A stretch of 64,000 nucleotides of DNA from Myxococcales bacterium 68-20. Its GTDB lineage: Bacteria > Myxococcota_A > Polyangia > Polyangiales > Polyangiaceae. Each line of letters opens with the position of its first letter. The first letter of the stretch is position 1. The stretch is taken from positions 1-64,000 of the forward strand of contig MKVQ01000006.1 in the NCBI GenBank assembly GCA_001899635.1, written 5' to 3'. The translations under genes and the position numbers were made by a program. Shown here one piece after another: positions 1-64,000 of this stretch. The notes below the pieces were generated by a model. It was not told the origin of the DNA and did not search any database. It saw only the letters and a program-made list of their open reading frames with translations.

Positions 1-90
1 TGCCACGTCATCGACATCGACGCCGACTCCTGGCGTCACAAGGAAGCGCTCAAGCGCGGGAGGGGCCGCAAACCGAAGAGCGACGACTGA
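1..90 (+). CDS. C-terminal fragment of an unidentified protein, cut by the window start
   Basis: The frame is open from the first base and gives 29 residues ending KRGRGRKPKSDD before a TGA at 88-90. The tail is rich in Lys and Arg. The rest of the gene lies upstream of the window, so no family can be assigned. It could be an island gene, since it adjoins the decayed prophage region, or an out-of-frame piece. The roughly 200 bases that follow hold no convincing gene. Confidence 0.35.
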   Translation, partial: CHVIDIDADSWRHKEALKRGRGRKPKSDD

Positions 91-299
91 CCGATCGCGA
101 CCTCGAGTCGGCGCTGACGCGCCGCCCCGAGGTCGCGTCCGATTCTTCCGTTTCGGTGTGGCCGGCTACAGACATCGTGATGACCGCATCGACCGGCCTC
201 GGGGCGTCCTCGTCAGCCACCACCCAACCGGCAGGAGTCAGGTGGTGGATCGTTTGCTCTTCTTGCGCCATGGCTAACGATTGAGCGGCACCGGCACGG

Positions 300-1175
300 T
301 CACACCATTGCACGATAGCTCTCGACCAGGAAGACGATGTTGGTCGCCGCGAGGTGGAGCGCGTAGCCCGCAAGATGCTTGGAGACCTCGCGCGGTGCGG
401 CTCCCGCGCCGTGCCCGGCATTCTTGTTGCGGACGGTCGCCAGTCCGGTGAGGCACTTTTCCAGGTTGCGCAGCTGCTCCTCGTCCCACGTGGGGATGAG
501 CTGCTTCTGGAGGACGATCCCGATCAGCGTGCTCGCCGTCGCCTTGTTCTTGTCGTACGTCCATCCCTTCGCGTCGCAGATCACCCTCATCGTGCTCTCG
601 AACGCCTTGCCGGCATTCATGATCGCCTCCTCGAAACGACCGTGGCGAAGGTGCTCGTGTGCCTCGAGGAACTCCTTGTTCGGCCCCTCGAAGCCCGGAC
701 TCGACAGGAATCCCAGGGCCGGGACCACCGCCTCCGCGTGAAGGAGCTGGGAATCAACGCGGACGATCTGCCCGCTGACGAACTGGTAGCCGACACCGGC
801 CCTGAGGAAGCGTTGGTTGATCTCCTCAATGGCGTCCTTCGCGTCCTGCCTGGGCGAGGTGGATAGCAAGCGGAGACACTGCTCGATCATGTCGAGCGCC
901 TTCTCGGTCTCCGACGCCGTCAGGATGTAGTGGAGGCAGTCGAGACGATAGTTCCGCGGCTCGTGGCGCGACCTGAATTTCTGGGCTTCAGGGAGCGACA
1001 GCATCTCATGCTCCTTGGCGATCGAGCGAGCAAGGGTGACCCAGAACGAGCCCGCCACGTTCATGGCGTCATCCAGCGTCATGTACACCTGCTTCCTCAG
1101 CCCGTCGGGCAGGTAGTAGGTGAACACGTCGTGGGCAGGCTGGTTGCGCTTGGAGAAGACGTCGAGGATGGTCAC
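300..1175 (-). CDS. STM4504/CBY_0614 family protein (abortive-infection-like, HEPN-type C-terminus)
   Basis: The 291-residue product matches the STM4504/CBY_0614 family along its whole length as I recall it. It has the typical DVFSKR start, a middle stretch with QIVRVDSQLLHAEAV, and a C-terminal helical domain with HLRHGRFEEAIMNAGKAFES and GWTYDKNKATASTLI. Near the C-terminus RNKNAGHGAG fits the R-polar-x(4)-H pattern of HEPN RNases, with the Arg and His five residues apart. Relatives with this C-terminal domain are found in abortive-infection and other defence contexts. A role as a phage-triggered RNase is an inference; no toxin or antitoxin partner is visible. The start is a GTG at 1175. 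The gene sits alone in an island with dead phage genes, which fits a defence or hitchhiking gene. Confidence 0.85.
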   Translation of the reverse strand: MTILDVFSKRNQPAHDVFTYYLPDGLRKQVYMTLDDAMNVAGSFWVTLARSIAKEHEMLSLPEAQKFRSRHEPRNYRLDCLHYILTASETEKALDMIEQCLRLLSTSPRQDAKDAIEEINQRFLRAGVGYQFVSGQIVRVDSQLLHAEAVVPALGFLSSPGFEGPNKEFLEAHEHLRHGRFEEAIMNAGKAFESTMRVICDAKGWTYDKNKATASTLIGIVLQKQLIPTWDEEQLRNLEKCLTGLATVRNKNAGHGAGAAPREVSKHLAGYALHLAATNIVFLVESYRAMV

Positions 1176-1276
1176 TTGAAGATCGCTCCGGGGCGTGCTG
1201 GGGATCCTGCAAAGATGGCCTCTCCGGGGAAACCCCGCCAGTCCCCCGGAAGCCTCTTAGTCTATGCCCAGTTCCC

Positions 1277-1549
1277 TCAGCGACCCGCGGCGGTCGATAC
1301 CGGCAGGATGAACGAGGCCGGCGGTGCCGGAGGAGGAGCCGGAGGGCTCAACTCGAAGCCGCCACCGTTCTCGGTCATCGCCTTCATCGTGTAGCGCTTG
1401 TCCATGAAGGACTCGAAGGCCATCTTGGCGACGATGACCATGACGATGAAGCCCGCCACGTAGGCGAGGACGACCTTCCAGCGATGCGCGTCCGGCGTGC
1501 CCCTGAAGAACGCCATGAGCCCCGCCCCAACCTTCGCCAGGGCGCTCAC
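1277..1549 (-). CDS. Small single-pass membrane protein, unknown function
   Basis: This is a 90-residue protein. Residues about 25-45 (KVVLAYVAGFIVMVIVAKMA) form one hydrophobic helix, and the tail is rich in Pro and Ala (PPAPPPAPPA). The GTG start overlaps the TGA of the upstream gene in a 4-nt GTGA, so the two are probably translated together. No family is recognised. The layout, a coiled-coil protein followed by a tiny anchor, would suit a two-component envelope or phage-related unit, but that is speculation. Confidence 0.5.
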   Translation of the reverse strand: MSALAKVGAGLMAFFRGTPDAHRWKVVLAYVAGFIVMVIVAKMAFESFMDKRYTMKAMTENGGGFELSPPAPPPAPPASFILPVSTAAGR

Positions 1550-2241
1550 TTGCCACCGTCCTTCGTGGGCTTCGGCAGGTTGAGCGCGGCAGCCACAGAG
1601 GACTTCAGCACGAACTTCCTGGCCACTTTCGTCGCGAGTGCCACGTCGGACGGAGACATGTCGAGGAGGTTCTTCGACGATGCACCATCCTTGACCTGCT
1701 CCAAGAGGGTGCCATCGCGATCACGCACGCTGAGCGAACCAACGACAGCCTGAACGGCGCGATTGCCCGGTCCCGCTGCCTTCTGGATGCCGTTCGCCTC
1801 GTCGACCATCTTGCCGACGTTCTTCACGACCTCGGTCGCCTCCTCGACCTCTTCGACCTGCTTCTCGGCCTTCTGGATCAGCGCCTCCAGGAGGTCGGGC
1901 ATCCGGTGCGCGCTCTCCAAGCGCAGCGCCTTCGAGGCCTTGAGCAGGGGATTCATGTGCGCGGGCGCTTCGTCGAAGTCCTGCCCGGTGCGGATGGTGA
2001 AGATCCAGTCGGCGTTCACCTTCTCGAACCACAGAACGCGGTAGAAGTGATGTGCGTCCTCCTCATCGGTGGTCGTGAGCGAGACGCACGCTTCCACACC
2101 GAGCCTCAGCGCGGAGAGCTTCTTCTGCAGTTCCGTCAGCTCGATGTTCAGGTCGTCGGTCGCCGCATTGATCTCGTTGCTGAGGTCGCGCGCACGTACC
2201 AGCCGCTCGGCCAGGGTGGCCGGCTTTCTTGCCTTCGTCAT
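1546..2241 (-). CDS. Hypothetical protein with coiled-coil segments
   Basis: The 231-residue protein has no signal peptide and no membrane span. Residues about 15-50 and 115-150 (for example LIQKAEKQVEEVEEATEVV) are heptad-like, charged and probably coiled coil. Between them is a more globular stretch with HHFYRVLWFEKVNADWIF. The C-terminus is basic. It is the first gene of a two-gene unit with the small membrane protein. I do not recognise the family. It reads cleanly, unlike the broken phage genes beside it, so it is probably expressed. Confidence 0.6.
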   Translation of the reverse strand: MTKARKPATLAERLVRARDLSNEINAATDDLNIELTELQKKLSALRLGVEACVSLTTTDEEDAHHFYRVLWFEKVNADWIFTIRTGQDFDEAPAHMNPLLKASKALRLESAHRMPDLLEALIQKAEKQVEEVEEATEVVKNVGKMVDEANGIQKAAGPGNRAVQAVVGSLSVRDRDGTLLEQVKDGASSKNLLDMSPSDVALATKVARKFVLKSSVAAALNLPKPTKDGGK

Positions 2242-2544
2242 GGCGAGTTCACTCCGGGGGCTACTTCAGCGACGCCATCGGTCCTGGGGAGCACTTCGAC
2301 TTCCAGGGTTGATGGGTCAATTACGTTAGTGACATAAGGACCGCACTTCGTCAAGGACAGCTGCCGCGGGCGGGCAACTGCGCGACACCAATAGTTAATC
2401 GGCGCGGTCGACAGACGCCGCCTCCGCAACGACCGAATCCTCAGCCAGCCAGGTCCAGAGTCACCCCAATCCCTCTGGAGAGGCCTGGACACCCGAGACC
2501 AAGGAAACCCCTTCGGTCGAGTCCAGGCCCATAGAGAGTGACGT
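2242..2544. other. Intergenic stretch without a recognisable gene
   Basis: This stretch lies between the start of the minus-strand coiled-coil gene and the first readable part of the decayed scaffold gene. Short frames on both strands do not resemble proteins. It may hold the promoter of the minus-strand pair and more decayed phage DNA, but I see no motif that decides this. Confidence 0.4.
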
Positions 2545-3420
2545 CGGGTCGCCGAGCGTCGGCAGGACCCGAAGACGGCGTCCAAGTTCGCCGCCCTTGC
2601 CCGACGGAAGAACGAGATCGCGGAGAGGGAGGGTGCGCTTGCCGAGAAGGAGGCCCGCCTCGCGGCCCTCGAGACCGCCGAGAAGGCCCTTCTGGAGGCC
2701 CCGCTCGGGTTCATGGATCGCTACGCGCCTCAACTACAAGCGCCTCACCACCGACTACGTCCTCAGGCAGGACAGCGAGCCCCCCTGAGGAGAAGCTCCG
2801 TCTGGAGGTGGAAGCCCTCAAGGAGCGCGAAGCCAAGCGCGACGAAGAAGCGAAGGCGGCCAAAGAGCGCGAGGAGCGCGCCCGCTACACCCGCGCCGCG
2901 ACGAGTACCAGACCGGGCTCGTCGACCACCTCAGGTCCCGTCCCGACGACTACGAGCTCCTTCTCTCTGAGGGAGACGCCGGCATCGACGCCGTGGCCGC
3001 CCACCTGGGCGAGACCCGCGAGCTGCTTCCGTTCGAGAAGGCCGTCGCAGCCTATGAGCGCGGTCTTCAGCTCGACTACGAGGAGCGCCTCGAGCGGCTC
3101 TCCTCGCTCAAGGAGCTTTCGTCCCGCTTCAACAAGCAGGACGCCCCCCCGCCGAGGGTCAAGTCGGCTCGGACCGTGCCAGCGGGTCCTCTACAACGCG
3201 GCTCGCTTCAGCCGGAAGCCAAGACGGCAGCGACGACACCGGGTTCAGCAACCGGATCGTCCTGACCAACGGTCGGACGACGCACGTCTCCACGCACTCC
3301 CCGTCACGGACGAGGCCGAGAGCAGGGAGTCCGCCGTCCGCCGCATCGTTGCCAAGTACGCGGGGTCATCCGGCGCCGCCCGTATAGAGGAATTCGCCCC
3401 TTCGGCCGACACCGGACGTC
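2545..3420 (+). pseudogene. Decayed phage scaffolding-protein-like gene (several frameshifts)
   Basis: Pieces of one protein can be read only by changing frame at least three times. First comes FAALARRKNEIAEREGALAE with EKEARLAALETAEKALLEAP, then LNYKRLTTDYVLRQDSEP, then EEKLRLEVEALKEREAKRDE, then RDEYQTGLVDHLRSRPDDYE followed by ELLPFEKAVAAYERGLQLDY. A charged coiled-coil N-terminus followed by an acidic C-terminal domain with an LPFEKA-type motif is typical of siphophage head scaffolding proteins. A capsid-like fragment follows directly, which is the normal order in phage head modules. The frameshifts make a working product unlikely. The exact break points are approximate. Confidence 0.6.
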
Positions 3421-3531
3421 TAGCCAATCAACAGTCTTCGCGAACCGCAACTCATCAACGCGAGAGGCAGACAACGGACTTTTGACAATGACACTTAACC
3501 TAACCACGGGAGTCGCTCCAAGTTTCGAGTA

Positions 3532-3790
3532 GAGAATTTCGTCTTCGACAAGAATCCGCTCCTCGCTCTTCTCTCCAAGAAGGAAGACGTTGGAGGCAAG
3601 CACTTCGACTTCATGGTCACCTACGGGCCGGGTGCCAGACGCTCCGCCACGCTCGGTGACGCCCAGACGGCGGCTGCGGATATCGCTCGAAGTGAACGGC
3701 AAGATCGGCGCAACGAGAACACCGCGATCGTGAGCAAGCGCATTCATGGGTGGCACTTCCGAACGACGGTGAGTGTCAAAGGAGATGCCG
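3532..3790 (+). pseudogene. Fragment of a phage major capsid protein gene
   Basis: The frame ENFVFDKNPLLALLSKKEDV, then GGKHFDFMVTYGPGARRSAT and LGDAQTAAADI, resembles the N-terminal part of tailed-phage capsid proteins of the FDKNPLLAxL...GG...YG...RSATF type. It then shifts frame (ISLEVNGKIGATRT) and ends. No full-length protein can be read, and the C-terminal two thirds are missing. Its place directly after the scaffold remnant supports the call. It is a relic, not a functional gene. Confidence 0.6.
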
Positions 3791-4003
3791 GACAATTCGT
3801 CACGCGGCCGCCGCGTGACGTTGCGATTCTGACTCTGGATTCAGCCGCACGAGAAGTGGGGCCTTCCAGGCTCGTGTCGAGCCGGACCAGCGCTCGGGAT
3901 GACGCCGTCGAGCGCGGTCGTAGACCGCTCGACAATCCACGAGAATCGCCGTGTCGCGTCCGGCATGGCGGTCGACACGACCGATCGAACGCGCGGCATT
4001 TCC

Positions 4004-4987
4004 CTACGTGCGCGCCTTCCTGCGGCGCCCCGGCGCCCTTTTGTTAGCGCCCGGGCCGGAAGGTGTGTCTGCGGAAGTCGCTCTCTCAACGGCAATGAGG
4101 TGCTCGCGGAGCACGGTAGCGAACGGACGGTCGTCCCTCAACACTGGCAAGCCCGCCCTAACGACCGTCGCGTCCGGGGTACGGATGTAGTGCATCTGTG
4201 AGGCCTCCCAGACCGCCGAAAAAGCGTCCGCGAGGGTCAAGATCACCTCGGCGTACTCGAGGAACCGTGCCTGTGTCGCGAGAAACGCGTTCCGGCCACC
4301 TTCCACGCGAATGAACTCGAAGTGATTCATGTAGTCGACATGAGTCTTGTCGCTGAGAAAGCCATACAGCCTCCCCGCTGCCGCGTAGAATTTGGTTAGT
4401 GTCGAGACTGTTCTGGTGGTCTGGAGTGCCTTGATCGCAGCAACATCATTCAGGGGCGCCGCGGCGGAAGCCCAAGCAATCTGTTCCAGAATGTGGCGGC
4501 TGACGGCGTGTCCTTCGTAGCGGTGACCGAGCCGGTACAGAAGGTGTGCGCTGAAGAAGCTGTGAGGAAGCCTCTCCAATGCAACCGAGGCGGCGAATTC
4601 ACCCATCGTGGGCAGGCGCTTTCCAACGGTGTCGAGCTTGGTCAAAACCGCAAACACGTGGTGCTTCGCTGCGCGATAGGCAGCGATGTAAGCCACCGCG
4701 GCGGGGTCGTGCGGTCGCGTAGGACGTTCAGCCGGAATCCCGTCGACGTACGTTCTCCTAACCTCGTCGATGCTCTTCCGTCGGAGCATCCGCGCGATCA
4801 GAACGGCCATCAGCGGGCGGCCGAGCGCTTCGCTATCTGCGCGAGGAATGAGCACCTGACCGGCTACGTCGTCGAAGTCCTCCAGAATCGTCCGCACGGG
4901 GTCGAAGCCCGCAGTGACGCGCAGTTCAGCGTCGTCAGACGTGTTGCGTGACGGATCCGGAGTTCGACGTGGCGGAGTACGGACCAT
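4004..4987 (-). CDS. Hypothetical helical protein, island gene
   Basis: The 327-residue reading frame has balanced composition and long helix-like stretches, for example HSFFSAHLLYRLGHRYEGHA and a following FYAAAGRLYGFLSDKTHVDY segment. The tail is basic (NKRAPGRRRKART). There is no signal peptide or clear membrane span. The all-helical look with scattered R...H pairs recalls HEPN/Abi-like accessory proteins, but no motif is firm enough to claim that. It faces away from the integrase remnant and is intact. The ATG at 4987 is the longest start; an internal start is possible. Confidence 0.6.
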   Translation of the reverse strand: MVRTPPRRTPDPSRNTSDDAELRVTAGFDPVRTILEDFDDVAGQVLIPRADSEALGRPLMAVLIARMLRRKSIDEVRRTYVDGIPAERPTRPHDPAAVAYIAAYRAAKHHVFAVLTKLDTVGKRLPTMGEFAASVALERLPHSFFSAHLLYRLGHRYEGHAVSRHILEQIAWASAAAPLNDVAAIKALQTTRTVSTLTKFYAAAGRLYGFLSDKTHVDYMNHFEFIRVEGGRNAFLATQARFLEYAEVILTLADAFSAVWEASQMHYIRTPDATVVRAGLPVLRDDRPFATVLREHLIAVERATSADTPSGPGANKRAPGRRRKART

Positions 4988-5001
4988 CCCCAGCCTTGAT
5001 G

Positions 5002-5470
5002 CTATCCCGAACCGAGCACCTGCGGGAAGGTAAGCTCAAGCCCGAACGCAGCGGGTGGAAGACGAGCGCGGGCAACGAACGGTCCCAATCGAACCCGCGC
5101 TCTTGCCGCTCCTGAACGTACTTCGTGGACAGGGAACCGAGATCGTCGCGCTGCTCCTCTCTCGCGGCGAGGATCGCAACGCCGGCATCTTCCGCGGCCA
5201 CCTCGCCGCCGCGGGCGTCACGCGCGCGCGTCTCACGGCCGACAAACGCGCGCGACAGAGGAGCCGGTCGACCTCCGCTTCGCTCCGCGACTCCTACGCC
5301 ACTTGGCTTGTCCTTGCCGGCCTCCCGGACAAGCGCATCCAACGCCGCCTCGGTCACGCCTCAAACAGCACGACAGATCGCTACATCAAGACAGCCGAGG
5401 CGCTCGACATCGGCGCGCTAAGCGAGCCCTTCCCTCGCCTCCCGCCGACGCCCTCTGTGCGGCCAACGCG
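5002..5470 (+). pseudogene. Tyrosine recombinase (phage-type integrase), truncated and frameshifted
   Basis: Only the C-terminal half of an integrase is present. One frame reads EHLREGKLKPERSGWKTSAG. It then shifts to ERGQRTVPIEPALLPLLNVL and later SLRDSYATWLVLAGLPDKRI, then LGHASNSTTDRYIKTAEAL. These hold the second catalytic Arg (LRDS), the LGH motif and the nucleophile Tyr (DRYI) of the family. The N-terminal DNA-binding half and the first catalytic Arg are absent. The open frame runs on into the tRNA gene at 5516-5589, so its natural end is unclear. An integrase next to the 3' end of a tRNA marks the border of an integrated element. Confidence 0.75.
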
Positions 5471-5474
5471 TGGA

Positions 5475-5507
5475 CACAAAACGACGAAGCCCCGGACTTG
5501 CCGGGGC
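5475..5507 (-). terminator. Rho-independent terminator of the initiator tRNA gene
   Basis: Positions 5489-5507 form a perfect 7-bp GC stem (GCCCCGG / CCGGGGC) with a 5-nt loop. Read on the minus strand it starts 9 nt after the tRNA 3' end and is followed by TTCGTCGTTTTG, a T-rich tail. Confidence 0.75.
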
Positions 5508-5515
5508 CTCTTCAG

Positions 5516-5589
<74 letters not shown>

Positions 5590-5617
5590 TCACGTCCGCC
5601 GAAGCGGAACGAACGCG

Positions 5618-5646
5618 TAAGTAGAACGCTTCGTGACCAAGGTCAA
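5618..5646 (-). promoter_or_regulatory. Probable sigma70 promoter of the tRNA-fMet gene
   Basis: On the minus strand TTGACC and TACTTA are separated by 17 nt. The -35 box is nearly perfect; the -10 box is weak. Transcription would start about 20 nt before the tRNA 5' end. Confidence 0.45.
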
Positions 5647-5749
5647 CACCTCAAAACGACGATCGAAACGTCTGAGGCGCCGAGGCCTTGTTTTGCCGGG
5701 CTTTCGCGCAGCATTTTTCGGTCGAGCGTTCATTCTCGTCGTGGGCGGG

Positions 5750-6390
5750 CTGAGCTCGTCGATCAGCGAACGTCGAGCGTGCCGATCATCGCGGAGGGGT
5801 TCGTGGACTCCCCCTGCGTTGATCCCGCCGAGCGTGGCTCCGCCGCCGATCGTGATGGACTCAACCGCGACGATCTGAATCGCGCCGCCGCCTCCCCCGC
5901 CCTTCGCTTGCGGACTGCCAGCGCCGCCGGAGTCGCCGACCAGCGGGACCAGCGTCGGGCCGCCGTAGGAAGCTCCGCCGTCACCGCCCGTGAGCGTCGT
6001 GTTGAACGCCGGTCCGACCATACCGCCGACGGCCGCGTGACCGCCACCGCTTGCGCCGTTCGCGCCGACCTTGACCTGCTCCAGGCCCCATCCCAGCGGC
6101 GCCTTGCGCTTCGCCCGCGAATCCGCCCGGTCCCGGCGTGGCGTTGTCACCGCAGGCGACGAGCCCGCTGTAGCCACGCGCGTCGACGATGCCGGCGATG
6201 GTCACCGTCTTCGCGACGAGCGCGGCTGGGTTCGTCGAGGAGAAGCGGATCGTGAGCCTTCTCGAGCTCTCCAGTGTCGGTCACGAACCTCGCACTCTGC
6301 ACGATCGTGACCGCGGTCGCGAGGTGCGAGGCCTCGGTCGTGCCGTCGCACTTTGCGAGCCCCCGCTCCGCCCCCTCGCGCTCGCGGGGC
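5750..6390 (-). pseudogene. Remnant of a Gly-rich surface protein gene
   Basis: In order along the minus strand, three pieces can be read in different frames: HLATAVTIVQSARFVTDTG, then LTIRFSSTNPAALVAKTVTI and AGIVDARGYSGLVACGDNA, then a Gly-rich stretch ending GGGGGGAIQIVAVESITIGG and GATLGGINAGG. The pattern (beta-strand repeats with GGGGGG and GxINAGG) resembles large Gly-rich secreted proteins of Myxococcota. No start codon and no full domain remain, and at least two frame changes are needed. It is probably a decayed gene end beside the tRNA; the borders are approximate. Confidence 0.45.
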
Positions 6391-6410
6391 GGCGGTGTAT
6401 CATCCGCCGG

Positions 6411-7547
6411 ATGTCCGACGCCCAGGACAAGCGCGGCAAGCTTCCACCTCCGCCCAAGCTTCCACCGAAGCTTCCGCCCCCGCTTCCGCCCAAGGCGGCA
6501 GCGCCCAAGGCGGCAGCGCCCAAGGCGGCGGGGACGGCTCCGATCCCGACGCCGGACGGCTTCATGTCGACCTCCGCGAAGATGTCGCTCGCGGACGTCG
6601 CTCTCCAGCTCCGTGATGAGCAGCTCCAGGCGAAGGTCGTGCACTACAAGGCCGACCTCGAGACCAACGCCGAGCTCGACGCGGTGACCGCGCAGGTCAT
6701 CGCCGACCTCCAGAGCCTCCAGGCCGAGGCGCGGCGCGTCGGTCCGTCGAGCCGCCCCGACGCGATGGCCGATCGCGCGCAGATCGAGATCGAGCTGATC
6801 CAGAACTTGAAGGAGATGCTCGGGCGCATCTTCCGTCCGGGCAAGCTCGCGACGCTCATCGAGCGGAAGCTCGGCGAGGTCGCCAAGCGCTTCGCGCGCC
6901 TCTTCTTCGAGAGCGAGCTCGCCGACAAGATCCGCGGCTCGAACCACGAAGTGAAGGCGATGCGCTTCTCCGATCAGGCGCTCTTCCACGCCCTCACCCG
7001 CGCGCAAGATGCGATCCTCGCCCAGCTCGACGGCCTCCAGTACGTCCAGCCGAACGTGAAGCAGCGCGCGCAGGACTCGTACTTCGCGCTCGTGAAGAAC
7101 CTCCGAAACGACTTCCTCGCCCGGACGACGCCCGAGCTCAACGTGCTCGTGAAGTACCTGAACGAGGTGCTCTCGCAGTTCTTCACCCAGGAGCTGCCGC
7201 CGATGCTCGGCGAGCTCGCGTGGGAGGTCGTGAAAGAAGCGCGCCTCGCGGAGGCCAAGTCGCGGGCCGGCTACAAGATCAGCGCGAGCGCGTTTCCCGT
7301 CTTCCGGCAGGCCTTCGAACGCAAGTTCCTCCAGCGGCTCGTCCCGTTCACCGAGGACGAGATGCTGAAGCGCGTCCGCAACACCGAGGGGCAGTTCCGC
7401 GAGGAGACGCTCCGCTTCGTGGCCGCGCCGGCGATCTTCAGCGAGCTCTGCGAGGTCGTCTGCGACGCGGTCTACGACATGCTCTACAACGACGGCTTCC
7501 TCGACCTGCCGTCCGACTGGCGCGCGCGGCTCTCCGCCGGCGAGTAG
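6411..7547 (+). CDS. Conserved-looking hypothetical protein with Pro/Ala-rich N-terminus
   Basis: The 378-residue product has no signal peptide. Residues about 8-45 are a low-complexity Pro/Lys/Ala tract in which PKAA is repeated three times. The remaining residues form a helical, charged, soluble domain containing EMLGRIFRPGKLATLIERKL and FTQELPPMLGELAWEVVKEA and ending LDLPSDWRARLSAGE. I do not recognise the family. The ATG at 6411 is chosen because the upstream extension of the frame looks non-coding and overlaps the degraded minus-strand gene. The neighbouring genes give no clear hint of function. Confidence 0.7.
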   Translation: MSDAQDKRGKLPPPPKLPPKLPPPLPPKAAAPKAAAPKAAGTAPIPTPDGFMSTSAKMSLADVALQLRDEQLQAKVVHYKADLETNAELDAVTAQVIADLQSLQAEARRVGPSSRPDAMADRAQIEIELIQNLKEMLGRIFRPGKLATLIERKLGEVAKRFARLFFESELADKIRGSNHEVKAMRFSDQALFHALTRAQDAILAQLDGLQYVQPNVKQRAQDSYFALVKNLRNDFLARTTPELNVLVKYLNEVLSQFFTQELPPMLGELAWEVVKEARLAEAKSRAGYKISASAFPVFRQAFERKFLQRLVPFTEDEMLKRVRNTEGQFREETLRFVAAPAIFSELCEVVCDAVYDMLYNDGFLDLPSDWRARLSAGE

Positions 7548-7566
7548 CAACGCCGCGCTGCGCTCG

Positions 7567-8484
7567 TCAGGGCGTGAGGAGACCGAAGTCGGTGACGAGC
7601 GCCACCGGCCGCCGGCCTTCGTCGAGTCCCCAATACGATGAGTAGACGCCGTCGCCCTCGCCCGACCGGAAGACGACGAGGTTCGCGCCGGTCGCGGCAT
7701 CGACGATCAACGAGGCCCAGTCACGCTCCTTCGCCTTCGTCCCGTAGCCGGCGGCCCGCAGGCGCGGGAGCAGATCGCCGCCCCGCTTCGCGTCCTCGGC
7801 ATCGAGCCTCGTTGCCATGGCGCGATCGACGAAGGCGCCGGTCCCGGCATCCACGGGGTAGCCGATCGAAGCGCCGCGCGCGATCTTGTCGGGGGCGTCG
7901 CCGCGGCCGATCGCGAGCTCCCAGCTCCTCGCACGCTTCTCGGCGAGCTTCACCATCGCGAATGCACTGAGCCGCGGCTCGAGTCGCCCGAGCAGGACGG
8001 GATAGCGCCCGCCCGGCAGGGCATCGATGAACGGCTCGGTGTTCGTGAGAAACACGAGCGGGTCGCACGCCACGAGCTGTCCCGAGACGAGGACGAGATC
8101 GGCGATGGGCTCGAGCGCGGGCGAGCCGGCTTCGCCGATGCGTGCGAGCCACGCGGGGGCCTTCGCCGGAGAGCGCTTCGGCAGGACAGGCAGGGCCGAC
8201 GATGGTTGCGGTGTCGTCCCGCTCGCCGTCGCCGCTGCGCTCGACGTCGCCGGCGCGTCGGGGCCGGCGCGGGCGCTCGAACCGCTCGTCGTGCTCGACG
8301 GGCCCGTCGCTCGTGCGGCCGAAGAGGCGTGCTTCGGGCTCCCCCCGGCCGACGCATCGAGATCGGCGCGGCTCGCCCCGTTCCTTGCGCGCGTGCATCC
8401 GACTCCGGTCCCGATCGCGGCGGCGGCGGCTGCGAACGCATGGAGAGCCTGCCGACGGTCCATCCGCGACGCGCGCGACTTCAT
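7567..8484 (-). CDS. DUF4241 domain lipoprotein
   Basis: The 305-residue protein starts with a lipoprotein-type signal. A second Met gives MDRRQALHAF, a twin-arginine-like start, and the hydrophobic Ala tract ends at GTGVGC. A Ser/Ala/Thr linker follows to about residue 110. The C-terminal 190 residues carry DUF4241 features: a GYPVDAGTGAFVD segment and the end GEGDGVYSSYWGLDEGRRPV followed by ALVTDFG. The biochemical role of DUF4241 is not established. The lipobox suggests the domain sits in the periplasm or on the surface. It converges on the 378-residue gene, with a 19-nt gap. Confidence 0.75.
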   Translation of the reverse strand: MKSRASRMDRRQALHAFAAAAAAIGTGVGCTRARNGASRADLDASAGGSPKHASSAARATGPSSTTSGSSARAGPDAPATSSAAATASGTTPQPSSALPVLPKRSPAKAPAWLARIGEAGSPALEPIADLVLVSGQLVACDPLVFLTNTEPFIDALPGGRYPVLLGRLEPRLSAFAMVKLAEKRARSWELAIGRGDAPDKIARGASIGYPVDAGTGAFVDRAMATRLDAEDAKRGGDLLPRLRAAGYGTKAKERDWASLIVDAATGANLVVFRSGEGDGVYSSYWGLDEGRRPVALVTDFGLLTP

Positions 8485-8637
8485 GAACCAGGAGTGTACG
8501 GGGAAGCGCCCACGGTCAACCGACCAACCGCCGGATTTTCGTCCTCGTGCCGCGCTCGCGAACGTCACAGCGGGCCCGCCCGCATCGCGCTTGATTTCCG
8601 TCGCCTCGCTGCGAGGATCGGCGACGAGACACGAACG

Positions 8638-8967
8638 ATGAAACACATCGCCGTCATCACCACCACGGGCAACGCGGACGAGGCTCGCCGGATCGCCAAG
8701 AGCGTCGTCGAGCGACAGCTCGCGGCCTGCGCGCACGTCTCGGAGATCGAGAGCTTCTACGTCTGGAAGGGGGCGCTCGAGAACGAGAAGGAGCACCGCA
8801 TCATCTTCAAGACCACCGCCGACCAGTACGACGCGGTCGAGAGCGCGATCAAGGCGCTACATTCGTACGAGGTGCCCGCGATCTACTCGGTGCCGCTCGA
8901 GCGGATGTTCGCGCCGTACGCGGCGTGGCTCGAAGAGAACAGCAAGGGCGACGGCGGAGCCGCCTAG
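8638..8967 (+). CDS. cutA: CutA1 divalent-cation tolerance protein
   Basis: The 109-residue protein is the usual length and shows the CutA signature throughout: ITTTGNADEARRIAKSVVE, then QLAACAHVSEIESFYVWKG, then EKEHRIIFKTTADQYDAVES, then HSYEVPAIYSVPLE. CutA1 forms very stable trimers in the cytoplasm and is linked to copper tolerance in Escherichia coli, although its molecular role is unsettled. It is monocistronic here, and its stop codon lies inside the left arm of a long inverted repeat. Confidence 0.95.
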   Translation: MKHIAVITTTGNADEARRIAKSVVERQLAACAHVSEIESFYVWKGALENEKEHRIIFKTTADQYDAVESAIKALHSYEVPAIYSVPLERMFAPYAAWLEENSKGDGGAA

Positions 8968-9123
8968 AGCGACAAGCGGTTTGCGGACCGAGTATTTCCG
9001 CCGAGTTCCGAGCAGCGCGAGGAGCGACGACGACGGATACTGGAGTATCCGGAGGAGGAGCGACGAAGCGATGCGACGGAAATCGGCGGAAAGACGACGG
9101 GAGCAAACCGTTTGTCGCTCTAG
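8964..9123. repeat. 160-bp imperfect palindrome between convergent genes
   Basis: The outer arms (8964-8984 and 9103-9123) are inverted copies of CTAGAGCGACAAGCGGTTTGC-type sequence with one mismatch. Moving inward, TTTCCGCCGA pairs with TCGGCGGAAA. The centre holds the perfect palindrome GGATACTGGAGTATCC flanked by GAGGAGCGACGA-type direct repeats. The left arm starts inside the cutA stop codon, and the right arm ends just before the stop of the MshEN gene. It could act as a bidirectional terminator or be a small non-autonomous mobile element. Confidence 0.8.
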
Positions 9124-9138
9124 GTCGAGGCGCGCTCG

Positions 9139-12100
9139 TCAGGCGCCGCGCGTCGACGCACGGCTGAAGCGCACTCGCCCGATGTTGTCCCACCAGTCGC
9201 GGTAACGCGCCTGCGCGCGTTCGCGCTCGCGCTTCGGGAGATCGTCGTAATACGCGAAGTACTCCTTCGTGATCGTCCTGAGCTCCTCGCTCGCGGAGCC
9301 GCGAAGGGCGCGCTGCTCGTGCATGAGCGAGTCGATGAGCCACTCGAGGCGATGACGCCCCCGGTTTTCGTCCCACCAGGCGAGCCACTTCTCCGTATCG
9401 CGACCGAAGTCCTGCTGCGTGATGACGACGAGCGCCGCGCGCGTGGCGACCACGACGACCACCACGTCGTCCTCGAGGAGCGGCATCAGCACGGGGACCG
9501 CAAGCGGCTCGCGCGTCTCGCCGAGTGCCTCGATCGCCTGGACGCGCCGCACCACCGACTGCGTGTTCGCGATCTCGCCGAGGCGCTCGACGACGGGCTG
9601 CGGATGCGCCTCGGCAAGCGCACGCGCGGCCGCACGCGCCACACGTCGAACGCGCGTGTCCTCGTCGAAGGTGCGCGAGATCGCGGCATCGATCGCGTCC
9701 GGGTAGACGAGCTCGGTGAGCAGATACGTCGCCCAGAACCGAGACTCCGCATCGGCGCCCTGGACGTGCGAGAGGACGAACGGCAGCGCCGTACGCCGCT
9801 GGCTCGCGATCAGCCGGATCACCGGACCGCACTCGGCGACGCGCGGGAGCACGGCGCCCTCGAGGCGCTCGGGCTCGATCGCGATCGGTCCCGGGAACTT
9901 CGCCATGATCGCGGGCATCGCGTAGCCGCCGGCACGGAGGAGATCGGTCTCGGCCTCCTCGTCCGGCCCCGCGAGCACGCGCTCGACGAGGCTGACGTAT
10001 TCGCTCGCGACGTCGACGATGACGCTCGGAAGGATGCGGGAGTGATCGCTGCGCGACGACGGCGGCTTGTGCGCCGGGACGCTCACCTGCTGCTCCGACA
10101 TCGGCATCGGCATCGGCTTCGCCGTCCGCGGCAGAACCGGCGGCGCGCCCTTGCGCTGCGCGAGCGCGAGCACGACCTCGCTGCCGCCGCGGCTCGACGG
10201 CTCGACTTCGCTCACTAGAGGCGTCAGTTCGAAGTCCGGATCGAAGACCGGCGGAACGAGCGGCGTCTCGGCGAGGTCCACCACGGCCGCCAGCGAGACG
10301 GGCTTCATCTCCTGCTCGGGCGTGACGACGACGAGCGGAGTGACCGGCTTCGGGTTCGCGTCGACCGTCGGCTCCTTCGCCTCGAACATCGGGAGGAGCG
10401 GAGAGCCTGCGACGAGCGTGGTCGCCAAGTTCGACGGCCCGCCCGGCGGCGGGATCGACGGCGTGTCCTCGCTGACGAGGACACGCTGCTCGAACGGCTG
10501 CGGCCGGATCTCGAGCGACAGCGGAGACGCCGCGTCGAGGGCGCCCGGCTCGATCGATCCGCCCGATCCGATCGGCCCGATCGGCTGAGGCGAGAGGTCG
10601 GTGACCGCGGCGGCTCGCATCGGCGGCGGTGACTCGGCACGCGGCGAGTGCTGGATCTCGTCCAGCGCGGCAGCAGCTCCACCACTGCGCCCCCGAACGC
10701 GCGACGAGCTCGATGGATCACGATCGCCGGACCAGCCGCCGATCTCCGAATCGCGCGTCGTTCGCGGCGGCTCGGTGGGGTGCCCCGGCTGGCCCTGGAT
10801 CTGCGCGATGAGCTGGCGCTCGACGGAGTCGTGCGTGGTGCTCGCCCCGAAGCCCCAATTGGTGCCCTCCGTGACGATGCTCGGCATCGTCGGGCTCCCG
10901 AACTCGAACGCCGGCGCTTCCGCGCGCTTCAGCGCCTGCGATCGCGTCCGCGGCGGACCGGACGGCATCCGCGGCGGCGTCGAGGGAGCGGTCGTCGCCG
11001 GAGCGCTCGTGACCTCGAGCGACGCGACCGCCGGGTCGGGCTCCTCTCGCGGGATCGGCCGTCCGCTCGGACGCCTCACCGCGAGGAGGTTCGGCGGCGG
11101 AGGACGATCGCTGCGCACCGACATCGGATCGGCGCCCATCATCGCCGCCGTCGCCGTCGGCGCGCGCGTCGTCACGACCGCGCGCGATACCGGCTCCGTC
11201 ATCAGCTCGCGGATCGGCGATGCGAGCTCCTCGTTCGTGGGCCGATTGCGCACGCTGAAGGGAGCCGGAGCGGGCGCAGGAACGGGCGGCTCGGGCGCAG
11301 GCGGGGCCGATACCTGCGTCGGCGGAGGAGCAAGGCTCTCCGCCACCGTCTTCGCCGCGGCGGGTTCGCCCTCGACGGGGGCCGCAACGGGCACCGTAAC
11401 GGAGGCCTCCGCCGGGGCCGCAGCGCCCTTGAGCTTCCGGCGCATGATCACGCGCTCGAACGCGCCCGAGGCCATGTCGACGAGCGTCCCGACCTGACGA
11501 ACGCCGGCGTCATCGATGCCGGACGTACCGCCGTCACCGAAGAGCAGCGCGACGACGCGCTTGCGGACGACGATCGGGAAGACCACACACTCGGTGGTGC
11601 CGTCACGCGCGAGATCGGCCAAGAGGACCGGATCGAGCCCCTCCGGCGACGGGATCGCGCGAACGACCTTCCTCTTCTCCCGCGCCGTCGCGAGGATGTT
11701 GCGGAGGTCGAGGGGCACCCCTACCCGCGCGACCTTCTCCCGCGATGCGCCGTCGCCGAAGGCATCGCGACCCTCGGCGAGATCGCCGTGAACGATGAAG
11801 AGCGCGGTGTAGTCGAAGAACTGGCGCGCGAACTCGAAGAGCACGTCGAAGATGACGTCTCGCTCGGCCGCCTCCTCGAGCTCCGCCTTCGCGAGATCCA
11901 GGGCGAGCGGCCCGCGCCGTCGACGCACCGGTCGCGCCGGTGGGGCCTCCATCTTGCGGACGAACGTCCCTTGCGGCGTGGTCCGCTTGCGCGCGGGCTC
12001 CACGGAACGCGCGAGCGGCGGCGGCGGCGCGACGCTCGGCGGGCGCGGCGGCGCGCGATGCACCGGCGACGACTCGAGCGGCGGCGGGAAGGTGCTCGCG

Positions 12101-12576
12101 ATGCGCGGCCCGTTGTGGACGATCTTCGTGATCAGCCGCGCGGTGCGCTTGTCGAGCGGGAGGCCGTAGTCGCGCGTGAGCGCCTGACGAATGCGAAAGA
12201 GCGGAGCGATCCGCTGCTCGATCGGGAGCGCGAGGACGAACGCGAGCTCCTGCTCCACGTCGCGAGGGAAAGGCTCGGCCACCGCGACGACGAGCGCCGC
12301 ACCGACCTCGAGCGGCACGAAGGCACGCTCGGCCGCGACCTCGGCGGCGACGAGCCTCGCAGCCTCCTCCGGCACCCTGGGGAGCTCGCCGGCGGGCACG
12401 ACGGGCAGACCGTACGACTCGGCCACGACCGGCATGAGCGCCGACTCCTCGATACGGCTCACCTCGAAGAGGTTGGTCACGAGATCCCCCCCGTAGAGGA
12501 CCTGCCGTGCCAACGCCTCTTCGATCTCGCGGATCGAGGCGATCGCGCGCTGAACGATGAGGGAGCTCAGGGACAT
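9139..12576 (-). CDS. Large MshEN / GAF-like / HEAT-repeat protein
   Basis: This 1145-residue protein has no signal peptide. The first ~150 residues resemble the N-terminal domain of type II secretion/pilus ATPases (MshEN, GspE-N), with FEVSRIEESALMPVVAESYG and GLPLDKRTARLITKI; some MshEN domains bind c-di-GMP. A GAF-like segment (residues about 240-390) contains DVLFEFARQFFDYTALFIVH. A long Pro/Ser-rich linker follows, and the last ~300 residues are HEAT-like helices (RVRRVARAAARALAEAHPQP, VRRVQAIEALGETREPLAVP). There is no ATPase domain, so it is not a secretion ATPase. A c-di-GMP-responsive scaffold is plausible but inferred. The ATG at 12576 (MSLSSLIVQ) is preferred over an upstream start. 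Confidence 0.75.
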   Translation of the reverse strand: MSLSSLIVQRAIASIREIEEALARQVLYGGDLVTNLFEVSRIEESALMPVVAESYGLPVVPAGELPRVPEEAARLVAAEVAAERAFVPLEVGAALVVAVAEPFPRDVEQELAFVLALPIEQRIAPLFRIRQALTRDYGLPLDKRTARLITKIVHNGPRIASTFPPPLESSPVHRAPPRPPSVAPPPPLARSVEPARKRTTPQGTFVRKMEAPPARPVRRRRGPLALDLAKAELEEAAERDVIFDVLFEFARQFFDYTALFIVHGDLAEGRDAFGDGASREKVARVGVPLDLRNILATAREKRKVVRAIPSPEGLDPVLLADLARDGTTECVVFPIVVRKRVVALLFGDGGTSGIDDAGVRQVGTLVDMASGAFERVIMRRKLKGAAAPAEASVTVPVAAPVEGEPAAAKTVAESLAPPPTQVSAPPAPEPPVPAPAPAPFSVRNRPTNEELASPIRELMTEPVSRAVVTTRAPTATAAMMGADPMSVRSDRPPPPNLLAVRRPSGRPIPREEPDPAVASLEVTSAPATTAPSTPPRMPSGPPRTRSQALKRAEAPAFEFGSPTMPSIVTEGTNWGFGASTTHDSVERQLIAQIQGQPGHPTEPPRTTRDSEIGGWSGDRDPSSSSRVRGRSGGAAAALDEIQHSPRAESPPPMRAAAVTDLSPQPIGPIGSGGSIEPGALDAASPLSLEIRPQPFEQRVLVSEDTPSIPPPGGPSNLATTLVAGSPLLPMFEAKEPTVDANPKPVTPLVVVTPEQEMKPVSLAAVVDLAETPLVPPVFDPDFELTPLVSEVEPSSRGGSEVVLALAQRKGAPPVLPRTAKPMPMPMSEQQVSVPAHKPPSSRSDHSRILPSVIVDVASEYVSLVERVLAGPDEEAETDLLRAGGYAMPAIMAKFPGPIAIEPERLEGAVLPRVAECGPVIRLIASQRRTALPFVLSHVQGADAESRFWATYLLTELVYPDAIDAAISRTFDEDTRVRRVARAAARALAEAHPQPVVERLGEIANTQSVVRRVQAIEALGETREPLAVPVLMPLLEDDVVVVVVATRAALVVITQQDFGRDTEKWLAWWDENRGRHRLEWLIDSLMHEQRALRGSASEELRTITKEYFAYYDDLPKRERERAQARYRDWWDNIGRVRFSRASTRGA

Positions 12577-12664
12577 AGGGTCAGGTCGCCGTGGACCGGT
12601 AGGGTCGCTTGCAACCCCATGCATGTCAACTCGGCGGCTGACACGGGCAAGCGCGCTCAGACGC

Positions 12665-14191
12665 TCAGATGCGGGCGATCGTTCGCGTTCCGGTCGAGGT
12701 TAACTCGAAGTATCCCTCCACGGCCGCGACGAGACCGGGGATGGTGTGCTCGCTCGCCGTCACGTCCACCCGCAGCCCGCGCCTCCGCGCGGTCTCCGTC
12801 GTCACCGGACCGATGCTCGCGACGCAGGTCTGGGCGAGGAGCTTCGCTGCTCGACCTTCCAGCGCATCGCAGAAGTGATCGACCGTGCTCGACGACGTGA
12901 ACGTGACCACGTCGATCTCCTGACCCTCGAGCAGCGCCGCGAGCGCCTCGAGGAGCGGCCTCGGCGGCGCGTGTGTCTTGTAGACGGAGACGACGTCGAC
13001 CTCGCACCCGGCCGCACGAAGCGCGTCCGGAACGACGTCACGAGCGACCTCCGCCCGCGCGATGAGGACGCGGGGCCGGCCCTCCCCGATCGCCGCGAGG
13101 AGATCCTCCGCCAGCCCTTCTCCCTTGTAGACCTTCGCCACCAGATCGGGCGCGAGCCCGCAGGACTCGAGGGCGGCCGCAGTGCCCGGCCCGACCACGG
13201 CGATCTTCGCCGACGCGAACGCGCGCGCGTCCTTGCCTTGGCGGCGCACCTCCGCCCAGAGGCGCTCGACGCCGTTCGCGCTCGTGATCACCACCCAGCC
13301 GTAGCGGCCAAGCGAGCTCACGGCCTCGGTCATCGGTCCCGGATCGACGGGCGCTTCGATCTCGATCGTCGGCACCACGACCGGATCGGCGCCTCGCTCA
13401 CGCAGGAGCGACGCCGTTCTCTTCGCCTGCTCTCTCGCGCGCGTGACGAGCACACGCTTGCCGAAGAGAGGCAGCCGCTCGAGCCAGGAGAGCTCGGTCA
13501 TCGGCGTCGATCGCTCGCCGACGACGAGGACCACCCGCGCGGCCTTCGGCGGCGGAAGGAGCGGCAGCTCACCGAGCGTCGTCTCGTAGATCCGCTGCGT
13601 CGGGAGGGAGACGTTCTCGACCCGCGTCGCGGGCTCGCTCGCCTTCCGGCCATGGAACACGAGCGAGCGCGCCGTCTCCGCCACGCTCTCCGCGTCGGCG
13701 ACGATCGCGAGCGTGTCCGTTGCAGTGGCGAGCTTCTCCCAGTCGTGCAGCGTCTCGTGCCCGCGGGTGACGCTCACCGCCGCGACGCTCGGAGACGCGT
13801 CCGTCGTCCGCGTGAGCGGGACCCCCGCAAACGCGCCGACGGAGATCAGCGGATGGACCCCCGGGACGATCTCGAGCGGCACCTTGTGGCGCGCGACGGC
13901 GGCGGCCTCGACATCGGCCGTTCCGAAGAGGAGCGGATCGCCCCACGTCAGGCGAACGGCGTGGCGGCCCTCCTTCGCCTCGGCGGCGAGGATCTGCCCG
14001 ATGCGCTCGGGCGTGAGCTGCGCGGTGACCGGATGACGAGGCGTGCCCTCGCGCACCCGACCAAGGATGTCGGGATGCACCGTGGGATCGAAGAGGATGA
14101 AGTCCGCTTCCTCGAGCACGTCGGCGGCGCGCAGAGTGAGAAGCCTCGGATCTCCTGAGCCAGCACCGACGAACGTGACCTTACCCGTCAT
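12665..14191 (-). CDS. cobA-hemD: Fused uroporphyrinogen-III methyltransferase and uroporphyrinogen-III synthase
   Basis: The 508-residue protein joins two tetrapyrrole enzymes. Residues 1 to about 235 are a CobA/SUMT domain (VGAGSGDPRLLTLRAADVLE; GDPLLFG; VPLEIVPGVHPLISVGAFAG), which methylates uroporphyrinogen III toward sirohaem and cobalamin. Residues about 245-500 are HemD (LFGKRVLVTRAREQAKRTAS; WVVITSANGVERLW; VVSVYKTHAP; VVTFTSSSTVDHFCDALEG), which cyclises hydroxymethylbilane. Such fusions occur in other bacteria. The usual GRGGEE after GDPxxFG in CobA reads GTADVE here, so the methylase half is divergent. It is followed, 10 nt before the next gene begins in the same direction upstream, by a lipoprotein gene. 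hemB lies 30 kb away. Confidence 0.9.
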   Translation of the reverse strand: MTGKVTFVGAGSGDPRLLTLRAADVLEEADFILFDPTVHPDILGRVREGTPRHPVTAQLTPERIGQILAAEAKEGRHAVRLTWGDPLLFGTADVEAAAVARHKVPLEIVPGVHPLISVGAFAGVPLTRTTDASPSVAAVSVTRGHETLHDWEKLATATDTLAIVADAESVAETARSLVFHGRKASEPATRVENVSLPTQRIYETTLGELPLLPPPKAARVVLVVGERSTPMTELSWLERLPLFGKRVLVTRAREQAKRTASLLRERGADPVVVPTIEIEAPVDPGPMTEAVSSLGRYGWVVITSANGVERLWAEVRRQGKDARAFASAKIAVVGPGTAAALESCGLAPDLVAKVYKGEGLAEDLLAAIGEGRPRVLIARAEVARDVVPDALRAAGCEVDVVSVYKTHAPPRPLLEALAALLEGQEIDVVTFTSSSTVDHFCDALEGRAAKLLAQTCVASIGPVTTETARRRGLRVDVTASEHTIPGLVAAVEGYFELTSTGTRTIARI

Positions 14192-14201
14192 CTCCCTCTC
14201 G

Positions 14202-15200
14202 CTAGTGTTGAGGCGCGCACGTCGACACTCCCGCGCCCACGATCCTGAGCGGGGTGGTGGCGACCTGCGTGACCGAATCGTCCGACGGGCGCCATCGCGT
14301 GACGCGCGTGGATGCGTTGTTGCCCGTCCCGGGCGCGTGGAACATGTAGAAGTCGCCGCCCCAGTAGGCGAACGCCCAGCCGCGCCCCCGATCCACGTTG
14401 GCGAACCGCCGCTCGCCGATCACCTGCCCGGTGTTCGGGTCGATCTCGCCGATGTACGAAGGCAGGCTGGCTCCCTGCTTGCCGTAGAACGCGAAGAGGC
14501 GTCCTTCGCCGGTCCCCGTCAGCTCGGCCGACTCGATCCTGGGAAAGAAATCTCCGACCGGGGTGAGCTCGAACGTCCCCGGCGTGATCCGCGCGAGGCC
14601 GCGAGCGCCAGGGGGCTTTCCATCCCACGCCTGCTCGGCCCCCGCGACGTAGAGCGTCTCCGTCGGACCGACGCTGTTCGTCGCGAAGCCCATCCCGAAG
14701 AGCCCGTAGTTCGACTGGCGCGGCGTATACGGCGTCGCGATGCACGCCGCCGTCGCCGTGCTGACGCGGAAGAGCTGCTCGTTGGTGAAGAGGATGTACG
14801 CGATGCCTCTCCGATCGACCGCCATCGAGAACGGCGTCGCGCTCGACGGCGCCGGACACGCGATCTTGCCGATCCGGCGGAACTGCCCGGTGTCCGGGTT
14901 GAAGCTCTGGAGCTCGTGCGAGTCCGTGATCGTGTAGACGAGCTGCGCCTCGGCGTCGGGACAGTCCCGCTGATCGACGTCGATCGGGGGCCTCACGTCG
15001 AGCAGAGGCGGTGCGTCCTCGAGATCGCTCGCGTCGCGGCTCGCGTCGCGGCCGCCGTCGCGTCGCGCGTCGGGCCCGGCGTCCTGCACGGGGATGTCCG
15101 TGAAGTCGTCGTCGTCGACGAAGAGCCCGGTCCGCGAGCCACAGGCGACAAGGAGCAGAAGGAACGCGATGCGGCGGACCGCCGGAAATGACCTTCGCAT
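14202..15200 (-). CDS. Lipoprotein with propeller-like domain, unknown function
   Basis: The 332-residue protein has a signal peptide with a lipobox (FLLLLVACGSRTG). An Asp/Arg/Ala-rich linker (residues about 25-75) follows, then a beta-rich domain. Its repeats (LQSFNPDTGQFRRIGKIACP, FSMAVDRRGIAYILFTNEQL, LPSYIGEIDPNTGQVIGERR) suggest a beta-propeller. Lipoproteins starting CGSRTG are common in Polyangia. It is probably exposed on the outer membrane. The stop is 10 nt from the cobA-hemD start, so the two may be co-transcribed, although their functions look unrelated. Confidence 0.7.
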   Translation of the reverse strand: MRRSFPAVRRIAFLLLLVACGSRTGLFVDDDDFTDIPVQDAGPDARRDGGRDASRDASDLEDAPPLLDVRPPIDVDQRDCPDAEAQLVYTITDSHELQSFNPDTGQFRRIGKIACPAPSSATPFSMAVDRRGIAYILFTNEQLFRVSTATAACIATPYTPRQSNYGLFGMGFATNSVGPTETLYVAGAEQAWDGKPPGARGLARITPGTFELTPVGDFFPRIESAELTGTGEGRLFAFYGKQGASLPSYIGEIDPNTGQVIGERRFANVDRGRGWAFAYWGGDFYMFHAPGTGNNASTRVTRWRPSDDSVTQVATTPLRIVGAGVSTCAPQH

Positions 15201-15385
15201 GGTTGTGCCTGAAGAGTGTTCTCGGAGGCCGAAGACGGTTCGGGAACGAAGAGAGGGAGGCGAGGCTCCCGTAAGCCCGCGCTAGCGTCGCCCGGCTCGC
15301 TGCGCGGTACAAGGGTCACCGGACGTGTAGGGGCCTGCCCTACCCTTTACGGCTCGCGGGCGCGGGCCTCCCTCGTCGCCAACGG

Positions 15386-15988
15386 TCAACGCTTCGCGCC
15401 GGCGTCGGCCGGCGGCGCGAAGCCACCATCGGCCGCGGCCGGTGCGCTGCCGAATGCGAGCGTGACGATCTGGCTCTTCTTGTTCGTGTTGCTCGTGTCG
15501 AACGTCATGGCCTTCACCGTCGCGAGGAGGCAGCCGACCATGTCCTCGTTCAGCCCATCGCGCTTGACGAAGCGCGCCGAAGCCACGCGCCCGTCCTTGC
15601 CGATCGTCGCGTCGAAGGTCGCGTTGCCTCCGATGCCCGCCTCGGCCGCGAGCGCCTTCTTGTAACATGCATTCAATCGCGAACGCACCGGCGCCATCGC
15701 CTTCTCCACCACGGGATCGGACTGAACGCCGCCGGACACCACGTCCTCCGACGGCTCCGGCGCGCTCGGTGCAAGTGAGCCCTCGCTCGCGGCAGCCGCG
15801 GCACGCGCGGCTTCACCCGGCGGTGGATCCGAGCTGACCTCCATCGTGACCTCCGTCTTGTCCGGCGGGCGCGGAGCGTTCTTCGGCACCTGCGGCGGAG
15901 GTTCGGGGGCGGGATCGCATGCCGAGACCGCCGCCGCGACGCCCGCCACGACGCAGAGGAGGATGAAGGATCCTAGCCGCATACTCAT
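15386..15988 (-). CDS. AgmX/PglI C-terminal domain lipoprotein
   Basis: The 200-residue protein has a signal peptide ending AAAVSAC, a Pro/Ala-rich linker, and a C-terminal ~100-residue domain. There VVEKAMAPVRSRLNACYKKA, IGGNATFDATIGKDGRVASA and DMVGCLLATVKAMTFD give the AgmX/PglI-type pattern of two conserved Cys with a CYKKAL motif and a GxV strand. Myxococcal relatives are linked to gliding-motility complexes and TonB-like periplasmic functions. Here only the C-terminal domain is present on a lipid anchor, so a periplasmic binding role is an inference. Confidence 0.7.
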   Translation of the reverse strand: MSMRLGSFILLCVVAGVAAAVSACDPAPEPPPQVPKNAPRPPDKTEVTMEVSSDPPPGEAARAAAAASEGSLAPSAPEPSEDVVSGGVQSDPVVEKAMAPVRSRLNACYKKALAAEAGIGGNATFDATIGKDGRVASARFVKRDGLNEDMVGCLLATVKAMTFDTSNTNKKSQIVTLAFGSAPAAADGGFAPPADAGAKR

Positions 15989-16175
15989 GAGCTAGACCAT
16001 AACACCCGTCGCCTCGTCGCCCGTACTCTCCGTCAGCCGATGCGGAGCTCGAACAGCCCTCGCGACGCGGAGGAGACCGCGCCGCCGTGCCTCACCGATC
16101 TCGCGCTGATAGCGGACGTGGAGGCTCGCCGCCTCCTTGCGGGCGCGCGTCGAAGGGCGCTGCGCGCATCGCGGG

Positions 16176-16511
16176 CTACTTCGCGTCGTTCGAGGCTCCC
16201 GCGAGGCTTGCGAGACCTTTGCCTCCGACCGGCGTGAAGCGCGTGCTCTCGGGCACCGACGACACGAGCGGCATCGTCGACCGGATGAGATCACGCACGC
16301 CCGGCATCGAGAGCGATGCGCCATGCGCGGTCTCGTCCTTCCAGACCTCCGTCACCGACACGACGTCGGGCTGCGACGCTGACGTGCTCACGACGTAGAG
16401 CAGGCAGGCCGGCACCGCCTCCATCAGCTCCGCCACCTTCAGCAGCTTCGACGTGAGCGCCTCGCGTTGTCCTTCGACGGCAACGAATGTCCCGAACAGT
16501 CCGAACAGCAT
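16176..16511 (-). CDS. Antibiotic biosynthesis monooxygenase (ABM) domain protein
   Basis: The 111-residue protein begins MLFGLFGTFVAVEGQREALT and continues with CLLYVVSTSASQPDVVSVTE and VWKDETAHGASLSMPGVRDL, the typical alpha-beta ferredoxin-like ABM fold seen in YgiN-type quinol monooxygenases and HapK-like small enzymes. Members are small cytoplasmic dimers, often with unknown substrates. The trailing ~15 residues are Ala/Gly/Ser-rich. It stands alone. Confidence 0.75.
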   Translation of the reverse strand: MLFGLFGTFVAVEGQREALTSKLLKVAELMEAVPACLLYVVSTSASQPDVVSVTEVWKDETAHGASLSMPGVRDLIRSTMPLVSSVPESTRFTPVGGKGLASLAGASNDAK

Positions 16512-16555
16512 GACGATGGCTTAATGAGGCGCGTCAGGCGCGGCAAGGGTGAAGG

Positions 16556-17002
16556 TCATGGTCGCTCGTTCGAGGAGCGCGGGACCGAGGCGTAGGTGGT
16601 CATGATGCGGACGCCCATGGCCGTGATGCTGCCTCCGACGCCGATGACGATGAGGAGCGGCCAGGCAGACAGGATGTTCTCACGCTCGCCCGGCGATTCG
16701 AGCGCAACCACGAGGAACAACATGGAGAGAAACAAGACGAAACCGCCGGGGATGATGAGCGCCAGTGCCATGAGCCGTCGCCCGACGCTGGGCGGGGGAG
16801 CGGTCTCGTCGATCGGAGGCGTCAAGGACGGGAGAAGCCAGCGTCTCAGGAGGACGGCGGCAACGGGCGCTCCCATCCACACGACGCCGTGGTCGAGGAC
16901 GACGAGACTCTGGAGCACGAGCGTTGCGCCGAGGCCTAGAAGCGCCGCGGGAACGTCCCAGAAGTAGAGTCGCGAGGACCACATGTTCAGCCCAGGCTGC
17001 AT
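16556..17002 (-). CDS. Small integral membrane protein, unknown function
   Basis: The 148-residue protein has about four hydrophobic segments: near residues 14-32 (VPAALLGLGATLVLQSLVVL), 38-55, 78-99 (LALIIPGGFVLFLSMLFLVV) and 110-130 (WPLLIVIGVGGSITAMGVRI). No signal peptide or family is recognised. It lies downstream of the ABM gene's 5' side, in the same orientation but with a gap, so co-transcription is uncertain. Confidence 0.6.
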   Translation of the reverse strand: MQPGLNMWSSRLYFWDVPAALLGLGATLVLQSLVVLDHGVVWMGAPVAAVLLRRWLLPSLTPPIDETAPPPSVGRRLMALALIIPGGFVLFLSMLFLVVALESPGERENILSAWPLLIVIGVGGSITAMGVRIMTTYASVPRSSNERP

Positions 17003-17164
17003 GCGCGCACGATAGGCAAGACGACGACTCAGTAAAATCGATAAAGCCGTTGAATCAGTAGGTTCGGAAGCCCCGGCACCGTGACGTGTGCGTTCGATGC
17101 ATCGCGTCGTCCGTGATCGCGCTCGAGTTGCCCGCAGGTACCGAGCTCTTGGCCAGCCGAAGCG

Positions 17165-18517
17165 TCATTTCACGAGGTCGAGCGGGGTGTCGACGAGCTT
17201 TCGGATCGCCACGCCGCCGGGATAGCCGTAGCTCGCCCACGTGCCCCACCCCCACAGGGTGGCGGAGAAGGCGCCTTCGCTCCGCATCCGTTGAAGACCG
17301 CTGATGCACTCTTGATCGCCGAACTTGTCGCCTGGGCCAAACCGACGCGAGAGGTCCACCCGCGCGTATTCGTAATCGCCGCGCGAGTCGACCGGGAGAA
17401 ACGTCGGCAGGTTCCCGGCGCACTCGAGCCACACGTCCTTGAACGCGCCGTTCGTCTTCTTCCGGACGATGACGAGTGAGTTCTCGGGGTATGTCGAGTC
17501 GGCGTAGAAGCTGTACGAGTTCAAGTATTGCCCTGCGGGGACGACGTTGACGAAGTCGGGATCTCCCTGTCCGGCGCTCGAAGCCGTATCCGTTTGGTTG
17601 CCGTCCGCGCCGGACATGTGAATCCCTAGATAGAACGGATGCTCGGCGTCACGCGAGCGGACGACGAACGGCTCGTTCGCGCGCGCACGGAAGAGCGCCA
17701 GCTCGCCGGCGGACATCGTCAGCGGTGCTCCCGCCGGCTTGACCGGATCGTAGTCGAGCTCGGTCCCGTCGCGCGCCGCGACCATCCGGTACCAGACGAG
17801 CTCTTCGGTCCCTTCAGCGCGCGGTCGGTACCCGACGCCGACGTACTCGGAGCCCCACTGCTCGTAAGGAGGGATCTGTTGCGCGAGAGTGTCACACGGA
17901 CCGGTGTTCGTCGGGACGAGTGCGCAGCTGTTCCCGCCGAGGGTCACGGTAGGTTTGTTCGAGAACACGAAGCTGCCGGTGAGCTCTTCGGTCTGGACGA
18001 TCTGCGCGAACTGCCCCTTCGACAGCTTGATCGTCGCCGGTGTTCCGGCGGCGGCACCCTTGAACCCGATGCCGTTCGAGACGTCCTTCTTGCCGATGAT
18101 CGTCACCTCGGTGTCGTCCTCCGAGGCGTAGATCTGCGTCGCTGGATCGCCGGTGCGGCTCTTCTCCCAACCGTTGACGATCACGTGCTCCTTCGCCCAG
18201 GCGCTCACCGGGAAGACCAGCGTCGCAGACGGGATGTGGCTCGTCGCTCCGCCGTAGGGATACATCGACGTGACGCCGACGGGGACGTTGCTCTTCAGGT
18301 GGAAGGCGTCGCCGATGGCAGAGTCGAGCGTGGCAAAGTCGACCGCAAGGGCAGGCGCGATGCCGTGTGGACAGCCGGCGTAGTCCTGCTTCTCCCAGAG
18401 CGAGCGTTGTTTCGTGGGATCACGATCGGAGAGGAAGACAATCGCGCTCTCGCCCGGGGCGATCGGTCCTTGGAGAAGCTCGAGCTCGGTGCTCCTCGGC
18501 ACGGCGCGATAGACCGC
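17165..18517 (-). pseudogene. 5'-truncated copy of the IgGFc-binding-domain-like lipoprotein gene
   Basis: From YRAVPRSTELELLQGPIAPG to the end (PGGVAIRKLVDTPLDLVK) the frame matches the C-terminal ~430 residues of the proteins at 30917-32692 and 40753-42546, and is closest to the latter (shared VSAWAKEHV, ATQIYASEDDTEVTI, EQWGSEYVGVGYRPR, SEGAFSATLWGWG). The signal peptide, the Cys-rich N-terminal domain and the first third are missing. Upstream of the break the frame turns into non-coding sequence. No proper start codon with a leader is visible, so it is probably not exported. The frame is otherwise undamaged over 1.3 kb, so the truncation is recent or the frame is kept for some reason. Confidence 0.75.
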
Positions 18518-18762
18518 GTGCGACGGCCGCGACGAGGGACACTTTGGTCCGCAAAAAGCAGGCCACCAGCGTCCGGATACTAGCGAAGCGCGTAGGTCCT
18601 TCAAGTGGCATCTGGGCTCATGCCGCGCGCCGAGCGAGCGCGACACATGAACAGCCGTCGCCATGACCTCCGAAGGTCCCGCGCCAAGTCTCGGCTCGCG
18701 CAGCGCAGGGGGATGAGGGCACGCGCTCGCGTCGAGAAGCGGGCTCGGGGCGCGCGACGCCC

Positions 18763-19302
18763 TCAGCGCGCCTCGTGCACGCCGGTCTTCTCGAGCCGCT
18801 CTGGTGCCACGCCACGCTGGTCGAGCGCGCGCTTGACGGCGGAGACTCGCGCCTTCGTGAGCGCCTCGTTGTCGCCCGGGGAGCGCGAAGGATCGTTGCT
18901 CGGCTCGATCGCGATCGTCGGCTGGCGGTCGGCCGAGAGACAGCGCGCCGCGCGCTCGACTGCATCGCCGGCTGACGATGACAGCTCCGAGGCGCCGCGC
19001 GGGAAGCGGACCATCACGTCCCTGCACTCGGTCGTCCGGCTCGTGATGACCTCGCAGCGTCCACGCGTGCAGAGCGCTCCCTTGGCGCAGGTCGCGTGGC
19101 TCTCGCAAGCGGGGCCCGCAGCGCCTGGCAGAACGATGCCGGCGTCAGCTGCGAGCTCGGCCCGGGTCGTCGTGGTCTCTCGACTCGCCGACTCGGGCCG
19201 GCGGCTCTTCATGAGCACGACAAAGAGCGCAACCCCGGCGAGCACCACGGCAGTTGCGAGCCACCATCCCGCCTTCTTCCGCAAACCGCGACTCTGCGTC
19301 AT
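18763..19302 (-). CDS. Membrane-anchored OmpA-like domain protein
   Basis: The 179-residue protein starts MTQSRGLRKKAGWW and has one membrane span (residues about 12-30, LATAVVLAGVALFVVLMK), a short linker, and a Cys-rich stretch (ACESHATCAKGALCTRGRCE). A C-terminal OmpA/MotB-like peptidoglycan-binding domain follows (ELSSSAGDAVERAARCLSAD; ALTKARVSAVKRALDQRGVA). The canonical NxxLSxxRAxxV motif appears as NEALTKARVSAV. It probably tethers the inner membrane to the cell wall. The ATG at 19302 is chosen over 19344 because the membrane helix then starts near the N-terminus. Confidence 0.7.
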   Translation of the reverse strand: MTQSRGLRKKAGWWLATAVVLAGVALFVVLMKSRRPESASRETTTTRAELAADAGIVLPGAAGPACESHATCAKGALCTRGRCEVITSRTTECRDVMVRFPRGASELSSSAGDAVERAARCLSADRQPTIAIEPSNDPSRSPGDNEALTKARVSAVKRALDQRGVAPERLEKTGVHEAR

Positions 19303-19431
19303 CACCTGCGAGCCTCCGTATGTTCCCGCGGGCTCGTGCAGCACGCATGCCCGACCGCACGTCGCTCGCGGTCGAGAGGAGCCCGCGCTCGGGAGGAGCC
19401 CTCAGCCGGAGAGCCTTCAGCCGCGGCGCTC

Positions 19432-19860
19432 TCAGCGCTCGACCTTCGCCTTCATCACGGGCTCGTTCGACGGCTGGGTCACGTTCCCGCTCGGCTCGGG
19501 CGTGACGAGGAGCTCGAAGCGCTCGTGAGGCGTCGTCGTGCTGAGTGAACCTCGCCGGTTCTTTCCCACTACGAGCGAGCCGACGTTCTGCGGCTCGGAA
19601 TCAGGCACGAGCGGCCGCGCCCAGACGACGTAGACCGTCGCGTCGTGCGCGAGGTTCTGCGGTGGAGCCATGAACTTCACCTCGAGATTTAGGTCGGTGT
19701 TGTCGTTGCTCGTGCGTCGCGTCTCGACGAGGCCCTTCGCCGCGGGGTTCTGAGAGGTCGGCGTCATCACCGTCTTCTGCCCGCTCGCGCACGCCGAGAC
19801 GCCGAGCGCGAGCACACAGATCGCCGCAATGCGGATGTGGCTTACAGCATGAGGGGGCAT
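19432..19860 (-). CDS. Small lipoprotein, unknown function
   Basis: The 142-residue protein begins MPPHAVSHIRIAAICVLALG with a lipobox VSAC. The mature part has no repeats and reads as a single small beta-rich domain: LNLEVKFMAPPQNLAHDATV, YVVWARPLVPDSEPQNVGSL, FELLVTPEPSGNVTQPSNEP. The style recalls small conserved anti-sigma-like or adhesion domains, but I recognise no family. It lies 130 nt upstream of the OmpA-like gene in the same orientation and could form a unit with it. A start at 19872 would add four residues. Confidence 0.6.
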   Translation of the reverse strand: MPPHAVSHIRIAAICVLALGVSACASGQKTVMTPTSQNPAAKGLVETRRTSNDNTDLNLEVKFMAPPQNLAHDATVYVVWARPLVPDSEPQNVGSLVVGKNRRGSLSTTTPHERFELLVTPEPSGNVTQPSNEPVMKAKVER

Positions 19861-20085
19861 GCCTCGGGGCATGCAAGCGCGGGTCCGGGGGATGCCTCCG
19901 ACGCGACGACGCGCAGAGGTAGGCCTTGATCGTGGACGTGGGATTGTCGCGTTGCGCACCCTGGCGGCCGCCGGTGTCGCGCTTCGAGACCACGACAAGG
20001 ATGTCCGTGCCGCGTCGTCCGTGACCGCGCTCGAACTTCCTACGCGCGGAGTCGATCGTGCGCCTCCCCCGCGCTGGTCACCACG

Positions 20086-21618
20086 TCACGTCCCACTCGC
20101 GTGCCACTCGCCGAGGCTCATCCCGACGGCACGCTCGGCGGATTCGGCTTCGGCGGAAGTGACTGCCGCCGGCAAGACCACGCGGAAGACGGCGCCGCGC
20201 GCCTCGCCGTTCTCGGCAGTGATCTGCCCGTTCATGTTGCTGACGATGCCATGGCAGATGGACAGGCCCAGGCCGGTTCCGACCCCGACGGGCTTCGTCG
20301 TGAAGAACGGGTCGAAGATTCGCGGGAGGTCGCTCTCCGGTATGCCCGAGCCCGTATCCCGGAACTCGATGACGGCCCGCCCGGCGGTGTCCGTGGAGGT
20401 CACCACGCGGATCTCGTTGCCCTCGGTGTCCCCCTCCACGATCGCTTGTGCCGCGTTGACGAGGAGGTTGATGAAGACCTGCCCCAGACGCGACTCGTCC
20501 ACTTCGACGGGCGGGATGGCGCCGTAGTCCTTCACGAGGCGCGCCCGGTGGCGGATCTCGCTGAACGCCATGTCGATCGACTGCTCGATGACCGGCCGCA
20601 CCTCGATCACCTCGCGCTGCTCCTCTTCCGCCCGGCAGAACGTCTTGAGGCCCCGCACGATCTTGCGGATCCGCTCGGCGCCCTCGAGCGCCTCGCGCGC
20701 CATCTCGACGCAATCGGCGGCACGTGCCGGGGAGCGCATGGGAGCGCCGCTGTCGATCTCCGTCGCGATCATCTCGAGGTTTGCCAGGACGTAGGCGAGT
20801 GGGTTGTTGATCTCGTGCGCCACGCCGGCGGCGAGCGTACCGAGCGAGGCCATGCGGTCGGCAAAGATGAGCTGGCGCTGCATCCGCTCCTGGGCCTCCC
20901 GGGCCTGCTTCTCGGCGGTCATGTCGCGGAAGACGAGCACGGCGCCGCTCAGGCTTCCGTCCTCGTTTCTCAGCGGGGAGCGGCTGAATGCGATGGGCAG
21001 CTCCGTCCCGTCGCGCGTGACGAGGTGCGGGTGAGAGCCCGCCTCGACGATCTGGAAGACATCGTCCAACGGCCTGCCGACTGCCTCCTCCGAGGTCCAG
21101 CCGATGAGGCGTTCGGCTACGGGATTCATCCGGGCGATCGCGCCGTCGGCGCGCGTCGCGATGACTCCCTCGGCGATGCTGTTCAACGTCGCCTTCAGGC
21201 TTTCGGTGAGCTCCTGGCGGACACGCTCGGCCTCCTTCTCTGCCGTGATGTCGCGCGCGACCGCGTAGACGAGCTGCCGCTCGACGTTGGACACCGAACG
21301 CCACTCGAACCAGCGATAGCTGCCGTCCTTGCACCGGTACCGGTTGATCGGCGGCGGGATGGATTGGCCCGCGAAGAGGCGCTGCCTCGCGACGAGGACC
21401 GCCGCTCGATCCTCGGGATGGCAGAACTCGATGAGCGGCCTCGACATGAGCTCCTCGACCGTCCAGCCGAGGGTCCTCGTCCACGACGGGTTGAGCCGCT
21501 TCCAGTAGCCGTCAAAGCCGGCCACGCAGAGGTGGTCCAGCGACATCTCGAAAAACTCGGCGTCGCCAGCGTCACGCTGGCTGGCAGAGTCGATGCTGTC
21601 GCAGGTCTGCCGCTTCAC
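20086..21618 (-). CDS. Sensor histidine kinase with two PAS domains
   Basis: The 510-residue cytoplasmic kinase has PAS1 (residues about 25-130, MSLDHLCVAGFDGYWKRLNP, RYRCKDGSYRWFEWRSVSN) and PAS2 (about 145-255, NSIAEGVIATRADGAIARMN). A HisKA region carries the phospho-acceptor His in LAAGVAHEINNPLAYVLANL. The HATPase domain has the N box NLLVNAAQA, G1 DTGSGIP, the F box FDPFFTTK and G2 GVGTGLGLSI. There is no transmembrane segment, so it senses an internal cue. No response regulator is adjacent, so it is an orphan kinase, as is common in Myxococcota. Confidence 0.95.
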   Translation of the reverse strand: MKRQTCDSIDSASQRDAGDAEFFEMSLDHLCVAGFDGYWKRLNPSWTRTLGWTVEELMSRPLIEFCHPEDRAAVLVARQRLFAGQSIPPPINRYRCKDGSYRWFEWRSVSNVERQLVYAVARDITAEKEAERVRQELTESLKATLNSIAEGVIATRADGAIARMNPVAERLIGWTSEEAVGRPLDDVFQIVEAGSHPHLVTRDGTELPIAFSRSPLRNEDGSLSGAVLVFRDMTAEKQAREAQERMQRQLIFADRMASLGTLAAGVAHEINNPLAYVLANLEMIATEIDSGAPMRSPARAADCVEMAREALEGAERIRKIVRGLKTFCRAEEEQREVIEVRPVIEQSIDMAFSEIRHRARLVKDYGAIPPVEVDESRLGQVFINLLVNAAQAIVEGDTEGNEIRVVTSTDTAGRAVIEFRDTGSGIPESDLPRIFDPFFTTKPVGVGTGLGLSICHGIVSNMNGQITAENGEARGAVFRVVLPAAVTSAEAESAERAVGMSLGEWHASGT

Positions 21619-21748
21619 GGATCATGAACGGTACCACGGCGTAGAACGCGAGGCGCCGTGACCGCGCAGGAACGAGACCATCGCCGCCGATCGCGCGGAG
21701 CGAGGTGTCATCCGTGCGGAGGTCCGGCGGTCGACCGCGACGGGCGTG

Positions 21749-22744
21749 TCAGTCGATGGGGCACATGACCGACGTGCTGAACACGCGGTGACGGTCGAAA
21801 GCGAGCGTGGCTCCGCAACGGGCAAACGCGACACCGCTCATGTTGGGAGGTAGCTCCGTCCGCCAGCAGTAGTTGTCCGCCCCGAGCCGCACGAGCGTGT
21901 CCTTCTGCCTGAAAAAGGCCGAGCCGATGGCGTCGACTTGAACGGCGCACGAACGGCCGCCCTTCAAGCTGCCGACGACGAGTCGTCCGCTCGCCGTTCG
22001 GCCGAGCCACTGCTGTCCGACGACGCCGCTGCGCGCGGCAAGGGCGACGAGGGGTTCGCCGGCTCCGGTATCGAAGGGTCGCACCTCATTGCCTCGAACG
22101 AGCCAGGTCGCGCCGTTCGTATCGACCGCCAGGAACTCCACTGCGCCGAGGCGAAGAAAGAAAGCAATCGGCGCACCGAAACTCGCTGGCGCCGCCATCC
22201 ACGACCACTGTCGCTGCGTCTCGTCGAAGCACGTGATTCCCTGACCGGCCACGCAGCCGAGATTCGACGTTCGAGCGGCCACTTCGTCGGGGACGCGGAC
22301 GATCTTCTTCACCCGATACGAGTCGATGAGGTCGCACGTCGCTCGCGCGCACGCGAGCACCACGCCGGTCGAGCTGAGTTGAACGCGATCGTACGTCGTC
22401 TCGAATCGTCGGAGCTCGCCGACGTTGGGGGGGTGAAAGGAGGTCGTCCACTCCGTCTCGGCCGAGTAGACGACCCATTGTTCTGCGGCGCCGTCGTATC
22501 CGAGCAGTCGACTCTCCTCCGCTGCCTGCAGCTCGACGTCCTCGGGCGCTTCGAGGACGAGCGAAAAAGGCGTCTCCCAATCGTTCCTCGAGCACGCCTC
22601 CACCTCGGGGCAGGGATCCGGATCAACGGGTTCGGTGAGCTCGGACGCTGCGGATGCGTCAGTGTCGGCAGTCGGCGACTCACCGCAGCCAGCCAGCGCC
22701 GGAGAGAGACCGAGAGCGAGAACCGTCCCGAGAAGCAAGCCCAT
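21749..22744 (-). CDS. Lipoprotein with propeller-like repeats, unknown function
   Basis: The 331-residue protein has a clear lipoprotein signal, MGLLLGTVLALGLSPALAGC. An Asp/Ser-rich linker follows, then a domain with scattered Cys and repeated strands (LLGYDGAAEQWVVYSAETEW, GAVEFLAVDTNGATWLVRGN, GVVGQQWLGRTASGRLVVGS), which suggests a propeller. No family is recognised. It is transcribed divergently from the first copy of the ECF-lipoprotein locus, sharing the 248-bp intergenic region. The ATG at 22744 gives the signal peptide; longer starts add non-signal sequence. Confidence 0.65.
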   Translation of the reverse strand: MGLLLGTVLALGLSPALAGCGESPTADTDASAASELTEPVDPDPCPEVEACSRNDWETPFSLVLEAPEDVELQAAEESRLLGYDGAAEQWVVYSAETEWTTSFHPPNVGELRRFETTYDRVQLSSTGVVLACARATCDLIDSYRVKKIVRVPDEVAARTSNLGCVAGQGITCFDETQRQWSWMAAPASFGAPIAFFLRLGAVEFLAVDTNGATWLVRGNEVRPFDTGAGEPLVALAARSGVVGQQWLGRTASGRLVVGSLKGGRSCAVQVDAIGSAFFRQKDTLVRLGADNYCWRTELPPNMSGVAFARCGATLAFDRHRVFSTSVMCPID

Positions 22745-22992
22745 GGCCGTACGGTGCACGGCACGCAGTCTATCGAGGTCACGACCATGCGCGAGATCGA
22801 TCGCGTGCGCGGGAACCAGTCCGCGCACGAATGCCTCCAGCCCTCTCGCGGTCGGCTCAGCGCGCGCGGCTCGACGAAACAGAGCCGCGATTGGCTGAGC
22901 ACGGTCCTCGAGCCGCGCATCCGGAGCACGCACGCCCCCTTTACGATAGGATGCTCGGCTGTGGCTTTGGGGGCTAGCCTCGCCGAGCCGCT

Positions 22993-24144
22993 ATGCGTCG
23001 TTCCACCCAGTACCGCTTCCGTCCCCGCGTTGGCTGGGCGCGTCGCGGCGGGGCCGAAGGCCGGCGCAGCGTTCGGTGGCTCGTCGCGCTGGCGGCCATG
23101 GTCGGGACGCTGGGGACGGCCGTGACCGCGCGAGCGGAGTCGAAGTTCGCCTTCTCGTGGCGGGCCGAGCCTGGCGCGACGTGCCTGACGGAAGAGAAGC
23201 TCCGCGCGGCGGTCGAGAAGAAGCTCGGACGGTCCGTCTTCACGTCGCTCGACGAGGCGGAGATCGTGATCGAAGGCGAGGAGCTCCGCTACCGCGATCG
23301 CTTCCGCGCGCGGGTGACCCAGCACGACCGGGCGGGACGCGAGCACGGATCGCGCGAGCTCACGGCAGAGACCTGCGCCGCGCTCGAGCGCATGACCGTG
23401 GTCTTCATCGCCCTCGTCCTCGAGCCGGGCGGCGCCCGCGATCGAACGCATGGCGAGCCGATGCCGGACGCACGCGCCCCGGAGCAGAACGAGCGCACGG
23501 AGAAGGAGAAGGCCGCCCCTCCCATCGCGCCGAAGGACGACGCGGCGATCGCGTCCGCCGATGCCTCGCGCGCTCCGAGCCCGCCCCCCGGCGTCACGCA
23601 ACGCGCGCCATCTCATCGCGCTGCGGGCGTCGAGCTCCACGCCGGCGCAGGGGCTGGAGCTGCTGTGGGGATGCTGCCGAGCGTGAGCGCGTCGGTGCGG
23701 GTCACGATGCGGCTCACGGCGCCGGACAGTCGTCTGAGCGCCGATTGGTCGGCGGGGATGACGCTTCCGCAGATCGTGACCGAGGGCGCGGTCCGGGCGA
23801 GCTTGGCCGCCGTCGATCAACAGCTACGCGGATGCTGGGCGTGGCTCGATCGCGCCGCGCGGGTCGATACCTGTGCCGGCGCGTTCTACGGCGCGCTGAT
23901 CCCGACCTCGACGAACCTCGACAATGAAGACAGCCCGGCGCTCTCCGTGCTCGGCCCCACGGCGTCATTGGCGCTGCGCGGGGCCCACGGTCCCGCTACG
24001 TTTCACGTCGAGCTTGGCGTGATCGCGCCGTCGCTCCGCCGCAGGCTCAGCTACCTCGACCGCGGCGGCGTGGACCGAATGCTCTACGCGACGCCTGCCC
24101 TGATGGGGCTGGCCACGCTGTCGGCGACGTTCCGCGTGTTCTGA
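22993..24144 (+). CDS. Locus copy A, gene 1: secreted outer-membrane-like protein
   Basis: The 383-residue protein has a long basic N-terminus, a signal-peptide helix (VRWLVALAAMVGTLGTAVTA) and cleavage near ARAES. A ~110-residue first domain (FAFSWRAEPGATCLTEEKLR; ELTAETCAALERMTVVFIAL) is of the type found just before ECF sigma genes in Myxococcota. A Pro/Ala-rich linker and a C-terminal part with strand-like, Gly-rich segments follow, ending in Phe (SATFRVF), which suits a small outer-membrane barrel. It is equivalent to the gene at 33142-34164. It may sense or gate the envelope signal for the adjacent sigma factor; this is inferred from position only. Confidence 0.65.
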   Translation: MRRSTQYRFRPRVGWARRGGAEGRRSVRWLVALAAMVGTLGTAVTARAESKFAFSWRAEPGATCLTEEKLRAAVEKKLGRSVFTSLDEAEIVIEGEELRYRDRFRARVTQHDRAGREHGSRELTAETCAALERMTVVFIALVLEPGGARDRTHGEPMPDARAPEQNERTEKEKAAPPIAPKDDAAIASADASRAPSPPPGVTQRAPSHRAAGVELHAGAGAGAAVGMLPSVSASVRVTMRLTAPDSRLSADWSAGMTLPQIVTEGAVRASLAAVDQQLRGCWAWLDRAARVDTCAGAFYGALIPTSTNLDNEDSPALSVLGPTASLALRGAHGPATFHVELGVIAPSLRRRLSYLDRGGVDRMLYATPALMGLATLSATFRVF

Positions 24145-24230
24145 GCTCGCCCGCAAGTCGACACGTGAGCGACGAGCTCTGCCGCTCGCGCGAAGCCCGC
24201 TCCCTCTCCTTCCTCCGGGCCTCGGACTCC

Positions 24231-24908
24231 ATGGGGTTCGAAACCTCATCCGTTCGGTCCGATGTCGAATTCGTGATCTCGATCACAAAACAGGAGCGGC
24301 CCCTGGATTACCCATACGTGCGAAGCTTTTCCGGCAGCGCCGGCGTGATCGCGGGAGGCGCGGAACACCTCGAGCGAGAAGTGACGACGCCGGAGGCACG
24401 CCCCGAGTTTGCCGCGATCTTTCGCGACCTGAGGCCGTACGTTCAGTCGGCGCTCCGGGGCCTGGGCGTGCCTGCAGCCGATCTAGAGGACGCCTGCCAG
24501 GAAGTCTTCGTCGTGGTGCACCGCAAGCTCGCCACTTACGAAGATCGCGGCTCGCTCCACGCATGGCTGTACGGCATCTGCGTGCGGGTCGCGAACCACA
24601 CCCGCCGGCGACGCGTCCGCACCCCCGACGTCGGGAGCGACACGCTCCCGGAAGGCGTCGACCTCACGACACCTGCCGAGCAGCTGACCGCCTCGCAAGG
24701 GCGGCAGATTCTCTACTCGATCCTGGACCAGCTCGACGCCGACAAGCGCGCGGTCTTCGTCCTCTACGAGCTCGAGGAGCTCACGATGTCCGAAGTGGCT
24801 CGATCTCTCGATATCAATCTCTTCACCGCGTACTCGAGGCTACGGGCCGCGCGCGTAGAAGTTCAGCAGGCCATCGCTCGCTTCGCTCGCCAGAAGGTCG
24901 TCCGATGA
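24231..24908 (+). CDS. Locus copy A, gene 2: ECF-type RNA polymerase sigma factor
   Basis: The 225-residue product has region 2 (AIFRDLRPYVQSALRGLGVP; DLEDACQEVFVVVHRKLATY; GSLHAWLYGICVRVANHTRR) and region 4 (LDQLDADKRAVFVLYELEEL; TMSEVARSLDINLFTAYSRL) of sigma70-family ECF factors. The start is uncertain: a GTG at 24165 is in frame, but ATG at 24231 gives a more usual N-terminus. Its stop overlaps the ATG of gene 3 (ATGA). By analogy with other ECF operons it probably transcribes this locus and is held by gene 3. Copy B equivalent: 34235-34846. Confidence 0.9.
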   Translation: MGFETSSVRSDVEFVISITKQERPLDYPYVRSFSGSAGVIAGGAEHLEREVTTPEARPEFAAIFRDLRPYVQSALRGLGVPAADLEDACQEVFVVVHRKLATYEDRGSLHAWLYGICVRVANHTRRRRVRTPDVGSDTLPEGVDLTTPAEQLTASQGRQILYSILDQLDADKRAVFVLYELEELTMSEVARSLDINLFTAYSRLRAARVEVQQAIARFARQKVVR

Positions 24909-25639
24909 GCCGTGACCCGCAGCGGCTCGCCGACCTCGGCGCGAACGCCACCCCCGAAGACCGGCTCCTCGCGAGCCTCATCGAGCACCACCGTGAGGCC
25001 CGACCGACTGCGGCCGGGCTGCGAGGGATCGCCAAGCGCGCCGAGGCGCTCGCTCCTCCGGGCGGAGTCGCCGGCCGCCTCCACAGGTTCACTCTCTTCG
25101 GCGCGGTTGCGGCGGCGTGCGCGGCGATCTCCGTCATCGGCCTGCGCGTCACCTCCCCCTCGGCCGCGGCGTTGCCTGAGGAGCCGAGCGCGTCGTTAGC
25201 CGTCAGCGCGACGCCCGCGCCGAGCGAAGCGCCCGCGTCGGCTCACGACGCCGTCCCCGTCGACGTGCTCCCGAGCGAGCCCGTGCTCGCGGAGGGGCGA
25301 CCGCCGGAGTCTCCGACCAAGGCCGCGGCCGCATCGTCCACGCGACGCGCGAGCATCACGCGGATCAAGCGATCGTGCGACGAGTCCGAGCTCATCGATC
25401 GCGCGGAGACACTCCTGCGCACGGGTCAGGCTGCAAGCGCCCTCGAGGCCACCCGTCTCCACGCCGCTTGCGAGGAGACGGTCCTCGATCAAGAGCGGGA
25501 GCGCATCGCCATCGAAGCTCTCGTGCTGCTCGGCCGAAACCAAGAAGCGACGACTCGCGCCCGCGCGTTCGCGGCAAGCTATCCCTCGTCGCCGCACCTC
25601 CGAAGAATCCGCCAGCTCGTCGGCCTCGGCGCCGAATAG
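24905..25639 (+). CDS. Locus copy A, gene 3: single-pass membrane protein, probable anti-sigma or sigma-partner protein
   Basis: The 244-residue protein has a cytoplasmic N-terminus of about 60 residues (RLADLGANATPEDRLLASLI), one membrane helix (residues about 63-85, LFGAVAAACAAISVIGLRV), a Pro/Ala linker, and a C-terminal ~90-residue helical domain (SELIDRAETLLRTGQAASAL; ERIAIEALVLLGRNQEATTR; FAASYPSSPHLRRI) that looks TPR-like. This layout is common directly after ECF sigma genes in Myxococcota. The anti-sigma role is inferred from ATGA coupling to gene 2 and from topology; no ZAS zinc motif is present. Confidence 0.7.
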   Translation: MSRDPQRLADLGANATPEDRLLASLIEHHREARPTAAGLRGIAKRAEALAPPGGVAGRLHRFTLFGAVAAACAAISVIGLRVTSPSAAALPEEPSASLAVSATPAPSEAPASAHDAVPVDVLPSEPVLAEGRPPESPTKAAAASSTRRASITRIKRSCDESELIDRAETLLRTGQAASALEATRLHAACEETVLDQERERIAIEALVLLGRNQEATTRARAFAASYPSSPHLRRIRQLVGLGAE

Positions 25640-25755
25640 ACGTACGCGCATCGCGGCGTCCAGCGCCAAGCGCAGCCATCGCTTTTCGAACGTCGATAGG
25701 ACGACTCCAACGTTGTTCTCTGCCTCTCGCGCACGCGAGAGGTCGAGGTGGAATC

Positions 25756-26949
25756 ATGAAGACGCGATTGATCATCACCGGACTGGCCATCAGCCTCCTC
25801 GCCTTGCCATGGGGCTGTTCGTCGGTCGACCACCGGCTGGGCGTCGAGCGAAGCCCGGAGCCCGCCCCATTCGTCCCCACACCGGAGGACTCCGGCGTCG
25901 CTCCGGACGCCAATATGGCCTTGACCAACTACTGCCCATCGTCCGAGTGCCCTGCGGGGTGGATGACGTGTCCGGACTCGCGCTTTCCGTGCGATACGAA
26001 CATTCTCGCGGATTCACGCAATTGCGGCGGATGCGGAATCGCCTGCCCGGAGGGGAACGGGACCGACGGCTTCATCTGCGTCGAGGGGGCATGCAAGCTT
26101 CAGTGCAGTGGCGGCCAGTTCGGAGGCAAGGATTGCGACGGCATCGTCGACAACGGCTGCGAGAGCGGGCGGCTCGACCCCAACAACTGCGGGGCGTGCG
26201 GCGTCGCGTGCGACGCCGACGTGGAGTGCACCTGGCAAGACAAGATCGGGGGAGAGGTGGGGTGCGGATGCCCGCCCGGCACGATGAATTGCTCCGGCTC
26301 GTGTGTGGACACGACGACGAACGATAGCAACTGCGGCGCCTGTCGCAACGCGTGCAACAAGTCGGGCCCTGGCAAGCCCCCGCGCCCTCACGGGTACTAC
26401 GGGTGCAAGGACAGCGCGTGCGGCCACTTCAAATGTGAAGCGTACTGGGCCGACTGTGACGGAGACGAGGAGACCGGCTGCGAGACGTCGATGGTCTCGA
26501 ATGACAGCTGCGGCGCGTGCGGGCGAGCCTGTGCGCCGGGACAGCAGTGCGTGCTGGATATGGACGGTAGACCCTTCTGCGCCTGCGAAGACGATGGCCT
26601 CACGTTCTGTCAGCAGCTCGTACAGAACGGCGTTCCCAAAGGCGAGTGTGTCGACGTCAAATCGAACGTCCGCCATTGCGGTGGATGCTTCGTAGCGTGC
26701 ACGGCGACCACGTCGAGCAACGAGCGCGCCACGTGCGACTACGGCCAATGCTCGGTCGTCTGCGTGGATGGTCAAGCCGACTGCAACGGCGCCCGGTCCG
26801 ACGGCTGTGAAGTCGATACGAGGAGCGATCCACACAACTGTGGAGGCTGCGGCATCACCTGCGATCTCTCGATCGGGCAAGCGTGCGTAGCGGGCAAGTG
26901 CGTGGTCGCTCCGTGCGACGAAGTCGACGCGGGTGAGGTGCCCCGATGA
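25756..26949 (+). CDS. Locus copy A, gene 4: Cys-rich repeat lipoprotein (NCGxCGxxC repeats)
   Basis: The 397-residue protein has a signal peptide (MKTRLIITGLAISLLALPWG) and Cys21. The rest is built from repeats of the form N-C-G-x-C-G-x-x-C spaced by CDGxxDNGCE-like segments: NCGGCGIACPEG, CDGIVDNGCESG, NCGACGVACDAD, NCGACRNACNKSG, SCGACGRACAPG, NCGGCGITCDLS. This resembles the Stig1-type Cys-rich pattern found in many myxobacterial secreted proteins. It must be exported and disulfide-rich. A 116-nt gap separates it from gene 3, while copy B has none. It ends CDEVDAGEVPR and its stop overlaps the next ATG. Confidence 0.75.
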   Translation: MKTRLIITGLAISLLALPWGCSSVDHRLGVERSPEPAPFVPTPEDSGVAPDANMALTNYCPSSECPAGWMTCPDSRFPCDTNILADSRNCGGCGIACPEGNGTDGFICVEGACKLQCSGGQFGGKDCDGIVDNGCESGRLDPNNCGACGVACDADVECTWQDKIGGEVGCGCPPGTMNCSGSCVDTTTNDSNCGACRNACNKSGPGKPPRPHGYYGCKDSACGHFKCEAYWADCDGDEETGCETSMVSNDSCGACGRACAPGQQCVLDMDGRPFCACEDDGLTFCQQLVQNGVPKGECVDVKSNVRHCGGCFVACTATTSSNERATCDYGQCSVVCVDGQADCNGARSDGCEVDTRSDPHNCGGCGITCDLSIGQACVAGKCVVAPCDEVDAGEVPR

Positions 26950-28142
26950 GTGTGTGGCGCTCGACATTGGGCTTCGGCGCGGGCTCCGCATTCGTACTGG
27001 CAGGCGTGTTCGTCGGCGCGTGTGCATCGGACGAGACGCCCCTCAATCTCGATCCCGAGTCGACGGAAGTGGTCATTCCCGAGCGCGACGCCGGCCCCGA
27101 AGGCGACGCCGGCACTGCGGACGGTTCCGACGGGAGCGAGGCGTGCACCGACGACGACTGCGCGTTCTTTCCCGCCGAGTGTGAGCGGGGGGCGCTCTGC
27201 CCGAGCGGCCTGTTCGGAACGACCGCCGCCAACGGCGTGGATTGGCGCACGCGGGTGTCTGCGATTCGCGGACGCTCGGCGACGGATGCGTGGCTCGTCG
27301 GGACCGTCGGGCTGGCGGCCCACTTCGATGGTACGACGTGGAAGACCGCCGACGTCGGGACCGCCAAGTCGCTTCACTTCCTCCTGCTCGCGGAATCCGG
27401 TGAGCTCGCGTTCGGCACGCCCGACGAACTGTTCACGCGCGGATTCGGCGCTGGTGTCGGCCCCCCATCGCCGGATGGGTGGGTCAGCCGCGGGAGGGTA
27501 GCGCAGCCCGCGGGTGCGAGCCGCATTGTGACGACCGCATGGGGACTCCCCGGTTCCCGCGTGATGTGGGTTGCGACGAACGCCGAGGTGTGGCGCATCC
27601 GCGTCGGCGATGCCACGCTCACGACCTCGGCAGGGCTCACCAGGGCGGTGTGCAACAGCCTGCCGTGCAAGTACCTCCGAGGTCTCGACGGTGCATCCGC
27701 GAACGTCGTCTGGGGCGTCGGCGAGGCGGGAGCTGCGATACGCGTGGTCAACGCCGAGGCCGCGGTGCCGACGGTCGAAGTGTCGAACCCGCTGACGTGG
27801 CTCACGCTCAACGGCGTCTGGGCCGTATCCGACACCGAAGCGTGGGCCGTCGGAGCGCAGGGCACGATCATCCACAACGTCGGCGCAGCGTTCGACTGGG
27901 AGGTGGCCCAAGTGCCGACGCGCGCGCATCTGTACGCCGTGGCAGGCTCATCGTCGTCGGACATCTGGGCGGTCGGCGACCAGGGCGTGGTGCTCCATTA
28001 CGACGGAACGACGTGGTCGCGCGTGAAGGTCGCGGGAATGGGGCCGCGCAGGCCGGACCTCCGCGCGGTGTGGGTTCCGGAGCCCGGGAAAGTGTGGATT
28101 GGAGGCCAAGGGGTTCTCCTCTCGCTCGGAGACAAGCCATGA
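26946..28142 (+). CDS. Locus copy A, gene 5: lipoprotein with YCF48-like propeller repeats
   Basis: The 398-residue lipoprotein has its lipobox at VFVGAC (Cys26). A DAG-rich linker follows, then a short Cys cluster (CTDDDCAFFPAECERGALC). Next come four to five beta-propeller-type repeats of the pattern DxWxVGxxGxxxHxDGTTW: TDAWLVGTVGLAAHFDGTTW, EAWAVGAQGTIIHN, SDIWAVGDQGVVLHYDGTTW, then KVWIGGQGVLLSLG. Such repeats are typical of secreted propellers in Myxococcota. It is equivalent to 36812-38023. The start ATG overlaps gene 4's stop (ATGA). The ligand is unknown. Confidence 0.75.
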   Translation: MSVWRSTLGFGAGSAFVLAGVFVGACASDETPLNLDPESTEVVIPERDAGPEGDAGTADGSDGSEACTDDDCAFFPAECERGALCPSGLFGTTAANGVDWRTRVSAIRGRSATDAWLVGTVGLAAHFDGTTWKTADVGTAKSLHFLLLAESGELAFGTPDELFTRGFGAGVGPPSPDGWVSRGRVAQPAGASRIVTTAWGLPGSRVMWVATNAEVWRIRVGDATLTTSAGLTRAVCNSLPCKYLRGLDGASANVVWGVGEAGAAIRVVNAEAAVPTVEVSNPLTWLTLNGVWAVSDTEAWAVGAQGTIIHNVGAAFDWEVAQVPTRAHLYAVAGSSSSDIWAVGDQGVVLHYDGTTWSRVKVAGMGPRRPDLRAVWVPEPGKVWIGGQGVLLSLGDKP

Positions 28143-29569
28143 GACGACGATTCTTGGTCGCAACGTCAGCAGCGACGCTGGCTACCCTCGTCGCCTGCGC
28201 GGCGGCGGATGGAGAGGCAGTGTCGCCGGTGCCCGCTGAGGACGGTGGAACGGTGATCCCGGAGGCGGCACCTCCCATCGAGGCGGACGACGCGGAGGCG
28301 CCGAGGCGCGACGCGTCGGTTTCGCTCACGTGCAACGACCAGGGGTGGTGCGAGACGGAGCTGCCGGATCCGGACCTGACGCTGTTCGACGTTTGGCCGT
28401 TCGAGAAGAGCGCGTTTGCCATTGCGCAGAGCGAGACGCTGGGAACGAAGCTCCTCGAGTGGACCGAGGCGACGAACAAGTGGGCCTACGTCGACGACAA
28501 CTCGCAGAACACGTACAAGAGCGGTCACTACACGGGGAAGATGTTCGCCCCGAGCGAGAACGAGGTCTACTTCATCACGGCACCAGGCGTCGTCTTCCAC
28601 GGAACACGCGCCAACCCACAATCCGCGTTCACGTGGGAGTCGGCGCGTCTTCCCTACGACGGTCCTGTCTACCCCGATCGAGATCCGGGGGTCGCCTGGT
28701 CGGAAAACAACCCGGCGATACCGCGGCATCTCGCCTACGCGCTCGGCGTCTTCGGTACGTCGAAGGACGACGTCTACGCGTGGTTTGGCAATCGCATCTT
28801 CCGTCGGACTAGCGTCGGCGGCGCGTCTCCGAGTTGGGTCTCCGAGTTCGTCGCAGAAGATCCCGACGTGTCCGCGGACGAGTCTTTCTACATCTTCAAC
28901 GCCGCGAAGGGAGAAGGCGACGAAACCTGGTTCGTCGGTGGACGCGGCACGTACAGGAGCTCTGGCTACTACGGCTGTCCGACGCTGTACCGTCGCACCG
29001 CCGCCGGTTATTCGGCGGTCATCAACGGCTCGATTGCCAACTCCGAGTGCTCAGCGCTGCCGGGATCACTCGACCCAACCTGGTGGATCGACGACGGCTG
29101 GGAACTACCGCATGGCGTTCCGTCTTCGGTTTTCGGCTGGGGAGCGGCGGTGATCTCGGTCGGCTCCGGACAGGCCGTCCTTCTGCTCGATAGCGACTAC
29201 TACTACTTCTATTACGTCAACCTCGCAGCGGACATCGCTCGGGTCAACGTGATCAATTCCGTCGTCCCGCCGAGCATGAGCCCCCCGATCCATCACTCCG
29301 GCGTCCGCTTAGGCGATCGGATGTGGATGACCGGTGAGGGCACCACGTTCAGCTCGGAGATCAAAAAGGAGGCGTGGGAGGCGTCGCTCGGCATCGGCTC
29401 GCCGGCGGACTTCCAGGGTGGGCCCGGAGTTGGTGCGCTGGTCGAGATGTCCAGCGTGGCGATGAACGGGCGCTACCTGAACGAGCCACTCTACCAAGTC
29501 CGAGGACCGTCGACGAACAACCTCTGGGTAGTCGGAAAGCACTATGCACTTCACAAAAAGACGCCTTGA
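28139..29569 (+). CDS. Locus copy A, gene 6: lipoprotein with propeller-like domain
   Basis: The 476-residue lipoprotein has the lipobox LVAC at residue 20 and an acidic/Pro linker. The conserved core LPDPDLTLFDVWPFEKSAFA, IAQSETLGTKLLEWTEATNK and FAPSENEVYFITAPGVVFHG is shared with the product of 38020-39324. Several strands (SKDDVYAWFGNRIFRRTSVG; GDETWFVGGRGTY) resemble propeller blades. The last residues are LWVVGKHYALHKKTP; both paralogues end HKKTP or HKTTP. The gene overlaps gene 7 by 26 nt. It is unrelated to any family I know and is presumably displayed on the cell surface. Confidence 0.65.
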   Translation: MRRRFLVATSAATLATLVACAAADGEAVSPVPAEDGGTVIPEAAPPIEADDAEAPRRDASVSLTCNDQGWCETELPDPDLTLFDVWPFEKSAFAIAQSETLGTKLLEWTEATNKWAYVDDNSQNTYKSGHYTGKMFAPSENEVYFITAPGVVFHGTRANPQSAFTWESARLPYDGPVYPDRDPGVAWSENNPAIPRHLAYALGVFGTSKDDVYAWFGNRIFRRTSVGGASPSWVSEFVAEDPDVSADESFYIFNAAKGEGDETWFVGGRGTYRSSGYYGCPTLYRRTAAGYSAVINGSIANSECSALPGSLDPTWWIDDGWELPHGVPSSVFGWGAAVISVGSGQAVLLLDSDYYYFYYVNLAADIARVNVINSVVPPSMSPPIHHSGVRLGDRMWMTGEGTTFSSEIKKEAWEASLGIGSPADFQGGPGVGALVEMSSVAMNGRYLNEPLYQVRGPSTNNLWVVGKHYALHKKTP

Positions 29570-30920
29570 CCGGCAACGTTCTGGGCTGTTCGTCGCGATC
29601 TCGGTGCTCGCCGCTTCGGCGGTGGCCCTGAGCTGTTCGAGCACGGATGAGCCGGAGCTTCAGACGCCCGCCGATACCGATGCGGGCTCGGAGAGCTCGG
29701 ACGCGTCCTCCGAGGCCGACGCGAGCGCCGATGCGAGCGATGCGGATGCAGCCATCTTCGACGGGAAGCCGCTTCCCGTCGTGTGCGAGTCGAAGCCGTG
29801 CGCGACCGAGCTCGTGACGACGCTCGGTGCCGACGAGAACGATGGCGCCGAGGGGTTCTGCGTATTGCTCGACGATGGCACGGTCGCGTGTTGGGGCGCG
29901 AACGGCGCGGGGCAACTCGGCCGCGGTGAGGCCGAAGATGAAGAGCTCTTCGACAGTGCAACGGCGGCCAAGGTCGTTGGCCTCTCGAACGTCGCGGCGC
30001 TCGACCGCACGTGTGCGCTGGACAAGAGCGGCGGCGTTTGGTGCTGGGGAAGCGGTCCCTTTCGCTGGGAAGAAAGCGGCGTGGTCAACGCCCGCTCCAC
30101 CTCGCCGGTGAAGCTCCCGCTACCGCCCGCCACGAGCGTGGCACGCAGCTTCAAGACCGCATGCGCAATCGTGGGCGACGACGATGTTCGTTGTTGGGGC
30201 GACAACGGGCTCGGTCAGCTCGGACCGACCACGATGAACTTCAACGGCGAGCCGCAGCAGGCGGAGCTCCCTGCGGGATCACCTGCATCGTCGCTGGCAG
30301 TGGGCAACACCACCTTCGTCCTTCGCGCGGATGGCTCACTCGTGACGTGGGGCGGCAACCCGGGCATTGGACGTGTATCGGCGAGCTTCCCGGACCCGCG
30401 CCCGCAACCCATCTCGCTCTCGGGCGTCACGCAAATCGACGCCACGCACAACAATACGTGCGCGATAGCGAATGGTAAGGCGTATTGCTGGGGCGCGCGC
30501 CTCGTCCCCACCAAGGGAACGGTCGTTGAGCGAGCGCTCCCCGAGCCGGTGGTCGCACCCGAGCCTCTCGTTCGAATCGCGACGACCCACTCGGAAGGGA
30601 AATACTATTCTTTCAGCAAGAGGTTCGTCGGATTCAAACCCTACCGCTGGTGCGGCGTGGGCGCTTCGGGAAGCCTCTACTGCTGGGGCTACAACACCAG
30701 CGGACAGGCGGGAACAGGGGACCAAGAGTTCGTCACCCGCGCGACGTTGGTCGACGGCCTTCCAGCGAAGGTGGCGCGCGTGCGGACGACGATGAACTCG
30801 ACATGCGCGCTGCTCACGACCGGCAAGGTGTACTGCTGGGGCAGCAACTATCACGGGCAGCTCGGCAACGGGCTGAATCGAGGCAGAAGCTTCGTTCCGA
30901 CAGAGGTGGTGCTTCCATGA
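29544..30920 (+). CDS. Locus copy A, gene 7: RCC1-repeat lipoprotein
   Basis: The 458-residue protein has a late lipobox (ASAVALSC, Cys31) after a basic N-terminus, and an Asp/Ala/Ser-rich linker. RCC1-type propeller repeats follow, each with the CWGxNxxGQLG signature: VACWGANGAGQLG, VRCWGDNGLGQLG, LYCWGYNTSGQAG, VYCWGSNYHGQLG. Intervening CAL/CAI strands complete the blades. RCC1 propellers serve as protein-binding platforms. Its start lies 26 nt inside gene 6, and the paralogous pair in copy B has the same 26-nt overlap. The stop overlaps the ATG of gene 8. Confidence 0.8.
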   Translation: MHFTKRRLDRQRSGLFVAISVLAASAVALSCSSTDEPELQTPADTDAGSESSDASSEADASADASDADAAIFDGKPLPVVCESKPCATELVTTLGADENDGAEGFCVLLDDGTVACWGANGAGQLGRGEAEDEELFDSATAAKVVGLSNVAALDRTCALDKSGGVWCWGSGPFRWEESGVVNARSTSPVKLPLPPATSVARSFKTACAIVGDDDVRCWGDNGLGQLGPTTMNFNGEPQQAELPAGSPASSLAVGNTTFVLRADGSLVTWGGNPGIGRVSASFPDPRPQPISLSGVTQIDATHNNTCAIANGKAYCWGARLVPTKGTVVERALPEPVVAPEPLVRIATTHSEGKYYSFSKRFVGFKPYRWCGVGASGSLYCWGYNTSGQAGTGDQEFVTRATLVDGLPAKVARVRTTMNSTCALLTTGKVYCWGSNYHGQLGNGLNRGRSFVPTEVVLP

Positions 30921-32692
30921 CGAGACGTTTCGCCACCCCCGTGGCCCTTTCGATGGCCTGCCTCGCGGTCGTCGCAGTCGCTGGGGCATGCGCCAGCGAT
31001 CGTGATGCGTTCGTCAAGGAGCCTGAGCTCATCCCGCCGACGCCGTCGACGCCGGAAGCCGATGCCGGCGATTGTCGGCTCCAGTGCTCCCTCGATGGGC
31101 GCTCCGTCATTCAGTCCTGCACCGGAGCGGTCGTGGAGAAGTGTGCCGACACGCTCGCATGCGGCGCGGCCCAATGCCAGGAGCCCTGCGCAGCGGCGGC
31201 GGCCGACTCGAGCTCGAACGGCTGCGAGTTCTACGTGCAGAACTTCGCCTACAACGAAGATGGTTGCCTCGCGGCGTTCATCGTCAACACGTCGGCGCAG
31301 CCCGTGACGATCGGCCTCGACAAGTCCGGCGAGGCCCTGGACCTCTCCAAAGCCGTTTGGCGCACGAATCCCGGTGACGCCAAACTTTTTGAGCATTCTG
31401 GGCCAATCCCGCCCGGGGAGAGCGTCGTCCTTTTCATCGCCAGCCCCAATCCAGAAGCGAAGGCGCTCTACGGCGACGGCGCGGTCGCGTGTCCCGAGGG
31501 GGTCGTTGCCGCAACGAAAGGCTCGACCCTCTATCGTTCGGGCATCGCATCATCGCTTCATTTGACGGCGTCCGCTCCCGTTTCGGCCGTGGCCATGTAC
31601 CCGTTCGGGGGCGCTCCAAGCCACAAGCCCGCGACGACCCTGCTCATGCCCGTCGTGACCTGGGCCAAGGAGCACGTGCTCATCGACGGCTGGGAGTTCA
31701 ACGTCGGAGTGCCGGCCACGCAGATCGTCGCGGCGCAGGACGGAACGGAGATCACCCTCATCCCGACGAAGTCGGTTCAGGACGGCGCCAAGATCAAGGG
31801 CGGGCCTCCGAAAGTGCCGCTGACCTACTCGCTCGACAAAGGGGAGTACCTTCAGCTCAGTCAGCCCGACCAGCTCGCCGGCAGCCTGGTGCTTTCGAGC
31901 AAGCCGACGAGCGTCTTCGGGGGACACACCTGCGCGTTCATTCCCTCGAACAACGGCGCATGCGACATGCTCTGGCAACAGATTCCGTCGTTCGACCAGT
32001 GGGGGTCGGAGTACGTCGGCGTTGGCTACCGCCAGCGAACGGAATCGCCCAATGAGTTCATGCCCTACCGCATCGTGGCGGCGCAGGACGGGACGCGACT
32101 CGACTACGATCCGTACATCCCGCCGGGCGCGCCGACGGAGATGAACGCGGGCGACAACGTGACGTTCCCGGTCCGCGTGAACGAAACGTTCGTCGTCCGA
32201 ACGCAGGATCCGGAGCACCCCATCTACGTGGCCGCGTACATGACCGGCCGTACCGGAGGCTACTTCGGCACTCCGGACATGGCTGGCAGCGGAGACCCGG
32301 AGTTCGTCAACGTCGTCCCCGCGGGGCAATGGCTGAACTCGTACTCGTTCTACGCGGACCCGTCGTACGAGGAGACCTCGCTCGTCGTCGTTCGCGCAAA
32401 AGAGCGCGACAAGTTCGAAGACGTTTGGCTCGAGTGCGCCGGCATCCTCGAGGGCTGGACGCCGATCGGAACGCGTGGCGACTACGAGTTCGTGCGTGTC
32501 GATCTGCAGCGGAAGGGCGGCCCTGGGCAGTCGTTCGGCGACAAGGCTTGCCGGACCGGGCTTCACCGCATGAAGAGCGATGGGCCGTTCACCGCGACGA
32601 TCTGGGGCTGGGCGTTCGCCGCAAGCTACGCCTATCCCGGCGGCATGGCGCTCCGGAAGCTCGTCGATACGCCGCTGCTGCCGATCAAGTGA
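30917..32692 (+). CDS. Locus copy A, gene 8: IgGFc-binding-domain-like lipoprotein
   Basis: The 591-residue lipoprotein (lipobox AGAC) has an N-terminal Cys cluster (CRLQCSLDGRSVIQSC; CADTLACGAAQCQEPC). The remaining ~450 residues resemble the IgGFc-binding N-terminal domain found in many bacterial surface proteins. Its pattern features here are VVTWAKEHVLIDGWE, ATQIVAAQDGTEITLIPT, AGSLVLSSKPTSVFGGHTCA, QIPSFDQWGSEYVGVGYRQR and YRIVAAQDGTRLDYDP. These domains are thought to mediate extracellular binding; the ligand here is unknown. It closes the copy A operon and is followed after about 8 nt by a strong hairpin. Confidence 0.75.
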   Translation: MTRRFATPVALSMACLAVVAVAGACASDRDAFVKEPELIPPTPSTPEADAGDCRLQCSLDGRSVIQSCTGAVVEKCADTLACGAAQCQEPCAAAAADSSSNGCEFYVQNFAYNEDGCLAAFIVNTSAQPVTIGLDKSGEALDLSKAVWRTNPGDAKLFEHSGPIPPGESVVLFIASPNPEAKALYGDGAVACPEGVVAATKGSTLYRSGIASSLHLTASAPVSAVAMYPFGGAPSHKPATTLLMPVVTWAKEHVLIDGWEFNVGVPATQIVAAQDGTEITLIPTKSVQDGAKIKGGPPKVPLTYSLDKGEYLQLSQPDQLAGSLVLSSKPTSVFGGHTCAFIPSNNGACDMLWQQIPSFDQWGSEYVGVGYRQRTESPNEFMPYRIVAAQDGTRLDYDPYIPPGAPTEMNAGDNVTFPVRVNETFVVRTQDPEHPIYVAAYMTGRTGGYFGTPDMAGSGDPEFVNVVPAGQWLNSYSFYADPSYEETSLVVVRAKERDKFEDVWLECAGILEGWTPIGTRGDYEFVRVDLQRKGGPGQSFGDKACRTGLHRMKSDGPFTATIWGWAFAASYAYPGGMALRKLVDTPLLPIK

Positions 32693-32700
32693 GCGTCGAG

Positions 32701-32724
32701 CGCCGCTCGCAACCGCGAGCGGCG
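32701..32724 (+). terminator. Hairpin at the end of locus copy A
   Basis: A perfect 10-bp GC stem (CGCCGCTCGC / GCGAGCGGCG) with a 4-nt loop lies 8 nt after the stop of gene 8. There is no T-tract, so it may block or process RNA rather than act as a classical terminator. Confidence 0.5.
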
Positions 32725-33141
32725 CCGTCACCGAGCTTCGTCAGCGCAGAGCACCGCTCGCGGCGGGCCCTCCACGGGTAGTGGCGCGCTCTGAGGGCTG
32801 CGCGGACCTCGGCGGCAAGCTCAGCAAAAGACGCGGGGCGAGCGTCGGGCCGTTGGTGGTCGAGACGGAGCGGCGGAGTGAGTGATGGTGGCGACGCTGG
32901 GCCGAGCGGCCACGGCGCTCCAGGCCCGTCGGTCGCGCTTACGCTCATGCGAGCCAGTTCTCTGCTCGACATCGGCTAGACGCGGCCGCTGGGCGACGTC
33001 TATGGTGTCTCACTCTGTCTGCGCTTCGGCAGCCGCTCCACGGGCCGCCGACACGCTGGTACAGTGGCTTCGAGGCGCTGGAAGACGTGGTCGACGCTCG
33101 AAGAGCCCGCCGTTCGGCTCAAGCCGCGCTGTTCGAGTGAC
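32725..33141. other. Intergenic region between the two tandem locus copies
   Basis: No protein-like frame is visible. It should contain the promoter of copy B. I found no convincing ECF-type or sigma70 motif by eye. The in-frame extension of gene 1 (from 33064) runs into its right end but lacks a credible leader. Confidence 0.4.
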
Positions 33142-34164
33142 ATGCGCCTGGGCCTACGTCTTGCTCGGGCAGCTCTGTCTTGCGCGTTCGTCATCGCGGG
33201 AAGCTCCTCGGCTCGTGCGGCCCCGTCTGGCTCGCCGTCGATCGACGAGGCACTCGAATCGCCCGACAGCGACCCCTGCCTGACACGCGCGTCACTCGTC
33301 GGCGGGATCTCACGTTGGCTGGAGCGCGATGATGTCGGCGGCATGCTCCGCGTGCGCGTGCACGGCTCTTCGAAGTCGGAGGTGCGCTTCGAGATCGTGC
33401 GCGAAGGAAGCACGGTCGCGCGCGTATTCGATGCACGCACGATGTCCTGCGAGGCGCTGCGCGGGGTCGTGACATTCTCGATCGCCATCGCGATCGAATC
33501 TGCGCTTCGCGAGGCGCGTGCCGAAGCGCAGTCGAAGGAGCTCACGGCCGAGATGGAGCCGGAGATCCCGCCAAGCATCGCCGCACCAAAGCCCTCGGGC
33601 ACACGGACACTCACGAACGACGCGCCGAAGCCGAGGAAGACGGGAAGCCTGCGCGTGTCGCTCGAGGAGGTCGTCCTCGTCGGAAATCCGCCTGGGGTAT
33701 CGCTCGGCGCGGAGCTCGGGTTCGCTCGACGCTTCGAAAGCGGGTGGGAGCTCGCAGCCGGCGCACTGCAGACGACCGGATCGGCAACCTTCACCCTCGG
33801 TGACGAGACCGCAAGGACTTGGCTGACCACAGGGTGGGCACGCGCCTGCCGCGAGCTTCCAACTCCATGGAGGACGCTGCACCTGGCGCTGTGCGCGGGC
33901 GGCGGGGCGGGGAGCCTTTCGATGCGTGGCTACGGCCCGAGCGGCCGATCGGCGAGCCTCTTTTGGGGAGCGCTCTACCTGCGCGGCGAGGCCGAGTTGC
34001 CGATCACCTCGCACCTTTCGCTGCGTTTCGGCCTCGCTCCGGAGGTCGTCGTCGCGCGTCCGTCGCTCGTCATCGTGGAGACCGGTACCGGCCGTCCTCG
34101 CCATCGCCTCACGACGCAGGCGACCGCGTTTGCGCTCTCCGCCGGCCTTGTGTTGTCGTTCTAG
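33142..34164 (+). CDS. Locus copy B, gene 1: secreted outer-membrane-like protein
   Basis: The 340-residue protein has a signal peptide (LRLARAALSCAFVIAGSSSA, cleavage near ARA). The first domain (CLTRASLVGGISRWLERDDV; MSCEALRGVVTFSIAIAIES) matches the design of the copy A protein at 22993, although identity is low. A Lys/Pro-rich linker and a strand-rich, Gly-rich C-terminal part follow (SLRFGLAPEVVVARPSLVIV), ending SAGLVLSF with a C-terminal Phe, as in outer-membrane barrels. The ATG at 33142 places the signal peptide at the start; longer in-frame starts do not. Confidence 0.65.
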   Translation: MRLGLRLARAALSCAFVIAGSSSARAAPSGSPSIDEALESPDSDPCLTRASLVGGISRWLERDDVGGMLRVRVHGSSKSEVRFEIVREGSTVARVFDARTMSCEALRGVVTFSIAIAIESALREARAEAQSKELTAEMEPEIPPSIAAPKPSGTRTLTNDAPKPRKTGSLRVSLEEVVLVGNPPGVSLGAELGFARRFESGWELAAGALQTTGSATFTLGDETARTWLTTGWARACRELPTPWRTLHLALCAGGGAGSLSMRGYGPSGRSASLFWGALYLRGEAELPITSHLSLRFGLAPEVVVARPSLVIVETGTGRPRHRLTTQATAFALSAGLVLSF

Positions 34165-34234
34165 GACCGGGCCGTTCGAATTCCTGCAACACAAGTCCTG
34201 CTGGCAGCGAGAAAGGGCCAGAAGGAACGTCCGA

Positions 34235-34846
34235 ATGGTCTCCGTCCCCATCGACGAGCTCGACCGTATGCAGGTCGAGCCGAGCGCGCATGCCCTTGTC
34301 ATGAAGAATCTTCGGGCGGACGTGTCTTCAACTGACGAGTGGCCTCTCCGAGAGCTCTTCCGTGCGCACGCGGGATTCGTCGCGGCGTTCGTACGGCGTT
34401 CGGGGCTCTGCGAGCATGAAGTCGACGATTGCGTCCAGGAGGTGTTCCTCCTCGCCCACCGATTGGGTGGCTACCGTCCAGGGCCGGCAAAGCCACGCAC
34501 GTGGCTCGCCTCGATCGCCTTGAACGTCGTGCGCAGCACGATCCGAAAACATGCGCGCCGACGCACTGTCGCCGACGAGGAGAAGCTTGCGTCGGCGTTG
34601 GCCGACGAGACGGATCCGTTCAGCCGCGCGGCGGCGATCGAGGCGCTGTCCGTCATGCAGTCGATCTTGGACGTCCTCGACGAGGACCAACGAACCGCAT
34701 TCCTTTTGCACGAAGTGCATGGCGAGGAGTGTTCCTCGATCGCGGCCGCATTCGGCGTTCCCGAAGGCACGGTTCGTTCACGTGTTCACCGCGCGAAACA
34801 GATGCTCATTGCCGAGTACGAGAAGAGGTCGAGGAGAAGCCCATGA
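34235..34846 (+). CDS. Locus copy B, gene 2: ECF-type RNA polymerase sigma factor
   Basis: The 203-residue product has region 2 (LRELFRAHAGFVAAFVRRSG; CEHEVDDCVQEVFLLAHRLG; PRTWLASIALNVVRSTIRKH) and region 4 (ILDVLDEDQRTAFLLHEVHG; IAAAFGVPEGTVRSRVHRAK), the last being a standard helix-turn-helix. The tail is Arg-rich. The stop overlaps the ATG of gene 3 (ATGA). It diverges clearly from the copy A sigma factor in the region 4 recognition helix (EGTVRSRVHR against LFTAYSRLRA), so the two copies probably recognise different promoters. It would be expected to control the copy B lipoprotein operon. Confidence 0.92.
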   Translation: MVSVPIDELDRMQVEPSAHALVMKNLRADVSSTDEWPLRELFRAHAGFVAAFVRRSGLCEHEVDDCVQEVFLLAHRLGGYRPGPAKPRTWLASIALNVVRSTIRKHARRRTVADEEKLASALADETDPFSRAAAIEALSVMQSILDVLDEDQRTAFLLHEVHGEECSSIAAAFGVPEGTVRSRVHRAKQMLIAEYEKRSRRSP

Positions 34847-35631
34847 GGGACGAACTGTCAAACGACCAGGAGGTCCCTGCGCAAATGCAGAATGCGCTCG
34901 CCTTGCTCGAGCGCGAAAGCGGGCGCGGCTACGACGTCGAACGTGGGCTTGCCTCGCTCGAAAAGATCGTCGGGACGAGCGCGAGCGGTCAGGGCGCTCC
35001 ACGATCGTCTGCGCGCTCTCCATTCGGATGGACAGCCGCTGGGATGATTGGCGTCGGCGCGCTGCTTGGGATTGTGGCCTACGCAACCGTGTCGAATGCT
35101 CCCTCCGAGGGACGAGTAGAAAGCACTGGGCCGGCGCCCTCCGTCGCCTCGCCGGCTCCGCGCACGGCCGATTCGCCAGCCGTCACCGCCCCTGACATCG
35201 TTTCGAGCGCGGTCACCGTCGAGTCACTGCCGAGCGCACCCATTGCCGCTTCTACGGCGGGCTCGAGATCCCCTCGCAACGTAGGCGCCGCGCGGTCGGC
35301 GCGACCGGACCTGCGCGAGACCGCGCCTCCCTCCGAGGATCTGGCGCACGCGGAGCTCGTACACGCCGCCCGACTTCGTGCGCTGGCGGCCGTCGATCCG
35401 AGCGCTGCGCTCCGAGAGGCAGCAGAGGGCGACCGCCTCTTCGCTCGAGGCGTATTGGGCGAGGAGCGCGAAGCGATTGCGATCGGCGCACTGGCGAAGC
35501 TCGGGCGTACGCAGGAGGTCCACGCGCGCGCCGCGCGGTATCTCGCGGCGCATCCCACCGGCCCTTTGGCCGAAGAGGTCAGGCAGCTCGCACGAGCGGC
35601 TAGCGGCTCGTCGCCGGAGGAGCTTCGATGA
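34843..35631 (+). CDS. Locus copy B, gene 3: single-pass membrane protein, probable anti-sigma or sigma-partner protein
   Basis: The 262-residue protein has a cytoplasmic N-terminus (about 60 residues), a membrane helix near residues 66-85 (AAGMIGVGALLGIVAYATVS), a Pro/Ala/Ser-rich linker, and a C-terminal helical TPR-like domain (LVHAARLRALAAVDPSAALR; EREAIAIGALAKLGRTQEVH; AARYLAAHPTGPLAEEVRQL). It has the same topology as 24905-25639. Its ATG overlaps the sigma factor stop, and its own stop overlaps the ATG of gene 4. The sigma-restraining role is inferred from position and topology. Confidence 0.7.
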   Translation: MRDELSNDQEVPAQMQNALALLERESGRGYDVERGLASLEKIVGTSASGQGAPRSSARSPFGWTAAGMIGVGALLGIVAYATVSNAPSEGRVESTGPAPSVASPAPRTADSPAVTAPDIVSSAVTVESLPSAPIAASTAGSRSPRNVGAARSARPDLRETAPPSEDLAHAELVHAARLRALAAVDPSAALREAAEGDRLFARGVLGEEREAIAIGALAKLGRTQEVHARAARYLAAHPTGPLAEEVRQLARAASGSSPEELR

Positions 35632-36815
35632 GAACGGTTCGTACGATCGTGCTCGCATGCGGCCTTTTCGGAGGCTTCGTGGCATGTTCGACCGGAGACG
35701 CCGTAATCGGTGAAGCCGCTCCGGAGCGTCCTGGCGAGTCCTTCGTGAGCGAGGACGCTGCAGTCGCTGCGCCGGAATCCGAGCTCAGGTCGTATTGCGC
35801 CTCCAACCAATGTCCCCCGGGCCACACGACGTGCCCCTCGTCGGACTTCCTCTGCGACGTCGATCTCCGCACTGACCTGAACAACTGCGGAGAATGCGGG
35901 AACATGTGTCCGCGCCCCGGCATCGGCAGCAGCAGCTACGCCTGCGTCGAGGGCCGCTGCGTGTTGAACTGCATGGCGACTCAAGAGCTCGACTGCGACG
36001 GCCTCCCAGACAATGGCTGTGAGACGAAACCTCTCAGCAATGACAACTGCGGATATTGCGGGAACAAGTGTCCGACAGACAAGCCGTGCATCGACCGGGG
36101 AATCTACGACTACGCGTGCGGCTGCAAGCCAGGCGAGCTCAATTGTGGGGGCTTCTTCCTGCCTTGCATCGATCCGTCCTACGATGATGCGAACTGCGGA
36201 GCGTGCGGCAACGCCTGTCCTCCCCAAGGTGACGGGACCGTCGAGGTGCCACCGAACGCGTACTTCGGCTGTTTCGAGGGTGAGTGCGGGACGGTGAAGT
36301 GCGGCGGCCTCTTCGGCAACTGTGACGCCGACCTCACCGGCAACGGCTGCGAGACCCCCCTCACGAGCGAAGACAACTGCGGAGCCTGCGGAAACAAATG
36401 CCCGGACGGGATGAAATGCCGCCTGGACTCGTTCATGAAACCGCAGTGCATGTGCCCCGAGGGGCAGACGCTCTGTGAGGGCGGCTGCTTCGGCGACCTC
36501 TGCTTCGGCAGCTGCCACGATCTCACTTCGGACAGGATGAACTGCGGAGCGTGCGGGTCACGTTGCTCCGTCGACGTGACGAACGCCGACGAGGCTTGCG
36601 TCTACGGAAGATGCGATTGGTCGTGCAGGGCCGGCTGGGGCGACTGCAACGGCAACCGCGATGACGGTTGCGAGACCAACATCTCTTCAGACCCGAAGAA
36701 CTGCGGCGGGTGCGGGATCGTCTGCGACGGCATCGCCGGTCAGGCATGCGTCGACGGTCGATGCATGGTCGAGCCGTGCGACGAGCTTCAGGATGCCGGA
36801 GGACCGCCGCGATGA
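35628..36815 (+). CDS. Locus copy B, gene 4: Cys-rich repeat lipoprotein (NCGxCGxxC repeats)
   Basis: The 395-residue protein has a signal peptide ending GGFVAC (Cys20). As in copy A, the mature part is a chain of NCGxCGxxC repeats: NCGECGNMCPRP, NCGYCGNKCPTD, NCGACGNACPPQG, NCGACGNKCPDG, NCGACGSRCSVD, NCGGCGIVCDGI. CDGLPDNGCE-type segments lie between them. Both paralogues end with an AGQACVxGxCxVxPCDE segment. The ATG overlaps the stop of gene 3, so here translation of the lipoproteins is coupled to the sigma module, unlike copy A. Confidence 0.75.
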   Translation: MRTVRTIVLACGLFGGFVACSTGDAVIGEAAPERPGESFVSEDAAVAAPESELRSYCASNQCPPGHTTCPSSDFLCDVDLRTDLNNCGECGNMCPRPGIGSSSYACVEGRCVLNCMATQELDCDGLPDNGCETKPLSNDNCGYCGNKCPTDKPCIDRGIYDYACGCKPGELNCGGFFLPCIDPSYDDANCGACGNACPPQGDGTVEVPPNAYFGCFEGECGTVKCGGLFGNCDADLTGNGCETPLTSEDNCGACGNKCPDGMKCRLDSFMKPQCMCPEGQTLCEGGCFGDLCFGSCHDLTSDRMNCGACGSRCSVDVTNADEACVYGRCDWSCRAGWGDCNGNRDDGCETNISSDPKNCGGCGIVCDGIAGQACVDGRCMVEPCDELQDAGGPPR

Positions 36816-38023
36816 AGACGACATGGCTCGTCACCGTCACAGGGACCGCGTGCGCGCTCGCCATCCTGGCAGCATGCGCGACCGACGGCGAGACGCCCAC
36901 GACTCTCGCCGACGACGCGAGCACGCCCTTGCCGTCGGCTGCGCCCGATGCAGGCGGCGACGCAGAGACCGGCGAAGACGCGTCCGTCTGCGTCGACGAT
37001 TGCGAGTATTACCCGGACGAGTGCACCGACGACGCGCTCTGCCAGACTCCCCTCTTCGGCGCAGTCGCGACGCCGGAGAAGCTGGATGTGCGCTCTCACG
37101 TCCAAGCGCTCGCAGCCCGATCGCCGACCGATGCATGGCTCGTCGGCACCGCCGGTGCGGCCGCGCACTTCGACGGCACGTCGTGGAAGCGGTCCGTGAC
37201 GGGAACGCAGCATTCGTTCTACGCGCTCTGGCTCCGCGGTGACGCCGAGATCGCCTTCGATGATCCGAAGCGGCTCTACACGCGCGGGCTCGGTACGGAC
37301 GCGGGAGCTCCGTCCGCCGGCGGGTGGTCGCTCTTCGGCTCCGCGACACTTCATCCAGACTGGGGAGAGTCCAATGGGCGTGTGTACACCTCGTGGGCTC
37401 ACGCGGAGTCGACCTCGCTCTGGGTCGGCGTGACGACGCAGGGCACTCGTGGCGGGCTGTGGCGACTGCGACCGGTCGCCGGCGGAAGCTTCGCCGTCAC
37501 GGCGGCCACGCTCGACAAATGCGGCTCCAACGCGACAGTCCCGTGCCGGGAGGTCTATGGAATCGACGGTCGCTCCGCCGACGAGGTCTGGGCCGTCGGT
37601 CCGCGAGGTGCCGCGTTCCGCGTCACGAACGCCGAGGCCGACGAGCCGACGCTGACCGGCTTCAGCACGGGCACGATCATCGCCCTTCACGACGTGTGGG
37701 TCGCCGGGCCGAACGACGTCTGGGCCGTCGGCTCGACCGGCACGGTGCGTCGTTGGCGCGGCGATCCACGCTTCTTCGAGGCCTACGACGAAGTGCCGAC
37801 GAACCAACACCTTCGCGCGATCGGCGGGTCGTCGCCGAGCGACATCTGGATCGCCGGAGACGAGGGCACCGTCTTTCACTACGACGGCACCACCTGGAGC
37901 CGCGTGAAGGTCGCCGGCCTCGACGGACGACGACCGCAGCTCGAGCACATCTGGGTCCCGTCGCCCGGCAAGGTCTGGATCGCCGGACGAGGAACGCTCT
38001 TGTCGCTCGGAGGAAAACCATGA
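36812..38023 (+). CDS. Locus copy B, gene 5: lipoprotein with YCF48-like propeller repeats
   Basis: The 403-residue lipoprotein has the lipobox ILAAC (Cys22) and a linker rich in Asp and Ala. The Cys cluster DCEYYPDECTDDALC matches the copy A one. The repeats are TDAWLVGTAGAAAHFDGTSW, DEVWAVGPRGAAFRV, NDVWAVGSTGTVRRWRGD, SDIWIAGDEGTVFHYDGTTW and KVWIAGRGTLLSLGGKP, which are close to those of 26946-28142. The very similar spacing of blades in the two paralogues shows descent from one ancestor. Confidence 0.75.
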   Translation: MKTTWLVTVTGTACALAILAACATDGETPTTLADDASTPLPSAAPDAGGDAETGEDASVCVDDCEYYPDECTDDALCQTPLFGAVATPEKLDVRSHVQALAARSPTDAWLVGTAGAAAHFDGTSWKRSVTGTQHSFYALWLRGDAEIAFDDPKRLYTRGLGTDAGAPSAGGWSLFGSATLHPDWGESNGRVYTSWAHAESTSLWVGVTTQGTRGGLWRLRPVAGGSFAVTAATLDKCGSNATVPCREVYGIDGRSADEVWAVGPRGAAFRVTNAEADEPTLTGFSTGTIIALHDVWVAGPNDVWAVGSTGTVRRWRGDPRFFEAYDEVPTNQHLRAIGGSSPSDIWIAGDEGTVFHYDGTTWSRVKVAGLDGRRPQLEHIWVPSPGKVWIAGRGTLLSLGGKP

Positions 38024-39324
38024 GAACGCTCATCGTCTTCGCGTCCGCCGTCGCATCGGTCGCGATCGCCTCTGCCTGCGCGAGCTCGGAAGACGTAGCT
38101 TCGGTTGGCGGCGATCCGCCGCCGCCGGCGGTGGTCCCCGACGGCGGCGATGACGACGGCGGCCCCGTCGCCGACGTCGACGTCCCCGATACTCGACTGC
38201 CCGACTGCAGCGCCGCCGGCTGGTGCATCACCGGCTTCCCGGACGAAGACCTCGTCTTCCGTGACATCGCGCCCTTCGAGGAGGTCGCCTTCGCGATCGC
38301 CGAGAGCGCGACGGAGGGCGTCAAGGTCCTCGAGTGGACGAAGTCGACGAACACCTGGAAGTACATCGACGACGGCACGCAGAACCAGGCGCCCATCGGC
38401 ACGTTCGCCGGTCGCATCTATGCCCCGAACGTCGACGAGATGTATTTCACCGTCGGGCCGTCGCACATCTTTCACGGCCAGCGCTCCGGTGGCACGTGGA
38501 CGTGGACGAACCAGGCCCTCCCGGACAACATCGCCGGCCACACGGACAGTCACGGAAGTCCGGTCGAGAACGCCAGCAACCAGCCAATCGCGACGCTCGG
38601 CGTCTGGGGAACCGGCGCGGGCGACGTCTATGCATACTACAGCAACACGATCTTCCACCGTGACCCGGCCGACGGAAGCTTCGCCGCGGTCTACGTCGCC
38701 GATGACCTCGAGGCGGCCCACGAACACATCTTCTTCTCGTCCGTCCACGGAAGCGGCCCGAACGACGTCTGGTTCGTCGGCGCTCGCGATCGAACGTGGA
38801 CCAACTGCCCCCTCGTCGTCCGGAAGTCTGCCGCCGGCTGGGAGCGCGTAGCAGACGCCATCGTCTCGGACGACGCGTGGGCGGCCTGTACCGAACGTCC
38901 GGAGACGCTCTTCCTCGGCGGCAGCGACAGGGGCGGGTGGCTCGTCGACATCGCCCCGGTGTCGACGACCGAGTACGTCGCGCTCCACAACAAGACCTAC
39001 CAAGGATCCCTGGAGGACATCTCCGCCACGACGATTCGTGTCACGGACGATGGATACTCGTTCGAGCAGTCGCTCGTTCCGGTGACGGTCGCGCCCAACG
39101 CCGGCACCAGGACCGCGACCGCGCTCTGGCGCGGTGACGGCGAGACCTGGTTCACCTCGTGGGGACTCGTCCTTCGCGGGGGCGATGAGGGCACGTTCTC
39201 GGTCTCGACGCTCTCCCGCAGCGGCGGGCCGGTCATTGCGCCGTTCTACAGGATCCGCGGCACCTCGAACCAAAACCTCTGGGCAATCGGAGCCCGCCAT
39301 GCGTACCACAAGACGACCCCTTGA
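38020..39324 (+). CDS. Locus copy B, gene 6: lipoprotein with propeller-like domain
   Basis: The 434-residue lipoprotein (lipobox ASAC, Cys20) has an Asp/Gly/Pro linker and the conserved core FPDEDLVFRDIAPFEEVAFA, IAESATEGVKVLEWTKSTNT and YAPNVDEMYFTVGPSHIFHG. Later strands include GDVYAYYSNTIFHRDPADGS and PNDVWFVGARDRTWTNC. It ends NLWAIGARHAYHKTTP, matching the copy A tail. It is about 40 residues shorter than the copy A protein, mainly in the middle. It overlaps gene 7 by 26 nt. Confidence 0.65.
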   Translation: MRTLIVFASAVASVAIASACASSEDVASVGGDPPPPAVVPDGGDDDGGPVADVDVPDTRLPDCSAAGWCITGFPDEDLVFRDIAPFEEVAFAIAESATEGVKVLEWTKSTNTWKYIDDGTQNQAPIGTFAGRIYAPNVDEMYFTVGPSHIFHGQRSGGTWTWTNQALPDNIAGHTDSHGSPVENASNQPIATLGVWGTGAGDVYAYYSNTIFHRDPADGSFAAVYVADDLEAAHEHIFFSSVHGSGPNDVWFVGARDRTWTNCPLVVRKSAAGWERVADAIVSDDAWAACTERPETLFLGGSDRGGWLVDIAPVSTTEYVALHNKTYQGSLEDISATTIRVTDDGYSFEQSLVPVTVAPNAGTRTATALWRGDGETWFTSWGLVLRGGDEGTFSVSTLSRSGGPVIAPFYRIRGTSNQNLWAIGARHAYHKTTP

Positions 39325-40756
39325 AGCGGAGTGGACGCGGTCCAGCATCGCTGAACCGAGCCCACGCGACACCGATGGCGTTCGGCGAACGCGTCGCCCG
39401 ATCGCCGCGCGCGTGCCCGCGCTGCTCGCGCTCGTCACGAGCCTCTCGGCCGTGGTCGCCATGAGCACGAGCTGCTCGAGCAGCGACGACGACACGCGAG
39501 AGTCCCACCCGAGCGACGCGGACGGCGGGGCGGATGCCGCTCCCGAGGCCGATCGCGAAGACGTCGTCATCGACGCGGGCATCGCGGATGTCTTGGTCGT
39601 CGACAGCGCGCCGCTGCCGATCGAATGCAAGGATCCACCGTGCGCGATCGCGCTCACGACGACCTCGGCGACCTCAGGCTCGCTCGAGGAGGGCTATTGC
39701 GCGCTGCTCGACGACGGCACCGTGGCGTGCTGGGGCGCGAACGCAGAGGGACAGCTGGGGAGCCCCGAGACGATCGGCAACAGTCCGGTTCCCGTTCGGG
39801 TGTCAGGGCTGTCGAAGATCACCCAGCTCGACCACTCGTGCGCGGTCGACAGCGATGGCTCGGCCTTCTGCTGGGGACGAGGCCCCTTCCTCCAGAGCGA
39901 GGCGTCAGCGACGACGGTGGAGACCACCCCCGTTCGGCTGCCACTGCCCGGTCCCGCGACGAAGGTCGCCTTCACGACCGCCAACAACTACGTCGGCTGC
40001 GCCCTCCTCCGCGATCGCAGCGTGGTCTGCTGGGGCTCGAACCTCGGGCAGCAGCTTGGTGACGGCGTCCCGACCTCGGGGGGATACAACCATCCACCCC
40101 GTACGATCGAGGCCGCCTCCGGGGCCAAGGACATCGCCCTCGGGAGCGCGGCGTTCGTGATCGATGACACCGGTACGCTGAAGAGCTGGGGCGCGGCCAT
40201 CGGCGCTGGACGTCCGATCTCGCTCCAATTCGACAGATGGCCCACGAAGGTGGCTCTCGACCACGTCTCGATGATCGATACCATCGGACAAGAGGCGTGC
40301 GCCGTCGCGAACGGCATCGGCTGGTGCTGGGGCGCCAGGGAGGGCCTGGCGGACGTCAGACTCGACCAGTACATCCGCGCGCTGCCAGCCGCGGTCGACA
40401 CTCCCGAGCCGCTCACGCGCATCGCGACGTCGCAATCGCTGGTCGTGTCGGAGAACCTCATTTCGTACGTCCACAAGCGTCGCTGGTGCGCAACGTCGGT
40501 GACCGGCGCGGTGTACTGCTGGGGACTCAACAATGCCGGTCAGGCGGGGGACGGCACGAAGCAGTTCGCGCTCGAACCCGTCCAGGTCGCCAATCTCCCG
40601 GCTCCCGCAGCCGAGGTGAAGGTCATGCCGTATTCGACGTGTGCAATCCTGACGACGGGGAAGGTCTACTGCTGGGGAAGCAACTCGTACGGTCAGCTCG
40701 GAGCCGGACTTCCAAGAGGAACCGTGCTCCAGCCGGTGGAGGTGAAGCTCCCATGA
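39299..40756 (+). CDS. Locus copy B, gene 7: RCC1-repeat lipoprotein
   Basis: The 485-residue protein has a basic N-terminus, a hydrophobic signal segment (ALLALVTSLSAVVAMST) and a lipobox near STSC. The RCC1 signatures are VACWGANAEGQLG, VVCWGSNLGQQLGDG, VYCWGLNNAGQAG and VYCWGSNSYGQLG. The start ATG at 39299 lies 26 nt inside gene 6, exactly as in copy A; earlier in-frame starts are rejected because they overlap the previous gene more deeply. The stop overlaps gene 8 (ATGA). Confidence 0.8.
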   Translation: MRTTRRPLEAEWTRSSIAEPSPRDTDGVRRTRRPIAARVPALLALVTSLSAVVAMSTSCSSSDDDTRESHPSDADGGADAAPEADREDVVIDAGIADVLVVDSAPLPIECKDPPCAIALTTTSATSGSLEEGYCALLDDGTVACWGANAEGQLGSPETIGNSPVPVRVSGLSKITQLDHSCAVDSDGSAFCWGRGPFLQSEASATTVETTPVRLPLPGPATKVAFTTANNYVGCALLRDRSVVCWGSNLGQQLGDGVPTSGGYNHPPRTIEAASGAKDIALGSAAFVIDDTGTLKSWGAAIGAGRPISLQFDRWPTKVALDHVSMIDTIGQEACAVANGIGWCWGAREGLADVRLDQYIRALPAAVDTPEPLTRIATSQSLVVSENLISYVHKRRWCATSVTGAVYCWGLNNAGQAGDGTKQFALEPVQVANLPAPAAEVKVMPYSTCAILTTGKVYCWGSNSYGQLGAGLPRGTVLQPVEVKLP

Positions 40757-42546
40757 GGCGCGCGCGGACCTCCTTCGGCGCGCTCGGCGCCGTGACCTCG
40801 GTCGGCGTCCTCATCGCGCTGATCGCTGCCTGCGGCGACGATCGCGGCGGCTTCATCAAGAACGATCGTGCGTTCGAGACGCAGTCCGAGGGAGGGGCTC
40901 CGGACGCAGAGACCTGTCTCCTCCAGTGCTCGCTCGACGGACGGTCGATCATCGACTCGTGCACGGGCGGCGTGGTCGAGACGTGCGCCGACGATCTCGC
41001 CTGCGGCGCGGCCAAGTGTCAGGAGCCGTGCGCAGCAGCGGAGGCCGATCGAAGCTCGAACGGTTGCGACTTCTACTTCACGCAGCCCCTGTCCGCCTAC
41101 CCGTTCGCCTCGTGCTTCGCGACGTTCGTCGTCAACGCGTCGAACAAGCCGGCAACGGTGTCTCTCGAGCTGGGAGGTGAAGAGCTCGACGTGTCGGGTG
41201 CGCTCTTCCGCGCCGTGCCGAACAGCACCGATCTCGAGCTGCTCGAAGGCCCCATCCCGCCAGGAGAGAGCGCGATCCTCTTCGTCGCCGACTGGGACCC
41301 CACGATACCGCGCTCGCTCGGGGAGCGGCTCTACCACACGTCCTGTCCTACGGCCGCCAAGCCCGCGATCCAGGCGGACGGATACTTCAGGTCCGGCATC
41401 GGCGACGCGTTCCGCCTGAAGAGCAATGTCCCGATCGGCCTCACATGGATGTACCCGTACGGTGGCGCCGGAACGCACTTCCCGACGGCAACGCTCGTCT
41501 TGCCGGTGAGCGCATGGGCGAAGGAGCACGTCGTCGTCAACGGATGGGAGGCGAACGTTGGAGAGCCAGTGACGCAGATCTTCGCGGCCGAGGACGATAC
41601 CGAGATCACGATCTTCGGGTCCAAGGACGTCACGAACGGAGTCGGCTTCGCAGGCGCCACCGCCGGGATGCCGGCGAAGATCATGCTGTCGAAGGGCCAG
41701 TTCGTGCAAATCGCACAGAGCCAGGAGCTCACCGGTAGCCTCGTCTTCTCCAACAAGCCGACGGCGACCGTCGGCGGAAGTGAGTGCGCGAACTTGCCTT
41801 CGAAGGCGGCGGCTTGCGATACGCTCGCGCAGCAGATCCCGGCCTTCGAACAGTGGGGGTCGGAATACGTCGGGATCGGCTACCGGCCGCGCACCGCGAA
41901 CACCGAGGAGATCGTCTGGTACCGCATGGTCGGTGGTCGCGACGGCACGGAGCTCGAGTACGATCCCGTCAAGCCGGCGGGTGCTCCGACCACGCTCTCT
42001 GCGGGCGAGCTCGTGCTCTTCCGCGCACGCTCGAACGACGCGTTCGTCGTCCGAGCACGCGACGCCGAACATCCATTCTACCTCGGCATGCACATGTCGG
42101 GAGCCGACGGCGAGGAGAGCGACTCCCCGAGTCACGGAGGCATGGGAGATCCGGAATTCGTCAACGTCGTCCCGTCGGGCCAATACATGAGCTCCTACAG
42201 CTTCTACGCGGACTCGTCGTTCTCGGAGCACTCGCTCGTGATCGTGCGGAAGAAGACGCACGGCGCCTTCAAGGACGTATGGCTCGAGTGCGCCGGCAAC
42301 CTGCCTGACTGGAAGCCGATCGACAGTGCGGGGCAGTACGAATACAGGCGTGTCGATCTGTCTCGCAACTTCGGTCCCGGCGACTCGTTCGGTGAGAAGC
42401 GGTGCACGACGGGGCTCCAGCGCATGCGGAGCGAGGGTGCGTTCTCCGCGACCCTCTGGGGCTGGGGCAAGTACGCGAGCTACGCGTATCCGGGCGGCAC
42501 GGCGTTCCGCAAGCTCGTGGAGATCCCGCTCTCGCCGGTGAATTGA
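40753..42546 (+). CDS. Locus copy B, gene 8: IgGFc-binding-domain-like lipoprotein
   Basis: The 597-residue lipoprotein has the lipobox LIAAC. The N-terminal Cys cluster CLLQCSLDGRSIIDSC with CADDLACGAAKCQEPC is nearly identical to that of copy A. The IgGFc-binding-like domain then shows VSAWAKEHVVVNGWEANVG, QIFAAEDDTEITIFG, TGSLVFSNKPTATVGGSECA, IPAFEQWGSEYVGIGYRPR and WYRMVGGRDGTELEYDP. It is much closer to the truncated copy at 17165-18517 than to the copy A protein. It is the last gene of the operon. Confidence 0.75.
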   Translation: MRRARTSFGALGAVTSVGVLIALIAACGDDRGGFIKNDRAFETQSEGGAPDAETCLLQCSLDGRSIIDSCTGGVVETCADDLACGAAKCQEPCAAAEADRSSNGCDFYFTQPLSAYPFASCFATFVVNASNKPATVSLELGGEELDVSGALFRAVPNSTDLELLEGPIPPGESAILFVADWDPTIPRSLGERLYHTSCPTAAKPAIQADGYFRSGIGDAFRLKSNVPIGLTWMYPYGGAGTHFPTATLVLPVSAWAKEHVVVNGWEANVGEPVTQIFAAEDDTEITIFGSKDVTNGVGFAGATAGMPAKIMLSKGQFVQIAQSQELTGSLVFSNKPTATVGGSECANLPSKAAACDTLAQQIPAFEQWGSEYVGIGYRPRTANTEEIVWYRMVGGRDGTELEYDPVKPAGAPTTLSAGELVLFRARSNDAFVVRARDAEHPFYLGMHMSGADGEESDSPSHGGMGDPEFVNVVPSGQYMSSYSFYADSSFSEHSLVIVRKKTHGAFKDVWLECAGNLPDWKPIDSAGQYEYRRVDLSRNFGPGDSFGEKRCTTGLQRMRSEGAFSATLWGWGKYASYAYPGGTAFRKLVEIPLSPVN

Positions 42547-42555
42547 TCGCTGACC

Positions 42556-42586
42556 GTGCGCGTTGGCGAAGATCGCCGACGCGCAC
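42556..42586 (+). terminator. Hairpin at the end of locus copy B
   Basis: A 13-bp stem (GTGCGCGTTGGCG / CGCCGACGCGCAC, one G-T pair) with a 5-nt loop begins 10 nt after the stop. There is no T-tract. Its position matches the hairpin after copy A, though the sequence differs. Confidence 0.55.
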
Positions 42587-42814
42587 GCTCGAGACGGCGT
42601 CGCAGCGTATGTTCGCGCGACACGAGTGATGTGTGCGCAAAGGTCTTGGCCGTCGGCAGGGCGGGCTCGCAATCGGGGCGGTGGTCGAGCGCCCTGCCAG
42701 CCGGACACTCTCACGTCCAGCGGTGACCGGCCGCGCCCGAGCCGTCTGCCGTGACGACTATTTCGGGTGCTCTGTCGACTGCGGCGCTCGTCGCGGCACT
42801 GACTTGTTAGAGCC

Positions 42815-43189
42815 ATGGCCGAAGCAGACGTCCCGAACGAGCGCCGGTCCGCCATCCGACATCGCATCGAGGCCGAGGTGACGCTCGAAAGCGAGTCGAC
42901 CTTGTTCACCGGCCTGATCCGAGACGTCTCCCTGGGAGGTGTCTTCATCGCGACGTACCAGCCGCTGCCGGTCGGAACGGCAGTGGTCCTCGACCTCGTT
43001 CTCTTGGACGCCCGCATCGAGGTCCGCGGACGAGTGCGCTGGAGGCGGGAGCTTTGCGAAGAAGCGGCTCCCGGGATGGGGATCGCATTCGACGATCTCG
43101 GAGCGGAGGCCCTCTCGAGCCTCGAAGCATTCTGCGCTCGCCGCGAGCCGCTCTACATCGATGTCGAGGACACGGTACACCCCGGCTGA
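42815..43189 (+). CDS. PilZ domain protein (myxobacterial type)
   Basis: The 124-residue protein is a single PilZ domain of the kind common in Myxococcota. The RxxxR motif appears as RRSAIRHR near the N-terminus and DxSxxG as DVSLGGVFI. The downstream strands are VRGRVRWRRELCEEAAPGMG and IAFDDL. PilZ domains bind c-di-GMP and act on motility or surface behaviour. Both Arg residues needed for binding are present. It is probably monocistronic and lies just after locus copy B. Confidence 0.9.
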   Translation: MAEADVPNERRSAIRHRIEAEVTLESESTLFTGLIRDVSLGGVFIATYQPLPVGTAVVLDLVLLDARIEVRGRVRWRRELCEEAAPGMGIAFDDLGAEALSSLEAFCARREPLYIDVEDTVHPG

Positions 43190-43269
43190 GAGCGCTGCCC
43201 GGTCCATCCCAATGGCCGAGCTCCGAGCCGCGCGAGGCGCGAGCCCCAAACTCCGCTAGGGTCACCTCG

Positions 43270-43989
43270 ATGCCCAGTACGCCCTCCCCTCTCGAGTCTG
43301 CGGAAGCTCGCGCCGAGTTCGTCCGCAGCCACACGGTCCTCGAGCCCGTGCCGATGGTGGCGGAGATCCGGCTCCACACCGCGACCGAGCTCGTCCCGAT
43401 CTGGCGCGCGACCGAGAACTGGCTCGTGGAGCGCGGGCTCGGTGTCCCCTTCTGGTGCGTCCCGTGGGCGGGCGGCCAGGCGCTCGCGCGCTACGTCCTC
43501 GAGCACCCGGAGACCGTACGCGGCAAGCGCGTGCTCGACTTCGGCACCGGCAGCGGCCTCCTCGCGATCGCCGCCGCGAAGGCAGGCGCCGCCTCCGTCC
43601 GGGCCGTCGACGTCGACCCGCTCGCGATCGCGGCTTGCACGCTGAACGCCGCCGCCAACGCGGTCGTCATCGACGCGCTCTGCGAGGACGTCGTCGACGG
43701 CGATCCCGAAGCCGACGTCGTCCTCGCCGGCGACGTCTGGTACGAGCTCGGCGCATCGGCGCGCTTCGCGAAGTGGCTCCGCGCGATCTCGGAGCGCGGC
43801 ATCCGTGTGCTGACCGGCGATCCCGGCCGTCACTACGTACCGTCGAACGCACGCGAGCTCGCGGTCTACGACGTGCCGACCTCGATGGAGCTCGAGTCAT
43901 CGAAGTCGCGGCGCTCGCGCGTTCTCGAGCTCCTCCCGATCCCGTCGAGCTCGAGGGACGACACGCCCTCTCGGCCCGCGGACGAGTGA
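43270..43989 (+). CDS. SAM-dependent protein methyltransferase (ETFB-lysine methyltransferase/PrmA-like)
   Basis: The 239-residue protein has the SAM-binding motif RVLDFGTGSGLLAIAAAKAG, the acidic loop AVDVDPLAIAACTLNAAANA, and the motif AGDVWYE where lysine methyltransferases of this type carry DVxYE. The front part PFWCVPWAGGQALARYVLEH is typical of ETFB-KMT-like and PrmA-like enzymes, which methylate lysines of partner proteins. It lacks PrmA's N-terminal substrate-binding domain, so the ETFB-type assignment fits better. The substrate is not deduced. The Ser-rich tail is odd. Confidence 0.75.
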   Translation: MPSTPSPLESAEARAEFVRSHTVLEPVPMVAEIRLHTATELVPIWRATENWLVERGLGVPFWCVPWAGGQALARYVLEHPETVRGKRVLDFGTGSGLLAIAAAKAGAASVRAVDVDPLAIAACTLNAAANAVVIDALCEDVVDGDPEADVVLAGDVWYELGASARFAKWLRAISERGIRVLTGDPGRHYVPSNARELAVYDVPTSMELESSKSRRSRVLELLPIPSSSRDDTPSRPADE

Positions 43990-44047
43990 TCGCACGCGGG
44001 CGCCTACGCGTTCGGGACGGCGTTGGAGTATGCTCCCGCTGCTTACC

Positions 44048-45034
44048 ATGGGATTCCCGACCATCCGACCTCGACGTCTCCGCGCGACCCCCGAGCTCCG
44101 AGCGCTCGTTCGCGAAACGACCCTCGACGCCCGCGACTTCGTCTACCCGATGTTCTTCAACGCAGCGATCGACGCCCCGCGTCCGATCGGCAGCATGCCC
44201 GGCATCGATCAGCTCCCGCTGAGCGCCGCACGAGCGCAGGCGAAGGCGATCAAGGAACGCGGCGTCGGCTCCGTCATCCTCTTCGGTCTTCCGAAGACGA
44301 AGGACGACCGCGGCACGAGCGGCCTCGATCCCGACGGCCCCGTCCCGCGCGCGATCGCCGAGATGAAGAGCGCCGTGCCCGAGCTCGTCGTCATGGCCGA
44401 CGTCTGCGTCGACGAGTACACCGAGCACGGCCACTGCGGCGTCCTCAGGAAGCGCGCCGACGGCACGATGGAGGTCGACAACGACGCGACCGTCGAGATC
44501 CTCGCGAAGATGGGCGTCGTCTTCGCCAAGGCCGGCGCCGACGTCGTCGCCCCGAGCGACATGATGGACGGCCGCGTCGCCGCCATGCGCGCCGCGCTCG
44601 ACGCCGAAGGCTTCACGTCGACGACCCTCCTCTCCTACGCGGTGAAATACGCGAGCTCGTTCTACGGGCCGTTCCGCGAGGCCGCCGACTGCGCGCCCAA
44701 GTTCGGCGATCGCGCCGGCTACCAGATGGACCCGGCGAACGCCCGCGAGGCGATCCGCGAGGCCGCGCTCGACGAGGCCGAGGGCGCGGACATGCTGATG
44801 GTGAAGCCGGCGCTCTCGTACCTCGACGTCATCCGCGACGTGCGGAAGGCCTCGAACCTGCCGCTCGGCGCGTACAACGTGTCCGGCGAGTACTCGATGC
44901 TCCACGCCGCCGCCGATCGCGGGATGATCGATCGCGATCGCGCCATCCTCGAGGTCCTCACCTCGATCCGCCGCGCCGGCGCCGACTTCATCCTCACCTA
45001 CCACGCGCTCCGCGCGGCGGAGCTCCTCGGATGA
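44048..45034 (+). CDS. hemB: Delta-aminolevulinic acid dehydratase (porphobilinogen synthase)
   Basis: The 328-residue enzyme condenses two 5-aminolevulinate molecules to porphobilinogen. Both Schiff-base lysines are visible: VKYASSFYGPFREA and MLMVKPALSYLD. The metal region reads DVCVDEYTEHGHCG, so the first and third of the usual three zinc ligands are Cys and the second is Asp. [11 protein letters not shown] ends the chain. The ATG at 44048 (MGFPTIRPRRLRATPELRAL) fits the family start; an in-frame start lies 18 nt upstream. The stop overlaps the next gene. Confidence 0.95.
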   Translation: MGFPTIRPRRLRATPELRALVRETTLDARDFVYPMFFNAAIDAPRPIGSMPGIDQLPLSAARAQAKAIKERGVGSVILFGLPKTKDDRGTSGLDPDGPVPRAIAEMKSAVPELVVMADVCVDEYTEHGHCGVLRKRADGTMEVDNDATVEILAKMGVVFAKAGADVVAPSDMMDGRVAAMRAALDAEGFTSTTLLSYAVKYASSFYGPFREAADCAPKFGDRAGYQMDPANAREAIREAALDEAEGADMLMVKPALSYLDVIRDVRKASNLPLGAYNVSGEYSMLHAAADRGMIDRDRAILEVLTSIRRAGADFILTYHALRAAELLG

Positions 45035-45591
45035 GCGCACCTCCCTGCGAGACGGACGCTCGGAAACCGAACCGTCCCTCGCTCCGCCGCGTGCTCGCGC
45101 TCGGCGCGCTGTGGCTCTCGATCAGCGCCGGCGCGCTCGCCGCGCCCGGCTGCTACGGACGCAACTGCGAGGGCGGCCTCGAGGTCTACGGGGTCGACAC
45201 GAGCGAGGGCCGGATGATCGACGAGAACACGTGGGAGTCGGGCCCGATCGACGGCACCTGGCTGCCGTACCCGCGGCAGCGCTTCTACGTTTTCGAGATC
45301 CCCGAGCTCGGCGGACGGAAGCCGTACAGCCCCGAGCCGTACATCAGCGCGTCGCCCGAGCCGATGAAGAACGGCAATTTCATCCTCGGCTCAGGCAACA
45401 TCGCAACGATGTCCGGGGCCGGGCCGAACCGGGTCAACATCCACAACGATTCCTGCTCGGACTTCTACCTCCGCCTCGTCCTGCACGTTCCGCCGCTCCC
45501 CCCCGCGGTCCCGGCCGCAGACGACGGCGGAGCTGACGCCGGCACCGCCGATGCAGCCGACGACGACGCCGGCAGCGATGGCGGCATCTGA
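45031..45591 (+). CDS. Secreted or lipid-anchored hypothetical protein
   Basis: The 186-residue protein has a basic N-terminus, a hydrophobic signal ([20 protein letters not shown]) with a near-lipobox, and a mature ~110-residue beta-rich part ([40 protein letters not shown]). The low-complexity Asp/Ala/Gly tail ends [11 protein letters not shown]. It is translationally coupled to hemB through ATGA. No family is recognised and there is no obvious tie to haem synthesis. Confidence 0.6.
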
Positions 45592-45610
45592 TTCGCTGGA
45601 GACCAGAACC

Positions 45611-46168
45611 ATGAGTCATCCGTGGCACGACATTCCGTGCGATGAGCCGATCGAAGAGGGCTTCACCGCGTTCATCGAGATCCCGAAGGGGTCGAAGGTG
45701 AAGTACGAGCTCGACAAGGAGACGGGGCTTCTCAAGGTCGACCGTGTCCTCTTCAGCGCGGTCCACTACCCCGCCAACTACGGCTTCATCCCGCGCACGT
45801 ACTGCGACGACGGCGACCCGCTCGACGTCCTCGTCCTCTGTCAGGAGCCCGTCGCCCCGATGAGCATGATGCGCGCGCGCGCGATCGGCCTCATGCAGAT
45901 GCGCGACGAGAAGGGCCTCGACGACAAGGTCATCGCGGTGCACCTCGATGACCCCGCGTTCCGCGACTACTCGCACATCCGGGAGATCCCGCAGCACACC
46001 GTCCTCGAGCTCCGCCGTTTCTTCGAGGACTACAAGACGCTCGAGCACAAGAAGGTCGAGGTCGACGAGCTGCAAGGCCCCTACGAGGCGGCCAAGGCGA
46101 TCCGCGCCAGCGTCCTGGGCTACAACGACCTGATGGCGAAGAACCCCCGCCGCGGCACTGCTACTTGA
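45611..46168 (+). CDS. ppa: Inorganic pyrophosphatase, family I
   Basis: The 185-residue cytoplasmic enzyme hydrolyses pyrophosphate. It shows the family signature [11 protein letters not shown] with the metal-binding Asp residues, the substrate-binding segment [36 protein letters not shown], and [15 protein letters not shown]. The length is as in bacterial hexameric enzymes. It has its own start 20 nt after the previous stop and overlaps the convergent lipoprotein gene by 8 nt at its 3' end. Confidence 0.95.
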
Positions 46169-46811
46169 AGCAGTTACGCATGCACAGGCGATAGGTGCGC
46201 GGGCAGGCCTCGCACGACTTCGTCCGCTGCGCGTTCGCATCGATGCCGCTGCATTCGCCCTTGGCGCTGCACTCCTGGAAGCCGTTCGCGCAGCGCGCCA
46301 TGCAGCTCGCCGCCGGGAGGGTCGGTGCCCGGGCGGCATCCGAGGGCGTGCCGGCATCTACTCCGAGGACCGGGATGCTCGCGACATCGCTCGGATCCGG
46401 CGCCGCCGGTCCCTCGACCGCCGCCGCCTCGAGAACCTTCGGCGGAGGAGCAAAAGCGTTCGTCGGCGCCGGTGCGGTGATCGACGAGAGCCGCGGCGCC
46501 TCCCCGGGAGCCGCCATCATCAGCGCTTCGTCCGTCGGGAGGCTCGGCGCCTGGGAGAGGGCCACGTACCGCGCCGTCGCGTAGTGGATCCGGTCCCGGG
46601 TCTGGCCGTAGGTGTAGCGCTCCGACCAATCCCGCCAGCACGCGGCCTTCGTCGGCATCGGCGCCTGGGGGTTCTCCTCCAGCGCATAGCAGTGCTCGAA
46701 GCGCGCATTCCCCTCGTAGATCGCCTGGAAGCTCGGCCCACAGGCGACCAGGCCGGTCGCCAGCAGGACGGCAGCCCAGAGCATCACCCGCGGGGAGGAG
46801 GGCCGTGCCAC
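46161..46811 (-). CDS. Lipoprotein with Cys-rich C-terminus, unknown function
   Basis: The 216-residue lipoprotein (lipobox GLVACG) has an N-terminal domain with conserved-looking [20 protein letters not shown] and [20 protein letters not shown], a Pro/Ala-rich linker, and a tail with eight Cys in 45 residues ([33 protein letters not shown]). No family is recognised. The GTG at 46811 is the longest start; an ATG at 46784 is possible. It overlaps ppa by 8 nt in convergent orientation. Confidence 0.65.
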
Positions 46812-46876
46812 CCCACCATGATACGCGACGAGCCTTTGACGCTCGAACGATCCTTCACTACCTAGGCGGCGGACAA

Positions 46877-47593
46877 ATGTTCACGGGACTCGTCGAATCG
46901 AAGGGCACGCTCGTTCGCCGGACGCAGCATGGCCGCGACGCGCGCCTCGTCGTCCGGGGCGACCTCGTAACCCCGGGCAAGGATCCCATCGTCCTCGGCG
47001 AATCCATCGCGATCGACGGCGTCTGCCTCACCGTCGACACCATCGTCGAGCCAGGTGGTCCCGGAGCCTCGACGTTCGAGGTCGACGCCTCGAGCGAGAC
47101 CCTCGCGAAGACCACCCTCGGGAGCTTGGCCATCGGCGCATCGGTCAACCTCGAGCGTGCGCTGCCGATCGGCGGCCGGCTCGGCGGTCACATCGTGAGC
47201 GGCCACGTCGACGGCGTCGGGCGCGTGCGGGAGAAGATCCCGAGCGGGGCCGCGCTCCGCGTCGTCTTCGACGCTCCGGCTGAGCTCGCGCGCTTCATCG
47301 CCCCGAAGGGGTCGATCTGCGTGAGCGGCGTCAGCCTCACCGTCAACGGCGTCTCCGGGTCGAGCTTCGACGTGATGCTCATCCCGCACACCCGCGACAA
47401 GACCTCGCTCGACGCGCTCGCCGTCGGCGCGCCGGTGAACCTCGAGGTCGACATCCTCGCTCGATACGTCGCCCGCCTTCTCGACGTCGGCCCTGCCACG
47501 GCCTCCGGCGCTTCTGCCGAGCCCGGTTCGCAAACTGAAGAGTCCTCCGATACCCGCCTCCTTTCACGCCTCCATGCCGCTGGATACCTCTGA
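46877..47593 (+). CDS. ribE: Riboflavin synthase, alpha chain
   Basis: The 239-residue enzyme joins two lumazine-binding domains: MFTGLVESKG with GVCLTVDTIV, and GHIVSGHVDGVGRV with GVSLTVNGVSGSSFDVMLIP. It dismutates two 6,7-dimethyl-8-ribityllumazine molecules into riboflavin. It is about 30 residues longer than typical because of a Ser/Gly-rich tail. It starts the rib cluster ribE-ribBA-ribH, followed by nusB. No FMN riboswitch is recognised upstream. Confidence 0.95.
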   Translation: MFTGLVESKGTLVRRTQHGRDARLVVRGDLVTPGKDPIVLGESIAIDGVCLTVDTIVEPGGPGASTFEVDASSETLAKTTLGSLAIGASVNLERALPIGGRLGGHIVSGHVDGVGRVREKIPSGAALRVVFDAPAELARFIAPKGSICVSGVSLTVNGVSGSSFDVMLIPHTRDKTSLDALAVGAPVNLEVDILARYVARLLDVGPATASGASAEPGSQTEESSDTRLLSRLHAAGYL

Positions 47594-47615
47594 TCCTCCT
47601 CACCCCCGGACCGCT

Positions 47616-48821
47616 ATGTCCCCCGTCCTGAACATCGAGCCCAAGCTTCTCGAGCGCGTGAACGGCGCCATCTCCGACATCCGTGCCGGCAAGATGGTCA
47701 TCCTCGTCGACGACGAGGATCGCGAGAACGAAGGCGACCTGACGATGGCCGCTCAGTTCGTGACCCCCGAAGCCGTGAACTTCATGGCGATGCACGGGCG
47801 CGGCCTCATCTGCCTCACCATGACCGAGGAGGCGGTCGGCCGGCTCGGTCTGCCGATGATGGCCGCGCCGGGCCGCTCCACGCCGAGCCTCGGCACCGCG
47901 TTCACGATGAGCATCGAGGCGCGCCACGGCGTCACCACCGGCATCAGCGCCGCCGACCGCGCGCACACGATGCGAATCGCGGCGAGCCCGGACTGCAAGC
48001 CGGACGACCTCGTCACGCCCGGCCACGTCTTCCCGCTCCGCGCGCGCAAGGGCGGCGTCCTCGTCCGCACCGGGCAGACCGAGGGCTCCGTCGACCTCGC
48101 GCGCCTCGCCGGCCTCACGCCCGCCGGCGTCATCTGCGAGATCATGCGGGAGGACGGCGCGATGGCGCGCATGCCCGATCTCGAGGTCTTCGGGAAGAAG
48201 CACGGCCTCCGGATCGTCACGATCGCCGATCTCATTCAGTACCGCCTCCAGACCGAGCGCCTCGTCCGCCGCGTCGCTCGAGGCACCGTCCGCCTCGACG
48301 AGACCGGCACCGAGTGGACCGCCAACGTCTACGAGTCGGCAACCGACGGGCGCCAGTCCGTCGCGCTCGTCAAGGGCGAGCTCCCCGGCACGAGCCCGGT
48401 CCTGTGCCGCATGCACTCCGGCTCCACCATCGGCGACGTCTTCGCATCGACGCCGCGCGACGGCGGCCGCAACCTCCGCGAGGCGATCCGCCGGATCGAG
48501 AGCGAGCGGCGCGGCGTCATCGTCTACCTCCCGCCGCGACAGGGCCCGTCCGAGGAGCTCACCTCCATCCTGGGTGCCGTGACGAACGGCTCGCACGAGT
48601 CGCGCGAGTCGCGCACGCCGCCGGCGTCGGGAGACAGCCCGCTTCGCGAGTTCGGCCTCGGTGCGCAGATCCTCGCGGACCTCGGGCTCCACGAGATCCG
48701 CCTCCTCACGAACAATCCGCGTAAGATTGCCGGCATCTCGGGCTTCGGGCTCGAGGTCGTCGAGAGCGTCGCTCTCGGCACGTCCGATCCGCACGCCACG
48801 AGCGCGGCGGACAAGAGCTAG
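47616..48821 (+). CDS. ribBA: 3,4-dihydroxy-2-butanone-4-phosphate synthase with degenerate GTP cyclohydrolase II domain
   Basis: The 401-residue protein has an N-terminal RibB domain ([57 protein letters not shown]) that looks fully active. The C-terminal RibA-like domain (residues about 210-390) has lost key residues. Where GTP cyclohydrolase II has SECLTGD and LRCDCG for zinc, this reads [10 protein letters not shown] and TPRDGG; the GRGIGL segment is absent. The end [20 protein letters not shown] is kept. It is therefore probably active only as RibB, and GTP cyclohydrolase must come from elsewhere. The ATG at 47616 is chosen for the RibB consensus start; one at 47574 would overlap ribE. 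Confidence 0.85.
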
Positions 48822-48870
48822 AGCCGGGCGGGACTCGACCAGAGCCCGCACCGGAACCAAAGGAGAAGAG

Positions 48871-49383
48871 ATGCCTGTGTCGCCGCGTATCGTCGAAGGC
48901 AATGTCGTCGTTCCGAAGGGAGCGAGGTTCGGCATCGTCGCGAGCCGCTTCAACCACTTCATCGTCGACCACCTCGTCGGCGGCGCGGTCGACGCGCTCG
49001 TCCGCCACGGCGCAGAGGAGGCGAACATCACCATCGTCCGCGTCCCCGGCGCCTGGGAGATCCCGGTCGCCGTCCAGCGCCTCGCGCGTGGGACCGGCGG
49101 CGGGAAGAAGTCCGGGAAGCTCGACGCGATCATCACGCTCGCGGCGGTGATCCGCGGCTCGACCCCCCACTTCGACTACGTCGCCGGAGAGGTCTCCAAG
49201 GGCGTCGCGTCGATCTCGCTCGAGAGCGGACTGCCGATCTCGTTCGGCGTCCTCACGACCGACACGATCGAGCAGGCGATCGAGCGCGCGGGCACCAAGG
49301 CTGGCAACAAGGGGTGGGATGCGGCTGTCTCCGCGATCGAAATGGTCTCGCTGGACCGCGCGCTCGCGGGCGCAGGCTTCTGA
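48871..49383 (+). CDS. ribH: 6,7-dimethyl-8-ribityllumazine synthase
   Basis: The 170-residue enzyme condenses 5-amino-6-ribitylaminouracil with dihydroxybutanone phosphate. It shows [55 protein letters not shown] and [20 protein letters not shown]. The start is well placed after a purine-rich ribosome-binding site, AAGGAGAAG. A His in the active site (TPHFDYV) is present. It is in an operon with ribBA upstream and nusB 8 nt downstream. Confidence 0.97.
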
Positions 49384-49391
49384 GGAACACC

Positions 49392-49880
49392 ATGGGTGCG
49401 CGCCGTTCCGGCCGCGAGGCCGCGCTGCAGATGCTCTTCCAGCTCGAGGCCTCGGGAGCCAGGGCTCCCCAGGTGATCGAGCTCTTCTGGCGCGCGTCCG
49501 CCGACGCCGACTTCGAGCCTGATCCCGAAGGACGCCTCTACGCCGACACGATCGTCCGCGGCGTCGCCGACAGGCTCGCCGACGTCGACAAGCGAATCGC
49601 GGCCGCCTCGCAGAACTGGCGCCTCGAGCGCATGGGACGCGTCGATCGCAATCTCCTCCGCATGGGCACGTGGGAGCTGCTCGCGCAGAAGGACGTCCCC
49701 CGCGCCGTCGTCATCGACGAGGCCGTCGAGCTCGCGAAGTCCTACGGGACCGAGGACTCGAGCGGCTTCGTCAACGGCGTGCTCGATCGTGTCGCCTCCG
49801 ACCTCGGTCGAACGGACGACGACAAGGCCACCAAGGCCGGCCCGAAGAGCGGCGGAGGCGGCGGCAAAGGTCCGGCCTGA
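49392..49880 (+). CDS. nusB: Transcription antitermination protein NusB
   Basis: The 162-residue protein shows RRSGREAALQMLFQLEASGA, NWRLERMGRVDRNLLRMGTW, RAVVIDEAVELAKSYGTEDS and GFVNGVLDRVA, the classic NusB sequence. NusB with S10 (NusE) binds boxA RNA and supports rRNA transcription. The Lys/Gly-rich tail (GPKSGGGGGKGPA) is unusual. ribH-nusB neighbours are widespread in bacteria. Its stop overlaps the next gene's start by one base (TGATG). Confidence 0.97.
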   Translation: MGARRSGREAALQMLFQLEASGARAPQVIELFWRASADADFEPDPEGRLYADTIVRGVADRLADVDKRIAAASQNWRLERMGRVDRNLLRMGTWELLAQKDVPRAVVIDEAVELAKSYGTEDSSGFVNGVLDRVASDLGRTDDDKATKAGPKSGGGGGKGPA

Positions 49881-50413
49881 TGGTCGACCTCCGCTTCGTC
49901 CCCCGCGCTCTCCGGCATCTCGACGAGACGAGCGCCGAGGTCGTCGCGTGCTGCATCTATCGTGACGAGCGGCCGCTCTCCGGGCTCGCCGGGCTCCTCG
50001 ACTGGCGTCTCTCCGGTCGCTTGAGCCGCCTCGCCAAGCAGGGATTCCTCCTCGGCGAGGTCGGCGAGGTGCTCGCGATGCCCGTGCGCCCTCGCCTTCC
50101 CTTCGACAAGCTGCTCGTCGCAGGTCTCGGACCGCGCGGCGCGTTCAGCGACGCCACCTTCCGCACGGTGCTCGAGCGGACGATGAGCGCGCTCGACGGG
50201 CTGCACGTGAAGAAGGCGGTCGTCGAGCTGCCCGGCCGCGGCGACGAGGCCATCACCGCGGAGCGAGCCGCCGAGATCCTCGTCGAGCTCATCGGCGACG
50301 ACGAGCGCGACACGCTCACCGTCGTCGAGGATCCGAGCGGTCAGCAGCAGATCGAGAAGCTCACCCAGGAACGGCGCCGCAAGGCGCTCCGCCGTCAGTA
50401 CGACGGCGGCTGA
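49880..50413 (+). CDS. Stand-alone M17 peptidase N-terminal-like domain protein
   Basis: The 177-residue protein resembles only the N-terminal macro-like domain of leucyl aminopeptidases (M17): DETSAEVVACCIYRDERPLS, VRPRLPFDKLLVAGLGPRGA, then AVVELPGR and RAAEILVELIGDDERDTLTV. The catalytic C-terminal domain with its zinc ligands is absent, and the frame ends with a charged helix (RRRKALRRQYDGG). The ATG overlaps the nusB stop. It is probably non-enzymatic; a regulatory or nucleotide-binding role is an inference. Confidence 0.65.
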   Translation: MVDLRFVPRALRHLDETSAEVVACCIYRDERPLSGLAGLLDWRLSGRLSRLAKQGFLLGEVGEVLAMPVRPRLPFDKLLVAGLGPRGAFSDATFRTVLERTMSALDGLHVKKAVVELPGRGDEAITAERAAEILVELIGDDERDTLTVVEDPSGQQQIEKLTQERRRKALRRQYDGG

Positions 50414-50470
50414 CGCGCTCGCGCCGCCGCGCGACTCCCGGCTCGCGCGGCTCCCGGCTCCGTCGCAGTC

Positions 50471-51391
50471 ATGCTACGAAGTCGCGTGCTCGATCTGAAG
50501 CTCGACCGCGCCGGCGCTCCACCGAAGGATGCCGCGACGATCGTCCTCGTGAGAAGTGCCGCCGTGGCGACCGGCGGCATCGAGATCTTCTGCGTCGAAC
50601 GGAGCAAGCAGAGTCGCTTTCTCGGGGGCGCGATCGTCTTTCCGGGCGGCAAGCTCGACGCGAGCGACGCTTCGTCCGAGTGGGCATCGCTCGCGACGGA
50701 CGCACGCGATCCCGCGCGTGCGTCCTCTACGGTGCCGTTCACGAGCGACGGCGCACACCTGCGCGCGCTGGCGATCGCCGCCTGTCGCGAGACGCTCGAA
50801 GAAGCCGCGATGCTGCATGTCGCCGGCGGCTCGAAGGACGTGACCCAGGACGACCTGTTCGCGCTTCGCGCGCGCCTCGGGTCCGAGCCGGGCGCGCTCC
50901 GGTCGTTCCTCTCCGAGCGTCGGGTGCGCCTCGATCTGCAGGCGCTGCATCCGCTCGCGCGCTGGGTCACGCCCGAGGCTGAGGCACGCCGCTACGACGC
51001 GCGCTTCTTCGTCGCTGTGGCTCCCCCCGGGCAGACGGGCGCGCACGACGAGCACGAGACGATGGCGAGCTTCTGGGCAACGCCTGCCGAGATCCTCCGT
51101 CGCTGGGAGGCGGGCGAGGTGCAGGTCGCGCCGCCGACCCACTGCACGATCGCGCTCCTTGCCTCGTGCGCGACGACGGATGCCGTGCTCGAGCTCGCCG
51201 CCGCGAGCTGCCTCGATCCGATCTGCCCGCGGCTCGTGCGGGTCGCATCTCCGGGCGATGGCCAGATGGAGACGCTCGCGCTCACGCTCCCCGGCGATCC
51301 CGAGCACGAGGTCCCCGAGGCCCGCGTGCCCGGCCCCTCGCGTTACGTGCTCCGCGGTGATCGATGGCTGGCCGAGGACGCACCGCGCTGA
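50471..51391 (+). CDS. NUDIX hydrolase (NUDT19-like)
   Basis: The 306-residue protein has the Nudix box split by an insertion: GGAIVFPGGKLDASD, then after a loop ALAIAACRETLEEAAMLHVA, with the REtxEE core (RETLEEAA) intact. Further parts are ALHPLARWVTPEAEARRYDA and FWATPAEILRRWEAGEVQVA. NUDT19-type members hydrolyse CoA esters and related phosphodiesters; the exact substrate here is unknown. It is longer than a minimal NUDIX protein because of an N-terminal and a C-terminal extension. The 3' end overlaps the next gene by 28 nt. Confidence 0.8.
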   Translation: MLRSRVLDLKLDRAGAPPKDAATIVLVRSAAVATGGIEIFCVERSKQSRFLGGAIVFPGGKLDASDASSEWASLATDARDPARASSTVPFTSDGAHLRALAIAACRETLEEAAMLHVAGGSKDVTQDDLFALRARLGSEPGALRSFLSERRVRLDLQALHPLARWVTPEAEARRYDARFFVAVAPPGQTGAHDEHETMASFWATPAEILRRWEAGEVQVAPPTHCTIALLASCATTDAVLELAAASCLDPICPRLVRVASPGDGQMETLALTLPGDPEHEVPEARVPGPSRYVLRGDRWLAEDAPR

Positions 51392-52041
51392 CGAGCCGAA
51401 AGGCGGGACGCTCCGCGGTCGAGAGCGCAAGCCGTCGTCCGCTGCCGGCACCTCCGCGTCCGCTGCTCTACACGGCGCAGGACGTCGCGCGGTTCTGCGA
51501 GGTGGATCTCAAGACGATCCACCACTGGGCCGATGGCGGGAAGATCCCGCACCATCGAACCGAGGGTCGCCACCTCCGCTTCCGGCGCAACCACGTCCTC
51601 GCATTCCTCCGGCGCCACGGCTACCCGCTCCACGCCGAGATCGCGAGCGTGCGGCCGACCGTGTTCTTTGCCCTCGCAACCGGGACCTCGTCCGGGGGCG
51701 CGCCCTACGACGCACCTCGGGACGAGGTCACGAAGAAGCTCTCGACGCGCTTCTTCGTGCGCCGGTTCGAGAGCGCGCTCGGAGCGATCGCTCATCTCGT
51801 CTCCGGAGAGCCGGACGTCCTCGTCGTCTCGCTCCTCGATCCGACGTGGAGCGGGGCACACGCGATCCGAGCCTTGAAGTCGGGCGCCGACACCTCGTGG
51901 ACCACGCTCGTCGTCGTCACCGACGATGCCGACGAGGGCGCCGCGAGCGTGGCACGAGACGCAGGAGCGGACCTCGTGATCGCGAGCACCGACCTCGGCC
52001 GCCTCGGCGTCGAGCTCGCGCGAGCGCTCGGCGTCGCGTGA
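51364..52041 (+). CDS. DNA-binding protein: MerR/excisionase-like helix-turn-helix plus receiver-like domain
   Basis: The 225-residue protein has a flexible basic N-terminus. A winged helix-turn-helix follows (YTAQDVARFCEVDLKTIHHW, ADGGKIPHHRTEGRHLRFRR), then a region with REC-like alternation (DVLVVSLLDPTWSGAHAIRA; TTLVVVTDDADEGAASVARD; AGADLVIASTDLGRLGVELA). A strict phospho-acceptor pattern is not clear, so it may be an atypical receiver. It overlaps the NUDIX gene, suggesting co-translation. It probably acts as a local regulator; the target is unknown. Confidence 0.75.
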   Translation: MAGRGRTALTSRKAGRSAVESASRRPLPAPPRPLLYTAQDVARFCEVDLKTIHHWADGGKIPHHRTEGRHLRFRRNHVLAFLRRHGYPLHAEIASVRPTVFFALATGTSSGGAPYDAPRDEVTKKLSTRFFVRRFESALGAIAHLVSGEPDVLVVSLLDPTWSGAHAIRALKSGADTSWTTLVVVTDDADEGAASVARDAGADLVIASTDLGRLGVELARALGVA

Positions 52042-52140
52042 CGCCGCACACCGTCGTCGCGTGGCGCGTCGCCCCCGGCCGCGCGCGGTACGCGCGATGC
52101 AGGCCGGCTCTACCGCGGGCGCATGCCCGGCGGAGGCTCC

Positions 52141-52818
52141 ATGGGAACGACGACTCGAGCGAGGGCGATCCTCCTGACGTCGGCGATGGCGATCGCCGCG
52201 GCCTGCAACCGGAGCTCCGACGAAGCTCCATCCGATGACCTGCCGCCCCCGAGCACGTCGTTCACGCCGCCGACGATGCCCGACGCCGGCAGTCCCGCCC
52301 CGCGCAGCACCAAGACCGACGGCTGGCTCGTGGTCGATCCGGGCGCAGCAGAGCCTGTGATGGTCAATCAGGCGATCGCCATCGTCGCACCGACGAAGGG
52401 CAACAAGGCCGCGGGGACCATGCGGCTCCTCGCGACGAACGACGGTCTCAGGATCAAGGTCGCGTTCACCGGCCTCTCGTTCATGCAGAAGTACACGCTC
52501 CGCGTTCATCTGCTCGGCAACTGCAGCAGCGAGGACGGCTCGAGCGCCGGACCGAGCTTCAACTTCGACGGCAGCTCGCTGACCCCGCCACAGGGACAAC
52601 AGGGACTGGGCGACCTCGGCGAGGTCCAGGCCGACGTCGGCGGTGAAGCCAAGGGCGAAGGCAAGCTCGCGCTGCCCGCGATCCAGGGCCCATATTCGAT
52701 CGTCGGACGCTCGGTCGTCTTGCACGCGAAGTCGAGCGACCCCTCGAAGGCCAACGCCGAGGGGGCGCGGCTGGCGTGCGGCGTGATCGGCATCTTCGCC
52801 GAAGACACGAGCCTCTGA
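52141..52818 (+). CDS. SodC-like lipoprotein with most metal ligands lost
   Basis: The 225-residue lipoprotein (signal ending IAAAC) has a copper/zinc superoxide dismutase-like fold: YTLRVHLLGNCSSEDGSSAG, GDLGEVQADVGGEAKGEGKL, SIVGRSVVLHAKSSDPSKAN and GARLACGVIG. Family copper ligands HxH, GHFN and the bridging HG are missing; the regions read RVHLLGN, GPSFNF and LTPPQG. Asp of GDLG and His of VVLHA remain, as does the Cys pair. It is probably not a dismutase. It may bind protein or metal weakly at the envelope. An alternative start at 52123 adds six residues. Confidence 0.7.
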   Translation: MGTTTRARAILLTSAMAIAAACNRSSDEAPSDDLPPPSTSFTPPTMPDAGSPAPRSTKTDGWLVVDPGAAEPVMVNQAIAIVAPTKGNKAAGTMRLLATNDGLRIKVAFTGLSFMQKYTLRVHLLGNCSSEDGSSAGPSFNFDGSSLTPPQGQQGLGDLGEVQADVGGEAKGEGKLALPAIQGPYSIVGRSVVLHAKSSDPSKANAEGARLACGVIGIFAEDTSL

Positions 52819-52858
52819 CGTCGCGCGACGCGCACCAGCGCGACACACCCGCGCTCAC

Positions 52859-54529
52859 TCAGCGACCTTCGCGGTACGCCTTCACTGCGTTCGCGATCCC
52901 GTCGGCGAGACGCTGCTGGTAGTCCGCCGAGCCGAGGCGCTGCTCCTCGATCGGGTTCGAGATGTAGCTGGTCTCGAAAAGGACCGCCGGCATCCGCGCT
53001 CCGACGAGCACGTAGAAGGCCGCGCGATGGACGCCACCGTCCTGGACGTCTTTATACTGCGAACCGAGCGACGCCATTCCGGCGCGCTGAAGGAGCTCGG
53101 CGAAGCGCGTCGAGCGCGTCGCCTGATCGGCGAGGCGCATCGACGCGAGGAGCTGCGCGACCTCGTTGCTTGCGGCCTGGCTGGTCGCATTCTCGCGCGC
53201 CGCAACTCGGCCGGCCATGTCGCTCGTCGTGGTGTCGAGGACGTAGGTCTCCACACCGCGCTTCGTCTTGTTCTCGGCAGCGTTGCAATGGATCGAGACG
53301 AAGAGGTCAGCGCCGAACGCGTTCGCGCGCGCGGTGCGCTCCTCGAGTGTCACGTAGCGGTCGTCGTCGCGTGTGAGGGTCACCTGGATGCCCTGTCGCG
53401 CGAGGATCGGCGCGAGCTTGTGGGCGACCGCGAGCGTGACTTCCTTCTCCTTCAGCCCCGACGGACCGTGGGCACCGGGGTCGTTTCCGCCGTGCCCGGC
53501 GTCGATGGCGACGCGCTCGACCGAGCGCCCAGCGCCCTTCGGACCCGAGCCCGGCTGGTTCTTCGCGATGTCGATAACGACGCGGAACGGCTCGAGCAGG
53601 TGGAACACGCGCCGGTAGGCCGGACCGCTGAGATCGAGCGCGACTCGCGAGCCCGTCGTGGTCGGCTCGGCGACGATCCGCGAGACGACGCCTCCGAGCG
53701 GCGTATCCCGCGAGGTGCCACCGAGCTCCACACCGTCGAGCTCGACGTACGTGCGCGCGCCCTGCCCTGCGCCGCCGGCGACGTCGCCCACGCGAAAGCG
53801 CGAGCTTCGATCGAGGTGCACGACGATGCGCGCCGCCTCGGCGCCGCCCCACTGCTCGATCTTCGTGATGCGCGGTGCGACGAGCACCCGTGAAGGCCCG
53901 GCATCGAGGAGCGCGAGCGCGAGCGCACCCTCGCCTGCGAGCCCGCGGTCGATCGCATCGAGCACCGCCCCAGGCGGGCGGAACGCGGCAAGCGCCGCGA
54001 GCGGCAACTCGACGGTCTCGCCGCAGAGGCTCGTGGTGCCGTCGCCCGTGCCCGCATCGATGACGATGCTGCGCCGCTGAACGCGGTAGAGCTCGGCATA
54101 GGACGTCTCGGCGTTCTTCGCGAGCTCGCCGGCGAGCATCGCTCCTCGCACGGCGGCCTCGCACGCTCCGCGAAGCGCGAGGTCTTTGCCGGCGGCGCGA
54201 TAGAGGTCGACCGCCTCCTTCGCGTCCTGCTCGCGATGCTCGATCCGCCAGATCCGCTCGTGGACCGCGGCCGCGAGCGCGTGAAGCTCGACGGCGCGTG
54301 CTCCCGCCCCCTCCTTGAGCGCCAGCGCCTCGACCTGCTGCGCCACGGCGATGACCTCGGGTCGCGACGGGAGCGCTGCGCCCGGCACGATGAAGGCCTC
54401 CGCTCGAGCCACGTCGCCGTCGCCGCCCGCATCCGGCGCGGCCGTCTTGGTCTCCCCGCACGACGGCAGGGTCGAAAGCCCGACGAGCAGAGCGCACAGA
54501 AGCCGACGCGGAGGAAGGATCCCCATCAA
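52859..54529 (-). CDS. N-acetylmuramoyl-L-alanine amidase, zinc-dependent (Amidase_3), lipoprotein
   Basis: The 556-residue lipoprotein (signal ending TLPSC) cuts the amide bond between muramic acid and the stem peptide. The C-terminal catalytic domain has VAIDAGHGGNDPGAHGPSGL (first zinc His), GLKEKEVTLAV (zinc Glu), LFVSIHCNAAENKT (third zinc ligand His) and AVLFETSYISN (catalytic Glu). The middle part (residues about 230-340, VAGGAGQGARTYVELDGVEL; VSRIVAEPTTTGSRVALDLS) looks like an AMIN domain for septal targeting. The long N-terminal helical part is particular to this protein. It is transcribed toward the SodC-like gene. Confidence 0.9.
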   Translation of the reverse strand: MMGILPPRRLLCALLVGLSTLPSCGETKTAAPDAGGDGDVARAEAFIVPGAALPSRPEVIAVAQQVEALALKEGAGARAVELHALAAAVHERIWRIEHREQDAKEAVDLYRAAGKDLALRGACEAAVRGAMLAGELAKNAETSYAELYRVQRRSIVIDAGTGDGTTSLCGETVELPLAALAAFRPPGAVLDAIDRGLAGEGALALALLDAGPSRVLVAPRITKIEQWGGAEAARIVVHLDRSSRFRVGDVAGGAGQGARTYVELDGVELGGTSRDTPLGGVVSRIVAEPTTTGSRVALDLSGPAYRRVFHLLEPFRVVIDIAKNQPGSGPKGAGRSVERVAIDAGHGGNDPGAHGPSGLKEKEVTLAVAHKLAPILARQGIQVTLTRDDDRYVTLEERTARANAFGADLFVSIHCNAAENKTKRGVETYVLDTTTSDMAGRVAARENATSQAASNEVAQLLASMRLADQATRSTRFAELLQRAGMASLGSQYKDVQDGGVHRAAFYVLVGARMPAVLFETSYISNPIEEQRLGSADYQQRLADGIANAVKAYREGR

Positions 54530-54555
54530 GCGAAACCGAAGGTATCATCGCCTTC

Positions 54556-55020
54556 GTGGAAAGCCGAAGCGAGGACGTACCCATCTACTCCGATCGCACG
54601 ACCGGACAGCGCTTCCCGGACGCAACGTCGATGGTCAACGCGTACCTGAAGCGCTTCGCGGAGCGCGCGGGCACGGAGCTTCGCCCGCTCGACGAGAACG
54701 GCTACACCCAGACAAAAAAGGGCTCCGCGAGCATCGGAGTGAACGTCCTCGACGATCACGGCGTCCTCCTCCTCATCGCCCCGGTGATGCCGGTCCCGAA
54801 GGTCGGGCGCGAGGCGCTCTACCGGAAGCTCCTCGAGCTCTCGTTCCTCACGACCGCCGATGCGTCGTTCGCCATCGACGCGGCGAAGGACGAGGTCTTC
54901 GTCCGCACGCTCCGTCGCCTCTCGGGCCTCGACTACGAGGAGTTCGAAGACCTGCTCGACACCGTCGGGCGCGTCGCCGACGAATGGGACGACGTGCTCA
55001 AGCGCGAGTTTCCCGCCTGA
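54556..55020 (+). CDS. YbjN/type III secretion chaperone-like protein
   Basis: The 154-residue acidic protein shows the alternating strand-helix pattern of YbjN/CesT-type chaperone folds: GVNVLDDHGVLLLIAPVMPV, LYRKLLELSFLTTADASFAI, DEVFVRTLRRLSGLDYEEFE. There is no signal peptide. It uses a GTG start. Such proteins help fold or hold partner proteins; type III chaperones escort effectors. No secretion genes are adjacent, so the partner is unknown. It diverges from the amidase gene. Confidence 0.6.
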   Translation: MESRSEDVPIYSDRTTGQRFPDATSMVNAYLKRFAERAGTELRPLDENGYTQTKKGSASIGVNVLDDHGVLLLIAPVMPVPKVGREALYRKLLELSFLTTADASFAIDAAKDEVFVRTLRRLSGLDYEEFEDLLDTVGRVADEWDDVLKREFPA

Positions 55021-55142
55021 TCCGCAGGCAGTTGCCGTAACTCGCCACCCGAGGCGGGAGGCCTGGGACACCCAGGCCCCACCGGCTCGTGCCCCCTCGT
55101 CGCGTTGTGTCGTTCGCGTGCAGAGTGCTACGATCTCGCGTG

Positions 55143-56495
55143 ATGGCGATGCAGGGGAAGAGCACTTCGAGCGACACGCCTTCCCTCGACGTGGCCGAGG
55201 CCGAGCAGGCAGCCGACGCGTTCCGTCCGGCCTGGGACGACGACGCGTGGGAGATTCCGCCGGCGCCCGCCGCAACCGCAGCGCCGACCGACACGACCGG
55301 ACCCGATGCGGCGCCGGCCGATGCCCCGGCGATCGTCGCGAGCCCGGTGATCGCGCTCGGCAAGGCCGACGTCAGCGAGAGCGCGCCGCCCAAGGCGCAA
55401 CCGGCTCCGGCTCCGCCGAGGCCGGCCACGACGACCCAGCTCGGGATCGTCTCGCCTGAAGCCGCCGCCGTGGTCGCGGCCGCCAATGCGGCGAACGCAA
55501 AGAAGAGCGACGACGACGCCAACAAGACGACCCAGCTCGGGATCATCTCGCCCGAGGCCGCCGCCGTGGTCGCGGCCGCCAATGCAGCGAACGCAAAGAA
55601 GGGCCCGCCTGCCAACGAGACGATGAAGCTCGGTGGGATGTCCGCCGAAGCCGCCGACGCCGTGGTGGAGGCCAGCGCCCCGGCTGCCAAGACGCCGGCC
55701 CGTGCGCCCATGCCGAGCGCGGAGGCGCTCGACTCCGACGCGATGATCGAGGTCGCGCCGGCCGTTCCCGCGGCCGCGAAGACCGAGCGGATGCCGGATG
55801 CGCCCACCTCCTCGGCGCCTTCGGTCGCGAAGAAGGCGGCTCCGCCGCCGACCAAGACCACCAAGAAGATGGCGAAGGCGCCGGACGCGCCGATCCCGCT
55901 CACGTCCGCCGACCCGTTCCGGGACGCCGTCCCCGCCGCGGAGCCGAGCGAAGACGATCTCGAGCTCGCAACGAAGAAGCCCTCGAAGAACCTCCTCTAC
56001 GCCGGCATCGGCGGCGTAGCGCTCCTCGCGATCGTGCTGTTCGTGAAGCTCGGCTCGTCCTCCGACGAGGCGACCACCAAGCCCACGCCGCCCGTCGCGG
56101 TCGGACCGGCCGTGCAGTCTCCGACCAGCGACATCCCCCCGCCGCCCCCGAAGGACGAGGATCCGACCGAGACGGCCCCAGCAGCCAAAGCGACCGAAGC
56201 CCCGGCAGCCAAGGCGACCGAAGCGGCGGCCAAGGCGACCGAAGCCCCGGCGGCCAAGGCGACCGAAGCCCCGGCGCAGGCGCCCCCTGCGGTGACCGCA
56301 AAGACGCCCGAGCCGCCGAAGACCGTGGCCGCGACGCCCGCGCCCGTCGCAAAGACGCCCGAGCCGCCGAAGACCGTGGCCGCGACGCCCGCGCCTCCGA
56401 AGCCGAAGGCCGCGACGCCCGCGACGACGCCGGCTGCACCGAAGACTCCACCGAAGTCCACGGGTGGAGGTATCGTTCGCGACAGCCCGTTCTGA
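55143..56495 (+). CDS. Pro/Ala-rich membrane protein with internal repeats
   Basis: The 450-residue protein has one membrane helix (residues about 284-303, NLLYAGIGGVALLAIVLFVK). Before it lie two near-identical repeats, TTQLGIVSPEAAAVVAAANA and TTQLGIISPEAAAVVAAANA, 96 nt apart, plus a third weaker one (TMKLGGMSAEAADAVVEASA) 93 nt later. After it lie five AAKATEAP-like units and two KTPEPPKTVAATPAP units. The tail ends GGGIVRDSPF. Low-complexity Ala/Pro stretches suit a cell-wall-spanning stalk. No family is recognised. It is probably co-transcribed with the TPR gene 35 nt downstream. Confidence 0.6.
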   Translation: MAMQGKSTSSDTPSLDVAEAEQAADAFRPAWDDDAWEIPPAPAATAAPTDTTGPDAAPADAPAIVASPVIALGKADVSESAPPKAQPAPAPPRPATTTQLGIVSPEAAAVVAAANAANAKKSDDDANKTTQLGIISPEAAAVVAAANAANAKKGPPANETMKLGGMSAEAADAVVEASAPAAKTPARAPMPSAEALDSDAMIEVAPAVPAAAKTERMPDAPTSSAPSVAKKAAPPPTKTTKKMAKAPDAPIPLTSADPFRDAVPAAEPSEDDLELATKKPSKNLLYAGIGGVALLAIVLFVKLGSSSDEATTKPTPPVAVGPAVQSPTSDIPPPPPKDEDPTETAPAAKATEAPAAKATEAAAKATEAPAAKATEAPAQAPPAVTAKTPEPPKTVAATPAPVAKTPEPPKTVAATPAPPKPKAATPATTPAAPKTPPKSTGGGIVRDSPF

Positions 56496-56530
56496 GCCGA
56501 CGCTCGGAGGGGCAGAGGACTCGACCGACC

Positions 56531-57649
56531 ATGAAGACGCGCCGAATCGCCGCTGCCGTCCTCTTCACTCTCCTTCCTGCCACGGTCTCGCTTCCCGCGT
56601 GGTCGCAGCAGGACGATGCCATCACCGTCCAGGCGCGCGCGCGCTTCAAGGAAGGTGTCGAGGCGTTCGACAAAGGGAAGTACGAAGAAGCTCGTCTCGC
56701 CTTCCTCCAGGCATACGCGCTGAAGAAGCACCCCTCGGTGCTCCTCAACCTCGCGCAGAGCTCGGCGAAGTCGAACCACCCGCTCGACGCTGCGAAGTAC
56801 TTCCAACAGTTCTTGAAGGAAGCCACTTCGGCGAGCCCGCAGCAGCGCAAGGATGCCGAGACAGGCCTCGCCGAGGTCCGCCAGAAGCTCGGTCGCATCG
56901 AGGTCGTCGCCCCCGCCGGAACCGAGATCTCGCTCGACGATCAGGGCAAGGTCGGCACGATGCCGATGGAAGCGCTCGACGTCGAGCCCGGCTCGCACAC
57001 GGTCAAGTCGCCCACGCAGAGCGTGACGGTGATCGCGGTCGTCGGACAGAAGGTCGAAGCGAGGCTCGGCATGCCGGCCGCGCCCGCTGCCGTCGCGCCC
57101 ATCACCGCGCCGCCTCCGTCGACCGAGCCCACGGGCGAGGCCACCGAGCCGGCCCTGGGCCCGACGCCCCCGGCGGACCACGGCCCGTCGAAGCGCACGA
57201 ACCTGCTGGTGCCGCCCAAGAACATGACGCCGGTCTACATCGGCCTCGGCGCTGCCGGCTTCGGCGCCGTCAGCGCGATCGTTTTCGGGTTGTTCAAGGC
57301 CGACGCTCAGGACAAGGCCGACGTGGTCGCGAACCAGATCCGCACCGCCGCAGCCCAGCGGAACATCCCCGCGCAGGGCGTATGCAACAGCGCGAGCGCG
57401 CCGGCCGAGTTCGCGACCGCGTGCAAGACGCTCGTCGACAACAACGACAAGGTCGACACGAACGCGGCGATCGCGAACGTGTCACTCGCCGTGATGGGCG
57501 CCGGCCTCGTCTTCGCGGGCGCCTGGTACCTCACGGCTCCCAAGCGCGGTGCGTCCGCACCGCAAACGGCGCGCGCTCCGCAGCCCCCGATCGTCACGCC
57601 GTGGGCAGGCTGGAACACCGGCGGCGTCTCGGTCGCCGGCCAGTTCTAA
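56531..57649 (+). CDS. TPR-containing exported protein
   Basis: The 372-residue protein has a signal peptide (AAAVLFTLLPATVSLPAWSQ) and a TPR-like N-terminal domain (residues about 35-120: FKEGVEAFDKGKYEEARLAF, YALKKHPSVLLNLAQSSAKS, HPLDAAKYFQQFLKEA). A PEGA-like stretch (VAPAGTEISLDDQGKVGTMP; PGSHTVKSPTQSVTVIAV) and a Pro-rich linker follow, then two hydrophobic helices near residues 238-255 and 318-335. It ends NTGGVSVAGQF. Such TPR-PEGA envelope proteins are common in Myxococcota and serve as scaffolds. It directly follows the repeat-rich membrane protein. Confidence 0.7.
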   Translation: MKTRRIAAAVLFTLLPATVSLPAWSQQDDAITVQARARFKEGVEAFDKGKYEEARLAFLQAYALKKHPSVLLNLAQSSAKSNHPLDAAKYFQQFLKEATSASPQQRKDAETGLAEVRQKLGRIEVVAPAGTEISLDDQGKVGTMPMEALDVEPGSHTVKSPTQSVTVIAVVGQKVEARLGMPAAPAAVAPITAPPPSTEPTGEATEPALGPTPPADHGPSKRTNLLVPPKNMTPVYIGLGAAGFGAVSAIVFGLFKADAQDKADVVANQIRTAAAQRNIPAQGVCNSASAPAEFATACKTLVDNNDKVDTNAAIANVSLAVMGAGLVFAGAWYLTAPKRGASAPQTARAPQPPIVTPWAGWNTGGVSVAGQF

Positions 57650-58375
57650 AGCACCGACGGTCTGCGCGACGACGACGGCCGCCCTCCGAGCGAGGACAGC
57701 GGAGCACGCCGTTGGCCGGCACTGCTCGGCTGCACCGAGGCGCGGCGTGCGGGCTCTCCGGCGAGCGATCGAAACCGTTCGGCTCTCTAGGGTCGCGTCG
57801 CGACGCTTCGCTCTGCGCGCGAAGTCGATGACGACGACGAGCCCAACGACGATCGCGATTCCGACCGCGGACAGTACGATCGCCTGCGAGAGGCAGCCAC
57901 TCTCGTCCGAAACGTCGACGTGCAAAGGCGAGCGCGGGCCACGTGATGCTACGGCAGCGCCAGCAGCGACGCGCGGGATGGCGTCGCCGCGACGCTTTTC
58001 GAAAACGTTCACGACGGTGTCGAGACCGAGCGCGGTCGACACTCGCCCAGACCATGCCGCGCGTGCACGGCGGATCGCTCGCCACCGACGCCGAAGGGGT
58101 CGGGCGCCGGCGCGAGCGGTCGATCGGACGTCTCCGAAACTCCGCGCCTAGGAACGATCACTCCGACCGCGCCGCCGACGCCGAGTCGCAGGCGGCCAGC
58201 GTGAATTCGAAGCGGGCGCGATGTATCCGCCATCGCTCACTCGAAGCGCGGGCTCCCCCAACCTTGAGGCGGCTGGCCGTCGGGCCCCGTCGAAGTCGAG
58301 CCCGACTCGGCAGCGACGAGAGGTGGCGTCCGATCCGAGCTCGCTTCGCGCGGCGCGCCCCGCCTACGTACTTGC
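57650..58375. other. Region without a convincing gene upstream of the transposase repeats
   Basis: The short minus-strand frame at 57482-58042 has a hydrophobic segment (QAIVLSAVGIAIVVGLVVVI) but overlaps the end of the TPR gene by 168 nt and looks like shadow coding. No RNA gene is visible. It is probably repeat-derived or decayed DNA next to the transposase. Confidence 0.4.
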
Positions 58376-58813
58376 GAGGGCTGCGCGCGAGCAACGCAGC
58401 GAGGTCGATCGAGAGTGTCACGTTGGCGTCGCCGCGGGGCTCGAGCCCGCCGGCGTTCGACGACAAGCAAGATCGGAGTGCTCAACGGGGAGAGCTCGTC
58501 GAGCTCGGAACGTAGGACTCCACGATCGACGCATTGCGAACGCCGCGCGCTGCGGGAGGCACGTCCGTCGTCCTCAGCGGACCGCCGCTGCGGGGAGGGC
58601 TGCGCGCGAGCAACGCAGCGAGGTCGATCGAGAGTGTCACGTTGGCGTCGCCGCGGGGCTCGAGCCGGCGGGCGTTCGACGACAAGCAAGCTTGAGGTGC
58701 TCAAAGGGGAGAGCTCATCGAGCTCGGAACGTAGGACTCCACGATCGAGGCGTAGCGAACGCCGCGCGCTGCGGGAGGCACGTCCGTCGTCCTCAGCGGA
58801 CCGCCGCCACGGG
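58376..58813. repeat. Tandem duplication of a 219-bp unit overlapping the transposase 3' end
   Basis: Two copies, 58376-58594 and 58595-58813, start GAGGGCTGCGCGCGAGCAAC and are nearly identical apart from a few substitutions. The second copy contains the last codons of the transposase (PLRTTDVPPAARGVRYASIV). The first copy carries the same tail with small changes (RGVRNASIV). The transposon's terminal part was therefore duplicated next to itself. Confidence 0.85.
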
Positions 58814-59663
58814 TCCAGCCGTCTCGTAGGAGCCAGGTTCTTGGCGCCGGATCTGGCCAGGGCTCCGTCTCGATGATCGTCGCGTGAGGATCGGCCCAAC
58901 CAAGGAAGCGAAGCGCCGTGGAGTACGGATCGACGATCCCGAGGCCGAACGTCTTCATCCCGTGGCGGAGCCAGTTCTGGAGGACGTAGAGGATGGTGTT
59001 CCGGACCGCCGTCGGACTCTCGAGATCGCGCCGGTGATGGCGATCGGCCCAGACCTTGCCCCGGCGCCCGAGTCGTCGATTGAGCTGCCGTGCGAAGGAG
59101 ATCACCAGCCCGCTGATGCCGCGCCGGAGAGCCTCCCGCTCCTGCGTTGCGCGCTCCTGCTTCACGCGCTCAGTGAGAGCGCCGGCAGTGAGAGCGCCGG
59201 CGGTGCGAGCGCCGGCGGTGCGAGCGCCATGGTCCCCCCGCTTCGCCAGGCGCGCCTCGACGATCAGGTGAATGTGGTCGCGCTGGATCGAAAAATGAAC
59301 GACCTGGAACTGGGCGGCGTACGAGCGCTCCGCCTGCGTCTTCAGCACCTTTCGGAAGAGGTTCCTCACGAGCTGACTGCGAAGCGGCGGGACGTCACGA
59401 CAAGCCCGCATCGTCACGTGAACGGGAAAGCGCCCCTTGTGCTCGGGCCGCGTGCGGTGCGGGACGTTGGGCCGCCCGACGCAGCTCGCCCGCTTCCTCC
59501 CCGCCCCCTTCCTCGAGCCACCCCACGTTCGTGGCGCCTCGGTGACGATGGGCAGCTCCAGCTGCTCCGAACCTCGACGGGCCAACTCCCCTCCCCGCTC
59601 CGATCCACGGCGACCGGCGACGACGAACCGCGCGGCGCCACTCGATTGGGCAACAGTGTCCAT
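58701..59663 (-). CDS. REP-associated tyrosine transposase (Y1_Tnp type)
   Basis: The 320-residue product has the HUH-type Y1 transposase pattern. The strand QFQVVHFSIQRDHIHLIVEA carries the HxH metal motif. WADRHHRRDLESPTAVRNTI, then LYVLQNWLRHG, carries the region of the catalytic Tyr. The N-terminal GGSRKGAGRKR segment is typical of the large RAYT group in Myxococcota. An insertion of four nearly identical ARTAGA/ALTAGA units sits in the middle. The start is uncertain because the 5' end lies inside the repeat array; ATG at 59663 is one option. The frame is intact. Confidence 0.8.
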   Translation of the reverse strand: MDTVAQSSGAARFVVAGRRGSERGGELARRGSEQLELPIVTEAPRTWGGSRKGAGRKRASCVGRPNVPHRTRPEHKGRFPVHVTMRACRDVPPLRSQLVRNLFRKVLKTQAERSYAAQFQVVHFSIQRDHIHLIVEARLAKRGDHGARTAGARTAGALTAGALTERVKQERATQEREALRRGISGLVISFARQLNRRLGRRGKVWADRHHRRDLESPTAVRNTILYVLQNWLRHGMKTFGLGIVDPYSTALRFLGWADPHATIIETEPWPDPAPRTWLLRDGWTRGGGPLRTTDVPPAARGVRYASIVESYVPSSMSSPL

Positions 59664-61075
59664 CGCCGCGAATGTCGTCAAGCCCACGTCTGCTCGTTCC
59701 TCCACGGCTGGAGACGAGTAGCCCGAGCACCAACGGCCACGACGAACGGCGCGGCGCCACTCGATTGGGCAACAAGCTCGCAATCGCGAGGGCCGCCGTC
59801 TGCTCGATGAGCATCCAGAGAAAGCCGGGATCCGCCGTGCAGACGCCCCAGCTCGCCGCCGGCGCCGCGAACGTCCATCGTCGCGAGTGTCGCCAAGCCC
59901 ACTGCTGCTCGTTCCTCCACGGCTGGAGACAAGTCACCCCGAGCACCAATGGGCACGACGAGCCACGCGGCACCACTTGATTGGGCGACAACGTCCATCG
60001 CCGCGAGTGTCGCCAAGCTCACTGCTGCTCGTCCTAGGTCTGGAGGCGAGTAGCCCCGAGCACCAACGGCCACGACGAACCGCGCGGCACCACTCGATTG
60101 GGCAACAACGTCCATCGCCGCAAGTCTCGTCAGGCCCACGGCTGCTCGTCCCTAGGTCGGGAGGCGAGTAGCCCCGAGCACCAACGGCCACGACGAACCG
60201 CGCGGCCCACTTGGGTGGGGCGACAACGTCGATCCCCGCGAGTGCGTCAGGCTCACTCCTGCTCGTCCCTAGGTCTGGAGGCGAGTAGGCCCGAGCACCA
60301 ACGGCCACGACGAACCGCGCGGCCTACTTGGGTGGGGCGACAACGTCCACCGCCCCGACTGCGTCAGGCCCACTGCTGCTCGGCCCTACGCCTGGAGGCG
60401 ATAGCCGGAGCCAGGGCCACGACGAACCGTGCGGCCACGACGAACCGTGCGGCCACTTGATGGGGCGACGACGTTCATCACCGCGCGTGTCGCCAGCCCA
60501 CCGCTGCTCGTCCCTTCCAGAAGACGAGTAGCCAGAGGACCAACGGCCACGACGAACGGCGCCCCGCCGCTTGATTGGGCGACAACGACGATCGCCGCGA
60601 GTTTCGTCAGGCCCAGTGCGGCTCGCCCCTTCAGGGCGGGAGGCGTGTAGCCGGAGCACCAAGGGCGACGATGGCTGCAGAGCCGCACCGACGCCGCCCC
60701 CCAGACCGAACGCGGTGCCGGAACACCGTGTCGCTCCAGGGCTGCGTGCGAGTAGCCGGAGCACCAACGGCCACGACGAACGACGCGGCAGCACTTGATG
60801 GGGCGACAACATTCATCGCCGCGAGTCTCGTCCAGCCCACTGCTGCTTGTCCCTCCAGGGCTCGACGCGAGTCCCCGGAGCACCAACGGCCACGACGAAT
60901 GGCGCGTCGCCACTTGATTGGGCAACAATGCCCGTCGCTGGCCGCTGCGAGTGGCACCACGCAAAGGTGCGGCTCTCCTCCGAGACCGGCGGCGAGTGGC
61001 CAGAGCACCAAGGGCGACGATGGATCCAGAGCCGCCGCACCGACGCCGAGGCCGGCCACGTGTCGGACCACCGTG
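59610..61075. repeat. Array of about twelve ~117-bp imperfect repeat units
   Basis: A recurring unit has a core of the form AGCACCAACGGCCACGACGA, then CCGCGCGGC, CACTCGATTGGGCAACAACG, TCCATCGCCGCGAGTG and CCCACTGCTGCTCG. Core positions are about 59726, 59942, 60059, 60177, 60294, 60409, 60536, 60655, 60759, 60879 and 61005, plus a partial first unit near 59615. Spacing is mostly 115-120 bp with one doubled gap of 216. Units differ by substitutions and small indels. Several frames stay open through it, which explains the spurious long frames. The array sits at the 5' end of the transposase gene. Confidence 0.85.
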
Positions 61076-61442
61076 GCCCACGCCGACCTGACGTCGATGC
61101 CCAGACCGCACGCGGTGCTGATCACCGTGACCGACGCCGGAGCTTCGCGCACGACGCCGACGGCGGACCTGGAACCGAGCATCGAGCCCGAACATGGCCG
61201 CGGGAGCACCGAGGCCGAGGCCGACGCCGGACGCGGTGCCGGAACATCGAACAAGGATCAAGACGCGGTGGGTCCCGTTCAACGTCGACCTCGCTCGAGA
61301 GCGCTAGACGACGAGGTCTCGCATCGGGAGCTCGCCATTCGCCTACGTCGTCAAAACCGTCGGCCTCTCGGCTCATCGCCCCGCAGGATCTTCGCCTGGC
61401 TCGCCTACCGCTCGGCCTACGCTGGCCAGTTCTGAAGCCGAT
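61076..61442. other. Repeat-flanking region without a clear gene
   Basis: Short repeats of a GACCGCACGCGGTGC-like element occur near 60700, 61105 and 61230. A plus-strand frame ends at 61435 (LAYRSAYAGQF), but it passes through the repeat array and is not convincing as a protein. It looks like decayed flank of the transposon cluster. Confidence 0.45.
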
Positions 61443-62831
61443 TCACTTGTAGCGCAGCACCTTCACGAAGCCCGGCGCCGATGCATCGGCGGCGTCGCGG
61501 CGGACGAGCGCCGCGGCATAGCAGCGGGTCCCGTCGCAGCCGGCGTCGACGAGGGCGTCGGCGGGCTGTGCGGTGCGCGCGACTGCTGGGCGGCCGGTAC
61601 GCGCGACGAGCGCGTGAGCGATGCCGGTGATGGGTGCGCGCGCGCTTCCGGCCCCGCCGCTCCGTTCCGTCCAGGCGATGGCGACGTCATCGCCGAGAAG
61701 ATCAGTGAAGAAGGGGCCGATCTCGTGGCCGCACCTTCCCGGAGCGAGCTCCGTCGTCGACTCCTCCAAGGTCTCGCGGTCGACGCGGAGCGACATGACC
61801 TTCGTGGCAACGACGCCGTCCCCCGGGCCCGCGGCGCCTGGAGGACACGAAGCCGATGCGTCCTCGGTGTAGACGATCGCGAGCACCTTCGGCGATGCAT
61901 CGACCGCGACGACGTCGTCGTCCTTCGGGATGGTCGCCTTCAGCTTCCGGAGTGGTCCGAGCACACCGCCGACGATCTCTCGGACCGCAACCGCGCCGGA
62001 GCCGCCGATGCGAACCACTCCGACGTCGTCCCCGACGGTGTATTGGGCAAGCTCGCGCTGCTCGTCGTCGCCGAAGTCACCCTCGCGGACCACCGTGAGC
62101 GGCTGACGGGTACCGGCCGGCCCCGGGAAGGGCGCACCGAGCGGAAGGATCGACGTGTGGTCCTCCTCGCCGAGCACGGCGAACGCGTGGCTCGCGCCGC
62201 AGAGGAGCGACACGTCCTTCTCCTTCGGCAGATCGATCTTCAGCGACGCGCCGCTCCACGGCCGTGAGCTCGCCTGAGCGTCGTCACTGAACCAGAGCGC
62301 GTCGCGCGTCACGCACGACGCAGCGGCGACCTCTTCCGGCTCGCCCTTCGGAGCGAGGTCGGGGCCGAGGATCACGAGCTCCCTCACGAGCTTGCCGCCA
62401 CGGAGACCTCGCCACGTGACCGCTACACCTTGGGTCGCGTGCACGGACACCTTGAGTTCGGAGTCCGGCGACCACGCGACGTCGTCCAGCGCGACGCGCT
62501 CGGCGACGATCGCGTCCTTCACATCGATGCGCTGTACACGGATCGCCTTCGCACTCACGTCCAGGCCGGCGACGATGACGTTGCCATTCGCGAGATGCGC
62601 GGCGGCGATCGGCGCGCTGAGCCCTGAAGCACCGGGGGCGCCGGGAGCATCGCTCGACGCGGATGGGCTCGTCGATTCCGCGTCGGCCGTGCTCGGCGTG
62701 GCCGGCCCCTGTGCTTGCCGGTCTGTCTCGGCCCTGCGCTGCCCCTCGCATGCCCGCCAGCCGACGGCGAGTGCGACGACCCCTGCCGCCAGCGCGATCC
62801 CCAACCGCTTCGAGCTCCCCGCGTCCGCCAT
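61443..62831 (-). CDS. Secreted or anchored hypothetical protein, propeller-like
   Basis: The 462-residue protein starts MADAGSSKRLGIALAAGVVA with a membrane or signal helix ending near WRACEGQRR. An Ala/Ser/Pro-rich linker follows, then a ~350-residue beta-rich domain (AHLANGNVIVAGLDVSAKAI; DDVAWSPDSELKVSVHATQG; VVAVDASPKVLAIVYTEDAS; RCGHEIGPFFTDLLGDDVAI). The repeated strand spacing and paired Cys suggest a beta-propeller. I do not recognise the family. A GTG or longer start is possible. It lies just downstream of the sigma54 regulator gene, in the same orientation, 54 nt apart. Confidence 0.65.
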   Translation of the reverse strand: MADAGSSKRLGIALAAGVVALAVGWRACEGQRRAETDRQAQGPATPSTADAESTSPSASSDAPGAPGASGLSAPIAAAHLANGNVIVAGLDVSAKAIRVQRIDVKDAIVAERVALDDVAWSPDSELKVSVHATQGVAVTWRGLRGGKLVRELVILGPDLAPKGEPEEVAAASCVTRDALWFSDDAQASSRPWSGASLKIDLPKEKDVSLLCGASHAFAVLGEEDHTSILPLGAPFPGPAGTRQPLTVVREGDFGDDEQRELAQYTVGDDVGVVRIGGSGAVAVREIVGGVLGPLRKLKATIPKDDDVVAVDASPKVLAIVYTEDASASCPPGAAGPGDGVVATKVMSLRVDRETLEESTTELAPGRCGHEIGPFFTDLLGDDVAIAWTERSGGAGSARAPITGIAHALVARTGRPAVARTAQPADALVDAGCDGTRCYAAALVRRDAADASAPGFVKVLRYK

Positions 62832-62885
62832 CGCCCCTGCTATCGCAAGGGCCACGGGCGAAAGCAAGGTCGGCCGCCGATCGGC

Positions 62886-64000
<1,115 letters not shown>

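Follow-up and report, generated by a model that had tools for sequence, protein, structure and literature searches.

Two adjacent eight-gene ECF sigma operons belong to a cassette family with about 128 members in which regulatory heads and payloads of mostly predicted lipoproteins have recombined

The window analyzed here is a stretch of 64,000 nucleotides of Myxococcales bacterium 68-20 (contig MKVQ01000006.1, positions 1 to 64,000). It contains two consecutive blocks, A and B, in which the same eight gene families were found in the same order, as the initial annotation had described. In both blocks, g1, g2 and g3 constitute a regulatory head that behaves as one evolutionary module, and g4 to g8, judged from their sequences, form a payload module of five coupled genes, mostly predicted lipoproteins. 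The features are as follows.

15967..43308, no strand assigned: stretch (27.3 kb) holding A, B and an orphan g8; collinear flanks on G003 contig C212, with about 170 bp there
17165..19108, minus strand: orphan IgGFc-binding gene (PF17517, 313 bits)
22993..24144, plus strand: A g1, head, secreted protein and possible outer-membrane sensor; without Pfam match
24345..24908, plus strand: A g2, head, ECF sigma factor with Sigma70_r2 and r4; GTG start proposed from orthologue comparison
24905..25639, plus strand: A g3, head, membrane partner, presumed anti-sigma, with a periplasmic TPR-like domain in the structure model; ATGA overlap with g2
25756..26949, plus strand: A g4, Cys-rich predicted lipoprotein with the junction in its first ~60 residues; Stig1, NF041328 below cut-off
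26946..28142, plus strand: A g5, payload, propeller-like predicted lipoprotein; weak BNR/Ycf48
28139..29569, plus strand: A g6, payload, propeller-like predicted lipoprotein; iterated-HMM cross-hits with g5, without Pfam match
29544..30920, plus strand: A g7, payload, RCC1-repeat predicted lipoprotein; RCC1_2, 107 bits
30917..32692, plus strand: A g8, payload, IgGFc-binding-domain predicted lipoprotein; PF17517, 329 bits
33142..34164, plus strand: B g1, head, secreted protein; without Pfam match
34235..34846, plus strand: B g2, head, ECF sigma factor; Sigma70_r4_2 and r2
34843..35631, plus strand: B g3, head, membrane partner; 4-nt overlap with g2, family match
35628..36815, plus strand: B g4, Cys-rich predicted lipoprotein; Stig1
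36812..38023, plus strand: B g5, propeller-like predicted lipoprotein
38020..39324, plus strand: B g6, propeller-like predicted lipoprotein
39299..40756, plus strand: B g7, RCC1 predicted lipoprotein; 26-nt overlap with g6, as in A
40753..42546, plus strand: B g8, IgGFc-binding-domain predicted lipoprotein; PF17517

Adjacent genes are tightly packed, with 4-nt ATGA overlaps at g2/g3, g4/g5, g5/g6 and g7/g8 in both blocks and at g3/g4 in B as well; g6 and g7 overlap by 26 nt in each. Both g4 proteins contain STIG1-like Cys-rich sequence (Pfam), and A4 reached 73.3 bits against NF041328 (MXAN_6577-like Cys-rich proteins), under the curated cut-off of 100. RCC1 repeats were above cut-off in g7 of A and B, and the IgGFc_binding domain PF17517 (cut-off 25.6) was detected in A8 (E 3e-98, 329 bits) and B8 (1e-93, 314 bits). 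No Pfam match was obtained for g1, g3 or g6 of either block, and no NCBIfam match for A1.

A2 and B2 exceed the cut-offs for PF04542 and PF08281 and also match TIGR02937; both are short proteins with regions 2 and 4 and without region 3, as is characteristic of ECF sigma factors. The orthologue lacks the more upstream starts at 24165 and 24231, so the A sigma gene probably begins at GTG 24345. Although no anti-sigma family in Pfam or NCBIfam was matched by g3, its gene position and topology lead us to presume that it is the anti-sigma factor. The A g3 model comprises N-terminal helices, a hydrophobic helix at 56-79 and helical hairpins at 160-239, mostly at pLDDT 75-95, and TPR folds ranked first in a Foldseek search, as weak matches of which none reached E<0.001. 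The g1 proteins are 340-383 aa long; an AlphaFold model of A g1 based on three sequences gave a pLDDT of 30 and no usable fold, and the hydrophobic N-termini and C-terminal residues suggest a possible outer-membrane sensor.

A and B were found to be two neighbours among approximately 128 cassettes of one operon plan in an 11.9-Mb Labilithrix-like genome. A8 has 144 matches within its own genome, 131 of which span at least 1300 nt; these 131 near full-length IgGFc places, minus one overlapping C9 region and plus five fragment-centred stretches, gave 135 regions, and a cassette was counted (128) if it held at least five genes including g8, through which the set was collected. The sigma factor, its partner and all five payload genes are present in 112 of the 128, all eight genes in 97, and the strict order in 93. 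With a length of roughly 9.5 kb each, the cassettes are dispersed across the genome and occupy 1,174,385 of 11,892,454 bases (1.17 Mb, 9.9% of the genome). Module statistics were based on 107 of the 128 cassettes (strict order, whether or not a g1 was detected), with 93 in the g1 rows. A PF08281 census scored 150 of 443 ECF candidates, and no ECF total is drawn from it. The payloads fall into classes of 57, 43 and 7 cassettes. The earlier view of sigma-linked operons of mostly predicted lipoproteins is supported in this genome, although a strict lipobox scan of the 107 was positive for only 35 g4 and 44 g7 proteins, compared with 72 g5, 66 g6 and 90 g8 proteins. Copies derived from several strains by an assembly or binning artefact might be suspected from the reported contamination of 4.2% and the 52 contigs; however, the cassettes are embedded inside contigs of up to 755 kb, in no gene do any two of the 107 compared cassettes exceed 90% identity, and full cassettes also occur in two other genomes of the genus, which makes this explanation extremely unlikely.

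Several putative promoter signals were found in the cassettes. Of 104 held-out regions upstream of g2, 18 scored higher than the 99th percentile of the background for a bipartite ECF-type motif of the TGATC kind (9/52 per half, 0.5 expected per half; training set of 104 regions, windows anchored on the g1 stop), a test that is not fully blind because the seed pattern was chosen after all 104 regions had been viewed. The same motif was counted before g1 in 1/104 and before g4 in 0/119. When trained on all regions it was found in 36/104, so it covers at most about a third of the cassettes, and one of the six testable payloads without a co-oriented head passed its threshold. Upstream of g1, TAGNNT occurred 23 times, against 0.5 expected, within 20 nt ahead of the g1 HMM start in 105 cassettes. 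Genomic background served as the reference, since simple dyad counts against base shuffles are useless for a background that is TCG-rich. A promoter shared by g1 and g2 within a cassette was considered and rejected, no signal having emerged (mean likeness 11.86 within and 12.02 between cassettes, p=0.79). The g1 and g2 upstream regions were no more alike within than between cassettes, which gives no indication of head-specific private promoters, and the comparisons of g2 with g4 and of g1 with g4 within a cassette were likewise negative (p=0.65 each). Two candidate elements were noted in block A:

22947..22952, plus strand: TAGGAT, candidate -10 element of sigma-70-like type, 46 nt ahead of the A1 ATG
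24283..24313, plus strand: conserved non-coding block before the A sigma gene, candidate promoter, recognized by eye between A and its orthologue L193

The first sits upstream of the TAGNNT-enriched 20-nt bin, and the second falls outside the motif-scan window.

The initial annotation had interpreted A and B as one locus duplicated in tandem long ago, with both diverged copies retained. The identical gene order and the side-by-side arrangement are in keeping with such an event, and likely whole-cassette tandem pairs were observed elsewhere, for example C4_264352/C4_273995 (head 44-55%, payload 40-59%); at locus L213 of G006, a cassette like C4_273995 is followed directly by a head like C4_264352. 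For A and B themselves, however, the identities are 28% (g2), 36% (g3), 46% (g4), 46% (g5), 37% (g6), 45% (g7) and 51.5% (g8), g1 shows 27% with a non-significant BLASTP E of 0.98, and the head identity is at background level. Ranked by closeness to A among the 107 cassettes, B comes no higher than 21st and, depending on the gene, as low as 102nd, and the closest payloads lie on other contigs: C40 for A (65-85%), and C43 or C19 for B (69-85%). In addition, the orthologue of A in G003 lies on contig C360 (other g8 copies there are 41% identical to A8), and the A-B site is empty in that genome, with about 170 bp between collinear flanks in place of the 27.3-kb stretch. The rankings of all eight genes contradict a single old duplication of A into B, which was rejected for this pair and which we consider exceedingly improbable.

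Comparison of identity matrices revealed that heads and payloads have followed different histories. Among the 107 cassettes, Spearman correlations were 0.32-0.39 within the head and 0.66-0.80 within the payload (permutation maxima of 0.07-0.115 for five within-module pairs), and -0.03 to 0.11 between the two. The 13 payload pairs with at least 75% identity have sigma core identities of 22.6-37.8% (mean 30.2, background 33.1), and of 38 pairs with payload identity of at least 65% only one has sigma identity of at least 50%. Conversely, the 144 pairs with sigma identity of at least 50% have a mean payload identity of 41.7%, and 81 fall under 45%. The homologous DNA was delimited in 32 pairs, in which it begins at a median of 231 nt past the g4 HMM start and ends at a median of 0 nt from the g8 stop. 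The junction is therefore in the 5' part of g4, within its first ~60 residues, and the g8 stop marks the end of the homologous tract; sliding-window identity agrees with this position. Heads and payloads have recombined against each other, and the proposal of a separate, co-evolved group of binding proteins for each sigma factor is not sustained, because the modules have been shuffled.

Joint inheritance of the two modules, with heads merely evolving much faster, was also considered. The highest dN/dS in g1 (0.61) and a weak residual association between modules point in this direction: of the pairs that belong to the same head cluster, 57.8% also have their payload cluster in common, compared with 33.5% by permutation (p=0.0005), and a Mantel test of head against payload gave rho 0.086 (p=0.01), so the modules are not fully independent. 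On the other hand, cassette A and its orthologue, with 80-90% payload identity, share 91.7% sigma core identity, whereas paralogous payload pairs of at least 75% keep 30%. The related heads on payloads of 41.7% mean identity also argue against it, as do the relatives' loci. At 7 of 16 judgeable loci in relatives, head and payload match different cassettes of this genome; L201 is decisive, its mismatch pointing to specific other cassettes, and for the other six mismatches the identities are moderate and the reference set comprised 107 of the 128 cassettes. Concordant orthologues, with head and payload matching the same cassette, were also found in other species. A rate difference instead of swapping is ruled out by the orthologue control, and we regard this explanation as very unlikely.

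The family is expanded in one lineage. First-look candidates numbered 163 in this genome and 60 in G003, and no other listed genome had more than 36. That the lipoprotein set co-occurs with an ECF sigma factor is valid in this genome (112 of 128 cassettes, collected via g8) but not outside the genus: none of 41 genomes of other genera has an RCC1 gene beside its best IgGFc locus (a single locus taken from each genome, some truncated at contig ends). This matches, outside the genus, the refuting outcome named in the initial annotation, homologues occurring mainly separately. Selfish amplification, in which the cassette spreads for its own sake with little function for the cell, would be compatible with the different context of cassette A in G003, where the G000 site is empty, and with the share of the genome occupied. 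However, no transposase family was found in the six proteins scanned from the stretch to the left of A, and no common terminal repeat was obvious in the first 110 nt downstream of g8 (60 of 116 ends read by eye). Moreover, the A genes are intact and under purifying selection, with no stops and dN/dS of 0.16-0.61 against orthologue L193 (g2 was counted from ATG 24231, so that about 38 of its codons would be non-coding if the GTG 24345 start is right). We consider selfish spread improbable.

The sigma factors provide further information on how the copies may be controlled. Only one of 5671 sigma pairs exceeds 80% identity; such pairs number 0 in g1, 1 in g2 and 0 in g3, and are rarer there than in g5-g8 (9-14), and g1 shows the greatest median divergence of all the genes. 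Separate control of the blocks, which had been deduced from differences in sigma region 4, remains plausible because nearly every copy has a different sigma factor and partner. The region 4 argument itself is weak, since sliding windows show that the sigma factors differ along their whole length and that region 4 is among the better conserved windows. These data also bear on surface variation, or bet-hedging against phages or grazers, in which payload variety would be what matters and heads would limit how many are on. The large payload variety, the recombination between copies and the expansion in one lineage would suit such a role. Against it, nothing points to a single expression site, silent partial copies are not the rule given the 112 copies with their own sigma factor and partner, and the divergence of g1 and the scarcity of highly similar heads also count. 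Bet-hedging is unlikely, though it deserves more weight than the other alternatives.

Taken together, A and B belong to about 128 cassettes whose heads and payloads have recombined, and each sigma switch, triggered separately, probably drives the display of a related surface complex. In this model, g1 would be made from a housekeeping-type promoter and would sense an outside cue; g1, or the cue itself, would act on the periplasmic TPR-like domain of g3, which would then free its sigma factor. The freed sigma factor would transcribe g2-g8 from the ECF-type promoter before g2, and the cell would display one five-protein surface complex, others being kept off. Since timing would lie with the head and the choice of product with the payload, a module swap would rewire which cue calls which surface. 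The cues and the purpose (recognition, adhesion or evasion) are inferred; our guess is that the complexes most likely serve for contacting, adhering to or recognizing prey, kin or matrix. A bolder reading, to which we give somewhat less than even credence, is a combinatorial input-output system of about 128 mutually insulated, unique sigma switches with their own sensors and a common payload pool passed at one junction.

The cassette resembles FecA-FecR-FecI in that an envelope protein, a regulator with one transmembrane segment and an ECF sigma factor form a unit switching on surface proteins; in the Fec system, fecIR is under sigma-70 control without autoregulation, and the receptor gene is controlled by the ECF sigma factor (PMC9249621). 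Unlike Fec, the cassette has an ECF-type motif before the sigma operon and a sigma-70-like element before g1, its g1 has no TonB-dependent receptor match and its g3 no FecR family match, and its head and output modules are shuffled. Known repertoires differ in other respects. Bacteroidota SusCD loci comprise dozens of paralogous surface-protein operons per genome linked to ECF sigma/anti-sigma pairs, whereas no SusC or SusD family was found by Pfam in the 16 A and B proteins, and here payload and head are uncoupled in evolution across about 128 copies of one operon plan. Borrelia vls depends on recombination among many surface-gene copies, with silent copies feeding one expression site; in contrast, almost all of the cassettes are whole operons that carry their own sigma factor, not incomplete copies. 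Polymorphic toxin systems exchange modules at a fixed junction, but no toxin or immunity family was detected in the 16 proteins, and what is swapped here is a regulatory head instead of a toxin tip. No description of such a cassette system was found in full-text searches of an open-access library.

These results indicate that one operon plan takes up a tenth of the DNA in a large bacterial genome and offer a case of regulatory heads and output modules parted by recombination at a known junction. More than 100 natural ECF sigma/partner pairs in one cell provide a test bed for the insulation of sigma switches. If the combinatorial reading is true, it would represent a new kind of bacterial surface repertoire, in which cue and surface are rewired with both parts unchanged. 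If the payloads mediate contact, the cassettes would form a repertoire for recognizing prey, kin or surfaces; we know of no other bacterium with a recognition repertoire of comparable scale.

The initial annotation read blocks A (22993-32692) and B (33142-42546) of the window as a tandem duplication of one locus, but because the genome holds 128 such cassettes, they are only two neighbours within a large family. Its description of eight homologous genes in identical order, with the same block ends, was borne out. Each block comprises a head, namely g1 (secreted), g2 (ECF sigma factor) and g3 (membrane partner), and a payload, namely g4 (Cys-rich), g5 and g6 (propeller-like), g7 (RCC1) and g8 (IgGFc-binding). 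Pfam and NCBIfam matches were obtained for g2, g4 (below the NF041328 cut-off of NCBIfam), g7 and g8, and searches of both collections gave no family match for g1, g3 or g6. Both blocks have 4-nt overlaps at g2/g3 and 4-nt ATGA overlaps at g4/g5, g5/g6 and g7/g8; at g3/g4, B has a 4-nt overlap versus a 116-nt gap in A. The g6/g7 overlap is 26 nt in both diverged blocks, which suggests retained translational coupling. Payload genes are closer between A and B (37-51.5% identity) than head genes (g1 27%, not significant; sigma 28%; g3 36%).

The genome comprises 11,892,454 bases in 52 contigs, the window being C6:1-64000, and it gave 144 matches to the g8 gene of A, of which 131 reach 1300 nt or more. 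By applying iterated HMMs of the eight genes to 135 genomic stretches merged with the window (2.11 Mb, 105 pieces), 128 cassettes were identified by content (at least five genes including g8), which occupy 1,174,385 bases, or 9.9% of the genome, on 36 contigs. Sigma factor, partner and all five payload genes were present in 112 of the 128, and all eight genes in 97; the strict gene order was found in 93 cassettes, and 14 more lacked only a detected g1. Fourteen neighbouring pairs lie less than 2 kb apart, 12 on the same strand. An odd type at C9:51941-59460 carries two consecutive g8 genes after the head and nearly no other payload (pattern 123488). Extra single RCC1 (g7-like) genes also occur (e.g., C49:29081, C21:107037, C44:117976 and C45:11542), ten standing alone and several immediately 3' of cassettes.

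Pairwise identities over 107 cassettes divide the cassette into two modules, g1-g3 and g4-g8. Spearman correlations were 0.32-0.39 within the head and 0.66-0.80 within the payload, versus -0.03 to 0.11 between them. The boundary falls inside g4, since its forty-column windows follow the payload at columns 60-100 (0.67) and partly at 40-80 (0.30), versus 0.07 at 0-40 and 0.01 at 20-60. Columns 180-220 of g4 are well conserved, yet correlate with neither head nor payload (0.06 and 0.00), a pattern that reshuffling inside the gene would give. In the 32 pairs whose payloads are at least 66% identical, homology at the DNA level began a median of 231 nt past the g4 HMM start and ended a median of 0 nt from the g8 stop; the head was also kept in one pair, and two more had a single short head match of ~100 nt. 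Where payloads are at least 75% identical (13 pairs from 10 cassettes of this genome), sigma core identity was 22.6-37.8% (mean 30.2), compared with a background of 33.1 and permuted heads of 33.1 (sd 2.4); in an orthologue control, A versus locus L193 of a relative, payload identity was 80-90% and sigma core identity 91.7%. Conversely, payload identity averaged 41.7% over the 144 pairs whose sigma factors are at least 50% identical, and a cassette shared its head cluster with its nearest payload neighbour in 6 of 107 cases. Independence is not total, because 57.8% of same-head-cluster pairs fell in one payload cluster versus 33.5% by permutation (p=0.0005).

Exchange was also examined in 21 loci from two relatives (G003 and G006) and a named Labilithrix MAG, compared with 107 of the 128 cassettes; five (L194, L199, L204, L205 and L212) had too little content for judgement. 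Head and payload agreed wholly or mostly with one cassette in L193 (matching A), L197, L198, L202, L203, L209, L210 and L213, the last also carrying the head of the next cassette, ordered as in our genome, and L206 was mostly concordant with C23_156450. In seven loci (L195, L196, L200, L201, L207, L208 and L211), head and payload matched different cassettes best. The mismatch of L201 is decisive, its payload being 80-90% identical to C16_404402 and its head 73/60/48% to C6_130620, which gives at least one swap across species; the other six have moderate identities, to be read with 21 of 128 cassettes outside the reference set, and the case of L208 is weakest, since two cassettes come close to its payload.

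The A cassette of L193 is homologous to window 22938-32710 (86%); the rest of L193 gave no match to the window, where the only other matches were g8 copies matching the L193 g8, and the downstream flank of L193 matches scattered sites in our genome. On G003:C212, the counterparts of window 12951-15966 and 43309-52500 lie collinear and ~170 bp apart, so that site lacks the intervening 27.3-kb stretch with A, B and an orphan g8; the A orthologue of G003 lies on another contig, C360. Two further genes precede A:
17165-19108, minus strand: orphan IgGFc-binding gene, a third g8 copy in the window, without a cassette, beside A on the opposite strand
20086-21618, minus strand: PAS/histidine kinase gene between the orphan g8 and A, in a region with many 65-83% matches in G003
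In the left part of the stretch, no transposase was found among six proteins (Pfam), and a repeat scan gave no obvious border repeats.

For the pair A and L193, dN/dS was 0.61 (g1), 0.35 (g2), 0.46 (g3), 0.35 (g4), 0.27-0.28 (g5-g7) and 0.16 (g8), and the comparison contained no stop codons. Within this single pair, the genes are maintained in working form, with g1, the presumed sensor, changing fastest. The strict lipobox scan was positive in 90 (g8), 72 (g5), 66 (g6), 44 (g7) and 35 (g4) of 107 copies, so g8, g5 and g6 have the strongest claim to the label of predicted lipoprotein. The g3 model begins with N-terminal helices and has a helix at 56-79 that we take, with low confidence, as the TM segment; a linker of low confidence and a domain of helical hairpins modelled with confidence (160-239) complete it. 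In Foldseek, TPR folds were the best, though weak, matches to the model. The C-terminal residue of the g1 products is F (35 copies), P (32), L (20) or R (16); endings made of alternating strands are like those of outer-membrane barrels.

Upstream regions point to two kinds of promoter. The sigma-70-like -10 element TAGNNT occurred 23 times before g1 (in the 20 nt before the HMM start, 105 regions) and 6 times before g2, versus 0.5 expected each. Before g2, a bipartite motif was found (full-set consensus TTgTGATcA, usually 14-15 nt, gGaATTatt). When the regions were split into two halves, 9 of the 52 held-out regions scored above the 99th percentile of the background in either half, with 0.5 expected per half; the test was not fully blind in that the seed pattern was chosen after viewing all regions. 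Trained on all regions, the motif was detected before g2 in 36/104 (not an independent count), g1 in 1/104 and g4 in 0/119. By eye, most of eight orthologous gene pairs have conserved blocks before g2 that differ between heads; the upstream-region comparison gave no sign of a private promoter common to g1 and g2 of one cassette. Because of these motifs, a constitutive-type g1 followed by a self-driven g2-g8 operon is the likely layout. Among payloads without a co-oriented head, the threshold was passed in one of six testable cases (C44). Sigma factor and partner lie on the strand opposite the payload at C44:191790-201326, C4:437648-446134 and C23:239180-248907, and opposite part of it in L203; such cassettes are natural tests of sigma action in trans on a payload promoter. 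In the C4 cassette, a similar TGATC...CGACACTAC-then-ATG element was seen by eye before the inverted sigma gene and before g4 (best 28-nt window 20 matches versus at most 19 in shuffles; both under the motif threshold).

In the mechanism we propose, g3 would inhibit g2, g1 or its ligand would relieve this inhibition, the g2-g8 operon would drive itself, and g4-g8 would assemble as one surface complex, whose role in recognition or adhesion is a guess. The payload is unlikely to be a specific receptor feeding back on g3, as payloads do not track heads; in this it would differ from FecA (PMC9249621). The specific sensor would then more probably be g1, in keeping with a median identity of 22%, the lowest of the eight genes. 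Since g6 (26%) and g5 (31%) are also divergent, variety among payloads may have a part as well. Taken one at a time, the cassettes would operate as known ECF envelope signalling does. ECF reviews discuss sigma/anti-sigma orthogonality, in passages that name no family like these cassettes (PMC8103513, PMC8999054), and open-access full text yielded no description of the eight-gene set or such a family; its scale and its head/payload exchange are new to us.

A first look at 108 genomes of the taxonomic family (ours among them) gave 163 candidates in our genome, 60 in G003 and at most 36 in the others listed; near full-length g8 copies number 34 in G003. The proposed co-occurrence of the lipoprotein set failed outside the genus, whose label is taken from a Labilithrix MAG with a 90% g8 match: g7 adjoined the best g8 locus in 0 of 41 genomes of other genera, judged from one locus per genome with flanks of ~1.5 kb that contig ends sometimes truncate, versus 5 of 7 within the genus (own excluded). 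The g3 gene, by contrast, is widespread, with matches in 54 of the 58 genomes searched (ours among them), and in our genome 121 of 150 scored matches, from 509 candidates, lie in payload-bearing cassettes and 29 outside. Given this spread, the head resembles an older signalling module in common use, to which the payload cassette seems to have been added at the level of the genus.
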